48,659 bases of DNA from Planotetraspora kaengkrachanensis. Lineage in GTDB: Bacteria > Actinomycetota > Actinomycetes > Streptosporangiales > Streptosporangiaceae. The stretch lies in NCBI RefSeq assembly GCF_016862895.1, contig NZ_BONV01000058.1, forward strand, positions 1-48,659. Direction: 5' to 3'. The translations under genes were made by a program, and so were the position numbers. Shown here piece by piece: positions 1-48,659 of this stretch. Under the pieces are notes generated by a model, which worked only from the letters and a program-made list of their open reading frames with translations, was not told the DNA's origin and did no database searches. How positions within the stretch are numbered: position 1 is the first letter of the stretch; the number at the start of each line of letters is the position of its first letter.

Positions 1-363
1 AGGCACATGGACGGCGAGGCAGGGAACTCGGCCAGCGCCAAGGCCGACGCCACCTCGACGACCCTGGCCACCAGATCATCCGGCCATACAGACCCGCCGG
101 CCGCACACCCCTCAGCCGCACACCGCTCGCCCGACGGAGACGACGGAGACGACGAGGACGGCGGGGACGGCGAGGTGAAAGTCGGCGAACTCGAGGCGGA
201 CGGGTCCGGCACCGAGGAACCCGAATCCGGAGGAGCAGCGCAACCCGAACCGGGGAACTCCACCACCGGCGCCCCCGACTCTGCCGGGCCGGGACGTGGC
301 GGGCTCCCGAACGACAGGCCGCGAGAGGCCGGATCCGGCCACGGGTCGGTCATCGGCGGATAG
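1..363 (+). CDS. possible C-terminal part of an acidic low-complexity protein
   Basis: A reading frame open from the left edge ends at TAG 361-363. The first in-frame ATG is at 7 and has no clear ribosome binding site. The product is dominated by Asp, Glu, Gly, Pro and Ser, with an acidic Asp/Gly run in the middle, and no domain is recognisable. It could be the disordered tail of a protein that begins outside the window, or simply non-coding GC-rich sequence. The overlapping frames on both strands are equally unconvincing. Confidence 0.2.
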   Translation, partial: RHMDGEAGNSASAKADATSTTLATRSSGHTDPPAAHPSAAHRSPDGDDGDDEDGGDGEVKVGELEADGSGTEEPESGGAAQPEPGNSTTGAPDSAGPGRGGLPNDRPREAGSGHGSVIGG

Positions 364-1043
364 CTCGACGCCGGAAAGCTCAACGCCGAACTGCCGTCGG
401 ACGACCACGACCTCGCCTGGGCGGTCACCTCGGCCCACCATTCGGGACCGCACGGCAGGTCGCCTGCACCAGAAGAAGAGGAGGGATGCGGCCCTCGCGC
501 GCCTGCCACGCCGACCCCCTCCGTCGAATCGAAACTCTGAACGAATCATCTCACAGAGAGTAACCGCCTGACTACAGATTTCGAAAAGAGTTTCTAGCCA
601 CCGACGGAGGGCTCGTCGAAATAGGGCTCACCGGCATATTCGGGGCCAGTCCCCTCGGCCTGATCTCCCCTGCGCGCGATCACGAATGCTGCGGTCAGCA
701 GGTCCTTGCAGTGGAAAGCCCGCGATCAAAGATGCCCGTCGTCAATGGAGCGCACGGGCGTGGAAGCGCCATTGGACGTGCACGGTTGTCGGCGACCGCC
801 GTAAACGGGTGTGGCGGTCTCGCCCGCCGACGAGACCGCCACATCCAGGGAAAACCGGCCGCATCCACCGCTGATCAACAATGCTGCGCCGCGACCAGAT
901 AGCCGCGACCAGGTAGCGCGACCAGATATCCGGCCGCCGATCAAACAGGCCGACCGGCCACGGGCAACCCGGCCGTTGATCGACAGGCGGCTGAGACGGG
1001 ACACCCGGCAGACACGCGGCCAGACCAGGCGCCCCGCTCCCTC
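364..1043. other. gap without a convincing gene, left of glgP
   Basis: This stretch lies downstream of glgP on the minus strand. It contains only short arginine-rich frames that look like shadows. Visible structure is a perfect hairpin at 811-842 and three near-identical 11-bp copies of GCGACCAGATA at 891, 905 and 918 (one with G in place of the second A of the end). No tRNA-like cloverleaf was seen. Confidence 0.5.
811..842. terminator. perfect 12-bp hairpin downstream of glgP
   Basis: GTGGCGGTCTCG (811-822) pairs perfectly with CGAGACCGCCAC (831-842) around an 8-base loop. There is no T tract, which is common for actinobacterial terminators. It lies about 200 bp past the glgP stop on the minus strand, so it could end that transcript, although the distance leaves this uncertain. 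Confidence 0.4.
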
Positions 1044-3641
1044 TTAGCGGAGGGTTCCGTTGGTCATGCCCGCCGGCTCCTCCGGAGCCGCGACGAGACC
1101 GAGCTCCGCGGGAGACGCCATGAGCGGGTGGAAGGGAACGACGCGGACCGTGTAGCCGAACGCGCCGGTCCGGTCCAGGGGCAGGTCGCCTGTGTAGTAG
1201 GCCCTGCCGTCGTCGTCGACCGAGTCGGCCTTGAGGGTCACGTGGGCGGGCGAGATCAGCTCGTCATGAGGCCCGACGCGACCGTAGGCCGCCTGCACCT
1301 GGACGTCGTCGGCGGACAGCTCGCCCAGCGCGATGGTCGCGCGCAGCTCCAGCCTGGCCCCGAGTTCGGGGGTGTCCCCCACTCCCGCTGCCTCGACGTG
1401 CTCCACGCGGATCCCGGGCCACGCCTGGGTGACCCTCAGCTTCCACGCGGCGAACTGGCGGGCGTTCGCGTAGCCGTCCACCGTGAGCGCGCGGGCCGAA
1501 CTCGCGGCCGGCGTGTACAGGCCCTCGACGTAGTCGCGGAGCATCCGGCCTGCGAGCACCTTGGGCCCGAGCGAGCTGAGCGTGTGCTTGACCATCTCCA
1601 GCCAGCGCCGGGGCAGCCCGTCGGCCGCGCGGTCGTAGAAGCGGTCGGCGACCTCACGCTCGATGAGGTCGTACAGGGCGGCCGCCTCCAGCTCGTCGCG
1701 GCGCTCGGGGTCGGTGACGCCGTCGGCGCTGGGGATGGCCCATCCGTTGTTGCCGTCGAACCACTCGTCCCACCAGCCGTCGAGGATCGACAGGTTGAGA
1801 CCGCCGTTCAGCGCGGCCTTCATCCCCGATGTGCCGCACGCCTCCAGCGGCCGCAGCGGGTTGTTCATCCACACGTCGGAGCCGGTGACCATGAGCCGCC
1901 CGAGGGCCATGTCGTAGTCGGGCAGGAAGACGATGCGGTGCCGCACGTCCTCCTGGTCGGCGAAGCGGACCATCTGCTGGATGAACTTCTTGCCGCCCTC
2001 GTCGGCCGGGTGCGCCTTGCCCGCGATCACGATCTGGACCGGCTTGTCGGGGTCGAGGAGCAGGCTCTTCAGCCGCTTCGGGTCGGACAACATCAGCGTG
2101 AGCCGCTTGTAGGACGGCACCCGCCGGGCGAACCCGATGGTCAGGACGTCGGGGTCGAGGGCCTCGTCGACCCAGCCCAGCTCCGCCTCCGCCGCTCCAC
2201 GCTGCCGCCAGGACCGTCTGATGCGCTTGCGGGCCTCGGTCACCAGGTGCGCCCTGAGCCCGCCCCTGATGGACCAGATGTCGGCGTCGGAGAGCTTCCG
2301 TACGGCGTCCCAGCCCTGGGACATGTCGGTCAGGGAGGCCAGTTCGTCGCCCGCCTGCTCCATGACCTCACGGCCGACCCAGCTCGGGGCGTGGACGCCG
2401 TTGGTGATCGACCCGATCGGCACCTCCTCGACGTCGAAGCCCGGCCAGAGCCCCTTGAACATCTCCCGGCTGACCTCGCCGTGCAGTTCGGAGACGCCGT
2501 TGACCCGCTGGGCGAGCCGCATGCCCATGACCGCCATGTTGAAGACGGCCGGATCGGCGTCGGGGCCGTCGGGCTCGGCTCCGAGTGCGAGGATGCGGTC
2601 GACGCTCACCGTCGGCCACGCGTTGGCGCCGCCGAACTGCCTGGCGATCATCTCGGCGGGGAACCTGTCGATCCCCGCGGGGACCGGGGTGTGCGTGGTG
2701 AACACGGTGCCGGCCCTGACCGCCTCGAGGGCCTCGTCGAAGGACAGGCGCGCCTCGGTGAGCTCACGGATGCGCTCGAGGCCGAGGAAGCCCGCGTGGC
2801 CCTCGTTGGTGTGGAACACCTCGGGCTCGGGGTGGCCGGTGATTCGGCAGTAGGCCCGGATCGCCCGCACGCCGCCGATGCCGAGCAGCAACTCTTGGAC
2901 GAGCCTGTGGTCGGTCCCGCCGCCGTAGAGACGGTCGGTCACGTCCCTGGCGGCCGAGTCGTTGTCGGCGATGTCGGAGTCGAGCAGCAGCAGCGGCACC
3001 CGGCCCACCTGGGCGATCCAGATCTGGGCGTGCAGGGTGCGGGAGCCGGGCAGGCTGATCCGGACTCGCGCGGGGGCGCCGTCCTCCTCCTTCAGGAGGG
3101 TGAGCGGGAGGCCGCCGGGGTCGAGGGACGGGTAGTGCTCCTGCTGCCATCCCTCGGGTGAGAGCGACTGCGAGAAGTAGCCGTGGCGGTACAGCAGGCC
3201 GACGCCGAGGATCGGCACGCCGAGGTCGCTCGCCGCCTTGAGGTGGTCGCCCGCCAGGATGCCCAGGCCGCCCGAGTACTGGGGCAGGGCCGCGGCGATG
3301 CCGTACTCGGGGGAGAAGTAGCCGATGGCGGCGGGCCCGCCGTCCTGCGACTGGTACCACCGGGGAGCGGTCATGTACTCGCGGAGATCGTCGGCGGCGT
3401 CGGCCAGCCGGCGCAGGAAGCGCCGGTCCTGGGCGAGCTCGCGCAGCCGGTCGGCCTCCACGGCGCCGAGAAGGGCGACGGGGTCGTGGTCGACCCGCTC
3501 CCAAACCTCGGGGTCCACCTCGGCGAACAGGTCCATGGTCTCCGGGTGCCATGACCAGCGGAGATTCCGGACCAGCTCGCCCAGCGGCTCGAGCTGCGAG
3601 GGAAGGACGGTGCGGACGGTGAACCTGCGGATAGCTCTCAC
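1044..3641 (-). CDS. glgP: alpha-glucan phosphorylase
   Basis: 865 aa. Cytosolic GT35 enzyme that releases glucose-1-phosphate from the non-reducing ends of alpha-1,4-glucan. The N-terminus carries the DUF3417-type extension (about residues 10-120) typical of actinobacterial phosphorylases. The central and C-terminal parts hold the PLP-binding motif GTSGMKAALNGG, with the Schiff-base lysine at about K608, and the phosphate-side motif FARRVPSYKR. The length fits this subfamily. The start is GTG at 3641 with only a weak Shine-Dalgarno. It is divergent from glgE across a 543-bp gap, placing glucan breakdown opposite the glucan-building operon. The function is secure; whether glycogen or maltodextrin is preferred cannot be read from sequence. 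Confidence 0.93.
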   Translation of the reverse strand: MRAIRRFTVRTVLPSQLEPLGELVRNLRWSWHPETMDLFAEVDPEVWERVDHDPVALLGAVEADRLRELAQDRRFLRRLADAADDLREYMTAPRWYQSQDGGPAAIGYFSPEYGIAAALPQYSGGLGILAGDHLKAASDLGVPILGVGLLYRHGYFSQSLSPEGWQQEHYPSLDPGGLPLTLLKEEDGAPARVRISLPGSRTLHAQIWIAQVGRVPLLLLDSDIADNDSAARDVTDRLYGGGTDHRLVQELLLGIGGVRAIRAYCRITGHPEPEVFHTNEGHAGFLGLERIRELTEARLSFDEALEAVRAGTVFTTHTPVPAGIDRFPAEMIARQFGGANAWPTVSVDRILALGAEPDGPDADPAVFNMAVMGMRLAQRVNGVSELHGEVSREMFKGLWPGFDVEEVPIGSITNGVHAPSWVGREVMEQAGDELASLTDMSQGWDAVRKLSDADIWSIRGGLRAHLVTEARKRIRRSWRQRGAAEAELGWVDEALDPDVLTIGFARRVPSYKRLTLMLSDPKRLKSLLLDPDKPVQIVIAGKAHPADEGGKKFIQQMVRFADQEDVRHRIVFLPDYDMALGRLMVTGSDVWMNNPLRPLEACGTSGMKAALNGGLNLSILDGWWDEWFDGNNGWAIPSADGVTDPERRDELEAAALYDLIEREVADRFYDRAADGLPRRWLEMVKHTLSSLGPKVLAGRMLRDYVEGLYTPAASSARALTVDGYANARQFAAWKLRVTQAWPGIRVEHVEAAGVGDTPELGARLELRATIALGELSADDVQVQAAYGRVGPHDELISPAHVTLKADSVDDDGRAYYTGDLPLDRTGAFGYTVRVVPFHPLMASPAELGLVAAPEEPAGMTNGTLR

Positions 3642-4184
3642 GGGGCCAGACCCTAGTTACTCAGCGCCACGACGCGCGACCGAAACACTCTGTCGGATGC
3701 CGGGGATGTCCGCGGTGGCGACACTTCCCTGGATTTCTTGCATAAGCGCTCTCACCACCAACAAACCGGCTCAAACCTCACAAAACTACACTGGCTCGGG
3801 TGAGTCTCACCGGCGATGCTACGACCGCCCGAGTGTGCTCGCTCACCACAGAGCGGCCGGTCGAACACACCACGCAGTCTTTTCGCCGGCAGGGGTAAGA
3901 GGGGACTATTGGGGCAACCCCTCTATGGAGCGATGTTCCCCGTGACGGGCTCCTCGACGCGCCGACTCCGGACGGCGCGAGTGCTCGACGGCACGACCAG
4001 CAGGACACCCAGCAAGACACGCAGCAGGACACGGCACCATCCCGGCACCACCTGAGAACGATCTGGCGCGGCCAGTCCAGGCCACGTCAGGTGAACGCTC
4101 GGGCAACCCCGGAAATCGACCTGATTGACCCATTAAGAAGATCTTGAAAATCCGACGGCACCGGGCGTGCCGTCGCTAACGTGA
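3642..4184. other. divergent promoter region glgP/glgE
   Basis: This 543-bp gap should hold promoters for glgP (leftward) and glgE (rightward). I see no coding frame of note. A weak 7-bp inverted repeat (AGAGGGG 3898-3904, CCCCTCT 3918-3924) lies mid-gap, and a strong hairpin sits just before glgE at 4153-4175. Relatively AT-rich stretches near 3760-3790 and 4125-4155 are candidate promoter positions, but no convincing -35/-10 pair can be named. Confidence 0.4.
4153..4175 (+). promoter_or_regulatory. perfect hairpin abutting the glgE start
   Basis: CGACGGCAC (4153-4161) pairs perfectly with GTGCCGTCG (4167-4175) around loop CGGGC. The stem ends 9 bases before the GTG start of glgE, where a Shine-Dalgarno would be expected, and no purine-rich site is seen. 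It could be an operator palindrome or an RNA element affecting translation. The repeat is seen directly; its role is inferred. Confidence 0.45.
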
Positions 4185-6236
4185 GTGACGATGATCGGAA
4201 GAATCCCAATCCAGGACATCCAGCCCGTCGTCGACTGCGGACGCCGGTCCGCGAAAGCGGCCGCGGGTGAGACCTTCGAGATCAGCGCCACCGTGTTCCG
4301 CGAGGGACACGACGCCGTGGCCGCCGGGGTCGTGCTGATCGACCCGAGCGGGGCGTCGAAGCGGCTGCTGCGCATGCGGGAGGTCGCTCCGGGCACCGAC
4401 AGGTGGAGCGCGGAGGTGACGCTGCCGGCCGAGGGCCTGTGGCAGTTCCGCGTCGAGGCGTGGAGTGATCCCATTGCCACGTGGACGCACGACGCGGAGA
4501 TCAAGATCCCGCGCGGCCTGGACGCCGACCTCATGTGCGAGGAGGGCGCCCGGCTCTTCGAGCGCGCGGCGAGAGCCGTACGCGCATCGGACTGCAAGGA
4601 CGATCCCGCGGACGACTCCTGCGGGCATCGGACGGCGATGCTGGCGATCGCCGAGCGCCTGCGGGACGACCGCGTCGATCCGCGTGCGCGCTTCACCGTG
4701 GCGCAGTTGCCCGAGACGGCCGCGCTGGTCGCCGCGCACCCGCTGCGTGATCTGGTCACGCGGTCCGGCAGGTGCCGGGTGCAGGTGGACAGGCGGCGGG
4801 CGCTGTTCGGGTCCTGGTACGAGTTCTTCCCCCGCTCCGAGGGAGCCGTGGTCGAGGAGGACGTCGCCCCCAAATCAGGGAATTTCCGTACCGCGGCGAA
4901 ACGGCTGCCCGCGGTCGCCCAGATGGGGTTCGACATCGTCTATCTGCCGCCGATCCACCCGATCGGCACACAGTTCCGCAAGGGGCGCAACAACACCCTC
5001 ACCCCGGAGCAGTACGACCCCGGCTCGCCCTGGGCGATCGGCTCCGAGGACGGCGGGCACGACGCGATCCACCCGGATCTCGGGACGTTCGAGGACTTCG
5101 ACGCCTTCGTGGCCAGGGCGCGGGATTTGGGCATGGAGATCGCCCTCGACCTGGCGCTGCAGTGCTCCCCCGACCACCCGTGGGTCAAGGAGCATCCCGA
5201 ATGGTTCAACATCCGGGCCGACGGGACGATCGCGTACGCCGAGAACCCGCCCAAGAAGTACCAGGACATCTATCCGCTCAACTTCGACAAGGACCCCGAG
5301 GGCATCTACGCCGAGATCAAGCGGGTGGTCCGGCTCTGGATGGACCACGGCGTGCGGATCTTCCGCGTGGACAACCCGCACACCAAGCCGGTGAGCTTCT
5401 GGGAACGGCTGCTGGCCGACATCAACACCACCGACCCCGACGTGCTCTTCCTGGCGGAGGCGTTCACCCGGCCGGCGATGCTGCAGACGCTCGCCAAGAT
5501 CGGGTTCCACCAGTCGTACACCTATTTCACGTGGAAGAACTCCAGAAGCGACGTGGAGGAGTATCTCGGGGAGCTCGCCCACGAGACCTCGCACTTCCTG
5601 CGTCCGAACCTGTTCGTCAACACGCCGGACATCCTGCACGAGTACCTGCAGCACGGAGGGGTGCCCGCCTTCAAGATCAGAGCGGTGCTCGGTGCGCTGA
5701 TGGCCCCGACCTGGGGTGTCTACTCCGGCTACGAACTGGCCGAGAACGTCCCGGTACGGCCTGGCAGCGAGGAATACCTGGATAGCGAGAAATATCAGTA
5801 CAGGGTGCGCGACTGGGCGGCGGCCGAGCGAGCGGGACGGAGTCTCGCCCCATTCATCACGCAGCTCAATTTGTTGCGAAGAGCTCACCCGGCACTCCAG
5901 GAATTGCGTAACCTACGGTTTCACAGCGTCGACCAGCCGGATCTGATCTGCTTCTCCAAGCGACTGCCCGGCGCCTACGACACGGCCACACGACGGCACG
6001 GCATAGGCGATGTGGTACTGGCCGTTGTGAATCTGGATCCGTACAACACCCATGAGGCGACCGTCCGGCTGGACATGCCCGCGCTCGGTCTCGACTGGCA
6101 GGACCAGTTCGTCGTGCATGATGAACTGTCGGGCGAGTCGTACCAGTGGGGGCAGGCCGACTACGTGCGTCTCGACCCGCATGTAAATCCCGCACACGTC
6201 TTCACGCTCCGCCACGGGTCAGTGCTCCGCCCGTGA
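4185..6236 (+). CDS. glgE: GlgE maltosyltransferase (maltose-1-phosphate)
   Basis: 683 aa. GH13_3 enzyme that transfers maltosyl units from alpha-maltose-1-phosphate to alpha-1,4-glucan ends. An N-terminal beta domain (about 1-110) precedes the TIM barrel. The catalytic pair is visible as the nucleophile in [10 protein letters not shown] (D396) and the acid/base in [10 protein letters not shown] (E425). Counted from the alternative ATG at 4191 these are 394 and 423. Neither start has a good ribosome binding site, and a hairpin abuts the start. It is first of the glgE-treS-mak-glgB operon, where TreS and Mak make its donor and GlgB branches its product. Confidence 0.95.
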
Positions 6237-6267
6237 GCGTGGCCCTGCACATCCGGGGAGTCCACAG

Positions 6268-7997
<1,730 letters not shown>

Positions 7998-8001
<4 letters not shown>

Positions 8002-9347
8002 CGACTTCACTTCAGGAGCTTCTGGCCGGCTGGATCACCGGACAGCGGTGGTTCGCCGGCAAGGGGCGCGCGATCGATGACCTGTCCGTCGACACCCTGA
8101 CCGAGCTGGATCCGGGCGACCCGACGCTGGTCCACGCCATCGTGTCCGTACGGCAGGGCGAGCGGACCACGCGGTACCAGATCCCGCTCGGCCTGCGGGC
8201 ACGCATGCCGGACCGGCTCAAACACGTCCTGATCGGCTGGTGCGACTGGCGCGGTCGCCGCCTGTGCGCCTACGACGCGGCGCACGACGCGACGCTGACG
8301 TCCCGGCTGCTGAACGGCATGGACTCCGGGCTGCGGGTGCCGCGGCTCGGATTCCACCGGGTGGCGGGCACCACGATCGACACCTCGCAGCGCAGCCTCG
8401 TGCTGACCGCCGAGCAGTCGAACACGTCGCTGGTCTTCGGCGACATGTACATCCTCAAGCTGTTCCGCCAGCTCACGCCCGGCCTCAATCCCGAACTCGA
8501 GGTGATCACGGCGCTCGCCGGCGCCGGATCGGCCCACGTCGCCAGGCCGTACGGCTGGATCGAGACGGAGCTGGACGGCGAGACGACGACCCTGGCGATC
8601 ATGCAGGAGTACCTGTCGAACGCCAACGAGGGCTGGACGATGGCGCTGACCAGCGTCCGCGATCTCTACGCCACCCCGCCGGGCATGCCGGCGGAGGACG
8701 CGGGCGGCGACTTCGCCGCGGAGGCGTTCCGCCTCGGTACGGCGACGGCCGAGGTCCACGCCGAACTGGCCGAGGCCTTTCCCACGGGAGTGATCGAACC
8801 TCCCGAGATCAAACGGATGACCGAGCGCTTCCGGCGGCGCCTGGAGAAGGCCGTCGCCGAGGTCCCCGCCCTCGCGGCGCACGCGGGCGTGGCCCATGAG
8901 GCGTTCGACCGGCTGGCCGACCTCGACCACGACATACCGGTCCAGCGGGTGCACGGCGACTATCACCTCGGCCAGGTCATGCGCACCCCGGCCGACTGGG
9001 TGGTGCTCGACTTCGAGGGCGAGCCCGGCCAGCCTCTCGCGGACCGCCGGGCTCTGGATTCGCCCCTGCGCGACGTGGCGGGCATGTTGCGCTCGTTCGA
9101 ATACGCGGCCAGGCACCTGCTGGCGGGTCACCCTCGGGCGGAGTCGCTGGACAGGCGCGCCCAGGAATGGGCGGAACGCAACCGGGCGGCGTTCCTCGCG
9201 GGCTACTCGGCGGCCGGCGGCGCGATCCGCGGCCACGACGCGGTCTTCCTGCGGGCGCTCGAGCTGACCAAGGCCGTTTACGAGGTCGTGTACGAGGCCC
9301 GTAACCGCCCCACGTGGCTGCCCATCCCCCTGTCCGCCTTCGGCTGA
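7998..9347 (+). CDS. mak: maltokinase
   Basis: 449 aa. ATP-dependent kinase forming maltose-1-phosphate, the GlgE donor (Mak/Pep2 family). The aminoglycoside-phosphotransferase-like fold shows the catalytic loop [10 protein letters not shown] (D321) and the metal-binding LDFEGEP (D338). The reading frame is open far upstream inside treS. I chose GTG 7998 because it overlaps the treS stop (GTGA) and is the only start near the family N-terminus, which here reads [20 protein letters not shown]. The purine tract GAAGGAGGA lies unusually close to this GTG, so the exact start is less certain than the function. Confidence 0.92.
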
Positions 9348-9417
9348 GGTCTCCACCGGCCTGTGTCGATCTACTGATTTGTTGGGACCTCGGATGGTTC
9401 TAGGGCAGGGTGAAGAA

Positions 9418-11565
9418 ATGGACTTGGACCGGCTGGCAGGCGGGGCGCACCACGACCCCCACTCGATCCTCGGCGCGCACCTCGAACGGGACGGCGTGAC
9501 GATCCGGGCCCTGCGGCCCTTCGCCGAGAAGGTCGAGGCGCTGATCGACGGCCGGCCGTACGAACTGAGTCACACGAGCTTCGGAGTCTTCGAGACGGCC
9601 CTCCCGGGCGTGGACAAGATCCCCGACTACCGGCTGCGTGTCACGTATCCGGGTGGCGAGCCGTACGAGACGGGTGACCCGTACCGCCACTGGCCGACCC
9701 TGGGCGAGATCGACCTGCACCTCATCGGCGAGGGACGCCATGAGCGTCTGTGGGAGGTGCTCGGCGCGCGCGTCCTGCGCCACGAGGACACCGACGGCAC
9801 GGCGTTCGCCGTCTGGGCGCCCAATGCCCAGGGCGTGCGGGTGATCGGCGACTTCAACCACTGGAACGGCGGCGGGCACCCGATGCGCTCGCTCGGCCGT
9901 TCGGGCGTGTGGGAGCTGTTCATCCCCGACATCGGGGCGGGCACCCGGTACAAGTTCCAGATCCTCGGCCTCGACGGCGTATGGCGGGAGAAGGCCGACC
10001 CCATGGCCCGCCGCACCGAGGTGCCCCCGGCGACCGCCTCGATCGTCGAGCAGGCCGAGTACGTCTGGCGCGACGAGGAGTGGCTGGCCGCCCGGGCGGG
10101 CCGCGACGCCCTGACCACGCCGATGAGCACCTACGAGGTCCACCTCGGCTCGTGGCGTCCGGGGCTGTCGTACCGCGACCTGGCCGCCGAACTGGTCTCC
10201 TACGTGAAGGACATGGGCTTCACCCACGTGGAGTTCCTGCCCGTGGCCGAGCACCCGTTCGGGGGGTCGTGGGGCTACCAGGTGACGTCCTACTACGCCC
10301 CCACGTCCCGGTGCGGCTCGCCCGACGACTTCCGTCACCTGGTCGACGAACTGCACCAGGCGGGCATCGGCGTGATCGTCGACTGGGTGCCCGCGCACTT
10401 CCCCATGGACGAGTGGGCGCTCGCGCGTTTCGACGGCACGCCGCTCTACGAACACGCCGACCCGGCGCGCGGCGAGCACCCCGACTGGGGGACGTACGTC
10501 TTCGACTTCGGCCGCCGCGAGGTGCGCAACTTCCTGGTCGCCAACGCCGTGTTCTGGCTGAAGGAGTTCCACGTCGACGGCCTCCGCGTGGACGCCGTGG
10601 CCTCGATGCTCTACCTGGACTACTCGCGCCGCGAGGGCGAGTGGACGCCGAACATCCACGGCGGCAGGGAGAACCTCGACGCGATCGAGTTCCTCAAGGA
10701 GATGAACTCCGTCTGCTACCGCGAGGTGCCGGGGATCGTGACGATCGCCGAGGAGTCGACGGCCTGGCCGGGGGTGTCGCGGCCCGTCCACCTCGGCGGG
10801 CTGGGCTTCGGCTTCAAGTGGAACATGGGCTGGATGCACGACACGCTCGGCTACCTCGCGCGTGAGCCGATCTTCCGGCAGTACCACCACCACCAGATGA
10901 CGTTCTCCCTCATGTACGCGTTCTCCGAGAACTTCGTGCTGCCCCTGTCGCACGACGAGGTCGTGCACCTGAAGGGGTCGCTGCTGGGCAAGATGCCCGG
11001 CGACGAGTGGCAGCGTTTCGCCAACCTCCGTACGCTGTACGCGTTCATGTGGGCGCACCCCGGCAAGCAACTGCTGTTCATGGGCGGCGAGTTCGGCCAG
11101 GGCGCCGAGTGGTCGGAGTCCAAGGGCCTCGACTGGTGGGTGCTCGACTTCGACTTCCACAAGGGCGTGCAGCGTCTGGTCCGCGACCTGAACCGGGTCT
11201 ACCGGGAGACGCCGGCGCTGTTCACCCAGGATGCCACGCCGGACGGCTTCCGCTGGATCGACGCCGACGACGCCTCGGGCAACGTCTTCTCCTTCCTGCG
11301 GTACGGCACGGACGGCTCGATCCTGGCCTGCGTCGCGAACTTCTCCGGCGGGACGCACGACAACTACCACCTCGGCCTTCCGGTGGGCGGCCGGTGGGAG
11401 GAGATCGTCAACACCGACGCCTACGAGTACGCGGGAAGCGGGGTCGGCAACCTCGGTTCCGTGGAGGCGGTGGACGCGCCTCACCACGGCCTGCCGTGCT
11501 CCGCTCGCCTGCGCGTCCCCCCACTGGGAGCCGTGTGGCTGCGCAAGCCACCCCCGTCCGCGTGA
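9418..11565 (+). CDS. glgB: 1,4-alpha-glucan branching enzyme
   Basis: 715 aa from ATG 9418. GH13/CBM48 enzyme that creates alpha-1,6 branches. Two N-terminal beta modules precede the barrel. The nucleophile is in [17 protein letters not shown] (D392) and the acid/base in [11 protein letters not shown] (E445). ATG 9418 is preferred over TTG 9379 and ATG 9394 because AGGGTGA lies 5-6 bases before it and the family N-terminus ([19 protein letters not shown]) starts there. It is last in the glgE-treS-mak-glgB run. Its stop codon is the beginning of a 16-bp tandem repeat that leads into repeat array A. Confidence 0.95.
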
Positions 11566-11643
11566 CCCCCTCCGCGCGCGACCCCTTCCGCGTGCGACCC
11601 CTTCCGCGCTCGACCCCTTCCGCGCTCGACCCCTTCCGCGTGA
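11564..11643 (+). repeat. 16-bp tandem repeat beginning at the glgB stop
   Basis: Five consecutive 16-bp copies of GACCCCTTCCGCGnnC start at 11564, 11580, 11596, 11612 and 11628. The first includes the last two bases of the glgB TGA, and the fifth runs directly into the first CGTGATCATGCAC unit of array A. The copies differ at one or two positions. Confidence 0.85.
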
Positions 11644-11993
11644 TCATGCACACCTTCGGGTGCGGGTACGGCGACCAGCCCCAACCCTCGCCGTGATCAT
11701 GCACACTTTCGGGCGCTTGCCGCCTGACCGGCGCAAACCCCGTGCGTGATCATGCACGGACTCGGCGATCGGTGGCCTGACGTGCGGCTTCGCCGTACGT
11801 GATCATGCAGGGCGGCACCAGATGCATGATCACGGAGCGCATAACGCCAGATGGGACGGGGCTCGGCCGAATCCGCGCATGATCACGAATCGCATAAGGC
11901 CAGGCAGGGCGGGATCCAGCCGAACCTGTGCATGATCACGCGGGTGATGTGCCCAGCTTGGGCCATTGATCCGCGAGTCTATGCATGATCACC
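11639..11993. repeat. array A: 4 direct + 4 inverted 53-bp units
   Basis: The TGATCA palindrome of the CGTGATCATGCAC core occurs at 11641, 11694, 11747 and 11800 in direct orientation, then at 11827, 11880, 11933 and 11986 inverted. Every step within an arm is exactly 53 bp, and the two arms are 27 bp apart at the centre. The array fills the gap between glgB and sppA. The last unit contributes to a hairpin (TCACCCCA 11989-11996, TGGGGTGA 12001-12008). Confidence 0.9.
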
Positions 11994-12053
11994 CCAAACA
12001 TGGGGTGAATCGGCCGGGCCGTGACGACACGACCGTCGCCTATGGTGACATTT

Positions 12054-13745
12054 ATGGACGCGACACAGGCCATCATGGAGACCGTCGACAGGCTTCGGCA
12101 ACGCCGTACCGCGGCACTCGTGCTGGAGCTCGATCTCACCGAGGGGCTGTCCGAGGGACCGCCCTCCGACCCGCTCGGAGCCCTGCTGTCCATGCGCAGG
12201 CCCCGGCTCACCGACGTGTTGGCGGGCCTGCGGCGCGCCCGCACCGACTCCCGGGTCAAGGGGCTGATCGTGAAGATCGGCGGCAACCCCATCGGCCTCG
12301 GCATGGTCCAGGAGCTGCGCACCGCCGTACTGAAGCTCCGGGCCGCGGGGAAGCGGACCGTCGCGTTCGCGGAGACGTTCGGCGAGTTCGGCGCCGGGAC
12401 CGTTCCTTATTACCTGGCCAGCGCGTTCGAGAAGGTCTACCTCCAGCCGTCCGGCGACGTCGGCCTCACCGGCATCACGCTCGAGCAGCGCTTCGTACGG
12501 GACGCGCTAGCCAAGGTGGGGGTGGAGTACCAGCTCGGCCAGCGTCATGAGTACAAGACCGCGGCCAACATGTTCACCCAGAACCGCATGACCGAGCCGC
12601 ACCGCGAGTCCACCGCCCGCATCGCCGAGTCGGTGACCGAGCAGATCACGGCGGGCATCGCCGAGGCACGCTCGCTCGAACCCCGGCGGGTGCGCGAGCT
12701 CATCGACCAGGGGCCGTTCCTGGGGCCGGAGGCGGTGGAGGCGGGCCTGGTCGACGCTCTCAAGTACCGCGACGAGGTGTACGCCGAGGCGGTGGAGGAC
12801 GGCACCCACCTGATGTACGTGTCGCGGTACGCCAAGTCGGCGCTGGCCAAGCGGCTCCCCCACCCCGGCGAGCCGGTGATCGCGCTGGTCCACGGCACCG
12901 GCGCCATCCGGCTCGGCCGCAGCGGCCGCTCTCCGCTCGGCGGCGGGGGCGCCATGGGCTCCGACACGATCTGCGCGGCGCTCCGCTCCGCCCGCAAGGA
13001 CGACAAGGTCAGGGCCATCGTGTTCCGCGTGGACAGCCCGGGCGGGTCGTACGTCGCCTCGGACGCGATCTGGCGCGAGGTCGTGCTGGCCCGCGAGGCC
13101 GGCAAGCCGGTGATCATCTCGATGGGCGACCTCGCCGCGTCCGGCGGGTACTTCGTCGCGATGGGCGCCGACGTCATCGTCGCGCAGCCGGGCACGCTGA
13201 CCGGCTCGATCGGCGTGTTCGGCGGCAAGCCGGTCGTCGGCGAGCTGCTGGGCAGGCTCGGCGTGGTCACCGAGGCGGTCTCCGAGGGCGCCAACGCCGG
13301 CATGTTCTCCCCCGTACGTGAGTTCTCCGACGACCAGTGGGCCAGGGTCAACAGCTGGCTGGACCGGATCTACGACGACTTCGTCGGCAAGGTGGCGCAG
13401 GGACGCGGCCTGACCAGGGAGCGGACGCACGAGCTTGCCAGGGGAAGGGTCTGGACGGGTGCCGACGCCCGGGAGGCGGGTCTGGTCGACGAGCTCGGCG
13501 GCGTGGAGGACGCGCTGAGCCTGGCACGCAAGAAGGCCGGGTTACCCAAGGACACCCAGGTCAGGACGTATCCGCGCATGCATCCGCTGGAGCGGCTCCG
13601 GCCGCCGGAGTCGAGCGAGGACAGGTCCGCCGCCCTCGCCAGGGTGCGTCTCGAGGCGTGGGGCCCGATGGCCAGGCTGGCCGGCGAGCTCGGCCTCCCG
13701 GCGTTCGGCCCGCTGATGCTCCCCGGGTGGTGGACGATCCGCTGA
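12054..13745 (+). CDS. sppA: signal peptide peptidase SppA, 67K type
   Basis: 563 aa from ATG 12054. Family S49 serine protease that degrades cleaved signal peptides. It has two tandem ClpP-like halves. The Ser/Lys dyad is seen as K168 in the N-terminal half (RHEYKTAANMF) and S363 in the C-terminal half (GDLAASGGYFVAM), as in the long 67K form. No strong N-terminal transmembrane segment is visible, which differs from E. coli SppA. The frame opens at GTG 12021 with further starts at 12042 and 12045. ATG 12054 has GGTGA 5-6 bases upstream. It stands alone after array A. Confidence 0.85.
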   Translation: MDATQAIMETVDRLRQRRTAALVLELDLTEGLSEGPPSDPLGALLSMRRPRLTDVLAGLRRARTDSRVKGLIVKIGGNPIGLGMVQELRTAVLKLRAAGKRTVAFAETFGEFGAGTVPYYLASAFEKVYLQPSGDVGLTGITLEQRFVRDALAKVGVEYQLGQRHEYKTAANMFTQNRMTEPHRESTARIAESVTEQITAGIAEARSLEPRRVRELIDQGPFLGPEAVEAGLVDALKYRDEVYAEAVEDGTHLMYVSRYAKSALAKRLPHPGEPVIALVHGTGAIRLGRSGRSPLGGGGAMGSDTICAALRSARKDDKVRAIVFRVDSPGGSYVASDAIWREVVLAREAGKPVIISMGDLAASGGYFVAMGADVIVAQPGTLTGSIGVFGGKPVVGELLGRLGVVTEAVSEGANAGMFSPVREFSDDQWARVNSWLDRIYDDFVGKVAQGRGLTRERTHELARGRVWTGADAREAGLVDELGGVEDALSLARKKAGLPKDTQVRTYPRMHPLERLRPPESSEDRSAALARVRLEAWGPMARLAGELGLPAFGPLMLPGWWTIR

Positions 13746-13761
13746 GCCGGCGTCGCGTGTC

Positions 13762-14292
13762 ATGAAGATCGTCACCGCTCACACCGCGGACCTGGACGCC
13801 GAGACGCTGGTCGAGGCGCGAACGCTCCTCGACGACGTGTTCGACGGCGGCCTGGACGACCACGACTGGGACCACTCACTGGGCGGCGTCCACGCCCTCG
13901 TCCGGGAGGGACCGGACCTGGTCGCCCACGGGTCGGTCGTCCAGCGGCGCCTGATCCACGACGGCCGGGCGCTCCGCGTGGGATACATCGAGGCCGTCGG
14001 CGTACGCGCCGACCTGCGCAGGAACGGGTACGGCGCCGCCGTCATGACCGCGCTGGAGCGAGTGGTGCGCGGCGCGTACGAGATGGGCGCCCTGAGCAGC
14101 GCCCACGAGGCCGTCGGCTTCTACGCCGCCCGCGGGTGGCGGCTCTGGCTGGGGCGGACGTGGGCGCTCACGCCTGACGGACTCCGGCGCACGGAGGAGG
14201 ACGACGACGGCGTCTACGTCCTGCCCGTAACGGTCTCGCCCGACCTGTCCGGGGATCTCACCTGCGACTGGCGGGACGGCGACGTCTGGTAG
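13762..14292 (+). CDS. aac(2'): aminoglycoside 2'-N-acetyltransferase, AAC(2')-I type
   Basis: 176 aa GNAT-fold protein. The alignment from memory to the chromosomal mycobacterial AAC(2')-I enzymes is strong over the full length: HTADLDAET near the start, LGGVHALV, VQRRLIHDGRALRVGY, RGAYEMGALSS, and the signature C-terminus CDWRDGDVW. These enzymes acetylate the 2'-amino group of gentamicin/tobramycin-class drugs with acetyl-CoA. It starts at ATG 13762, 17 bp after sppA. There are no mobile-element traces, so it looks like an intrinsic chromosomal gene. The physiological substrate may not be an antibiotic. Confidence 0.88.
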   Translation: MKIVTAHTADLDAETLVEARTLLDDVFDGGLDDHDWDHSLGGVHALVREGPDLVAHGSVVQRRLIHDGRALRVGYIEAVGVRADLRRNGYGAAVMTALERVVRGAYEMGALSSAHEAVGFYAARGWRLWLGRTWALTPDGLRRTEEDDDGVYVLPVTVSPDLSGDLTCDWRDGDVW

Positions 14293-14404
14293 CCCGGACC
14301 GGTTCCCCTCGCCAGGGTGAAATGCCGGCCGGGCTCGCGGACATGTGCCAGGTGTCAGCTTCCGTGAGGGACGCCGTGACCCCGGCGTGCGCCCAAGGAG
14401 AGAG

Positions 14405-14959
14405 ATGCCGCCCCCTGATGAGAAACGACGCCGTTTCGAGGCGATGTACGCGGCCAACCACGACCCCGTGCTCGGGTATGTGCTGCGCCGCACCGCCGAC
14501 GCCCACGACGCCGCCGACGTCCTCGCCGAGACGTTCCTGACCGCCTGGCGGCGGCTGGACGACGTGCCGCCGGACGACCAGACCAGGCCGTGGCTGTACG
14601 GCGTGGCCCGGCGCGTGCTCGCCAACCACCGCCGGGGCGAACGACGACGCCTCGCGCTCGGCGACCGGCTCCGGGCCGACCTCGCCGACAGGCCTGCCGG
14701 AGAGGTGCCCGCGGACCTGCGCCCGATCATGGAGGCGCTGGACGGCCTGCCCGAGCGCGACCGGGAACTCCTGACGCTGGTCGGCTGGGAGGACCTGGAC
14801 GCCGGGCAGATCGCCACCGTGCTCGGCTGCTCGCGCAACGCCGTACGGGTCCGGTTGCACCGCGCCCGCCGACGCTTCACCCGCGAGCTGGAACGTCGCG
14901 GTGCCCTGTTCGAAATGCCGGCGCCCCAGGTCGGGGTCACGGAGGGAGATCCCGCATGA
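14405..14959 (+). CDS. ECF-family RNA polymerase sigma factor
   Basis: 184 aa. Region 2 (about 10-80) includes DVLAETFLTAWRRLDD and the DNA-melting segment RPWLYGVARRVLANHRR. Region 4 (about 110-165) has the helix-turn-helix LDAGQIATVLGCSRNAVRVRLHRARRR. The start is ATG 14405 after AAGGAGAG. Its stop overlaps the next start (ATGA), so it is translationally coupled to a membrane protein that is probably its regulator. This is the usual layout of an ECF sigma/anti-sigma pair. The ECF group and target promoters cannot be named from the sequence. Confidence 0.9.
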   Translation: MPPPDEKRRRFEAMYAANHDPVLGYVLRRTADAHDAADVLAETFLTAWRRLDDVPPDDQTRPWLYGVARRVLANHRRGERRRLALGDRLRADLADRPAGEVPADLRPIMEALDGLPERDRELLTLVGWEDLDAGQIATVLGCSRNAVRVRLHRARRRFTRELERRGALFEMPAPQVGVTEGDPA

Positions 14960-15819
14960 ATCCCGAACTGCTGATCAAGAAGGCCGCCCCCGTGACCGAC
15001 GAGGAGGCCGCCGCAATGGTGCGCCCGCAGACCAGGGCCGATCTGGCCGATCGGATCATGGCAACGGCGCAGGACACCAGTGCGGCCGAGATCCCCCGGA
15101 AGGTGTCATCCGGACGCCGTCTGCTGCTCGGTGTCGCCGTGGTTGGCGTGACGGCCGCCGCGGCGGTCGTCGTGACGTCGTCCGCGACCCCCGGTCAGAA
15201 GGTCGGTCCCGTGCAGGTCGGGCCGCCGAGCGCCCAGGCCGCCGCCCTGTCGTTCAGCCGCGAGGGCGACTACCTGGTCGTGAAGGTGAAGGACCCGGTC
15301 GCCGACCCGGCCCGCTACCGGCGGGAGTTCGCGGCGAGGGGGCTGGACGTCGACCTCACCCTGGAGCCCTCCTCCGCGAACAGAGCCGGCTCGGTGCTCA
15401 TGATGGGGGGCGACGAAGAAAGCAACGACGTACGGATGATCACGGCGGAAGGGGCCTGCGGTCCGGAGACCTGCGGCGTCGGCATCAAGATTCCCCTGAC
15501 GTTCAAAGGTCATCTAAGTGTCGTCTTCGGCCGGGCAGCGCGACCGGGCGAGCAGTACAACACCGCCCCCGGAGACGTACCGGGCGAAGGCGTCGGGCTG
15601 AGCGACGTCCAGGGCAGGACCGTGGCGGACGTGCTCGCGGAGGCCGCCAGACGGCACATCACGAGGATCGAGTACCGCTACGAGGAGGACGGCTCGGACC
15701 AGCCGTACCCGAACGGCATCCCTGCCGCGGAGGTGCACGAGGACTGGTACGTCCGTGACGCGCTCGCGGGCAGCGAGGGTCAAGTGATCATCTTCGTCGG
15801 CCCCGAGCCACTGGGCTGA
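14956..15819 (+). CDS. single-pass membrane protein, probable sigma partner
   Basis: 287 aa. A cytosolic N-terminal region of about 50 residues precedes one hydrophobic segment (about 54-76, LLLGVAVVGVTAAAAVVVTS) and a large extracytoplasmic domain with two Cys in GACGPETCG. The ATG overlaps the sigma stop by ATGA, so co-expression is very likely. Its position and topology match membrane proteins that accompany ECF sigma factors, but no zinc anti-sigma motif (HxxxCxxC) is visible. Calling it an anti-sigma factor is therefore inference. Its 3' end is only 19 bp from the convergent flavin reductase. Confidence 0.6.
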   Translation: MNPELLIKKAAPVTDEEAAAMVRPQTRADLADRIMATAQDTSAAEIPRKVSSGRRLLLGVAVVGVTAAAAVVVTSSATPGQKVGPVQVGPPSAQAAALSFSREGDYLVVKVKDPVADPARYRREFAARGLDVDLTLEPSSANRAGSVLMMGGDEESNDVRMITAEGACGPETCGVGIKIPLTFKGHLSVVFGRAARPGEQYNTAPGDVPGEGVGLSDVQGRTVADVLAEAARRHITRIEYRYEEDGSDQPYPNGIPAAEVHEDWYVRDALAGSEGQVIIFVGPEPLG

Positions 15820-15838
15820 CCGGGAGCCCTTGGGAGCC

Positions 15839-16330
15839 TCAGGGGCTCTCGGGGGCCTTCGGCACGGGCCGGTAGCGGCCGCGAAGCCGTACCAGCGGGG
15901 CCTTCGAGACGTCGACGTAGGCGACGGCGAGGACCTGTCCGATGAAGAGCGTGTGGTCGCCGGCCGGGACGACCCGAGTGGTCTCGACCTCGAGCGCGGT
16001 CACTCCGCCGTCGACGATCAGGGCTTCGGAGTGCTCCCCGCGATGGTGCGGGGCTCCCGCGAGGAGCAGCCGGGCGCTGGGCCGTCCGGGGGTCGCGAAC
16101 CGCGACGCGATCGCCTGCTGGCCGTCGGCGAGGAGGCTGGCCGCCCACCGGTCGTCGCGGAGGAGGACCTCGGTCAGATAGCTGCTCGAGTCGAGGCTGA
16201 CCAGGACGAGCGGTGGTTCGAGGGACACCGACAGGAGCGTGGCCACCGTGGTGCCGAGGTCGTCGCGGCCGTCCTTGACCGTGACCACCCCCACCCCAGC
16301 GGGCACCTGCCCCATGGCCTCGGTGAACAT
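15839..16330 (-). CDS. flavin reductase family protein
   Basis: 163 aa, the size of small FMN-binding split-barrel reductases that supply reduced flavin to a monooxygenase. The N-terminus MGQVPAGVGVVTV and the block TTVATLLSVSLEPPLVLVSLD, followed by the ASLLADGQ region, are typical of the HpaC/flavin reductase-like family. The start is ATG 16330 behind GGGGGGAG. The longer frame to 16381 is discarded because it would read into array B. No oxygenase partner is adjacent, so the physiological role is open. Confidence 0.75.
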   Translation of the reverse strand: MFTEAMGQVPAGVGVVTVKDGRDDLGTTVATLLSVSLEPPLVLVSLDSSSYLTEVLLRDDRWAASLLADGQQAIASRFATPGRPSARLLLAGAPHHRGEHSEALIVDGGVTALEVETTRVVPAGDHTLFIGQVLAVAYVDVSKAPLVRLRGRYRPVPKAPESP

Positions 16331-16344
16331 GCTCCCCCCTTGCC

Positions 16345-16694
16345 CGTGATCATGCACAGGTTCGGAGGGACCCCCTCCCACCTGCGCAACCTCGCGGCGT
16401 GATCATGCACATGTTCGCAGAAGTCCCGCCCGGCCTGCACCTTTCCCATTCGTGATCATGCACAGGTTCTGCGGCGTACGGCCTGGCCTGCGATTTCAAC
16501 GTTCGTGATCATGCGCTTTCGAGTGCATGATCACGGGCGTCTTTTCCGCAGGTCAGCGGCCTTGCCCACGAATCCGCGCATGATCACGAATCGCATCGCC
16601 GCAGGCAGGGCCGCCGATTCACGAACCTGTGCATGATCACGAGCCGAGGTTGCGCAGGCAGAGCCGCACATCCGCGAACCTGTGCATGATCACA
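16345..16694. repeat. array B: 4 direct + 4 inverted 53-bp units
   Basis: The TGATCA of the CGTGATCATGCAC core lies at 16347, 16400, 16453 and 16506 (direct) and at 16528, 16581, 16634 and 16687 (inverted). All within-arm steps are exactly 53 bp, and the arms are 22 bp apart at the centre. The second and third inverted units from the centre share unit-specific sequence with the units in the same places of array A (CGTGATCATGCGCGGATTCG prefix; ATGCGATT end). The array fills the gap between the flavin reductase start and the ABC operon's 3' end. Confidence 0.9.
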
Positions 16695-16716
16695 CCAACA
16701 AAAAAACGCACGCGGG

Positions 16717-17631
16717 TCAGAGGAGGCCGTTCTGGGTCAGCCAGTCCTTGGCGACCACGGGCGGGTCGGCCTTGTCGACGGAGATCTGCTTCATCAGCGA
16801 CAGCAGGGTGTCCGTGGTGAGCTTGGCCGAGACCGCGTTGAGCGTCGAGGTGACCGTGTCGTCGACTCCGGCCTTGTAGACGAGGGGCGTGACGTTGTCG
16901 GAGCCGAACGCGTTCTTCGTGTCCTGCAGCGAGACCAGGTCGTTCAGCACGATCTTGGGGTCGGTCGTGAAGACGTTGCCCACCTGGATCGTGCCGCTCT
17001 TGATCGCGTCCGCGGTGGTGTCACCGGTCGGCTTCCACTCCTTGAACTCCATGCCGTAGACGTCCTTGAAGTTCTGCTCCTGCCGCTCCTTGAACTCCGG
17101 CGGCCCGCCGACGACGAAGTTCTTGGACACCTTGGCCAGGTCCTCGATCGTGGTGAGCTTGTCCTTGGCCGCCGTGTCCTTGGTGACCGTCAGCGAGTTG
17201 TTGTCCTGAGCCTCGGAGGGGTCGAGAACACCGAGCTCGGCCGGGAGCTTCGCCTGCAGTCCGGCGACGATCTCGTCCTTGGTCTTCGCGGTGCTCGTCT
17301 TGTCGACGAAGGCCAGCAACGAACCGATGTACTCGGGCACGACCGTCAGGCCGCCGCTCTTGACCTGGTCGTAGACGACCTCACGGGTGCCGATGTTGGG
17401 CTTCTCCTCGACGGTGACGCCCTTGGCCTGCAACGCCTGCGCGTAGATCGAGCCGAGCAGGATGCTCTCGGGGAAGTTGAACGAGCCGACGACGACCTTG
17501 GCCGACGTCCCGCCCGAACTCGCCGGCGCGTTCGACGGCGTGGCGGAGGTCAGCGGATCGGAACCTCCGCACGCGGATAGGGTCAGCGCCGCGGTCACGG
17601 CGACCACGGCGGCGGTGAGGATGCGTTTCAT
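16717..17631 (-). CDS. osmoprotectant ABC transporter substrate-binding lipoprotein
   Basis: 304 aa. The signal peptide ends in lipobox LSAC (Cys about 20), followed by a Ser/Pro/Thr-rich linker, so it is membrane-anchored outside the cell. The body matches the OpuAC-type glycine betaine/choline-binding family, opening with KVVVGSFNFPESILLGSIYAQAL and containing GLTVVPEYIGSLL. The start is ATG 17631 with AAGGGA upstream; GTG 17646 is an alternative. It is the last gene of the four-gene minus-strand operon. The exact ligand (glycine betaine, proline betaine, choline, carnitine) is not readable. Confidence 0.88.
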   Translation of the reverse strand: MKRILTAAVVAVTAALTLSACGGSDPLTSATPSNAPASSGGTSAKVVVGSFNFPESILLGSIYAQALQAKGVTVEEKPNIGTREVVYDQVKSGGLTVVPEYIGSLLAFVDKTSTAKTKDEIVAGLQAKLPAELGVLDPSEAQDNNSLTVTKDTAAKDKLTTIEDLAKVSKNFVVGGPPEFKERQEQNFKDVYGMEFKEWKPTGDTTADAIKSGTIQVGNVFTTDPKIVLNDLVSLQDTKNAFGSDNVTPLVYKAGVDDTVTSTLNAVSAKLTTDTLLSLMKQISVDKADPPVVAKDWLTQNGLL

Positions 17632-17667
17632 CAAAATTCCCTTCACAATCGGGAGGTAATAGGGAGA

Positions 17668-18330
17668 TTAGCGGACCTGTCGTACTCCCGGGGAGACGAC
17701 CACCCGGTCGAGCACGGTGAAGCCCAACTGGACGGCCAGCGCAAGGAGCGCGATGAGTACCGCTCCCCCGATCACGTCTGAATATGTCTTGGTGGCCAGT
17801 CCGTCGATGATGAACCGCCCGAGCCCGCCCAGGCCGACGAAGGCGGCGACGCTTGCCGTCGAGACCACCTGGATGGCCGACAGCCGCAGGCCCAGCAGGA
17901 TCAGCGGCAGCGCACTGGGGGTCAGCACCCGGAACAGTACCTGGCGCCCGCGCAGGCCCATGCCGTACGCCGCGTCGCGCAGGTCGGCGTCGACCCCCCG
18001 CACGCCCTCGTAGGTGTTGACCAGAATCGGCGGCACGGCCAGGACGACCAGGGGGATCAGGACCGGCAGCACGGTCCCCACCCCGATCAGCAGCACGACC
18101 AGCACGAGAAGTCCCAGCGTCGGCAGCGCGCGGGCGGCGTTGGCGGTGACCACGACGATGAAGCCGCCGCGACCGGTGTGGCCGATCAGCAGGCCCAGGG
18201 GGACGGCGATCAGCGCCGCGATGAGGAAGGCCGCGGCCGAGAACTCGAGGTGCTCGAGGATGCGCACGGGGATCCCGTCGGAGCCCGACCAGTTGGCCGC
18301 GGTGCCGAAGAAGTCGATCAGCCAGTTCAC
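17668..18330 (-). CDS. osmoprotectant ABC transporter permease (second)
   Basis: 220 aa, five to six hydrophobic segments. It has the binding-protein-dependent permease signature region around GLRGRQVLFRVLTPSALPLILLG, where the EAA loop contacts the ATPase. The GTG start at 18330 overlaps the preceding permease stop (GTGA), with GAGGAGGAG upstream. With the other permease it should form a heterodimeric OpuCB/OpuCD-type channel. Confidence 0.88.
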   Translation of the reverse strand: MNWLIDFFGTAANWSGSDGIPVRILEHLEFSAAAFLIAALIAVPLGLLIGHTGRGGFIVVVTANAARALPTLGLLVLVVLLIGVGTVLPVLIPLVVLAVPPILVNTYEGVRGVDADLRDAAYGMGLRGRQVLFRVLTPSALPLILLGLRLSAIQVVSTASVAAFVGLGGLGRFIIDGLATKTYSDVIGGAVLIALLALAVQLGFTVLDRVVVSPGVRQVR

Positions 18331-19004
18331 GCCGCACTCCTCCTCGCCCGCGACCACGGGGTGAGCAACCGCTGGGCGAGCACGAGCAGGCCGTCGGACA
18401 GTATGGCGAACAGCACGATGAGCACGATCCCCACGACGATCGGGGTGGGGAACTGCCGCTGCCACCCGTCGATGAACAGGTTGCCGAGACCGCCCTGGCC
18501 GATCAGCGCACCCACGCTGACCAGGCTGATGCTGGAGACGGTCGCCACGCGCAGGCCCCCGAGCACCACCGGGACGGCGACGGGCAACTCGACCTGGAGG
18601 AGGCGGCGCAGCGGCCGGAAGCCCATCGCCACCGCCGACTGCCGTACGTGCTCGGGCACCGAGCCCAGCCCGTCCACCACGGCGGGGATCAGGATCGCCA
18701 GCGTGAACAGGGTGAGCGGGATGATCACCGTCGACTGGGTGAGCCCGGTGAAGGACAGGAATATCGAGAACAACACCAGCGACGGCAGGGAGTAGACGAC
18801 GTTCATCAACCCCGCCGTGGGCTGGTAGAGCCGGCGCCACCGCGCACACGCGACCCCGAGCGGAAGCGCGATGAGCAGCCCGAACACCACCGGCAGCAAC
18901 GCCATCACGACGTGGCTCTCCAGAAGCGTTCTGATGGCCGACGGGCCGCCGTTGTCCCAGTTCCTGGCGATCCAGTCCCAGCGGACCAGCGGCTCGTCGT
19001 TCAC
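18327..19004 (-). CDS. osmoprotectant ABC transporter permease (first)
   Basis: 225 aa with about six hydrophobic segments. The EAA-like loop is seen at HVRQSAVAMGFRPLRRLLQVELP. The ATG overlaps the ATPase stop by ATGA, and its own stop overlaps the next permease start by GTGA, so the transporter subunits are translationally coupled. It resembles OpuCB/OpuCD and ProW-type permeases. Confidence 0.88.
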   Translation of the reverse strand: MNDEPLVRWDWIARNWDNGGPSAIRTLLESHVVMALLPVVFGLLIALPLGVACARWRRLYQPTAGLMNVVYSLPSLVLFSIFLSFTGLTQSTVIIPLTLFTLAILIPAVVDGLGSVPEHVRQSAVAMGFRPLRRLLQVELPVAVPVVLGGLRVATVSSISLVSVGALIGQGGLGNLFIDGWQRQFPTPIVVGIVLIVLFAILSDGLLVLAQRLLTPWSRARRSAA

Positions 19005-20077
19005 GACTCCGCCCGCCTCGGATCGGACGCCGGGACCTCTCGGTCAGGATCCGGGACCCGCTTCTCGGGCCTCGTCCCGTGCCGGGCGAGGGCCTCGTCC
19101 AGCACGTCCCGCGTCGCCACACCGATCGCCCGGCCGTCGCCGTCCACGGCGATCGCCGTGCCGTTGGGCGAGAGCAGCGCCGCGTCCAGCGCCGCACGCA
19201 GCGAGTCCCGCTCGGGATTGAAGGTCCCGTACGGCAGGAGCCCGCCGTCCGAACGCCACCCGAGGGGGCGGGTGTCCTCGTCCAGCTCGAGATCGGCGGG
19301 AACGGAGCCCAGCCGTATTCCCGTGGCCGGCACGAACGACAGCCGCCGGATGCCGCGGTCCTTGCCGAGGAACTCGCGGACGAAGTCGTCGGCAGGCTCG
19401 CTCAGCAGCGTGGCCGGATCGGCCATCTGGGCCAGGCGGCCGCCGACGCGGAGAACGGCGACGGCGTCCCCGAGCTTGATCGCCTCATCGATGTCGTGGG
19501 TGACGAACACGATCGTCTTGTGCAGTTCCGACTGGAGGTGGAGCAACTCCTCCTGCAGGCTCGCCCTGACGATGGGGTCGACGGCGCTGAACGGCTCGTC
19601 CATGAGCAGCACGGGCGGATCCGCGGCCAGGGCGCGCGCGACGCCGACGCGCTGCTGCTGTCCGCCGGACAGCTGGAAGGGGTAGCGCCCGGCCAGCTTG
19701 GAGTCCAGCCCGACCAGTTCCAGCAGCTCCATGGCCCGTGCGCGGGCCTTCTTCTTGTCCCAGCCCAGCAGGTACGGCACGGTCGCCACGTTGTCGACGA
19801 TCTTGCGATGCGGGAAGAGCCCCGCCTGCTGGATGACGTATCCGATGCCCCGGCGCAACGTCGGGGGATCGATCGCGCGGACGTCCTGGTCGTCGAGCAG
19901 GATCCGGCCCGACGTGGCGTCGATCATGCGGTTGATCATCCGCAGCGAGGTGGTCTTGCCGCATCCGGACGGTCCGACGAAGACCGTGATCGCGCCCGTG
20001 GGCGCCTGGAGGCTGAGGTCGTCAACCGCCACCGTTCCATCGGGGTAGCGCTTGGTCACGCCTTCAAATGTGATCAC
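19001..20077 (-). CDS. osmoprotectant ABC transporter ATPase with CBS-like tail
   Basis: 358 aa. Walker A GPSGCGKTT (about 35-43), signature LSGGQQQR, Walker B VLLMDEPFSAVD and switch VTHDIDEA are all present. After residue 230 comes a C-terminal extension with one CBS-type module (about 290-330), as in ProV/OpuCA, where CBS domains sense ionic strength. I chose GTG 20077 behind GACGAGG; the upstream frame to 20122 lacks a site. It is first in the operon, so the promoter should lie in 20078-20387. Confidence 0.9.
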   Translation of the reverse strand: MITFEGVTKRYPDGTVAVDDLSLQAPTGAITVFVGPSGCGKTTSLRMINRMIDATSGRILLDDQDVRAIDPPTLRRGIGYVIQQAGLFPHRKIVDNVATVPYLLGWDKKKARARAMELLELVGLDSKLAGRYPFQLSGGQQQRVGVARALAADPPVLLMDEPFSAVDPIVRASLQEELLHLQSELHKTIVFVTHDIDEAIKLGDAVAVLRVGGRLAQMADPATLLSEPADDFVREFLGKDRGIRRLSFVPATGIRLGSVPADLELDEDTRPLGWRSDGGLLPYGTFNPERDSLRAALDAALLSPNGTAIAVDGDGRAIGVATRDVLDEALARHGTRPEKRVPDPDREVPASDPRRAES

Positions 20078-20387
20078 ACGTACCTCGTCCCTCGACAGCA
20101 AGCGATCACGACAACAGACCAAGCGACATCGGTGTTCCCGAGATCGGCTCGGGCCGTCCCGGCCGCCTCATGCCGCCCGGTCCCATGACGTGCCCGTCAG
20201 CCTACGGGGCACTCGTCCGATCTGTCCTGTCCAGTCGATGATTCACCGACATGATCAATATGTGAATTCCCACACCGGAATATCTATCAATAGGGCATCT
20301 AATAGTGCGCTCACCCTCGTTGTCTTGGCATGATTACTCTCAACAATCCCTCCAGCCCCTCCACTACGAATCAGAGGAGTGCCGGTC
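20078..20387. other. divergent promoter region, osmoprotectant operon / sigma-like gene
   Basis: A 310-bp gap with a markedly AT-richer core at about 20235-20350, the likely site of the two outward promoters. No RNA gene, long inverted repeat or 53-bp repeat unit is visible. Confidence 0.4.
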
Positions 20388-21695
20388 GTGTCCTCACCGC
20401 TCACCGGTCAGCGCTCACGGAGCGAGCTGATCGCCGAGCTCTACGAGCGTCACGCCGCCGGGCTGTTCGCGTACTGCCACGACCAGCTCGGCGAGACGAC
20501 GTCGGCGGGCGACGCCGTGGTCGCGGTCTTCACCGGCGTCCCGGCGGGTGAACCGCCCGCCCGTGCCGCCCTGTACGCCCTGGCTCGCCGCGAGATCTAC
20601 CGCAGGGATGTCAGCTATGCCCTCCCTTCCGTCGACTCCGTCGCCGACCCCGCCACCGCGCTGATCGAGCGCGTCTTCCGTGACATCCGGCCGCACCAGC
20701 GCGAGGTGCTGCTGTTGTCGGCGGTCTGCCGGCTGAGCAGCTCCGAGATCGCCGTCGTCCTCGACGTCGCCGTCGACACCGCGCAGGAGCTCACGTTCGG
20801 GGCGCAGCGGCGCTTCGCCCAGACCCTCGAGACCGCGACGACGGCCGCCCGCTCAGCGCCGTACGTCGTCGCCGGCGTGGCGGAGGTCTACAACGCGATC
20901 GGAGTCGCACCGGTCGAGGACATCCTCGCCCGCCTGCCGTGGCGCGGCCCATCCGCCGCGGTGCGCGGCCGCGTGCTGTCCGCGCTGCTCCTCGAAGATC
21001 CAGGCGTGACCACCGGTTCCCTCAAGCTGTCCGCCAAGAAGTTGTGGCCCACGACTCCCACCTGGCCGCTGCCGCTGAGCAACCCGGACCAGGCGACGGA
21101 CACCGTCCTGGTGCAGACCGACCCGGCCAAGGCGCCGCTGCCTCGCCGCAAGGCCAAGCACGAGGCCATGACCGAGCCCATGCCCAAGATGCGGGGATCG
21201 ATCCTCAACGCGCTCGGCGACGGCCGTCCGGGCCGGAGGCGGGCGATCCCGGCTGCGCCGACGGCCGCCGCCGTCTCCGCCCCGGTCGCGGCTCCGACCC
21301 CGGCCCCGGCCCCGGCTCCGGCGTCACCTTCGGTTTCGTCTTCGTCTTCGTCGGAGGTCGACGCGACCTTCGACGCCTTCCGCCCCGCCGAGCCGGATCC
21401 CGCGCCGCCGGCCGCGATCTCGGCTGCGCCGCCGGTCATGCCCAAGGTCGCCGCGGCCCAGCCGGCGCCGGTCGAGGCCACCCCGCCGATTCAGCAGGAG
21501 AGCGGTCCTGCGGCGGTCCTGGAGGCTGAGACGCCGAAGCAGCCGGCGAAGATCGAGGCCCGCCCGAAGAAGCGCAAGAAGGCCAAGTCGCGTGACCGCC
21601 ACTACGACTGGGTCTGGGAGCTCGTAGGCTTCCTGATCTGCCTGGCCATCGCCTTGATCGTGTTCTTCAGCGTCCCCACGATCGTCACCCCCTGA
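20388..21695 (+). CDS. sigma-factor-like protein with Pro/Ala linker and C-terminal membrane anchor
   Basis: 435 aa. Residues about 5-150 resemble sigma-70 regions 2 and 4: an ELYERHAAGLFAYCHDQL opening, then IRPHQREVLLLSAVCRLSSSEIAVVLDVAVDTA as a degenerate region 4. The middle is low complexity, rich in Pro, Ala and Ser. The last 30 residues follow a basic stretch (PKKRKKAKSRDRHYDW) and form one hydrophobic segment ending at the C-terminus. Topology predicts a cytosolic sigma-like domain tethered to the membrane. The start is GTG 20388, nine bases after AGAGGAG; GTG 20379 sits too close. No anti-sigma gene is adjacent. Whether it still binds RNA polymerase is unknown. Confidence 0.7.
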   Translation: MSSPLTGQRSRSELIAELYERHAAGLFAYCHDQLGETTSAGDAVVAVFTGVPAGEPPARAALYALARREIYRRDVSYALPSVDSVADPATALIERVFRDIRPHQREVLLLSAVCRLSSSEIAVVLDVAVDTAQELTFGAQRRFAQTLETATTAARSAPYVVAGVAEVYNAIGVAPVEDILARLPWRGPSAAVRGRVLSALLLEDPGVTTGSLKLSAKKLWPTTPTWPLPLSNPDQATDTVLVQTDPAKAPLPRRKAKHEAMTEPMPKMRGSILNALGDGRPGRRRAIPAAPTAAAVSAPVAAPTPAPAPAPASPSVSSSSSSEVDATFDAFRPAEPDPAPPAAISAAPPVMPKVAAAQPAPVEATPPIQQESGPAAVLEAETPKQPAKIEARPKKRKKAKSRDRHYDWVWELVGFLICLAIALIVFFSVPTIVTP

Positions 21696-21709
21696 CCCCA
21701 CCCCTTGCG

Positions 21710-21830
21710 CGTGATCATGCACGGGTTCGGCGACGTGCGCCCTGACCTGCCCAACCCCCTCGCGTGATCATGCACACTTTCGCGATCACGGCCTCTCACC
21801 TGCGGTGACGACGTTCGTGATCATGCGCGG
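21710..21830 (+). repeat. array C: three direct 53-bp units
   Basis: TGATCA cores at 21712, 21765 and 21818 are exactly 53 bp apart and all in direct orientation. They fill the convergent gap between the sigma-like gene and ltp2. The second unit has an additional internal GATCA 18 bp after the first. The last unit has the CGTGATCATGCGC variant core, as also seen at the inner end of the direct arm of array B. Confidence 0.88.
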
Positions 21831-21848
21831 TTCCGCCACGACGCCGCC

Positions 21849-23021
21849 TCATCCCTGAGAGAGGATGAGGCCACTCGTGGGCACCCCCGTACCAGCCGTG
21901 ACCAGGACGTTCTGCACGCCCGCCACCTGATTGACCGCGGTTCCGCGGATCTGCCGTACGGCTTCCGCGATGCCGTTCATGCCGTGAATGTAGGCCTCGC
22001 CGAGTTGGCCGCCGTGCGGATTGACGGGAAGGTGGCCGTCGATCTCGATGCCGCCGTTCCGGATGAAGTCCTTCGCCTCACCGCGCTCGCAGAATCCGAG
22101 TTCTTCCAACTGGGTGAGAACAAATGGCGTGAAATGATCATAAATGATGGCCGTCTGGATTTCCGATGGAGAAAGTCCAGATTCCTTCCACAATTTGCGG
22201 CCGACAACGCCCATTTCCGGAAGACCGGTCATATCGTCTCGGTAATAACTCGTCATCATCATCTGTCCGGTGCCGGATCCCTGGGCGGCCGCCGTGATCA
22301 CCGCGGGAGAGCGGCGCAGATCTCTGGCGCGCTCCTCCGTGGTCACCACCAGAGCCACCGCGCCGTCGCTCTCCTGGCAGCAGTCCAGCAAGTGCAGTGG
22401 GTCGACGATCCACTTCGACGCCTGATGATCGGCCAAGGTGATCGGACGCCCATGGAACCAGGCCGCCGGGTTCGTCGAGGCGTGCCGCCGCATGGCCACC
22501 GCCACGCGGCCGAAGTCTTCCGACGTGACACCGTATTGGTGCATATAGCGGCGCGCGAACATGGCGACCCATGCCGCGGGCGTTATCAACCCGTACGGCA
22601 CATGCCAGCTCATTTCCAGCCCCTGAGACGACGGTTCGCCGCCGAGCCTCGTATTGGGCTGGCCGAAACGCCGGCCGGACCGTTCGTTGAACGCGCGATA
22701 ACACACCACGACCTCGGCGACTCCGGTCGCGACCGCCATTGCGGCGTGCAGAACCGTGCCGCAGGCGGCGCCGCCGCCGTAATGCACTCTCGAGAAGAAG
22801 GACAAATCGCCGATACCCACTTCACGGGCGACGGCGATCTCGTCGTTGGCGTCCTGCGTGTAAGTGACCATGCCGTCCACATCGGACGGCGAGAGCCCCG
22901 CGTCGTCGAGCGCGGCGAACACCGCTTCGGCGGCGAGGTGCAACTCCGAGCGTCCGGACTCCTTGGAGAACTCCGTCGCGCCGATGCCCGCGACAGCCGT
23001 ACGGCCGGACAGGGAGCTCAT
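21849..23021 (-). CDS. ltp2: steroid side-chain aldolase / lipid-transfer thiolase Ltp2
   Basis: 390 aa. SCP2-thiolase-like protein very similar to mycobacterial Ltp2 throughout: GIGATEFSKESGRSELHLAAEAV, FSRVHYGGGAACGTVLHAAMAVATG, HGGQLGEAYIHGMNGIAEAVRQ and a VTAGTGVPTSGLIL end. Ltp2 works with the DUF35 domain of ChsH2 to retro-aldol cleave the 17-hydroxy side-chain CoA ester, releasing propionyl-CoA. The start is ATG 23021 with GAGGGTGA upstream. It is last in the chsE1-chsE2-chsH2-chsH1-ltp2 order of the mycobacterial igr operon. Array D separates it from chsH1. Confidence 0.93.
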   Translation of the reverse strand: MSSLSGRTAVAGIGATEFSKESGRSELHLAAEAVFAALDDAGLSPSDVDGMVTYTQDANDEIAVAREVGIGDLSFFSRVHYGGGAACGTVLHAAMAVATGVAEVVVCYRAFNERSGRRFGQPNTRLGGEPSSQGLEMSWHVPYGLITPAAWVAMFARRYMHQYGVTSEDFGRVAVAMRRHASTNPAAWFHGRPITLADHQASKWIVDPLHLLDCCQESDGAVALVVTTEERARDLRRSPAVITAAAQGSGTGQMMMTSYYRDDMTGLPEMGVVGRKLWKESGLSPSEIQTAIIYDHFTPFVLTQLEELGFCERGEAKDFIRNGGIEIDGHLPVNPHGGQLGEAYIHGMNGIAEAVRQIRGTAVNQVAGVQNVLVTAGTGVPTSGLILSQG

Positions 23022-23034
23022 CGACTCACCCTCT

Positions 23035-23206
23035 CTGCATGATCACGAAACCGGTCGGTGCAGGTCAAAGACATTGATCGCGAAAGTGTGCATGATCACG
23101 GCCAGAGGGGTCGCAGCTCACCCGGCCTGATCACGAATCCGTGCATGATCACGCGCGGGGTGGGGGGAGGTCGGCGGGGGACTCTCCGAACCCGTGCATG
23201 ATCACG
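23035..23206 (-). repeat. array D: four inverted 53-bp units inside the sterol operon
   Basis: TGATCA cores at 23040, 23093, 23146 and 23199, exactly 53 bp apart, all inverted (reading with the operon). The 23199 unit lies within chsH1 coding sequence, the 23146 palindrome holds the chsH1 stop, and the 23040 unit merges into the ltp2 ribosome binding site. An extra TGATCA at 23128 belongs to a unit with an internal second copy. Confidence 0.88.
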
Positions 23207-23574
23207 GCAGAGGCGGTGACGTGAGGGCCGAGGCTGACCGAGCCTGTCACTTCGACGACCGCCTCGTTCTCCCCGACGGTCGCCACGGTTCCGGAGAAGG
23301 TCAGGGTGTCTCCCGCGTAGGCGGGGACGCCGAGCTTCACCTTGATTCCACGGAACCGGGCGTCGGGGCCGGCCCAGTCGCTGACGTACCGCTCGACCAG
23401 GCCCATCGTCGTCAGGATGTTCAGGAAGATGTCCTTCGACCCCTGCGCCTTGGCGATGGCGGGGTCGTGGTGGACCGGCGTGAAGTCCCTCGTCGCGAGT
23501 GCGGTCGAGATCACGACCGTGGGGGTCAGCTCGATCGTGAGAGGCGGCAGCACGCTTCCGGCGACGACCCGCAT
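23149..23574 (-). CDS. chsH1: steroid enoyl-CoA hydratase subunit ChsH1 (MaoC-like)
   Basis: 141 aa. MaoC-type hot-dog domain partnering ChsH2 to hydrate the C17 propenoyl-CoA side chain. The hydratase motif is seen in ALATRDFTPVHHDPAIAKAQGSKDIFLNILT, and the body matches mycobacterial ChsH1 up to GPHVTAS. After that, the last 18 residues (VIMHGFGESPADLPPPRA) are encoded by a complete 53-bp repeat unit. The TGA stop falls inside the palindrome of the next unit. ATG 23574 overlaps the chsH2 stop (TGATG) behind GGAGGAGG; the frame opening at 23601 is not used. Confidence 0.9.
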   Translation of the reverse strand: MRVVAGSVLPPLTIELTPTVVISTALATRDFTPVHHDPAIAKAQGSKDIFLNILTTMGLVERYVSDWAGPDARFRGIKVKLGVPAYAGDTLTFSGTVATVGENEAVVEVTGSVSLGPHVTASAVIMHGFGESPADLPPPRA

Positions 23575-24497
23575 CACGCCTCCTCCGGGATCGGGGCCCA
23601 CATCGGCAGGGTCAGTTCGTCGTCCATCTCCTGGTACGTCACCCGCACAGGCATGCCGACATAAACCTCTTCAATGGGGCATTGCACGATATTTCCGACC
23701 ATCCGTACCCCTTCGGGGAGCTCCACCACGGCCACGACGAACGGGGGCTCCTGCCCGGGCACCGGCGGATGGTGGTGCACCACATAGCTGTAGACCGTGC
23801 CCGCACCGCTCGCCACGATGTGCGTCCGCTCGGCCGACCGGCACGACGGGCAGACGGGTCCCGGCGGATGCCTCAGCTCTCCACAGCCCCCGCACCTCTG
23901 GATCCGCAGTTCGCCGGCCTGCACGCCGTCCCAGAAGAAACGGGTGTCGTCGTTCACGGCCGGCCGGAGCGGGTACGGCTCCCGCTTCGCCTTCTCCGCC
24001 GGAACGACCGGCTGGAACTTCAGCAGCCGGAACATCATCTCGGCCACCGGCTCGTCCCCGGAGAACCAGGTGACGTTCCAGGTGACGAAGTAGCCCTCCC
24101 CGAGCGCGGTCCGCTTGGGCCCTACCATGTCCACCATGCGGGTGCTCGAGGTCAGCTCCTCGCCCGTCGAGAGATAGCGGTGGTAGGTGTGCTCGCAGTT
24201 CGTGGCCACGACGCCCTTGTATCCGGCCTCGTCGAGCGCGTCGAAGACGTCGTCCATCGGCCTCCGGAACTCCCTGGCCGGGTCACGGCTCAGTCCCTCC
24301 ATCGACCACACCTGGATCATCACGGGAGGGGCCACCGCGTCTGGGCCGGCGTAGACGGGGTTGCGATCCCCCATCGCCTCGGTCCAGTGACTGATCATGA
24401 CGTCGTTCACCGGGTGGGGGGCCGCCTGGCGGGGGCCCTCCCCCGCCGCGACCGCCTTGTCCGCGAGCGCCATGAGATGGTCCCGCAGTTCGGTCAT
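23574..24497 (-). CDS. chsH2: steroid enoyl-CoA hydratase subunit ChsH2 (MaoC + DUF35)
   Basis: 307 aa. An N-terminal MaoC-like domain (about 1-170) lacks the full hydratase motif, as expected for the non-catalytic partner. A C-terminal DUF35 unit (about 175-307) has a zinc ribbon, CGGCGELRHPPGPVCPSC, and an OB fold. In mycobacteria this DUF35 part docks Ltp2 to give the aldolase, so this one protein links hydration and carbon-carbon cleavage. ATG 24497 has AGGAGG four bases upstream. The gap to chsE2 contains a 15-bp tandem repeat. Confidence 0.93.
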   Translation of the reverse strand: MTELRDHLMALADKAVAAGEGPRQAAPHPVNDVMISHWTEAMGDRNPVYAGPDAVAPPVMIQVWSMEGLSRDPAREFRRPMDDVFDALDEAGYKGVVATNCEHTYHRYLSTGEELTSSTRMVDMVGPKRTALGEGYFVTWNVTWFSGDEPVAEMMFRLLKFQPVVPAEKAKREPYPLRPAVNDDTRFFWDGVQAGELRIQRCGGCGELRHPPGPVCPSCRSAERTHIVASGAGTVYSYVVHHHPPVPGQEPPFVVAVVELPEGVRMVGNIVQCPIEEVYVGMPVRVTYQEMDDELTLPMWAPIPEEA

Positions 24498-24516
24498 CAC
24501 GCCTCCTCGCTCCTTC

Positions 24517-24590
24517 GAAAACAGGCCCGCCGAGAACAGACCCGCCGAGAACAGGCCCGCCGGAAACAGGCCCGCCGGAAACAGACAGGG
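24517..24590. repeat. 15-bp tandem repeat downstream of the chsE2 stop
   Basis: Four 15-bp copies of GRRAACAGRCCCGCC start at 24517, 24532, 24547 and 24562, with a degenerate fifth to about 24590. They fill nearly all of the 94-bp chsE2-chsH2 gap inside the operon. Because 15 is a multiple of three they stay open in several frames, but I see no reason to call a gene. Confidence 0.85.
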
Positions 24591-24591
24591 C

Positions 24592-25764
24592 TCATCGCGG
24601 CGGCTTGGGAAGCTGGAGACCGAGCATGGCGATGAGCTCGCGCTGCACCTCGTTGACGCCGCCCCCGAACGTGAGCACGATCGCGCCCTTGACGCCGCGG
24701 TCGACCCGCTCGATCAGGTCCTGCGTCTCCTCGTCCCCCGGATCGCCGAAGCGGGCCAGGGCGTCGCCCACGATCCGGCCCACGTCCTGCATGCGCTCGG
24801 AACCGTAGATCTTGGTGGCGGAGGCGTCGGGCGCACCCAGCCAGCCGAGATCCATGTTCGCGGCGACCTGCCAGTTGAGGAGTTCGTTCGTCCGGAAGTA
24901 CGCGTAGACCTGGGCGAGCGCCCGCCGCACCGCCGGGTTGTCGTACAGGGGCCTGCCGTCTCTGCCCGGTTTGTTCTTCGCCCACGCCACGAACCTGACG
25001 TACGTGTGGGCGATGTTGCCGGCGGGCCCGAGGGTCACACGCTCGTGGTTGAGCTGGTTGACGATGAGGTCCCAGCCCTTGTTCTCCGTCCCGACGACCA
25101 TGCTCGCCGGCACGCGGACGTCGGAGTAGTACGTCGAGTTCGTGTGGTGGCGGCCGTCCATCGTGACGATCGGCGTCCAGGAGAAGCCGGGGTCCGCGCA
25201 GTCCACGATCATCATGGTGATCCCGCGGTGCTTGCTCGCCGTCGGATCGGTGCGGGCGGCCAGCCAGATGTACTGCGCGTGGTGCGCCCCCGATGTGAAG
25301 ATCTTCTGCCCGTTCACGACGTAGTCGTCGCCGTCCCTGACGGCCGTCGTGCGCAACGACGCGAGGTCCGTGCCCGCTCCCGGCTCGCTGTAGCCGATGG
25401 CGAAGTGGCAGTCGCCCGCGAGGATGCGCGGCAGGAAGAAGTTCTTCTGCTCGTCGGTGCCGTACTGCATCAGCGTCGGCCCCACGGTCTGCAGAGTGAT
25501 GATCGGGTAGGGCACCTCGGCCCTGGCGATCTCGTTGGCGAAGATCTGCTGCTCCAGCGGCCCGTATCCGCCGCCGCCGTACTCCTTGGGCCAGCCGAGC
25601 CCGAGCTTGCCGTCCCGTCCCAGCCTGCGGCAGTGCTCCATGTACGCCTCGCCGAACGGGTCCTGGGCGAACTTCGCCCGGTCCTCCTCCGTGAGGCAGG
25701 CGGTGAAGTACTCCCTGAGCTCGTCTCGGAGCCGCCGCTGTTCCGGGTTCAGTTCGATGTACAT
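24592..25764 (-). CDS. chsE2: steroid acyl-CoA dehydrogenase subunit ChsE2 (FadE29-like)
   Basis: 390 aa. FAD-dependent acyl-CoA dehydrogenase alpha subunit that, with ChsE1, forms the alpha2beta2 enzyme dehydrogenating the C3 side chain of the steroid CoA ester. Characteristic stretches are LGLGWPKEYGGGGYGPLEQQIFANE, FAIGYSEPGAGTDLASLRT and YVVNGQKIFTSGAHHAQYIWLAART. ATG 25764 overlaps the chsE1 stop by one base (TGATG). Gene order matches mycobacterial fadE28-fadE29. Confidence 0.92.
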   Translation of the reverse strand: MYIELNPEQRRLRDELREYFTACLTEEDRAKFAQDPFGEAYMEHCRRLGRDGKLGLGWPKEYGGGGYGPLEQQIFANEIARAEVPYPIITLQTVGPTLMQYGTDEQKNFFLPRILAGDCHFAIGYSEPGAGTDLASLRTTAVRDGDDYVVNGQKIFTSGAHHAQYIWLAARTDPTASKHRGITMMIVDCADPGFSWTPIVTMDGRHHTNSTYYSDVRVPASMVVGTENKGWDLIVNQLNHERVTLGPAGNIAHTYVRFVAWAKNKPGRDGRPLYDNPAVRRALAQVYAYFRTNELLNWQVAANMDLGWLGAPDASATKIYGSERMQDVGRIVGDALARFGDPGDEETQDLIERVDRGVKGAIVLTFGGGVNEVQRELIAMLGLQLPKPPR

Positions 25765-26834
25765 CAGACCAGCGCTCCGATCAGGTCGAGCTGGGCCTCC
25801 GTGCCGCCGAGCAGGTGGGCGGCGTTCTTGCCCCAGGCGAAGTAGCGGTGCAGCGGATAGGTCACGTCGAGGCCGATGCCTCCGTGCAGGTGCTGGCAGG
25901 TGTACAGGGCCTCGAGGACGGGACCGGTCGTGTGGAAGGCGGCGATCGCCAGGTCCTCCGCCGCGGGCAGCCCCTCGGCCAGCCGCCAGACGCCCGACCA
26001 CATGGCCACGTCGAGCGCCCTGCCCGCGATGTAGACGTCGGCGATCTGCATGGTCACGGCCTGGAACTCGGCCAGCGCCCGGTCGAACTGGCGGCGCGTG
26101 CGGATGTAGTCGGTCGTCAGCTTCAACGCGCCCGCCAGCACGCCGGACGCGGTCGCGGTGACGCCGGCGAGCGCGTGCAGCCTGAGCGACTCCCACGCCG
26201 CGCCGTCGGCCTCGCCGACCGCCTCTCCGGGAGCGCCGTCCATGGTGATCACCGCTCCCGCCTCGCCCGTCGCCAGCGTCACCTCCCGTACGGCCACGGC
26301 ATCGGCTTCGACGAGGAAGAGGCCGACCCCCGCTCCCTCGACCTGCGCGGGGACGAGGATCCCCGATGCCGAGGCCGCGTGGGAGACGACACTCGCGCGT
26401 CCGGTGAGCCTGCCCCCGGCGGCCGTGGTCGCAGGCGGCTCGCCCGGATCTGCGCCCGGTTCCCTGAAGGCGAAGGTGAGCACCGCGTCCCCCTCGGCGA
26501 GCGGCGCTAGTGCCTCCTTCTGGGCGGCCGTGCCGTACCGGGAGACGGTCAGGGCGGCGACGAGGCTGGGCAGGACGGGGACGGGCGCGACCCGGGCGCC
26601 GGTCTCCCTGAGGATCACCGCCATCTCGACCGCGCCGAGTCCCGCGCCTCCGGCCTCCTCGGGAAGGCACACGCCGAGCAGGCCGGCCTGCGCCATCGCC
26701 TTCCACGTCTTCGCGTCGTACGGCAGGCCGCTCTTCTCGTGGGCCTCGATCCTCGCCTGTACGGCCTCCCGGTCGAGCACCTCGGACGCAAGCGTGCGCA
26801 GCTCTGCCTGGGTCTCGTCCACATTGAAGTCCAC
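25764..26834 (-). CDS. chsE1: steroid acyl-CoA dehydrogenase subunit ChsE1 (FadE28-like)
   Basis: 356 aa. The shorter and more divergent partner of the ChsE1-ChsE2 acyl-CoA dehydrogenase. It has an N-terminal helical domain with GLLGVCLPEEAGGAGLGAVEMAVILRE, a weak central beta domain and the C-terminal FAD-side helices (TRRQFDRALAEFQAVTMQIADVYI). GTG 26834 has GGAGGG upstream; the longer frame to 26918 has none. It is the first gene of the operon, and a KstR-type palindrome lies about 100 bp upstream at 26938. Confidence 0.9.
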   Translation of the reverse strand: MDFNVDETQAELRTLASEVLDREAVQARIEAHEKSGLPYDAKTWKAMAQAGLLGVCLPEEAGGAGLGAVEMAVILRETGARVAPVPVLPSLVAALTVSRYGTAAQKEALAPLAEGDAVLTFAFREPGADPGEPPATTAAGGRLTGRASVVSHAASASGILVPAQVEGAGVGLFLVEADAVAVREVTLATGEAGAVITMDGAPGEAVGEADGAAWESLRLHALAGVTATASGVLAGALKLTTDYIRTRRQFDRALAEFQAVTMQIADVYIAGRALDVAMWSGVWRLAEGLPAAEDLAIAAFHTTGPVLEALYTCQHLHGGIGLDVTYPLHRYFAWGKNAAHLLGGTEAQLDLIGALV

Positions 26835-26937
26835 TGGCCCTCCAGAAGGGCGAACTCGGTCCGATTCCGTGTTGTCCTCCGGGGTGTCGCCGCCCGCCCC
26901 GGACCCGCCTCCTCGCACACCTGGCAGAACCGCAAAC

Positions 26938-26951
26938 TAGAACACATTCTA
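26938..26951. promoter_or_regulatory. KstR-type box upstream of chsE1
   Basis: TAGAACACATTCTA is a near-perfect 14-bp palindrome matching the KstR operator TnnAACnnGTTnnA except for one base (ATT for GTT). It lies between the divergent chsE1 operon and kstR, about 100 bp from chsE1. Confidence 0.75.
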
Positions 26952-27070
26952 ATCTGTGTCCATAGGGCACCCCTCCGGTCGGGCCTGACACCCGCAGAAA
27001 ACCCGAAAAGACATGGATGGAGCCCGGTATTTGTGACTGGTGAGTAACCACCGGGTCAGACCGGGAATCA

Positions 27071-27084
27071 GATAACGTGTTCCT
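27071..27084 (+). promoter_or_regulatory. degenerate KstR-type core at the kstR start
   Basis: GATAACGTGTTCCT contains the AACGTGTT core found in the perfect boxes at 42248 and 46455, but the outer T and A do not match. It directly touches the kstR ATG at 27085, which would suit autoregulation of a leaderless transcript. Confidence 0.45.
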
Positions 27085-27747
27085 ATGCGTATCTCGCCTG
27101 TCGGCGCGGACGCCCCGGCGCCACGTTCTGAGGGGGCATCCGTCGTGGACAGCCATCCGATCTCTCCCACTCCGGCTCCGGGAGTGCGGACACGGAGTCA
27201 GCACCAAAGGCGCAAACGCATCGTCCAGGCGGCCGCCGCACTCGCCTCGCGGGGCGGCGTCGAGGCCATGCAGATGCGCACCGTCGCCGAGCGGGCGGGG
27301 GTCGCGCTCGGCACGCTCTACCGGTACTTCCCGTCCAAGATGGATCTCGTCGTCGCCGTGGTGGGCGAGGAGATCGACACGCTGGAGTCGAGCATCGAGC
27401 GCCGGCCGCCCAGTGCGGCCACGCCCGCCGGCCGGGCCGTCGACATCCTGATGCGGGCCACCCGCGGACTGATGCGCGAGCCGGAACTCGCCGACGCCCT
27501 GATCCGCTCACTGATCATGGCCGAGGTGGACATCCCGTTCGGCGACCGGATGGCCGGACTGCTGCTGCGCGTCGCGGGAAACGGCCTGACGGCCGAGGTC
27601 GCGACCGAGGAGCAGTTCGCGCTGGCCGGGTCATTGTCCGGCGTCTGGGTGCAGGAACTGCTCGAGATGCTCCGCGGCCGCCGGACCTACGAGCAGGTCC
27701 AGCGCAGGATCGAGATCGCCGCCGGACGCCTGTTCGCCGACTTCTGA
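27085..27747 (+). CDS. kstR: TetR-family repressor of sterol catabolism
   Basis: 220 aa. The TetR DNA-binding domain (about 40-90) QRRKRIVQAAAALASRGG...MQMRTVAERAGVALGTLYRYFPSK is very close to mycobacterial KstR, the repressor released by 3-oxo-cholestenoyl-CoA. The C-terminal ligand domain also resembles it in the SLSGVWVQELLEMLRGRRT region. The first 35 residues are a Pro/Ser-rich extension; GTG 27145 is an alternative start. It is divergent from chsE1 and 89 bp ahead of fadA5. Several KstR-type boxes in this window support the call. Confidence 0.87.
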   Translation: MRISPVGADAPAPRSEGASVVDSHPISPTPAPGVRTRSQHQRRKRIVQAAAALASRGGVEAMQMRTVAERAGVALGTLYRYFPSKMDLVVAVVGEEIDTLESSIERRPPSAATPAGRAVDILMRATRGLMREPELADALIRSLIMAEVDIPFGDRMAGLLLRVAGNGLTAEVATEEQFALAGSLSGVWVQELLEMLRGRRTYEQVQRRIEIAAGRLFADF

Positions 27748-27785
27748 GCCGGGACGGACCTCCGCCGCCGTCTTCCCCACGAGAG

Positions 27786-27799
27786 TAGAACGCGTTACA
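27786..27799 (+). promoter_or_regulatory. KstR-type box upstream of fadA5
   Basis: TAGAACGCGTTACA fully matches TnnAACnnGTTnnA and lies 38 bp before the fadA5 GTG. A second inverted repeat with a 3-bp centre, GAACATTGTTC (27808-27818), follows it and may overlap the promoter. Confidence 0.8.
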
Positions 27800-27821
27800 T
27801 TTCGCTGGAACATTGTTCTGA

Positions 27822-28997
<1,176 letters not shown>

Positions 28998-29006
28998 GCC
29001 GGGAGG

Positions 29007-29031
29007 ATCGGGCCCGGAGCCCGGCCCCGAT
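29007..29031. terminator. probable bidirectional terminator between fadA5 and the LLM gene
   Basis: The 35-bp convergent gap contains a GC-rich inverted repeat: ATCGGG at 29007 pairs with CCCGAT ending 29031. Inner GGCC/GG pairs have single-base bulges, and the loop is three bases. Confidence 0.5.
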
Positions 29032-29032
29032 T

Positions 29033-29935
29033 TCAGCCGCGCCGGATGAGCGGCAGAACCTCGCCGACCAGGTCGAGGGACTCGTCGACGTTGGACGCGA
29101 CGAACGAAGAGTCGACGAGGAAGTGATCGATGCCGGTCGCCTCGGCCACGGTCTTGATGACGTCGGCGGTCTGCTGCGCCGAGACGCCCTGCATGATGTT
29201 GACGCGCATGATCGTGTCGATCGACGCCGGGTCGCGGCCGGCGTCACGGGCGAACCGGTCGACGACCCCCCGCTGCTCCCTCATCATGTCGATGTTCACG
29301 AAGTAGGGCACCATGCACAGGGGCAACCAGCCGTCGGCCCGCTCGCCGACGCGCCGGAGGGCGGCCTCGGCCGTGCCGCCGAGGTAGATCGGCGGGCGGG
29401 GCCGCTGCGCGGGCTTCAGCGGGCTGTGCTGCAGCGGCAGGTCGATCAGCTTGCCGTGGAACTCGGCCGGGTCCTGCGTCCAGAGCACCTCGAGCGCGTC
29501 CAGCAGCTCGTTCATCCGGGCGCCGCGGGTCGAGAACTCGTATCCGACGGCCTCGTACTCCTCCGGCGACCAGCCGATGCCGAAACCGGGGATGAGCCGG
29601 CCGCCGCTGATCAGGTCGATCGAGGTCAGCATGCGGGCCAGTTGCACCGGCGGATACACGGGGGCGATGAGCACGTGGGTGCCGAGCTTCACCCGCTCTG
29701 TCGCGGAGGCGGCCACGCCGAGGACGACGAAGGGGTCGGCCGCGGTGTTGTATTCGACCGGAATCGTGTTGCCCTGGCCGCCGGCACCGATCTTCGGGTT
29801 GACGGCGGCGAAGTTGCGGTCGCCCACCCAGAGGCTGTCCGCGCCCGCCTTCTCCGCCTCACGAGCGAAATAGGCCGTTCTGGCGATGTCGTGCGCCTGC
29901 TTGTGCAGGTGCGGAACAGCGAAACCGATCTTCAT
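29033..29935 (-). CDS. LLM-class, probably F420-dependent oxidoreductase
   Basis: 300 aa TIM-barrel protein of the luciferase-like monooxygenase class. Typical blocks are ADSLWVGDRNF, ERVKLGTHVLIAPVYPPVQLARMLTSIDLISGGRLIPGFGIGWSPEEYEAVG and the RPPIYLGG region. It resembles the F420-binding subgroup rather than FMN luciferases. It starts at ATG 29935. It is convergent with fadA5 and divergent from the GntR regulator, so a role in lipid or sterol catabolism is possible but unproven. Confidence 0.8.
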   Translation of the reverse strand: MKIGFAVPHLHKQAHDIARTAYFAREAEKAGADSLWVGDRNFAAVNPKIGAGGQGNTIPVEYNTAADPFVVLGVAASATERVKLGTHVLIAPVYPPVQLARMLTSIDLISGGRLIPGFGIGWSPEEYEAVGYEFSTRGARMNELLDALEVLWTQDPAEFHGKLIDLPLQHSPLKPAQRPRPPIYLGGTAEAALRRVGERADGWLPLCMVPYFVNIDMMREQRGVVDRFARDAGRDPASIDTIMRVNIMQGVSAQQTADVIKTVAEATGIDHFLVDSSFVASNVDESLDLVGEVLPLIRRG

Positions 29936-30095
29936 GGCGTCCCTCTGTCTGCCTCAGTGCCGAGGCCAACGAACGTACGCCATCGGCCTGGACGCCCTTT
30001 CATGAGGGCAGCTGACGAGCTCGCCCGCCGAACCCGAGGGATTCACCGGAGGTCGTGGGCGCGGTCGGGATCTCGGGGACGGCTTCGCGTCATAC

Positions 30096-30122
30096 ACTCT
30101 TAGACATCGGATGTCTAAGAGT
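30096..30122. promoter_or_regulatory. perfect GntR-type operator palindrome
   Basis: Two 13-bp arms, ACTCTTAGACATC and GATGTCTAAGAGT, are perfectly complementary around a single G. It lies 51 bp before the GTG of the FadR-family regulator and is therefore a likely autoregulatory operator. Its central ACATCGGATGT recurs in the promoter of the fucose operon at 38108-38118 (minus strand). Confidence 0.75.
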
Positions 30123-30173
30123 CCACGCACGCGGGGACCGCCCCCGCTGACAGGGCTCCAAGGAGTGCATGGC

Positions 30174-30845
30174 GTGGCAGTCACCGACGCGGCGATCGAC
30201 AGCATCAAGGACATGATCCTTTCGGGTGAGCTGGCCCCCGGGGACCGGCTGCCCAAGGAGGCCGACCTGGCCGAGCGCCTCGGCCTGTCCCGCAACTCGC
30301 TCCGCGAGGCCGTCCGGGCGCTCGCCCTCATAAACGTCCTCGACGTGCGGCAGGGCGACGGCACCTACGTCACGAGCCTGGAGCCTCACCTGCTGCTCGA
30401 CGCGCTGTCGTTCGTGGTCGACTTCCACCTGGACGACACGGTCCTGCAGTTCTTCCAGGTGAGAAGGATCCTGGAGCCCGCGGCCACCGCGATGGCGGCG
30501 ACCCGGATGGGCGCGGACGACATCGAGGACCTGCGCAAGATCCTCGACTCCCTCCCGGCCGAGCCGAGCGTCGAGCAGCTCGTGGCCAACGACCTCGAGT
30601 TCCACCAGCGGATCGCCGCCGGCTCGGGCAACGTCGTCCTGGCCTCGTTGATAGAGAGCCTGTCGGGGCCGACCACGCGGGCGCGGGTGTGGCGCGGTCT
30701 CACCCAGGAGGGCGCCCTGGGCAAGACCCGCGAGCAACACGTGGCGATCTACGAGGCGATCGCCGCCCACCAGCCCGACATCGCGATGGCCTGGGCGACC
30801 GTCCACGTCGCCGGAGTCGAGGAGTGGCTCCGCCAGGCCCTCTGA
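30174..30845 (+). CDS. GntR-family (FadR/FCD) transcriptional regulator
   Basis: 223 aa. The N-terminal winged helix LPKEADLAERLGLSRNSLREAVRALALINVLDVRQGDGTYV is followed by an all-helical FCD effector domain (about 85-220) with a metal-site style RRILEPAATAMAA...FHQRIA...HVAIYEAI. GTG 30174 is chosen because AAGGAG lies 8 bases upstream. The frame opens at ATG 30111, which lies within the operator palindrome. The shared operator core makes it the best candidate regulator of the L-fucose operon (32886-38094). It ends one base before the convergent aldo/keto reductase. Confidence 0.88.
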   Translation: MAVTDAAIDSIKDMILSGELAPGDRLPKEADLAERLGLSRNSLREAVRALALINVLDVRQGDGTYVTSLEPHLLLDALSFVVDFHLDDTVLQFFQVRRILEPAATAMAATRMGADDIEDLRKILDSLPAEPSVEQLVANDLEFHQRIAAGSGNVVLASLIESLSGPTTRARVWRGLTQEGALGKTREQHVAIYEAIAAHQPDIAMAWATVHVAGVEEWLRQAL

Positions 30846-31880
30846 TCACACGTTCAGCGGAAGCCGGTCCCTCAGGCCGCCTCGCTGGACCCAGGTCGGG
30901 TAGGTCTCGGGGATGCGGCTCACCTCGTCGAGCTCCGTGAGGTCGTCCGCGGTGAGTTCGAGGTCGACGGCGGCGAGGTTGTCCTCGAGCTGTCCGGGCC
31001 TGCGGACTCCGGCGACGGCGCAGGTGACCGACGGGCGCGCGAGCACCCAGGCGAGTGCGACCCTGGCGGCGCTCACCTCGTGCCTGGCGGCGACCGCCTT
31101 GAGCACGTCGATGACGTCGTAGGCGCGCTCCCGGTCGATCCGGGGGAACTCCGCGCGGCCCGCCTGCGCCTGACGCGAGGTCGGGTCGGACGCACCGCCG
31201 CGGTCGAACTTGCCGGACAGCCATCCCCCCGCCAGCGGGGCCCAGACCATCAGGCCCAGCCTCTCCTCCTCGATCACGGGGAGCAGCTCGTGTTCGAGCT
31301 CCCGCCCGACCAGGGAGTAGTACGCCTGCACCGAGACGAAGGCGGGCAGGTCGCGCAGCGCCGAAACGCCCAGCGCCTTGGCCACCTGCCAGGCGGCGAA
31401 GTTCGAACATCCTACGTATCGGATCTTGCCCTGCCGTACGGCGTCGTCCAGCGCTCTCAGCGTGTCCTCGATCGGCGTGTGCGGATCGACGCTGTGGAGC
31501 TGGTACAGGTCGATGTGGTCGGTCTGGAGCCTGCGCAGGCTGTCCTCGAGAGCCCGGGCGACGCGGAGCCGCGACAGCCCGACGTCGTTGGGACCCGGGC
31601 CCATGCGGGCGGCCAGCTTCGTCGCCAGGACGACGCCGTCGCGACGGCCCTTGAGCACCTGACCGAGCTGCGACTCCGACTCGCCGGCCGAGTAGACGTC
31701 GGCGGTGTCGATGAAGTTCACACCGGCGTCCAGCGCGATGCCGACGATCCGGTCGGCCTCCTCGACGGGCAGGCCGCCCACCGCCTGGTAGACCGGGTGG
31801 TCGGCGCCTCCGAACGACATCGCCCCGAGGCAGATTTCCGATACGAACACACCCGTACGACCCAGCATGCGATATTTCAC
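30846..31880 (-). CDS. aldo/keto reductase
   Basis: 344 aa NAD(P)H-dependent oxidoreductase of the Tas/YajO-like group. The catalytic tetrad is visible: Asp and Tyr in FIDTADVYSAGESE, Lys in VVLATKLAAR, and His in LYQLHSVDPH. GTG 31880 has AGGAGAAAC upstream. It is divergent from the AraC regulator across 103 bp and is the likely target of that regulator. The substrate is unknown. Confidence 0.85.
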   Translation of the reverse strand: MKYRMLGRTGVFVSEICLGAMSFGGADHPVYQAVGGLPVEEADRIVGIALDAGVNFIDTADVYSAGESESQLGQVLKGRRDGVVLATKLAARMGPGPNDVGLSRLRVARALEDSLRRLQTDHIDLYQLHSVDPHTPIEDTLRALDDAVRQGKIRYVGCSNFAAWQVAKALGVSALRDLPAFVSVQAYYSLVGRELEHELLPVIEEERLGLMVWAPLAGGWLSGKFDRGGASDPTSRQAQAGRAEFPRIDRERAYDVIDVLKAVAARHEVSAARVALAWVLARPSVTCAVAGVRRPGQLEDNLAAVDLELTADDLTELDEVSRIPETYPTWVQRGGLRDRLPLNV

Positions 31881-31983
31881 AGTTTCTCCTGTTTGTGGGG
31901 ATTCACTTGCAGGCTATGAAGGGCAGCCCGGACAATCCATACGAGAAAGTCCGATTTATCTGAGCGATCGTCCGGAGTCACCC

Positions 31984-32943
31984 GTGGATGCGCTGTCCCA
32001 CGTCCTGTCCCTGCTGAACGTCGAGAGCGCCGCGCCCTCCCGCTTCGAGGTGGGAGGCCCGTGGGCGCTGAGATTCCCGGGCGGCTACCGGCACGCCAAG
32101 TTCGGCGTCGTGCTGACCGGCTCCTGCTGGATCTCGCCGCAGGACGCCGAGCCCGCACAACTGCGGCAGGGAGACTGCTGGATGGTCACCAGCGGCGGGC
32201 CGTACGTCATGTCCAGCGACCTCGCGACCAGGGCCGTCGACGCCGTGCCGGTGTTCCTGGCCGCCGAGAGCCTCGACTGCGTCCGGTACGGGGACGCGGA
32301 CGTCGACACCGTCCTCGTCGGCGGAGCCCTCACCTTCGACGACGGCAACGCCAGGCTGCTGCTCGACGTGCTGCCCCCGCTGGTGCACGTCCCCGCCTCA
32401 TCCGATCAGGCGGAGGCCCTGCACATGGCGATGCGGCTGCTCAACCAGGAGACGGCCGCGCCCTCGCTCGGCTCCGCCTTCATGACCGATCGCATCGTCC
32501 ACATGGTGTTCGTACAGGCCCTGCGCACCTACGCCGCCACGATGGCGGCCGACGGCGGGTCGCCGGGCGGCTGGCTCAGCGCCCTGCTCGATCCCCAGAT
32601 CGGCGGCGCGCTGCGGCTGATGCACGAGGACGCCGCACGCAAGTGGACGGTCGGCGACCTCGCCACCTCCGTGGGCATGTCGCGGTCGACGTTCGCGGAG
32701 AAGTTCAAGACCGCCGTCGGCGCCACCCCGCTCGACTACCTCATGCGCTGGCGCATGCACGCGGCCGGGCGGGAGTTGCGCGACACCGACCGGACCGTGC
32801 ACGCGATAGCCGGAAACTGGGGGTACGGCTCGGAGAGCTCCTTTAGCAACGCGTTCAAACGGGTCATGGGCGCCTCGCCCCGGACCTACCGGAGGAGGGA
32901 CGCGTCCAGGTCGTCGGTGTCGGGCAGCCCGTACCACTCCTGA
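31984..32943 (+). CDS. AraC-family regulator with cupin domain
   Basis: 319 aa. An N-terminal cupin-type ligand domain (about 1-180, with WALRFPGGYRHAKFGVVLTGSCWI) is joined to two C-terminal helix-turn-helix motifs: WTVGDLATSVGMSRSTFAEKF and the AIAGNWGYGSESSFSNAFKRVMGASPRTYRR end. I start at GTG 31984 after CGGAG; the open frame upstream to 31867 would overlap the divergent gene. Its last 58 bp overlap the 3' end of the convergent fuconolactonase gene. Confidence 0.87.
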   Translation: MDALSHVLSLLNVESAAPSRFEVGGPWALRFPGGYRHAKFGVVLTGSCWISPQDAEPAQLRQGDCWMVTSGGPYVMSSDLATRAVDAVPVFLAAESLDCVRYGDADVDTVLVGGALTFDDGNARLLLDVLPPLVHVPASSDQAEALHMAMRLLNQETAAPSLGSAFMTDRIVHMVFVQALRTYAATMAADGGSPGGWLSALLDPQIGGALRLMHEDAARKWTVGDLATSVGMSRSTFAEKFKTAVGATPLDYLMRWRMHAAGRELRDTDRTVHAIAGNWGYGSESSFSNAFKRVMGASPRTYRRRDASRSSVSGSPYHS

Positions 32944-33758
32944 GCGGTGGCGCCGAAGACCTGCGCGCGCTCCGCCTCGGACAGGCCCGACGCGAGCTCC
33001 GCCGCCAGCTCGACCACCTGCGCGTACGACGCGGCGAGCTCGCACACCGGCCAGTCGGAGCCGAACATCACCCGGTCGGGGCCGAACGAGTCCAGGACGC
33101 GGTCGGCGTACGGCGCGAACTGCGGGGTCTCCCAGTCGGTCCACGACGCCTCGGTCACCAGCCCGGAGAGCTTGCACGCGACGTTCGGCAGCTTGGCCAG
33201 CTCGTCGAGCCCGCTCGCCCACGGCTCGAGCTCGCCGGACGCGATCGGCGGCTTGGCCGCGTGGTCGAGCACGAAACGCAGGTCGGGCAGCTCGCGCGCC
33301 ACCGACAGGGCAGCCGGGATCTGCGGCACGAGCACCAGCAGGTCGTAGGCCAGGCCGGCCGCGGCGGCCGCGCGCAGCCCCGCGCGGACGTCGGGACGGG
33401 CGATCCACTCGGGGTCGGCCTCGTCCTGCACCTGGTGCCTGAGGCCGACGAGCAGTTCTCCCCCCGCCGCGGCGCGCAGCCGCTCCACCTGGCCGGTGAC
33501 GTCGGCGGTGAGGTCGGCCCATCCGACGACCCCGGCGATCAGGCCGTCCGACCGGCCCGCGGTGCCCAGGAACTCCACCGTCTCGTCGATGTCGGAGACG
33601 GTCTGCACGAGAACCGTCCCGTTCACCCCGGCGGCGGACGTCTCACGCCTGAGGTCCTCCAGCCCGTACGGCTTGCGCACCGGTGCGAGGGCGTCGCCCG
33701 TCATCCAGGGATACGAGCGGCGGGAGGGGTCCCAGAGGTGGTGGTGCGCGTCGATCAC
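32886..33758 (-). CDS. L-fucono-1,5-lactonase (amidohydrolase family)
   Basis: 290 aa. COG3618-type metal-dependent TIM-barrel lactonase. Metal ligands appear in VIDAHHHLWDP (residues 1-11), VLDHAAKPP and FGSDWPV. In this setting it would hydrolyse L-fuconolactone from the adjacent dehydrogenase to L-fuconate. GTG 33758 has AGGAG seven bases upstream. A single 53-bp-family core lies just before it at 33782, in the gap after the fucose dehydrogenase. Its 3' end runs 58 bp into the AraC gene on the other strand. Confidence 0.82.
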   Translation of the reverse strand: MIDAHHHLWDPSRRSYPWMTGDALAPVRKPYGLEDLRRETSAAGVNGTVLVQTVSDIDETVEFLGTAGRSDGLIAGVVGWADLTADVTGQVERLRAAAGGELLVGLRHQVQDEADPEWIARPDVRAGLRAAAAAGLAYDLLVLVPQIPAALSVARELPDLRFVLDHAAKPPIASGELEPWASGLDELAKLPNVACKLSGLVTEASWTDWETPQFAPYADRVLDSFGPDRVMFGSDWPVCELAASYAQVVELAAELASGLSEAERAQVFGATAQEWYGLPDTDDLDASLLR

Positions 33759-33781
33759 GTCACGTCTCCTTGTCGTCGTCC

Positions 33782-33794
33782 GTGCATGATCACG
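33782..33794 (-). repeat. E: solitary copy of the 53-bp repeat core
   Basis: A single inverted GTGCATGATCACG core with its TGATCA at 33787. It is the only copy without neighbours at 53 bp and is also the only copy within the fucose operon. Confidence 0.8.
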
Positions 33795-33818
33795 AACTGC
33801 CTCGCTCCGGGTCAAGGG

Positions 33819-33894
33819 GGTCGTACGGGGTCACACGGGTAGTACGGGGTCACACGGGTCGTACAGGTTCACACGGGTCGTACGGGGTCACACG
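33819..33894 (-). repeat. 19-bp tandem repeat at the fucose dehydrogenase stop
   Basis: Four 19-bp copies (plus-strand GGTCGTACGGGGTCACACG) start at 33819, 33838, 33857 and 33876. The first copy on the coding strand contains the TGA stop of the aldo/keto reductase. A related sequence occurs at 46264-46350. Confidence 0.85.
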
Positions 33895-34802
33895 GCGAGG
33901 AGCTCGGCCCAGAGGTCCTCGGGGACGACGCGATCGGTCAGGGCCATGTTCTGCTCGACCTCCTCGGCCGAGCGCATGCCCACGATGACCGAGGCAACCG
34001 CGGGATGCCTGAGCGGGAACGCCAGAGCCGCCTGGGGCAGGGTGACGCCGTGCCGCTCGCACACCCTGGCCATCTCCCTGGCCCGCTCCAGCAGGTCCGC
34101 GGGGGCGGGCGCGTAGTCGTAGGTGCCGCGGGGGTCGTGGGTGGCCAGCAGTCCGCTGTTGAACACTCCCCCGACGAAGACGGTCACCCCGCGATCCAGG
34201 CACAGCGGCAGGAGTTCCTCCTCGCCCGACCGGTCGAGCAGGGAGTAGCGCCCGGCGAGCAGCACCACGTCGATGTCGGTCTCCCTGACGAGGTCGCAGA
34301 GCATCCGCGTCTGGTTCATCCCGGCGCCGATCGCCTTGACGACGCCCTGGGCGCGCAACTCGGCCAGCGCGGGATACGCCTCGGAGAGGGCTTCCTTGGA
34401 GTGGGCGTCCGGGTCGTGGATGAGGGCGATGTCGACCGAGTCGAGCCCGAGCCGCTCGAGGGACTCCTCCAGCGAGCGCCGCACGCCGTCGCGGGAGAAG
34501 TCCCAGACGCGCCTGTGGGTGGCGGGCACGTCGAAGCCCTGGTCGTCGCGCCCGCCGCCCGTGCTCGGCTCGAGCAGCCGGCCGACCTTCGTGGAGACGA
34601 CGTACTCCTCCCGCGGCCGGCCGCGCAGTGCGGCGCCGATCCGCCGCTCGGACAGCCCCAGGCCGTAATGAGGAGCGGTGTCGAAGTAGCGGATGCCGGC
34701 GTCCCACGCCGCGTCGATCGCGGCGGCCGCCTCATCGTCCGGGAGGGCCGAGTAGAGGTTGCCGATCGGCGCGGAGCCGAATCCGTAGGGGGTGACGTTC
34801 AT
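33888..34802 (-). CDS. probable L-fucose dehydrogenase (aldo/keto reductase)
   Basis: 304 aa. Aldo/keto reductase of the D-threo-aldose 1-dehydrogenase type, which oxidises L-fucose at C1 to the lactone. The tetrad is in YFDTAPHYGLGLSE (Asp, Tyr), EYVVSTKVGRLL (Lys) and IALIHDPDAH (His). The N-terminus FGSAPIGNLY is typical of the group. ATG 34802 overlaps the mutarotase stop by ATGA. Its context with lactonase, dehydratase, SDR and acylpyruvase-type hydrolase strongly supports the sugar assignment, though L-galactose or D-arabinose use is possible. Confidence 0.82.
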   Translation of the reverse strand: MNVTPYGFGSAPIGNLYSALPDDEAAAAIDAAWDAGIRYFDTAPHYGLGLSERRIGAALRGRPREEYVVSTKVGRLLEPSTGGGRDDQGFDVPATHRRVWDFSRDGVRRSLEESLERLGLDSVDIALIHDPDAHSKEALSEAYPALAELRAQGVVKAIGAGMNQTRMLCDLVRETDIDVVLLAGRYSLLDRSGEEELLPLCLDRGVTVFVGGVFNSGLLATHDPRGTYDYAPAPADLLERAREMARVCERHGVTLPQAALAFPLRHPAVASVIVGMRSAEEVEQNMALTDRVVPEDLWAELLAV

Positions 34803-35104
34803 GGAAGCTCCCACACCATGCGAAGGCCGGTCGCCTCCTGGTCGAAGTCGGCGTCGAGCAGCAGGTTGATCCGTGCCTGCCACGCCTGGTCGGCGGGGCT
34901 GTCGCGAAGGAACCGCTGGAGGCTCGCGTAGTCGTCGACCTCGACGTAGTGGAACAGGTCGAGACCGTCACGCCAGATCCGCCAGGTGTGCACGCCGCCC
35001 TCTCGCAGGGCGGCGTCCAGATCCTCCGGGATCACCGCGTGGACCCTCTCGTACTCCTCGACGGCATCCGCCTTGAGCCGGGTGCGCAGAGCGAGCCTCT
35101 GCAT
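34799..35104 (-). CDS. L-fucose/L-rhamnose mutarotase (RhaM-like)
   Basis: 101 aa, the usual size of the dimeric alpha/beta-barrel mutarotase family (DUF718). QRLALRTRLKADAVEEYERVHA near the start and WRIWRDGLDLFHYVEVDDY in the middle fit the family, including the conserved aromatic and histidine active-site residues. It would supply the correct sugar anomer to the dehydrogenase encoded next. ATG 35104 follows GGGAG. Confidence 0.8.
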   Translation of the reverse strand: MQRLALRTRLKADAVEEYERVHAVIPEDLDAALREGGVHTWRIWRDGLDLFHYVEVDDYASLQRFLRDSPADQAWQARINLLLDADFDQEATGLRMVWELP

Positions 35105-35141
35105 GGGCGAACTCCCTGTCAGCTTGATCTGTATCGATCTG

Positions 35142-35894
35142 TCAGTTCGATCGGGGCCGGAGGCGCAGGCCCTGCATGCCACCGTCGACGGCGATCGCCG
35201 TCCCGGTGGTGGCGGAGCTGAGCGGACTGGCCAGGTGGGCGATGGCGTGCGCGATCTCCTGAGCGGTCACGAGCCGGCCCATCGGCTGGCGCTGCTCCAG
35301 CGCGGCGCGCTCGGCCGTCGGGTCGGACGCGGCGTCGAGCAGCCGGCCCACCCACGGGGTGTCCGCCGTGCCCGGGTTGACACAGTTGACCCGGATGCCG
35401 TCTTCGATGTGATCTGCCGCCATCGCGAGGGTCAACGATAGTACGGCGCCCTTGCTGGCGCTGTAGAGCGCGCGGTTCGGCAGCCCCGCGGTCGCGGCGA
35501 TGGAGCACGTGTTGACGATGGCCGCGTGGCTCGACCGCCGCAGGTACGGCAGGGCCGCCCTGGCCACCCGGACCATGCCGACGACGTTGATGTCCAGGAC
35601 CCGCAGCCACTCGTCGTCGGGGTTGTCCGCGATCGTGCCCGCGGCCCCGATCCCGGCGTTGTTGACGACGATGTCGAGCCCGCCGAAGTGCTCCGCCGCC
35701 GCCGCGACGGCCGCACGGACGGAGGCGTCGTCGGTGACGTCGGCCTTGAGCCCGAGGAACGGCTCACCCGGCGGGTTGACGTCGAGGCAGGCCACGCGGG
35801 CCCCCCGCTCGGCCAGGAGGGTGGCCGTGGCGAGGCCGATTCCCGAGCCGCCTCCCGTTACGAGTGCGGAAAGTCCATCGAATTCGGTGCTCAT
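35142..35894 (-). CDS. SDR, probable 2-keto-3-deoxy-L-fuconate dehydrogenase
   Basis: 250 aa short-chain dehydrogenase with a TGGGSGIGLATA cofactor motif, VNNAG, catalytic Ser in NTCSIAAT and YSASK. In this pathway it would oxidise 2-keto-3-deoxy-L-fuconate to the 2,4-diketo acid that the FAH-family enzyme cleaves. It starts at ATG 35894. Other SDR substrates cannot be excluded on sequence alone. Confidence 0.8.
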   Translation of the reverse strand: MSTEFDGLSALVTGGGSGIGLATATLLAERGARVACLDVNPPGEPFLGLKADVTDDASVRAAVAAAAEHFGGLDIVVNNAGIGAAGTIADNPDDEWLRVLDINVVGMVRVARAALPYLRRSSHAAIVNTCSIAATAGLPNRALYSASKGAVLSLTLAMAADHIEDGIRVNCVNPGTADTPWVGRLLDAASDPTAERAALEQRQPMGRLVTAQEIAHAIAHLASPLSSATTGTAIAVDGGMQGLRLRPRSN

Positions 35895-35929
35895 CGGTCA
35901 CATTCCTGACGTGGGGTGGGCTGCGCTGC

Positions 35930-37240
35930 TCATGCGGATCTCCAGACGGGCCCGTCGGGGAAGGAGTACGCCGCGATCGACTCGGGCCGCATGGTGGCGC
36001 TGAAGCCGGGGACGAGCGGTGCCCGGTAGGCGCCGTTCTCGATCACCACGGGCGTCACGAAGTGCTCGTGCAGGTGATCGACGTATTCGATGACGCGGTC
36101 GTCCATGGATCCGCTGACCGCGACGTAGTCGAACATCGACAGGTGCTGGACCAGCTCGCACAGCCCCACGCCGCCGGCGTGCGGGCAGACCGGCACGCCG
36201 AACTTGGCCGCGAGCAGGAGGATCGCGATGTTCTCGTTCACCCCGCCGACGCGGGCGGCGTCCAGCTGGAGATAGGACAGGGCTTCGGCCTGCAGCAGCT
36301 GCTTGAAGATCACCCGGTTCTGGACGTGCTCGCCCGTCGCGACCTTGATGGGCGCGATCTCACGGGCGATGGCGGCGTGGCCGAGCACGTCGTCGGGGCT
36401 CGTGGGCTCCTCCACCCACCACGGGTGGAACTCGGCCAGCGCGCCCACCCAGGCGACGGCCGCGCCGACGTCCCACCTCTGGTTGGCGTCGACGGCGATC
36501 CGGAAATCGGGGCCGCAGACCTCGCGGGCGATCCGCATGCGGCGGACGTCGTCGTCGAGGTCGGCGCCGACCTTCAGCTTGATCTGCGTGAAGCCGTCCT
36601 GGATGGCCTCCTTGCACAGGCGGCGCAGCTTGTCGTCGCTGTAGCCGAGCCAGCCGGGCGACGTGGTGTAGGCGGGGTAACCGCTCGCCTTGAGCCGCTC
36701 GATGCGCTCGGCGCGCCCCGGCTCGGCGGCGCGGAGGATGGCCAGAGCCTCCTCACGCGTGAGGGCGTCGGAGAGGTAGCGGAAGTCGACGAGGTCGACG
36801 ATCTCCTCGGGCGACATCTCGCTCAGCAGCAGCCAGAGCGGCTTGCCCTCCCGCTTGGACTTGAGGTCCCACAGGGCGTTGACGACCGCGGAGATCGCCA
36901 TGTGCATGACGCCCTTCTCCGGGCCCAGCCAGCGCAGCTGCGAGTCGCCCACCATGTCCCGGTACAGCGCGCCGATGTCATCGACGCTCCGGCCGACGAC
37001 GTACGGCTCCAGCGCCTTGATGGCGGCGGTCTGGATGTCGTTGCCGCGGCCGATCGTGAAGGCGAACCCGTGTCCTTCGTCGTCGCCGTCACGCAACACG
37101 ACGTAGGCCGCCGAGTAGTCGGGATCGGGATTCATCGCGTCCGAGCCGTCGAGCTCCCTCGAGGTCGGGAAACGGATGTCGTGGGTCTCCATCGCCGTGA
37201 TCACGGAGGACCCCCGTGCGACGACCTGCTCGGCCGTCAT
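35930..37240 (-). CDS. L-fuconate dehydratase
   Basis: 436 aa enolase-superfamily dehydratase. The catalytic and metal residues are visible in order: [10 protein letters not shown] (Lys), AVDANQRWD (Asp), [10 protein letters not shown] (Glu), ATGEHVQNR, and CPHAGGVGL (His). The N-terminus [27 protein letters not shown] is characteristic of the fuconate dehydratase group. ATG 37240 overlaps the upstream hydrolase stop (ATGA). The open frame to 37576 is a shadow inside that gene. Confidence 0.9.
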
Positions 37241-38094
37241 GCCTGGCCGACCGGCTGGCGCTGGCGTCCCAGACCGTCGATCTCGAGCTCCATGACGTCG
37301 CCCTCCCGCAGGTACGGGTGGTCGGGCATGCCGAGGGCGACCCCCGCCGGCGTACCGGTGTTGATCACGTCGCCGGGCTCGAGGACCATGAACCAGCTGA
37401 GGTAGCGGATGACCTCGGCCACCCCGAAGATCATGTCCTTGCTGTCGCCGTCCTGGCGGAGCTCGCCGTTCACCCACAGCCGCATGCCCAGGCTCTGGGG
37501 GTCGGCGACCTCGTCGGCCGTCACCAGCCACGGGCCGAGCGGGTTGAAGGTCTCGCACGACTTGCCCTTGTCCCACTGGCCGCCCCGCTCGAGCTGGAAC
37601 TCCCGCTCGGAGACGTCATTGGAGATCGCGTAACCGGCGATCGCGGCGAGGGCGTCCTCGTGGGATTCGAGGTAACGTGCGGTCTTGCCGATCACGACGG
37701 CGAGCTCGACCTCCCAGTCGGTCTTGACGCTCTTCCTCGGGACCAGCACCTCGTCGAAAGGTCCGACGACTGTGTTGGGCGCCTTCATGAAGACGACGGG
37801 CTCCTCGGGGATGGCGGCGCCGGATTCCGCGGCGTGGTCGCGGAAGTTGAGGCCGATGCACACGACCTTCTCCGGCCGGGCGACCGGCGCCCCGATCCGC
37901 AGACCCTCGGTGTCGACCACGGGCAGGTCGCCTCCGGCGAGTGCGGCGCGGACCCGATCAAGGCCACCACCGGCCAGGAACCGCCCGTCGATGTCGGCCC
38001 CCTCGAGGACGCCGGTCAGGTCGCGGACACGGCCTTCGCCGTCCAGCACGGCCGGACGCTCCTCACCCATGGCACCAACGCGGAGCAGCTTCAC
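37237..38094 (-). CDS. FAH-family hydrolase, probable 2,4-diketo-3-deoxy-L-fuconate hydrolase
   Basis: 285 aa. The fumarylacetoacetate hydrolase fold is seen from [15 protein letters not shown] through the metal-binding Glu residues of [16 protein letters not shown] and Asp in [13 protein letters not shown]. Here it should split the diketo acid to pyruvate and L-lactate, ending the fucose route. It is the first gene of the six-gene operon; GTG 38094 has only a weak ribosome binding site. The ACATCGGATGT core lies 14 bp upstream. Confidence 0.85.
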
Positions 38095-38107
38095 AAGGGG
38101 CCCCCAT

Positions 38108-38118
38108 ACATCCGATGT
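38108..38118 (-). promoter_or_regulatory. GntR-operator core in the fucose operon promoter
   Basis: The minus strand reads ACATCGGATGT, identical over 11 bp to the centre of the palindrome at 30096-30122. It lies just upstream of the first fucose gene. The flanks differ, so it would be a weaker site. Confidence 0.55.
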
Positions 38119-38262
38119 TTTCTCAAGGAGAAGATTTCCGGACGGCCGACGCCGATGTCAAGTGCGAGGCGGCACACACCTCCGATGACCTGCGGCTGCC
38201 GACGCTTCATGTCACCCCGCGGCCACCCCGGCCACACCTTGACGTACGATCTGGAGCCGTAA

Positions 38263-38276
38263 TAGAACACGTTTCA
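38263..38276 (+). promoter_or_regulatory. KstR-type box upstream of the P450
   Basis: TAGAACACGTTTCA fully matches TnnAACnnGTTnnA and lies 74 bp before the P450 start, linking that gene to the sterol regulon. Confidence 0.78.
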
Positions 38277-38349
38277 GTAAGAGGTTCGCAGGCGGCTGGT
38301 ATAAACGATCTTCCAGTCCCCGGCCTCACCCTCGACACTAGGTGGTCCC

Positions 38350-39552
38350 ATGGATATCAACCTCGTCGACCAGGACCACTACTCGAGCAAAGGGGCGCCG
38401 CACGACCAGTACCGCTGGCTGCGCGCGAACGCTCCGGTCTTCCGGCACGAGGGGGACGCCGAGCGTAACTGGCCCGGATTCTGGGCGCTCACCAAGCATG
38501 AGGACGTCGTGCACGTCTCCCGGCACTCCGAGCTCTTCTCCTCCGCGGCGAAGCTCGCCCTGTTCGACGAGATGCCCGAAGAGCAGCGCGAGCTCCAGCG
38601 CATGATGATGCTCAACCAGGACCCGCCGGAGCACACCCGGCGGCGCTCGCTGGTCAACCGCGGATTCACCCCCCGCGCGATCAGCAAGCTCGAGGATCAC
38701 ATCAGGGAGATCTGTCACCAGCTCGTTGACGAGGCGAGGGACAAGCCCGAAGCCGACTTCGTCAGGGACTTCGCGGCCCCGCTCCCCCTCTACGTGATCT
38801 GCGAGCTCCTCGGGGCGCCGATCGAGGACCGGGACAAGATCTTCGAGTGGTCCAACCGCATGATCGGCGCCCAGGACCCCGACTACGCCGCCGAGGCTGA
38901 CGAGAGCCAGACCGCCGCCATGGAGGTCTACTCGTACGCCAACGAACTGGCCGCGGCCCGCAAGGACGACCCGCAGGACGACATCGTCACCAAGCTCCTC
39001 CTGCCGGCGGAGAACGGCGAGACGCTGAGCGTCGACGAGTTCGACCTGTTCGTGCTGCTTCTGGTCGTGGCGGGCAACGAGACCACCCGGAACGCGGCGT
39101 CCGGCGGCATGCTCGCGCTCTTCGAGAACCCCGAGCAGTGGACGAGGCTGGTCGAGAACCGTGATCTGGCGGGGCCCGCCGCCGACGAGATCGTCCGTTG
39201 GGTGTCCCCGGTCAACCTCTTCCGGCGGACGGCCACGACGAACACGGTCGTCCGCGGCCAGGAGATCGCCGAGGGCGACAAGGTCGTCGTCTTCTACACC
39301 TCGGCCAACCGGGACGAGGACGTGTTCGAGGCGCCGGACGTCTTCGACATCGGCCGGACCCCCAACCCCCAGATCGGCTTCGGCGGCGGCGGCGCCCACT
39401 TCTGCCTGGGCAACCACCTGGCCAAGCTGGAACTGAGGGTGCTCTTCGAGGTCCTGTCGGAGCGGATTCCCACCCTTCAGCAGTCCGGCGAGGCCACCCG
39501 CCTCCGGTCCAGCTTCATCAACGGCATCAAGACCCTCCCCGTCACCCTCTGA
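38350..39552 (+). CDS. cytochrome P450, CYP124/CYP125/CYP142-like sterol oxidase
   Basis: 400 aa soluble bacterial P450. The I-helix AGNETTRN, the ExxR helix region ADEIVRWVSPVNLFRRTA and the heme loop FGGGGAHFCLGNHLAKLELR are complete. The sequence resembles mycobacterial CYP124, CYP125 and CYP142, which oxidise the terminal methyl of cholesterol or branched lipids (GFTPRA, SNEMTG-like SNRMIG, and the RLRSSFINGIKTLPV end). A KstR box precedes it. In mycobacteria cyp125 heads the igr operon; here it stands 11.5 kb from chsE1. The 3Fe-4S ferredoxin at 47112 is a candidate electron donor. Confidence 0.87.
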   Translation: MDINLVDQDHYSSKGAPHDQYRWLRANAPVFRHEGDAERNWPGFWALTKHEDVVHVSRHSELFSSAAKLALFDEMPEEQRELQRMMMLNQDPPEHTRRRSLVNRGFTPRAISKLEDHIREICHQLVDEARDKPEADFVRDFAAPLPLYVICELLGAPIEDRDKIFEWSNRMIGAQDPDYAAEADESQTAAMEVYSYANELAAARKDDPQDDIVTKLLLPAENGETLSVDEFDLFVLLLVVAGNETTRNAASGGMLALFENPEQWTRLVENRDLAGPAADEIVRWVSPVNLFRRTATTNTVVRGQEIAEGDKVVVFYTSANRDEDVFEAPDVFDIGRTPNPQIGFGGGGAHFCLGNHLAKLELRVLFEVLSERIPTLQQSGEATRLRSSFINGIKTLPVTL

Positions 39553-39573
39553 CCCCCCGGGCCCTCCCCTTGG

Positions 39574-39806
39574 CGTGATCATGTAAGTGCAGGTCCCCCC
39601 TTGGCGTGATCATGTAAGTGCAGGTCCCCCCTGGTGTGATCATGCACAAGTTCGCGGAGACACTGCCCGACCTGCGCCACCCCTTGGTGTGATCATGCAC
39701 AGGTTCGGCCGCATGCCGTACGACCTGGCCTTTCACCGTCCGTGATCATGCATAGATTCGGAGAGACCCCCTCCCACCAGCGCCAACGCCTGTCGTGATC
39801 ATGCAG
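39574..39806 (+). repeat. array F: six direct units, two contracted
   Basis: TGATCA cores lie at 39576, 39607, 39637, 39690, 39743 and 39796. The last three steps are exactly 53 bp, while the first two are 31 and 30 bp. The contracted units read CGTGATCATGTAAGTGCAGG and then the CCCCCTTGG end, losing the middle of the unit. The array fills the gap between the P450 and the AbiEi/DUF559-like gene. Confidence 0.9.
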
Positions 39807-39896
39807 GCGGCCGGGCTTGTCCACAGCCACGCCTGATATCCACAGCCGGGCGGACCTGCCAACGGCTGGGCCTGCGAAGTCCCATGCTGTGCGGTC

Positions 39897-40865
39897 ATGG
39901 ATCTCATCACGACGGCGGCCGCCAGGGCGCGCGGAATCGACAAGGACGAGCTCACCAGGCTCGTCGACACCGGCGAGATTCATCGGCTCGCACTCGGGGC
40001 CTATTACGCCGGCGACCATCCGCATGCCCTGGCCGTACGAGCGCAGATCATCGCCGCCGTCAGCGGGCCGACGGCGATCATCTGCCGCCGCACGGCCGCG
40101 TGGTTGTGGGGCCTCGACGTGCTTCCGCCGGGGAAGACGAGCCACGACTGGCCGGTGGAGCTCCTCGTCGCCGCAGGAGAAAGGACGCGACCTCGGCGGC
40201 CCGGCTGCCGCGGCCACGAGGCCGAGATCACTTCCGCGGACATCACGCTCCTCGGCGGTGTGGCGATCACCACTCAAGAACGTACGGCTCTCGACTGTGC
40301 GCGATTCCTGCCGCGCCTTGAGGCCGTCGCGGCACTCGACCAGTTCCTCCGGCGGCGCGTCGAGATCGAGAGCCTGCAGACCCGGGCCCTCGCGCTCGCC
40401 GGCCGGCGCAACGCGAAGAGGCTCCGAGAGGTCCTGCAACTGGGCGACGCGGGCGCGCAGGCCCCCAGCGAGAGCTGGACGCGTGTGCTGATCGTCGATG
40501 CCGGCCTGCCGCGACCCGAGACGCAGATTCACGTCATCCTGCCGTCGGGCGCGGAGGTGTTCGTGGACATGGGGTACCCGAACCAACTGGTCGGGGTCGA
40601 GTACGACGGGGAGAAATACCACAGCAGCGCCGAGGACCTGGCGCACGACGCGTGGCGACGTGCGCAGCTTCGGGAGTGCGGCTGGGAGCTCGTCATCGTT
40701 CGCAAGTCAGACGTTCTCGGACGGCCCGCCGACTATCTCGAGGACTTGACCGGGAAACTCCTCTCCAGAGGATGGCGGCCGTCCACCGAGCAGATGACGT
40801 TCGTCCTCACGCGACTGCGCATGCTGCGCAACCGTGAGGCGCGATTTCGCCTCTATGCCGCGTGA
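39897..40865 (+). CDS. AbiEi-type N-terminal / DUF559-like C-terminal protein
   Basis: 322 aa. The N-terminal part (ITTAAARARGIDKDELTRLVDTGEIHRLALGAYYAG) is the winged-helix found in AbiEi-type antitoxin-like proteins. The C-terminal 110 residues resemble DUF559/very-short-patch-repair-like nucleases of the PD-(D/E)XK group: EVFVDMGYPNQLVGVEYDGEKYH then ECGWELVIVRKSDVL. Such proteins are common in actinobacteria and their role is unsettled. It has no toxin partner here. It stands alone between arrays F (direct) and G (inverted). ATG 39897 has no strong ribosome binding site. Confidence 0.7.
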   Translation: MDLITTAAARARGIDKDELTRLVDTGEIHRLALGAYYAGDHPHALAVRAQIIAAVSGPTAIICRRTAAWLWGLDVLPPGKTSHDWPVELLVAAGERTRPRRPGCRGHEAEITSADITLLGGVAITTQERTALDCARFLPRLEAVAALDQFLRRRVEIESLQTRALALAGRRNAKRLREVLQLGDAGAQAPSESWTRVLIVDAGLPRPETQIHVILPSGAEVFVDMGYPNQLVGVEYDGEKYHSSAEDLAHDAWRRAQLRECGWELVIVRKSDVLGRPADYLEDLTGKLLSRGWRPSTEQMTFVLTRLRMLRNREARFRLYAA

Positions 40866-40903
40866 CGCCTTAACCCTCTACCGTGCGCCATGTCCGACAG
40901 TGC

Positions 40904-41128
40904 GTGCATGATCACGACAGAGGTTTCCCCAGGTGGCGAGGCACGCTCCCGAATCCGTGCATGATCACGAACGAGGAAAGACCAGGTCGTACGGCACGCG
41001 GCCGAGCCTGTGCATGATCACGCCAGGGGGGTGCCCACGTCAGCCCGCCTCCCCGCGAACCCGTGCATGATCACGCCAAGCGTCGGCCCACGTCGTACGG
41101 CATGCGGCCGAACCTGTGCATGATCACG
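40904..41128 (-). repeat. array G: five inverted 53-bp units
   Basis: TGATCA cores at 40909, 40962, 41015, 41068 and 41121 are exactly 53 bp apart, all inverted. The 41121 palindrome contains the stop codon of gmd. Units at 41015 and 41121 are near-copies of the array F unit at 39690, in the opposite orientation. Confidence 0.9.
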
Positions 41129-42149
41129 GCCAGGAGGAGTCGTGATCTGGGTCGTGGCCGTCCGCGAGCAGACGCAGATCGGCCTCGACCATCATCGCGA
41201 CGAGTTCCTCAAACGACACGGTCGGCTCCCAGCCGAGCTGGGTCCTGGCCTTCTTCGGATCGGCGCACAGCAGGTCGACCTCCGCCGGCCGGTGCAGGTT
41301 CTGGTCGCACACGACGTGCTGCTCCCAGTCCAGCCCGGCGGCCGTGAACGCGGCCTCCACCAGTTCCCGTACGGACCTCGTCCGCCCGGTGCCGATCACG
41401 TAGTCCTCGGGGTCCCCCGCGCCCAGCATGAGGTGCATGGCCCGGACGTAATCCCCCGCGTATCCCCAGTCGCGCCGCGCCTCCAGGTTGCCCAGGCGCA
41501 GCTCGGTGGCGAGGCCGAGCTTGATCCGCGCCACTCCGAGGGTCACCTTTCTGGTGACGAACTCGGCGCCGCGGCGGGGCGACTCGTGATTGAAGAGGAT
41601 GCCCGACACGGCGAACATCCCGTACGACTCGCGGTAGTTCTGAGTCAGGAAGTGCCCGTACGCCTTGGCGACGCCGTACGGGGAGCGGGGGTGGAAGGGG
41701 GTGCTCTCGGTCTGCGGCGTCTCCCTGACCTGCCCGAACATTTCAGACGAAGAAGCCTGATAAAAGCGGATCTGTCCGGCGGCCGAGCCGCGCGACGCCG
41801 TTATCCCCGAACACACCCGGATGGCCTCGAGCATGCGGAGCACTCCCATGCCGGTCACCTCGGCCGTGAGCTCAGCCTGCTCCCAGGACATCGGGACGAA
41901 CGAGATCGCGCCCAGGTTGTAGACCTCGTCGGGTCGCACCTTCTCGACGGCCGAGATCAGCGAACCCTGGTCGAGCAGGTCGCCCCGGACGAGTTGCACA
42001 TCCTGGAGGAGCTTCCGTACGCGCGACACGCGGGGGTTGGCCTGGCCGCGGACGAGGCCCCACACGTCGTAACCCTCACTGAGCAGGTGCTCGGCGAGAT
42101 ATGAGCCGTCCTGACCGGTGATGCCGGTTACAAGCGCGCGCTTGGCCAA
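41124..42149 (-). CDS. gmd: GDP-mannose 4,6-dehydratase
   Basis: 341 aa extended SDR that converts GDP-D-mannose to GDP-4-keto-6-deoxymannose. It has ALVTGITGQDGSYLAEHLL at the N-terminus, Ser/Glu in YQASSSEMFGQ, the YGVAK motif in SPYGVAKAYGHF, and NLEARRDWGYAGDYVRAMHLML. TTG 42149 follows GAGGAGGACC and fits the family N-terminus. The TGA stop lies inside the palindrome of a 53-bp unit. It is divergent from a glycosyltransferase operon, suggesting 6-deoxyhexose supply for a surface glycan. Confidence 0.92.
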   Translation of the reverse strand: MAKRALVTGITGQDGSYLAEHLLSEGYDVWGLVRGQANPRVSRVRKLLQDVQLVRGDLLDQGSLISAVEKVRPDEVYNLGAISFVPMSWEQAELTAEVTGMGVLRMLEAIRVCSGITASRGSAAGQIRFYQASSSEMFGQVRETPQTESTPFHPRSPYGVAKAYGHFLTQNYRESYGMFAVSGILFNHESPRRGAEFVTRKVTLGVARIKLGLATELRLGNLEARRDWGYAGDYVRAMHLMLGAGDPEDYVIGTGRTRSVRELVEAAFTAAGLDWEQHVVCDQNLHRPAEVDLLCADPKKARTQLGWEPTVSFEELVAMMVEADLRLLADGHDPDHDSSWP

Positions 42150-42247
42150 CGGTCCTCCTCGCTGTGCCCGACCAACCCGATGAGGGCTATAAGAGGCGAA
42201 TGTACCGCCCTGCCCGCCTCAGGATGCCATCGTGATCGACCATTAGA

Positions 42248-42261
42248 TAGAACGTGTTACA
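42248..42261 (+). promoter_or_regulatory. KstR-type box between gmd and the glycosyltransferase
   Basis: TAGAACGTGTTACA fully matches TnnAACnnGTTnnA and lies 99 bp before gmd and 148 bp before the glycosyltransferase start. The match is sequence-only; neither neighbour is a known sterol gene. Confidence 0.6.
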
Positions 42262-42408
42262 CCGAATGCCATTCGGGTAAGCTAACTTCGCAGTTCCGGC
42301 ATGGTGCAGGCAACCCTAGGAACAATTCCACCCGAGCTGTCCTATCTAAGGTCAAATGGTAGGGTTCGGTGCCAGCCCCTTGAGGGCACAGCGGGAAAGA
42401 GGTGCCCT

Positions 42409-43653
42409 TTGGCCGAACGGCTGCGAGTCGCGCTGCTGTCCTATCGCAGCAAGCCCACCTGCGGCGGTCAGGGGGTGTATCTCCGCCACATCAGCCGTGA
42501 ACTGGTCGCCCTCGGTCACCACGTCGAGGTCTTCTCCGGCCAGCCGTACCCCGAGCTGGATGAGGGCGTGATCCTCAACAAGGTCCCGAGCCTCGACCTC
42601 TACAACGACGACGACCCGTTCCGGACGCCGAAGCTGCGCGAGTACCGCGACTGGATCGACGTCCTGGAGGTCGCCACCATGTGGACGGCCGGCTTCCCCG
42701 AGCCGCTGACCTTCAGCCTTCGCGCGCGCCGAGAGCTCGAGAAGCGCCAGGGCGACTTCGACGTCGTGCAGGACAACCAGACGCTCGGGTACGGCGTGCT
42801 CGGGATCAAGAAGCTCTTCCCCGTCGTCGGCACGATCCACCACCCGATCAGCGTCGACCGCCGGATCGAGCTCAAGGCGGCGAAGGGCTGGAAGAAGCTC
42901 TCCATGCGCCGCTGGTACGGGTTCGTGCGCATGCAGAGCATCGTCGCCCCACGGCTGAGCCCGATCCTGACCGTCAGCGAGTCGTCGCTGGCCGACATCC
43001 ACCGCGACTTCGGCGTCCCCGAGGACAACATGCGGCTGATCCCCCTCGGGGTCGACACCCGCTTCTTCCACCCCAGGCCGGAGCTGCCCAAGCGGCCGGG
43101 GTCGATCGTGGCCGTGGCGAGCGCCGACTCGCCGATGAAGGGCGTCGCGACGCTGCTGCGGGCGACCGCGAAGCTCGCCACCGAGCGCGACGTGCACCTC
43201 ACCGTGGTGAGCAAGCCGACGCCCGGCGGGCCCACGGAGAAACTCATCGCGGAGCTCTCGCTGAACGAGCACGTCACGTTCGTGCACGGCATCTCGGACG
43301 AGGCGCTCGCGGAGCTGATCGCCACGTCGGAGGTGTCGGTCGTCCCCTCGCTGTACGAGGGCTTCTCGCTGCCCGCCGTCGAGCACATGGCCTCCGGAAC
43401 CCCGCTGGTCGCCTCCCGGACGGGCGCCCTTCCCGAGGTCGTCGGCGACGCCGCGATCCAGGTCGAGCCGGGTGACCCCGAGGAGCTGGCCGCGGTCCTG
43501 CTCCGCCTGCTGGACTCCCCGGAGGAGCGCGAGGCGGTGGGCCGCAAGGGCTACGAGCGGGTCATGGAACGCTACGCCTGGCCCGTCGTCGCCCGGCGCA
43601 CGGTCGAGGCCTACCGCGAGGCCATCGCGGCGCGTACGGCTCACACCAGTTGA
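42409..43653 (+). CDS. GT4-family glycosyltransferase
   Basis: 414 aa GT-B fold retaining glycosyltransferase. The N-terminus RVALLSYRSKPTCGGQGVYLRHISRELVALGHHVEVF is typical, and the C-terminal donor domain has the EX7E-type YEGFSLPAVEHMASGTPLVASRTGALPEVV. TTG 42409 follows AAAGAGG at six bases; the open frame up to 42301 lacks a site. It leads a plus-strand run with a methyltransferase and a toroid protein. Donor and acceptor are not known; GDP-sugar made through Gmd is a plausible source. Confidence 0.85.
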   Translation: MAERLRVALLSYRSKPTCGGQGVYLRHISRELVALGHHVEVFSGQPYPELDEGVILNKVPSLDLYNDDDPFRTPKLREYRDWIDVLEVATMWTAGFPEPLTFSLRARRELEKRQGDFDVVQDNQTLGYGVLGIKKLFPVVGTIHHPISVDRRIELKAAKGWKKLSMRRWYGFVRMQSIVAPRLSPILTVSESSLADIHRDFGVPEDNMRLIPLGVDTRFFHPRPELPKRPGSIVAVASADSPMKGVATLLRATAKLATERDVHLTVVSKPTPGGPTEKLIAELSLNEHVTFVHGISDEALAELIATSEVSVVPSLYEGFSLPAVEHMASGTPLVASRTGALPEVVGDAAIQVEPGDPEELAAVLLRLLDSPEEREAVGRKGYERVMERYAWPVVARRTVEAYREAIAARTAHTS

Positions 43654-43734
43654 CCTTCGCCCTTCCCCAGGCCGCCGACCACCGGATCGTCCGTGCGGCG
43701 GCCGACAGACATTGCGATACGAAAGGTGACGCGA

Positions 43735-44448
43735 GTGCTGACCGTCGACTTCGACCGTCTGCCCGTCGGACCGGGTGACCGCGTTCTCGACCTCGGCGCC
43801 GGCGCGGGCCGGCACGCGTTCGAGGTGCTGCGCAGAGGCGCCGACGTGGTCGCCTTCGACATGGACGCCGCCGAACTCGAAGGCGTGGCCGCGATGTTCG
43901 CGGCGATGGACAAGGAAGGGCAGATCCCCCCGGGGGCCACCGGCGAGACGGTCGTCGGCGACGCGCTCGGCATGCCCTTCCCCGACGCGTCGTTCGACCG
44001 CGTCATCGCCGCCGAGATCCTCGAGCACATCCCCGACGACATGGCCGCGATGCGGGAGATCGTCCGGGTGCTCAAGCCGGGCGGCCAGGCCGCCATCACG
44101 GTCCCGAACTTCATCCCCGAGCGCATCTGCTGGGCCCTCTCCGAGGACTACCACACGGCGCCTGGCGGACATATCCGGATTTATACGTTGGCCGAGCTTC
44201 AGGCCAAGCTGAAGGCCTCCGGCCTGGAGGTCGGGCCCCACCATCACGCCCACGGGCTGCATTCGCCGTACTGGTGGATCAAATGCGCGGTCGGCGTGAA
44301 CAACGACGGCCACCCGCTGGCCAAGGCCTACCACGAGCTCCTGGTGTGGGACATCATGAAGCGCCCCGCCGCCACCCGGATCGCGGAAGCCCTGCTCAAC
44401 CCTCTGATCGGGAAGAGTGTGGTGGTCTACGTCCGGAAGCCCGCATGA
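43735..44448 (+). CDS. class I SAM-dependent methyltransferase
   Basis: 237 aa. SAM-binding motif I is VLDLGAGAGRHAFEVL, followed by acidic AFDMDAAELEG and motif FDRVIAAEILEHIPDDMAAMREIVRVLKPGG, as in UbiE/Methyltransf_11 proteins. GTG 43735 is preferred (GAAAGG 8 bases upstream) over GTG 43726. Its stop overlaps the next start (ATGA). It probably modifies a glycan or its lipid carrier together with the adjacent glycosyltransferase; the substrate is unknown. Confidence 0.82.
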   Translation: MLTVDFDRLPVGPGDRVLDLGAGAGRHAFEVLRRGADVVAFDMDAAELEGVAAMFAAMDKEGQIPPGATGETVVGDALGMPFPDASFDRVIAAEILEHIPDDMAAMREIVRVLKPGGQAAITVPNFIPERICWALSEDYHTAPGGHIRIYTLAELQAKLKASGLEVGPHHHAHGLHSPYWWIKCAVGVNNDGHPLAKAYHELLVWDIMKRPAATRIAEALLNPLIGKSVVVYVRKPA

Positions 44449-45506
44449 CGGCGGCGCCGTCCGTACCCGGAGTCATCACCGCCGAGCAGGTGGTCCAGAC
44501 GGCGCGGAGCATCGCCGCGATCCAGGACGCCACCGGTGGCATCCCCTGGCCTGAGGGCCACGTCGACGCCTGGAACCACATCGAGTGCCTGATGGCCCTC
44601 ACCGTGGCCGGGCTGCGCGACGAGGCGCGCCGCGGCTTCGACTGGCTCGTACGGCACCAGCGTCCGGACGGCTCCTGGCCGATGAAGCTCGTCGGTGACG
44701 AGGCGGTCGAGGCCGGCGGGGAGTCCAATCACGCGGCCTACGTCGCCGTGGGCGTCTGGCACGATCTGCTCGTTACCGGCGACATGGACTTCGCCCGGTC
44801 GATGTGGCCCGTGGTCGCCAGGGCCCTCGACTTCGTCGTGGACCTGCAGACCACCCGGGGCGAGATCGTGTGGGAGCGGAACGTCGCCGGCGAGCCCGCC
44901 GCCTACGCCCTGCTCACCGGCTCCTCATCCGTTCACCAGGGGCTCCGCTGCGGTGTGCTGCTCGCCGAACGGCTGGGTGACCCGCAACCCGACTGGGAGC
45001 TCGCGGCCGACCGCCTCGGGCACGCGCTCACGGCGCATCCGGAGGCGTTCGCGGACAAGAGCCGCTTCTCGATGGACTGGTACTACCCGATCCTGGGCGG
45101 CGCCGTCCGGGGCGCCCAGGCGGCGCAGCGGCTCGACCTGGAGTGGGACACGTTCGTCGTCCCCGGGCTCGGCGCGCGCTGCGTGTCCGACCAGCCGTGG
45201 GTGACCGGCGCCGAGTCGTGCGAGCTGGTCATGACCCTCGACGCGCTCGGAGACGACGAGCGGGCGCTGGCGGTGTTCGCGGACATGCAGCACCTGCGGC
45301 ACGAGGACGGGTCCTACTGGACCGGCTGGCAGTTCGTGAACGGCAAGCACTTCCCGCACGAGCGGTCGGGCTACACGGCGGCCGCGGTGATCCTCGCGGC
45401 CGACGCCCTCTCGCGGACCACTCCCGGCTCCGGAGTCTTCCGCGACGCGGGAGGCCAGCAGGTGCGGATCACGGGCGAGTGCGGATGCGAGCGCGCCCAC
45501 GCCTGA
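44445..45506 (+). CDS. alpha/alpha-toroid protein (prenyltransferase/cyclase-like fold)
   Basis: 353 aa. Repeated helical pairs with W/G-rich motifs (IPWPEGHVDAWNHIECLMAL, FDWLVRHQRPDGSWPMKL, EDGSYWTGWQ) resemble the prenyltransferase/squalene-cyclase or glycoside-hydrolase-like alpha/alpha-barrel superfamily. No DxDD cyclase motif is evident, so a terpene role is doubtful; a glycan-related role fits its neighbours. ATG 44445 overlaps the methyltransferase stop. Its own TGA is the first half of a TGATCA belonging to array H. Confidence 0.7.
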   Translation: MTAAPSVPGVITAEQVVQTARSIAAIQDATGGIPWPEGHVDAWNHIECLMALTVAGLRDEARRGFDWLVRHQRPDGSWPMKLVGDEAVEAGGESNHAAYVAVGVWHDLLVTGDMDFARSMWPVVARALDFVVDLQTTRGEIVWERNVAGEPAAYALLTGSSSVHQGLRCGVLLAERLGDPQPDWELAADRLGHALTAHPEAFADKSRFSMDWYYPILGGAVRGAQAAQRLDLEWDTFVVPGLGARCVSDQPWVTGAESCELVMTLDALGDDERALAVFADMQHLRHEDGSYWTGWQFVNGKHFPHERSGYTAAAVILAADALSRTTPGSGVFRDAGGQQVRITGECGCERAHA

Positions 45507-45617
45507 TCACGTACGGTGGTGCCGCAGGTCACCAGACGTGCGCGCGATCCCGCGCATGATCACGTACGGCGGCGCCGCAGGTCATCGGCGCCGCACGCGA
45601 ATCCGTGCATGATCACG
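45504..45617 (-). repeat. array H: three inverted units in a convergent gap
   Basis: TGATCA at 45504, 45557 and 45610, exactly 53 bp apart. The first palindrome gives the TGA of the plus-strand toroid gene, and the last gives the TGA of the minus-strand methyltransferase, so the array is the whole intergenic region. The 45504 copy is degenerate on its outer side. Confidence 0.88.
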
Positions 45618-46254
45618 CCAAGGGGGTGGTGCGTTCGAGGACCCGGAGGGAGCCCTCCACTCTGGTCTCCTTGAAGGCTCCTGAGGCGAGCGCACGCAAA
45701 TAGACCTGGTACGGGGCCTGGCCGCCCATGGCCGGGTCCGGGTAGATGTCGTGGAACACCAGGACTCCGCCCACCATGACGTGAGGGGCCCACCCCTCGT
45801 AGTCCCTCGTGACCGGTTCCTCCGAGTGGCCGCCGTCGATGAAGAGCACCGCCAGCGGCGTGTTCCAGAATCGGGCGACCACCGCCGACGCGCCCACGAT
45901 CGCGACGACCTCGTCCTCCAGTCCGGCCTCCGCGATGGTGCGCCGGAAGAACGGCAGTGAGTCCATCTTCCCGAAGCGCGGGTCCATCAGGTCGGCGTCG
46001 TGGTGCTCCCAGCCCGGCTGGATCTCCTCGGAGCCCCGATGGTGGTCGACGGTGAACACCACCGAGCCCGCCTCGCGCGCACCCGCGCCCAGGTAGACGG
46101 CCGACTTGCCGCAGTAGCTGCCGATCTCGCAGATCGGGCCGAGGGAGCCGTACCGGGCGGCGACGTCGAACAGCGCCAGCCCCTCGGCGGGCGGCATGAA
46201 CCCCCTCGCCTCCTCGGCCAGGCGGCGGAGATCGTCGGGCATCGTGACGGCCAT
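45613..46254 (-). CDS. class I methyltransferase, Methyltransf_24/cephalosporin-hydroxylase-like
   Basis: 213 aa. Motif I is ICEIGSYCGKSAVYLGAGA, followed by VVFTVDHHRGSEE, the acidic post-motif AVLFIDGGHSEEPVTRDYEGWAP, and the metal/active-site-like FHDIYPDPAMGG. This pattern fits small SAM-dependent methyltransferases linked to polysaccharide clusters. ATG 46254 has GAGGGA six bases upstream. The frame running on to 46611 is rejected because it reads through tandem repeats. The last codons (TTPLA, stop) derive from the edge of a 53-bp unit. Confidence 0.8.
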   Translation of the reverse strand: MAVTMPDDLRRLAEEARGFMPPAEGLALFDVAARYGSLGPICEIGSYCGKSAVYLGAGAREAGSVVFTVDHHRGSEEIQPGWEHHDADLMDPRFGKMDSLPFFRRTIAEAGLEDEVVAIVGASAVVARFWNTPLAVLFIDGGHSEEPVTRDYEGWAPHVMVGGVLVFHDIYPDPAMGGQAPYQVYLRALASGAFKETRVEGSLRVLERTTPLA

Positions 46255-46263
46255 GCGCTGTCC

Positions 46264-46350
46264 CTCTGTGCGGCTCTGTACGGCCTGTGTGACCGCTCTG
46301 TGTGACTCTGTACGGCCTGTGTGGCCGCTCTGTGTGACTCTGTACGGCTC
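46264..46350. repeat. 32-bp tandem repeat upstream of the methyltransferase
   Basis: About 2.7 copies of a 32-bp unit start at 46264, 46296 and 46328. Each begins CTCTGTGTGA followed by CTCTGTACGGCCTGTGTG and four more bases. On the minus strand the core GTACAGAGTCACACAG resembles GTACGGGGTCACACGG of the 33819 repeat. Confidence 0.8.
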
Positions 46351-46454
46351 GCGGCGGACGGCTGCTCCACCGCCGCGCTGGAACCCTACCGACCCCCGCC
46401 CGACCACCGCACACTCACCCGAACAACATTCCACTCGCCCCTTGTCCACCCTGC

Positions 46455-46468
46455 TGTAACGTGTTCTA
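46455..46468 (+). promoter_or_regulatory. KstR-type box at the promoter of the PPOX gene
   Basis: TGTAACGTGTTCTA fully matches TnnAACnnGTTnnA. It ends 9 bp before the GTG at 46478, so it must overlap the promoter. Confidence 0.75.
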
Positions 46469-46477
46469 CTTTGCAGC

Positions 46478-47011
46478 GTGACCCAGCCCAGCGTGAACCG
46501 CCGTGCAGGCATCGCGATGGACGACGAGGAGGTCGCCGGGTTCCTGCGCGACGCGCGCAAGCTCCAGCTCGCCACGATCAACGGCGACGGCACACCCCAC
46601 CTCGTCACCATGTTCTACGGCCTGAGCGACGGAAAGATCACCTTCTGGACGTACCGCAAGGCGCAGAAGGCGCGGAACATCGACCGGGACCCCCGAGTCA
46701 CCTGCCTCGTCGAGTCCGGCGACGACTACTTCGAGCTGCGCGGCGTCATGATCTACGGCACGGCCCGTCTCATCGACGACCCGGAAGAGGTCCTCGATGT
46801 CGGGATGGACGTCACACGGCGGATGACGGGCATGGCCGCCCCCGGCGAGCCGGACGGCGCGGCTTCCCCCAACGGCTCGGACGCGGCCGCGGACGGCCAG
46901 TTGCGCGAGTACGTGGCACACACCGCCCGCAAGCGGATCGCCTACGTGGTCGAGCCCTCGCGCGTGGTCTCGTGGGATCACCGCAAGCTGCCCGGCGCTA
47001 GCGTTGGATGA
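46478..47011 (+). CDS. PPOX-class FMN/F420-binding split-barrel protein
   Basis: 177 aa. Pyridoxamine-phosphate-oxidase-like fold: FLRDARKLQLATINGDGTPHLVTMFYGLSDGKITFWTYRKAQKARNIDRDPRVTCLVE is typical of the F420/FMN-binding PPOX group, not of genuine PdxH. The product may reduce an enone or similar substrate. GTG 46478 lacks a ribosome binding site and sits 9 bp from a KstR box, consistent with a leaderless transcript; ATG 46517 is an alternative. Ferredoxin and alcohol dehydrogenase genes follow on the same strand, suggesting one sterol-linked transcription unit. Confidence 0.78.
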   Translation: MTQPSVNRRAGIAMDDEEVAGFLRDARKLQLATINGDGTPHLVTMFYGLSDGKITFWTYRKAQKARNIDRDPRVTCLVESGDDYFELRGVMIYGTARLIDDPEEVLDVGMDVTRRMTGMAAPGEPDGAASPNGSDAAADGQLREYVAHTARKRIAYVVEPSRVVSWDHRKLPGASVG

Positions 47012-47111
47012 GCGCGATCTCACCGGCCGTGGGGACCTCGGGGGAACGACACGGTCTCGGCCGCCGGATTGAGAGTGCGGACGAGCCCCGCCGTACGAAG
47101 GAGAGCCGGAC

Positions 47112-47306
47112 ATGAAGATCAAGGTCGACTATCTGGTCTGCGAAGCGAACGCCGTGTGCATGGGCCTGGCGCCCGAGGTGTTCGAGGTCGACGACGACGA
47201 CCAGTTGCACGTCCTGCTGCCGGAGCCGCCCGCGGAGATGCTCGACCGGGTACGGCACGCGGTCCGGTCCTGCCCCAAAGCCGCCTTGTCCCTCGAAGAC
47301 TCATAA
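47112..47306 (+). CDS. 3Fe-4S-type ferredoxin
   Basis: 64 aa. Cys at positions 10, 16 and 54 (CEANAVC and SCPKAAL) give the CX5C...CP pattern of single 3Fe-4S cluster ferredoxins that feed electrons to cytochromes P450; the usual fourth Cys between positions 10 and 16 is absent. ATG 47112 follows AAGGAGAG. It may serve the P450 at 38350. The stop codon region (LEDS-stop) is duplicated downstream as a 15-bp repeat. Confidence 0.88.
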   Translation: MKIKVDYLVCEANAVCMGLAPEVFEVDDDDQLHVLLPEPPAEMLDRVRHAVRSCPKAALSLEDS

Positions 47307-47340
47307 GTCGCTCGAAGACTCATAACTCGAAGACGAGTAA
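47292..47340 (+). repeat. 15-bp repeat spanning the ferredoxin stop codon
   Basis: CTCGAAGACTCATAA occurs at 47292-47306 (end of the ferredoxin gene) and 47311-47325, and as CTCGAAGACGAGTAA at 47326-47340. Each copy contains an in-register TAA. Confidence 0.85.
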
Positions 47341-47356
47341 CCCCCCAGGAGGTCCA

Positions 47357-48442
47357 ATGCGCGGCGCTCTCTTGCACGCGGTCGGCGACGACAAGCTCGA
47401 CATCCGTGACGACTTCACCCTCACCCCCGTCGGGCCGACCGACGTGCGGGTGAAGATCAAGGCGACGGGTGTCTGCCACTCCGACCTCTCCGTCCTGACC
47501 GGCGTCCTGCCCATGCCGCTGCCGGTGATCCCCGGCCACGAGGGCGCGGGCGAGGTCGTCGAGGTCGGGGCCAACGTGACCTCCGTCCAGCCGGGGGACC
47601 ACGTCATCATCAACTGGACCCCGGCCTGCGGGGACTGCCCCAACTGCATCGTCGGCCAGCCCAACCTCTGCACGACCTACGTCATGAAGAGCTTCATGGA
47701 GGCCAGGTTCGTCTACGGCGGGCAGACGCCGGCCTTCGGCATGGCGGGCTGCGGCACCTGGGCCGAGGAGATCGTCGTCCCGTGGCAGGGCGCCATCAAG
47801 GTGGACCCCGAGGTCCCCTACGAGGCCGCCGCGCTCATCGGCTGCGGCATCACCACCGGCGTCGGCGCCGTCATCAACACGGCGAAGGTACGGCCGGGAT
47901 CGACGGTCGCGGTCGTCGGCTGCGGCGGCGTGGGCCTGTCCGTGATCCAGGGAGCCCGGGTGTCGGGGGCGACGACGATCCTCGCCATCGACCCGCTCGA
48001 GTCCAAGCACGAACTGGCCAAGAAGGTCGGGGCCACGCACGCGTGCACGCCCGACCAGCTCATGGACGCGATCGGCACGCTGACCGGCGGCCAGGGCTTC
48101 GACTACGGCTTCGAGGTCGTCGGCAAGTCCGCCGCGATCATGACCGCCTGGCAGGCCACGCGGCGCGGCGGCGACGTCATCGTCGTGGGCGCGGGCGCGA
48201 TGGACGACCAGGTGCCGCTGACCGCCTTCGGGCTGCTGTTCGAGGGCAAGAACATCCTCAGCTCGCTCTACGGCGGCGCGGACGTCCGCAGGGACTTCCC
48301 GTTCTTCGCGAACCTCTACAAGGCCGGCAAGCTCGACCTCGAGAGCATGATCAGCTCGCGGATCCGGCTGGCCGACCTCAACGACGCGGTCGCGGCCCTC
48401 AGGGGCGGCGAGGTGCTCCGCCAGATCGTCATGTTCGACTGA
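47357..48442 (+). CDS. zinc-dependent alcohol dehydrogenase
   Basis: 361 aa MDR-family enzyme. Catalytic zinc ligands are in TGVCHSDLS and GHEGAGEVVEVG, the structural zinc site is CGDCPNCIVGQPNLC, and the NAD-binding motif is VVGCGGVGLSVIQGA. It resembles class III/NDMA-type actinobacterial alcohol dehydrogenases. ATG 47357 follows AGGAGG. Together with the P450 and ferredoxin it could oxidise a side-chain or terminal alcohol, which is inference from context. A strong terminator follows at 48486. Confidence 0.88.
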   Translation: MRGALLHAVGDDKLDIRDDFTLTPVGPTDVRVKIKATGVCHSDLSVLTGVLPMPLPVIPGHEGAGEVVEVGANVTSVQPGDHVIINWTPACGDCPNCIVGQPNLCTTYVMKSFMEARFVYGGQTPAFGMAGCGTWAEEIVVPWQGAIKVDPEVPYEAAALIGCGITTGVGAVINTAKVRPGSTVAVVGCGGVGLSVIQGARVSGATTILAIDPLESKHELAKKVGATHACTPDQLMDAIGTLTGGQGFDYGFEVVGKSAAIMTAWQATRRGGDVIVVGAGAMDDQVPLTAFGLLFEGKNILSSLYGGADVRRDFPFFANLYKAGKLDLESMISSRIRLADLNDAVAALRGGEVLRQIVMFD

Positions 48443-48485
48443 GCCCCGCGTGACGCGCCGCACTCCGGCGCGTCCGCGGCGTTCA

Positions 48486-48540
48486 TGAGAAACGGCTCCG
48501 ATCCGGGCCCCAGATGCACCCGGACCGGAGCCGTTTCTCA
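48486..48540. terminator. strong bidirectional terminator hairpin
   Basis: A 22-bp stem with one mismatch (48486-48507 against 48519-48540; arms begin TGAGAAACGGCTCCG) encloses an 11-base loop. It lies between the alcohol dehydrogenase and a convergent gene, with TTTCTCA on one side and its complement on the other, so it could end both transcripts. Confidence 0.88.
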
Positions 48541-48562
48541 CTCCGTCATGTCCTTTCCGAGG

Positions 48563-48659
48563 TCACACCTCGGTCCACCGGGACTCGTCGGCCGCGCTTT
48601 TCTCGACGGCGGCGAGGACCTGCTGGACGCGCAGGCCGTCGGCGAATGAGGGGGTGGGA
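48563..48659 (-). CDS. C-terminus of a Gfo/Idh/MocA-family oxidoreductase (partial)
   Basis: The minus strand from the right edge reads 32 codons ending in TGA at 48563-48565. The peptide PSFADGLRVQQVLAAVEKSA and the WTEV end match the conserved C-terminus of NAD-dependent sugar dehydrogenases of the Gfo/Idh/MocA type (FADGLRVQ motif). The rest of the gene lies outside the window. It is convergent with the alcohol dehydrogenase. Confidence 0.72.
   Translation of the reverse strand, partial: PTPSFADGLRVQQVLAAVEKSAADESRWTEV

What the first reader, a model, noticed from the sequence alone, without database searches (positions are those of the whole stretch)
11639..45617. A 38-copy intergenic repeat family with an exact 53-bp period
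The core CGTGATCATGCAC (nearly invariant) begins units that continue with roughly AGGTTCGG and a second conserved block near position 36 (GACCTGCGC). I count eight clusters with 8, 8, 3, 4, 1, 6, 5 and 3 copies. Within clusters the cores are exactly 53 bp apart, except for two contracted steps. Almost every copy is intergenic, and the operon interiors of the glucan and osmoprotectant genes have none. I do not recognise the family. Mycobacterial MIRUs offer a loose analogy (unit length, gene-junction position), but sequence and symmetry differ.
Basis: seen in the sequence. Interest (0 to 1): 0.92.

Follow-up and report, generated by a model that had tools for sequence, protein, structure and literature searches.

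The report
Nuclease-linked repeat arrays behind genes
Hundreds of short DNA repeat arrays sit just behind the ends of genes in this bacterium, and one pair of arrays encloses a gene for a likely DNA-cutting protein whose tested relatives are nearly all enclosed by repeats of their own, which points to an undescribed kind of repeat-spreading or repeat-keeping system.

Summary
In detail: 37 of the 38 copies are found at <=2 mismatches (1.7 expected), and the genome, a Planotetraspora, has 505 exact 13-mers (control 0). Arms of head-to-tail units start about 15 bp behind stop codons, often as two facing arms; 2 of 75 clusters lie between divergent genes. Between two species 1 of 440 core positions changed, against 21-52% at free spacer positions; spacer length rarely changes. 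A short tail beside the core differs as a species dialect. Other actinobacterial families carry the same core with other tails. The arms at 39574-41128 enclose a gene for an AbiEi-like domain joined to a Vsr-like nuclease; a homologue in another family is enclosed the same way. Of 11 relatives tested, 10 have matching repeats on both sides, each with its own sequence; 0 of 323 control genes do. One of five Planotetraspora genomes lost the gene and has 3.8- to 6.1-fold fewer array pairs. Best reading: a nuclease-repeat pair that works like REP/RAYT with a different enzyme; it is not a REP. Binding, cutting and copying are inferred. A terminator role is the main rival or side effect.

The parts
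11639..11810 (+). Array A, + arm (4 cores, 53 bp apart)
   Evidence: unit consensus
11822..11993 (-). Array A, facing - arm (4 cores)
16345..16516 (+). Array B, + arm (4 cores)
   Evidence: orthologous arrays in P. silvatica, P. mira, P. phitsanulokensis
16523..16694 (-). Array B, facing - arm (4 cores), first core 23 bp behind the stop of the OpuAC gene 16717-17631(-)
21710..21828 (+). Array C (3 cores), 15 bp behind the stop of gene 20388-21695(+)
23035..23206 (-). Array D (4 cores); one core left in P. phitsanulokensis
33782..33794 (-). Single core E
39574..39806 (+). Array F (6 cores; first steps 31 and 30 bp), left arm enclosing the nuclease gene
39897..40865 (+). Gene for a 322-aa protein: AbiEi-like N-terminal part (residues 4-174) plus Vsr-like nuclease domain PF18741 (224-287); candidate partner of the arrays
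40904..41128 (-). Array G (5 cores), right facing arm enclosing the nuclease gene; outermost core overlaps the stop codon of gene 41124-42149(-)
45552..45617 (-). Array H (2 cores at <=2 mismatches); outermost core overlaps the stop codon of gene 45613-46254(-)

Best explanation
The arrays are the genomic site family of a nuclease-repeat pair. A protein with an AbiEi-like DNA-binding part and a Vsr-like nuclease part, encoded between two facing arms, recognises its own repeat (conserved core plus species-specific tail). It probably nicks or cuts there, so that repair from other copies multiplies the repeat and keeps core and tail uniform. Copies survive where they do no harm, directly behind stop codons, where they may also replace hairpin terminators. 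Shown: the genetic linkage, the dispersal, the frozen core and near-fixed spacing, the species dialects, and fewer array pairs in the one species that lost the gene. Inferred: binding, cutting, copying and cause. It works like REP/RAYT but uses another enzyme and non-palindromic tandem units.
For: Window gene 39897-40865 lies between facing arms F and G; its orthologues in P. mira, P. silvatica and P. thailandica do too (one event). In G535, another family, an array locus fetched for its arrays encloses a homologue (36% identity, E 3e-41). In G388 the only PF18741 hit lies, by coordinates, between a + array (C2:101001-101113) and a - array (C2:102121-102176). In G447 one of four hits lies about 0.7 kb from an array. 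Of 11 relatives, 10 have matching repeats left and right (scores 56-170), against 0 of 141, 0 of 173 and 0 of 9 control genes at 56, the lowest of the ten. Five such genes in one Tsukamurella genome have five different repeats. Six of these families were searched and have 41, 12, 20, 11, 7 and 6 places, flanking copies included. Of 15 Tsukamurella copies read, 14 lie within 13 bp of an annotated stop or overlap it by at most 8 bp, one is 31 bp away; 10 convergent, 5 tandem, 0 divergent. P. phitsanulokensis has 90 bp left at the gene's place, no other short PF18741 frame, and 92 exact 53-bp pairs against 354-558 in four sisters. Core 1 of 440 changed. Position 12 is G in 26 of 26 thailandica units, C in 90 of 96 window-species units. 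E192 and D224 are kept in 13 of 13 proteins, E235 in 12 of 13.
Against: No binding or cutting is shown. PF18741 also occurs in genomes without these arrays, so the gene is not sufficient. The Nonomuraea relative L313 has no matching flanks. Loss in P. phitsanulokensis is one event, and decay of its cores is only suggestive: 10 of 17 near-cores exact against 71-89% in four others. The near-strict 53-bp spacing is not explained by simple copying. Arrays also enclose other genes, e.g. a MobA-like gene in L294. The control threshold was set after seeing the scores.
Confidence: 0.5

Rival explanations
1. The arrays are maintained host elements: binding sites of a DNA-binding protein behind stop codons that act as roadblock-type transcription terminators or insulators, replacing hairpin terminators.
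For: First core a median 14-15 bp behind the co-oriented stop; 2 of 75 clusters divergent. A strong stem within 75 nt of the stop is found at 9% of 33 array ends, against 44% of 152 convergent and 26% of 282 tandem ends without core; in G059 5% of 20 against 28% of 43 and 21% of 98 (ends with some other core nearby, 13 and 11, are a separate group at 31% and 0%). At the OpuAC gene 0 of 5 orthologues with an array and 21 of 35 without have a fold z <= -2. Core frozen and spacing kept: 404 substitutions but 3 of 45 spacers changed length; arrayless intergenic DNA has 629 indels for 3999 substitutions. No missing core inside arrays.
Against: Single arms between tandem genes are nearly as often antisense as sense (17 to 11). 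Patchy: 7 of 394 genomes of the class, and G344 of the same genus as G388 has none. Spacing varies in other families. By the genome-wide z-score test array ends do not differ from others (0.21 against 0.23 and 0.22 below -2).
Confidence: 0.25
2. AbiE-like defence or autoregulation: the flanking repeats are the operator of an AbiEi-type autoregulated nuclease, and dispersed copies titrate the protein or mark self DNA.
For: AbiEi-like N-terminal part (E 1.6e-16). In the window and G535 the upstream arm is co-oriented with the gene; coordinates suggest the same in G388 and G447.
Against: Does not explain why many copies sit behind stop codons, or the facing arm behind the gene; no AbiEii toxin partner was looked for.
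Confidence: 0.12
3. Ordinary REP/BIME elements mobilised by a RAYT transposase.
For: Same placement: in two species most REPs between convergent genes lie <20 bp from 3' ends (PMC3733652, passages).
Against: Y1_Tnp PF01797 is absent from 13 of the 14 array-bearing genomes searched. The unit has no GTAG/CGTC tag and no pairing within the unit above shuffles.
Confidence: 0.03
4. RNA-level element: Rho-type rut region, mRNA hairpin or small-RNA sponge in 3' UTRs.
For: Behind stop codons; closely facing inner cores can pair.
Against: No C over G bias at free positions (C/(C+G) 0.48-0.52), no intra-unit pairing above shuffles, spacing kept to about 1 bp, antisense arms common. Units in other families do look C-rich.
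Confidence: 0.05
5. Binding sites of a housekeeping regulator such as ArgR, or DNA uptake signals.
For: The exact 13-mer lies in a box listed for a fragment that S. coelicolor ArgR shifted (PMC5839063 Table 1, section read). Exact window cores score 2.9-15.9 on a matrix made from those boxes, overlapping the best sites upstream of argC in five genomes (13.6-18.8).
Against: The argC sites of the two Planotetraspora (18.8, 16.3) look different, and the left half CGTGA of the core is invariant and not ARG-like. Against uptake signals: isolated exact cores in coding DNA number 1 in 0.90 Mb (window species), 0 in 0.37 Mb (P. mira), 3 in 0.33 Mb (G059).
Confidence: 0.03

Closest known systems
REP/REPIN/BIME with RAYT
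   Same: Many short intergenic repeats just behind 3' ends, clusters with inverted partners, an enzyme gene flanked by its own repeats, uneven distribution (PMC3733652 passages)
   Different: No Y1 transposase in 13 of 14 array genomes, no GTAG/CGTC tag, unit not palindromic, tandem arrays of near-fixed period, frozen core; partner gene is AbiEi-like plus Vsr-like nuclease; Actinobacteria are not named in that paper's main text. The repeats of the relatives L314, L315, L317, L318 and L320 are inverted pairs and so look more REP-like than the window's
MIRU (mycobacterial interspersed repetitive units)
   Same: Tandem units of about 50 bp at gene junctions (recalled)
   Different: Two facing arms, frozen 11-bp core with fast-changing spacer, linked nuclease gene; no MIRU sequence was compared (MIRU features recalled)
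AbiE (type IV toxin-antitoxin) AbiEi
   Same: N-terminal part matches AbiEi profiles
   Different: Fused to a nuclease domain, linked to dispersed repeats
Homing endonuclease genes
   Same: Nuclease gene embedded in what is proposed to be its own target
   Different: Hundreds of dispersed sites behind stop codons; no LAGLIDADG or HNH match among its Pfam hits

Membership tests
REP/BIME (RAYT-associated) | Palindromic stem-loop unit | tested here: not met
   Tail/second-block pairing z -3.45 to 0.15 against shuffled units in four genomes
REP/BIME (RAYT-associated) | GTAG or CGTC tag at one end | tested here: not met
   Unit consensus starts CGTGATCATGC
REP/BIME (RAYT-associated) | RAYT (Y1_Tnp) gene in the genome | tested here: not met
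   PF01797 absent from 13 of 14 array genomes; only G077 has matches
REP/BIME (RAYT-associated) | Located near 3' ends, rarely between divergent genes | tested here: met
   2 of 75 clusters divergent; median 14-15 bp behind co-oriented stops
MIRU | MIRU consensus sequence | not tested
   No MIRU sequence was compared
CRISPR array | Unique spacers without shared blocks, cas genes | tested here: inconclusive
   Spacers share TTCG and GACCTG blocks; cas genes not searched
DNA uptake sequences | Many single copies, also in coding DNA | tested here: not met
   Isolated exact cores in coding DNA: 1, 0 and 3 in 0.90, 0.37 and 0.33 Mb
ArgR ARG boxes | Match to the ArgR matrix as good as argC sites | tested here: inconclusive
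   Cores 2.9-15.9, argC sites of five genomes 13.6-18.8; ranges overlap
Described Rfam RNA | Match at the gathering score | tested here: not met
   0 matches in the window
AbiEi + Vsr-like nuclease with private repeats (proposed here) | Gene enclosed by matching repeats with its own sequence | tested here: met
   10 of 11 genes against 0 of 323 controls
AbiEi + Vsr-like nuclease with private repeats (proposed here) | Repeat copies dispersed behind stop codons | tested here: met
   6 of 6 families searched have copies away from the gene; 14 of 15 read in Tsukamurella are within 13 bp of or slightly overlap a stop
AbiEi + Vsr-like nuclease with private repeats (proposed here) | Protein binds and cuts its repeat | not testable with these tools
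   Needs biochemistry

The most novel reading that the evidence does not exclude
A general class of genome-shaping modules in Actinobacteria: each AbiEi-Vsr-like (DUF559-type) nuclease gene owns a private family of intergenic repeats, spreads or keeps it by cutting and repair directly behind stop codons, and drives species-wide changes of repeat dialect; several pairs coexist in one genome, and the repeats double as terminators. This would be a REP/RAYT counterpart that evolved from a toxin-antitoxin/restriction-type protein.
Probability: 0.45. Interest if true: 0.92.

Novelty: categorically new. Interest (0 to 1): 0.85.

Why it matters
If true, DUF559-type genes, several of them annotated only as hypothetical or DUF559 in the records seen, gain a role, and the origin of unexplained intergenic repeats in this phylum becomes testable: each nuclease predicts its repeat from its own flanks, and each repeat predicts its nuclease. 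It would be a second enzyme route, beside RAYT, by which short repeats populate bacterial genomes. The pairing of paralogue and repeat sequence gives a natural data set on DNA specificity.

Tried and rejected
Helical phasing (53, 42, 31, 21 bp as multiples of 10.5): some steps fit, but 35-37, 45, 68-69 and 80 bp do not, and other families vary freely. Inconclusive; not used as evidence.

RNA hairpin within the unit failed against shuffled units, and C-rich bias is absent in Planotetraspora and G059. ArgR: only a half-box resemblance with overlapping scores. Uptake signals: cores rarely occur singly in coding DNA. RAYT. Mobile records: no core pair in viral contigs and no match of array B in phages or plasmids. 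Polarity relative to transcription is weak, 17 to 11. The genome-wide fold z-score showed no difference between array ends and others; the explicit stem search did. Global alignment of array regions gave messy gaps, so spacing was tested by core-to-core distance. Structure of the nuclease from its single sequence: mean pLDDT 38.5, not used. Enclosure is not exclusive to nuclease genes: L294 encloses a MobA-like gene. PF18741 occurs in arrayless genomes too.

Rows dropped: intergenic pairs above 45% divergence or with fewer than 30 aligned columns, and cores whose 25-bp flanks aligned below 55%; units not exactly 53 bp, cores with more than one mismatch, or spacer matches below 25 of 42; arms with fewer than two cores. 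One search pools the window species and P. mira, whose C1 contigs are orthologous, so its counts are not fully independent. One search also found 41 sites with two mismatches near arrays (6.5 expected), not separated further. Of the 10 places, nine (the best of each record) were examined. Of the 32 places, 15 of the 17 listed rows (best place per record) were read; the two left out are the nuclease genes' own flanks. The first eight read had been rows without a feature under the match; the other seven were added afterwards to remove that bias. The repeats of L316 and L319 were not searched for further copies.
Full report
OBSERVATION. One search finds 39 matches to CGTGATCATGCAC at <=2 mismatches in the window (1.72 expected, 0 of 100 shuffles as many). 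Units are exactly 53 bp apart except two short steps at 39574-39635. The genome (G000, 8.77 Mb) holds 259 + 246 exact 13-mers, with 0 for the reversed control. Contig lengths and record titles identify the relatives as Planotetraspora silvatica (G022), P. mira (G125), P. phitsanulokensis (G104) and P. thailandica (G077). The window species itself is not named by any search; G000 is of the same genus.

ANATOMY. The unit consensus from 96 units is CGTGATCATGC + ACaGgTTCG + free positions + GACCTGcG + aC.C + free positions. Each arm ends with a core. Many clusters are two arms facing each other. In 1.41 Mb of two Planotetraspora genomes and 0.40 Mb of G059 (another genus), 75 clusters with arms of two or more cores were placed against my own gene calls: 27 convergent, 46 tandem, 2 divergent, although divergent regions hold 30% and 21% of the intergenic length. 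In 41 of 56 and 33 of 49 arms the outer core follows a co-oriented stop codon, at a median of 14 and 15 bp; in 13 of these 74 arms the distance is -5, that is, the TGA inside the core is the called stop codon. Eight of 233 and 7 of 134 array cores fall in called genes. Single arms between tandem genes are sense 17 times and antisense 11 times, so orientation is not strongly fixed.

EVOLUTION. Orthologous arrays in five species differ in unit number, and in P. phitsanulokensis three loci (A, C, D) have one core left. Between the window species and P. mira, 1 of 440 aligned core positions differs, while free spacer positions (21-31 and 42-52 of the unit, about 40 unit pairs) differ by 21-52%. 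Third codon positions differ by 15.5% in 225 genes. Of 45 orthologous spacers with 404 substitutions, 42 keep their length, whereas arrayless intergenic DNA shows 629 indels for 3999 substitutions. No intact array has a missing inner core. The tail next to the core changes as a dialect: position 12 is C in 90 of 96 window-species units and G in 26 of 26 thailandica units; position 14 is G in 72 of 96 and A in 25 of 26; position 19 is G in 91 of 96 and C in 46 of 47 in G059. In 22 orthologous unit pairs with P. thailandica, position 12 differs in 100% and position 14 in 86%.

DISTRIBUTION. Of 297 genomes of the family, 9 hold exact 53-bp pairs: the five Planotetraspora in the sample, G059, and a few pairs in three species of one further genus; control 0. 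G051 has a 41-bp unit with core CGTGATC(T/A)TGC. Of 394 genomes of the class, 7 have CGTGATCWTGC pairs, among them members of three other families; control 0. In 12 loci read from these families the same core carries other tails (AATCCCGCCACCC, ACGCCAGCGC, ACGTTCGCCCC, AGCCGCTCGG and others), often starting right behind an open reading frame and with facing arms. The distribution is patchy: G344, same genus as G388, has none. No core pair was found in viral contigs, and array B has no match in the phage or plasmid collections.

TERMINATION. A strong stem within 75 nt of the stop occurs at 9% of 33 array ends, against 44% of 152 convergent and 26% of 282 tandem ends without a core; in G059 at 5% of 20 against 28% of 43 and 21% of 98; ends with another core nearby form a separate group of 13 (31%) and 11 (0%). 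A different measure, the MFE z-score of 60 nt, showed no difference (21% of 33 below -2, against 23% and 22%). At the OpuAC gene, 0 of 5 orthologues with an array and 21 of 35 without have z <= -2; P. thailandica is one of the 21, but its contig ends about 140 bp behind the stop. Pairing within units is not above shuffles and there is no C over G bias, so an RNA-level role is unlikely.

THE NUCLEASE. Window gene 39897-40865, between facing arms F and G, encodes 322 aa: an AbiEi-like part (PADLOC AbiEi E 1.6e-16, residues 4-174) and a Vsr-like nuclease domain, PF18741 (E 1.3e-10). Orthologues in P. mira (89%), P. silvatica (89%) and P. thailandica (79%) sit between facing arms too. P. phitsanulokensis has 90 bp left at this place, and its only PF18741 hit is in a 1517-residue frame elsewhere; it has 92 exact 53-bp pairs against 354-558 in its four sisters. 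L302 of G535 had been fetched because it holds arrays; the gene enclosed by its two arms is a homologue (E 3e-41), although its PF18741 score is weak (E 0.0018). PF18741 was found in 26 of 30 genomes searched, arrayless ones included, so presence of the family alone says little.

GENERALITY. Nine further homologues came from a tblastn of the plasmid collection (the Tsukamurella and Arthrobacter records look like chromosome pieces, which is my inference). Comparing 330 bp left and right of each gene, 10 of 11 (window, L302 and nine others) have mutual repeats above all 60 shuffles, best scores 56-170; L313 (Nonomuraea) has none. None of 141 genes from other genera, 173 genes of the window species' contig C1 and 9 neighbouring genes reaches 56; the highest is 42. 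The threshold is the lowest score of the ten, so it was set afterwards, but the two ranges do not touch. Each of the ten has its own sequence; five are in one Tsukamurella genome. The six families searched have 41, 12, 20, 11, 7 and 6 places in the collection, flanking copies included. Of the Tsukamurella copies I read 15 of the 17 listed rows: 14 lie within 13 bp of an annotated stop or overlap one by at most 8 bp, and one is 31 bp from a stop; 10 lie between convergent and 5 between tandem genes, none between divergent ones. Thirteen proteins align with E192 and D224 invariant and E235 in 12 of 13. A profile of them matches PDB 3hrl, 'Endonuclease-Like Protein', at E 2.4e-4. That these residues form a PD-(D/E)XK-type active site is recalled, not shown.

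INTERPRETATION. The closest working analogy is REP/RAYT: repeats behind 3' ends, inverted partners, and an enzyme gene flanked by its repeats (PMC3733652, passages seen). Membership fails on three tested features: no palindromic unit, no GTAG/CGTC tag, no Y1 transposase in 13 of 14 array genomes. I propose a nuclease-repeat pair in which the AbiEi-like part recognises core plus tail and the nuclease drives repair-based multiplication and homogenisation. The linkage is well supported. Which way it acts (mobiliser, terminator factor, or autoregulated defence nuclease with decoy sites) is open. The strict spacing in Planotetraspora suggests that bound proteins touch or are phased along the DNA there, a point the mobiliser model alone does not explain.

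PRINT. Full-text searches for the motif strings and for related repeat terms listed no paper that describes this family; I saw the listings, section 8 of PMC5839063 and passages of PMC3733652. 'Categorically new' therefore rests on the failed membership tests and on recall, not on a literature search for the link.

Noticed in passing
window 11566-11638: Short tandem repeat (cgaccccttccgcg-like) between the GlgB stop and array A, resembling leader plus start of core.
   Followed up: no
window 33800-33887: Short tandem repeat (gtacggggtcacacggg-like) next to single core E; not seen in the orthologous segments of P. silvatica and P. mira.
   Followed up: no
G327 contig C9:47884-48247 (L305 563-969): A 22-bp version of the repeat in 19 nearly identical copies right behind an open reading frame.
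   Followed up: partly
L312 (upstream of argC in G535): A facing pair of core+tail units forms a long hairpin, a terminator-like form of the same element (seen in the print-out).
   Followed up: no
L275 (G297, another family), behind the GlgB gene: CGTGATCTTGCAGAAATTC inverted repeat, a likely further relative with T in place of A in the core.
   Followed up: no
PMC5839063 Table 1, SCO5864 box: The exact 13-mer lies in a box listed for a fragment shifted by Streptomyces coelicolor ArgR.
   Followed up: yes
L315 (Tsukamurella): A DUF559 gene with its repeats sits between the phosphoribosylaminoimidazolesuccinocarboxamide synthase gene and purB.
   Followed up: no
window 39574-39635: The two contracted steps (31 and 30 bp) carry a different tail (AAGTGCAGGTCCCCCCTTGG) at the stop-proximal end of array F.
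   Followed up: no
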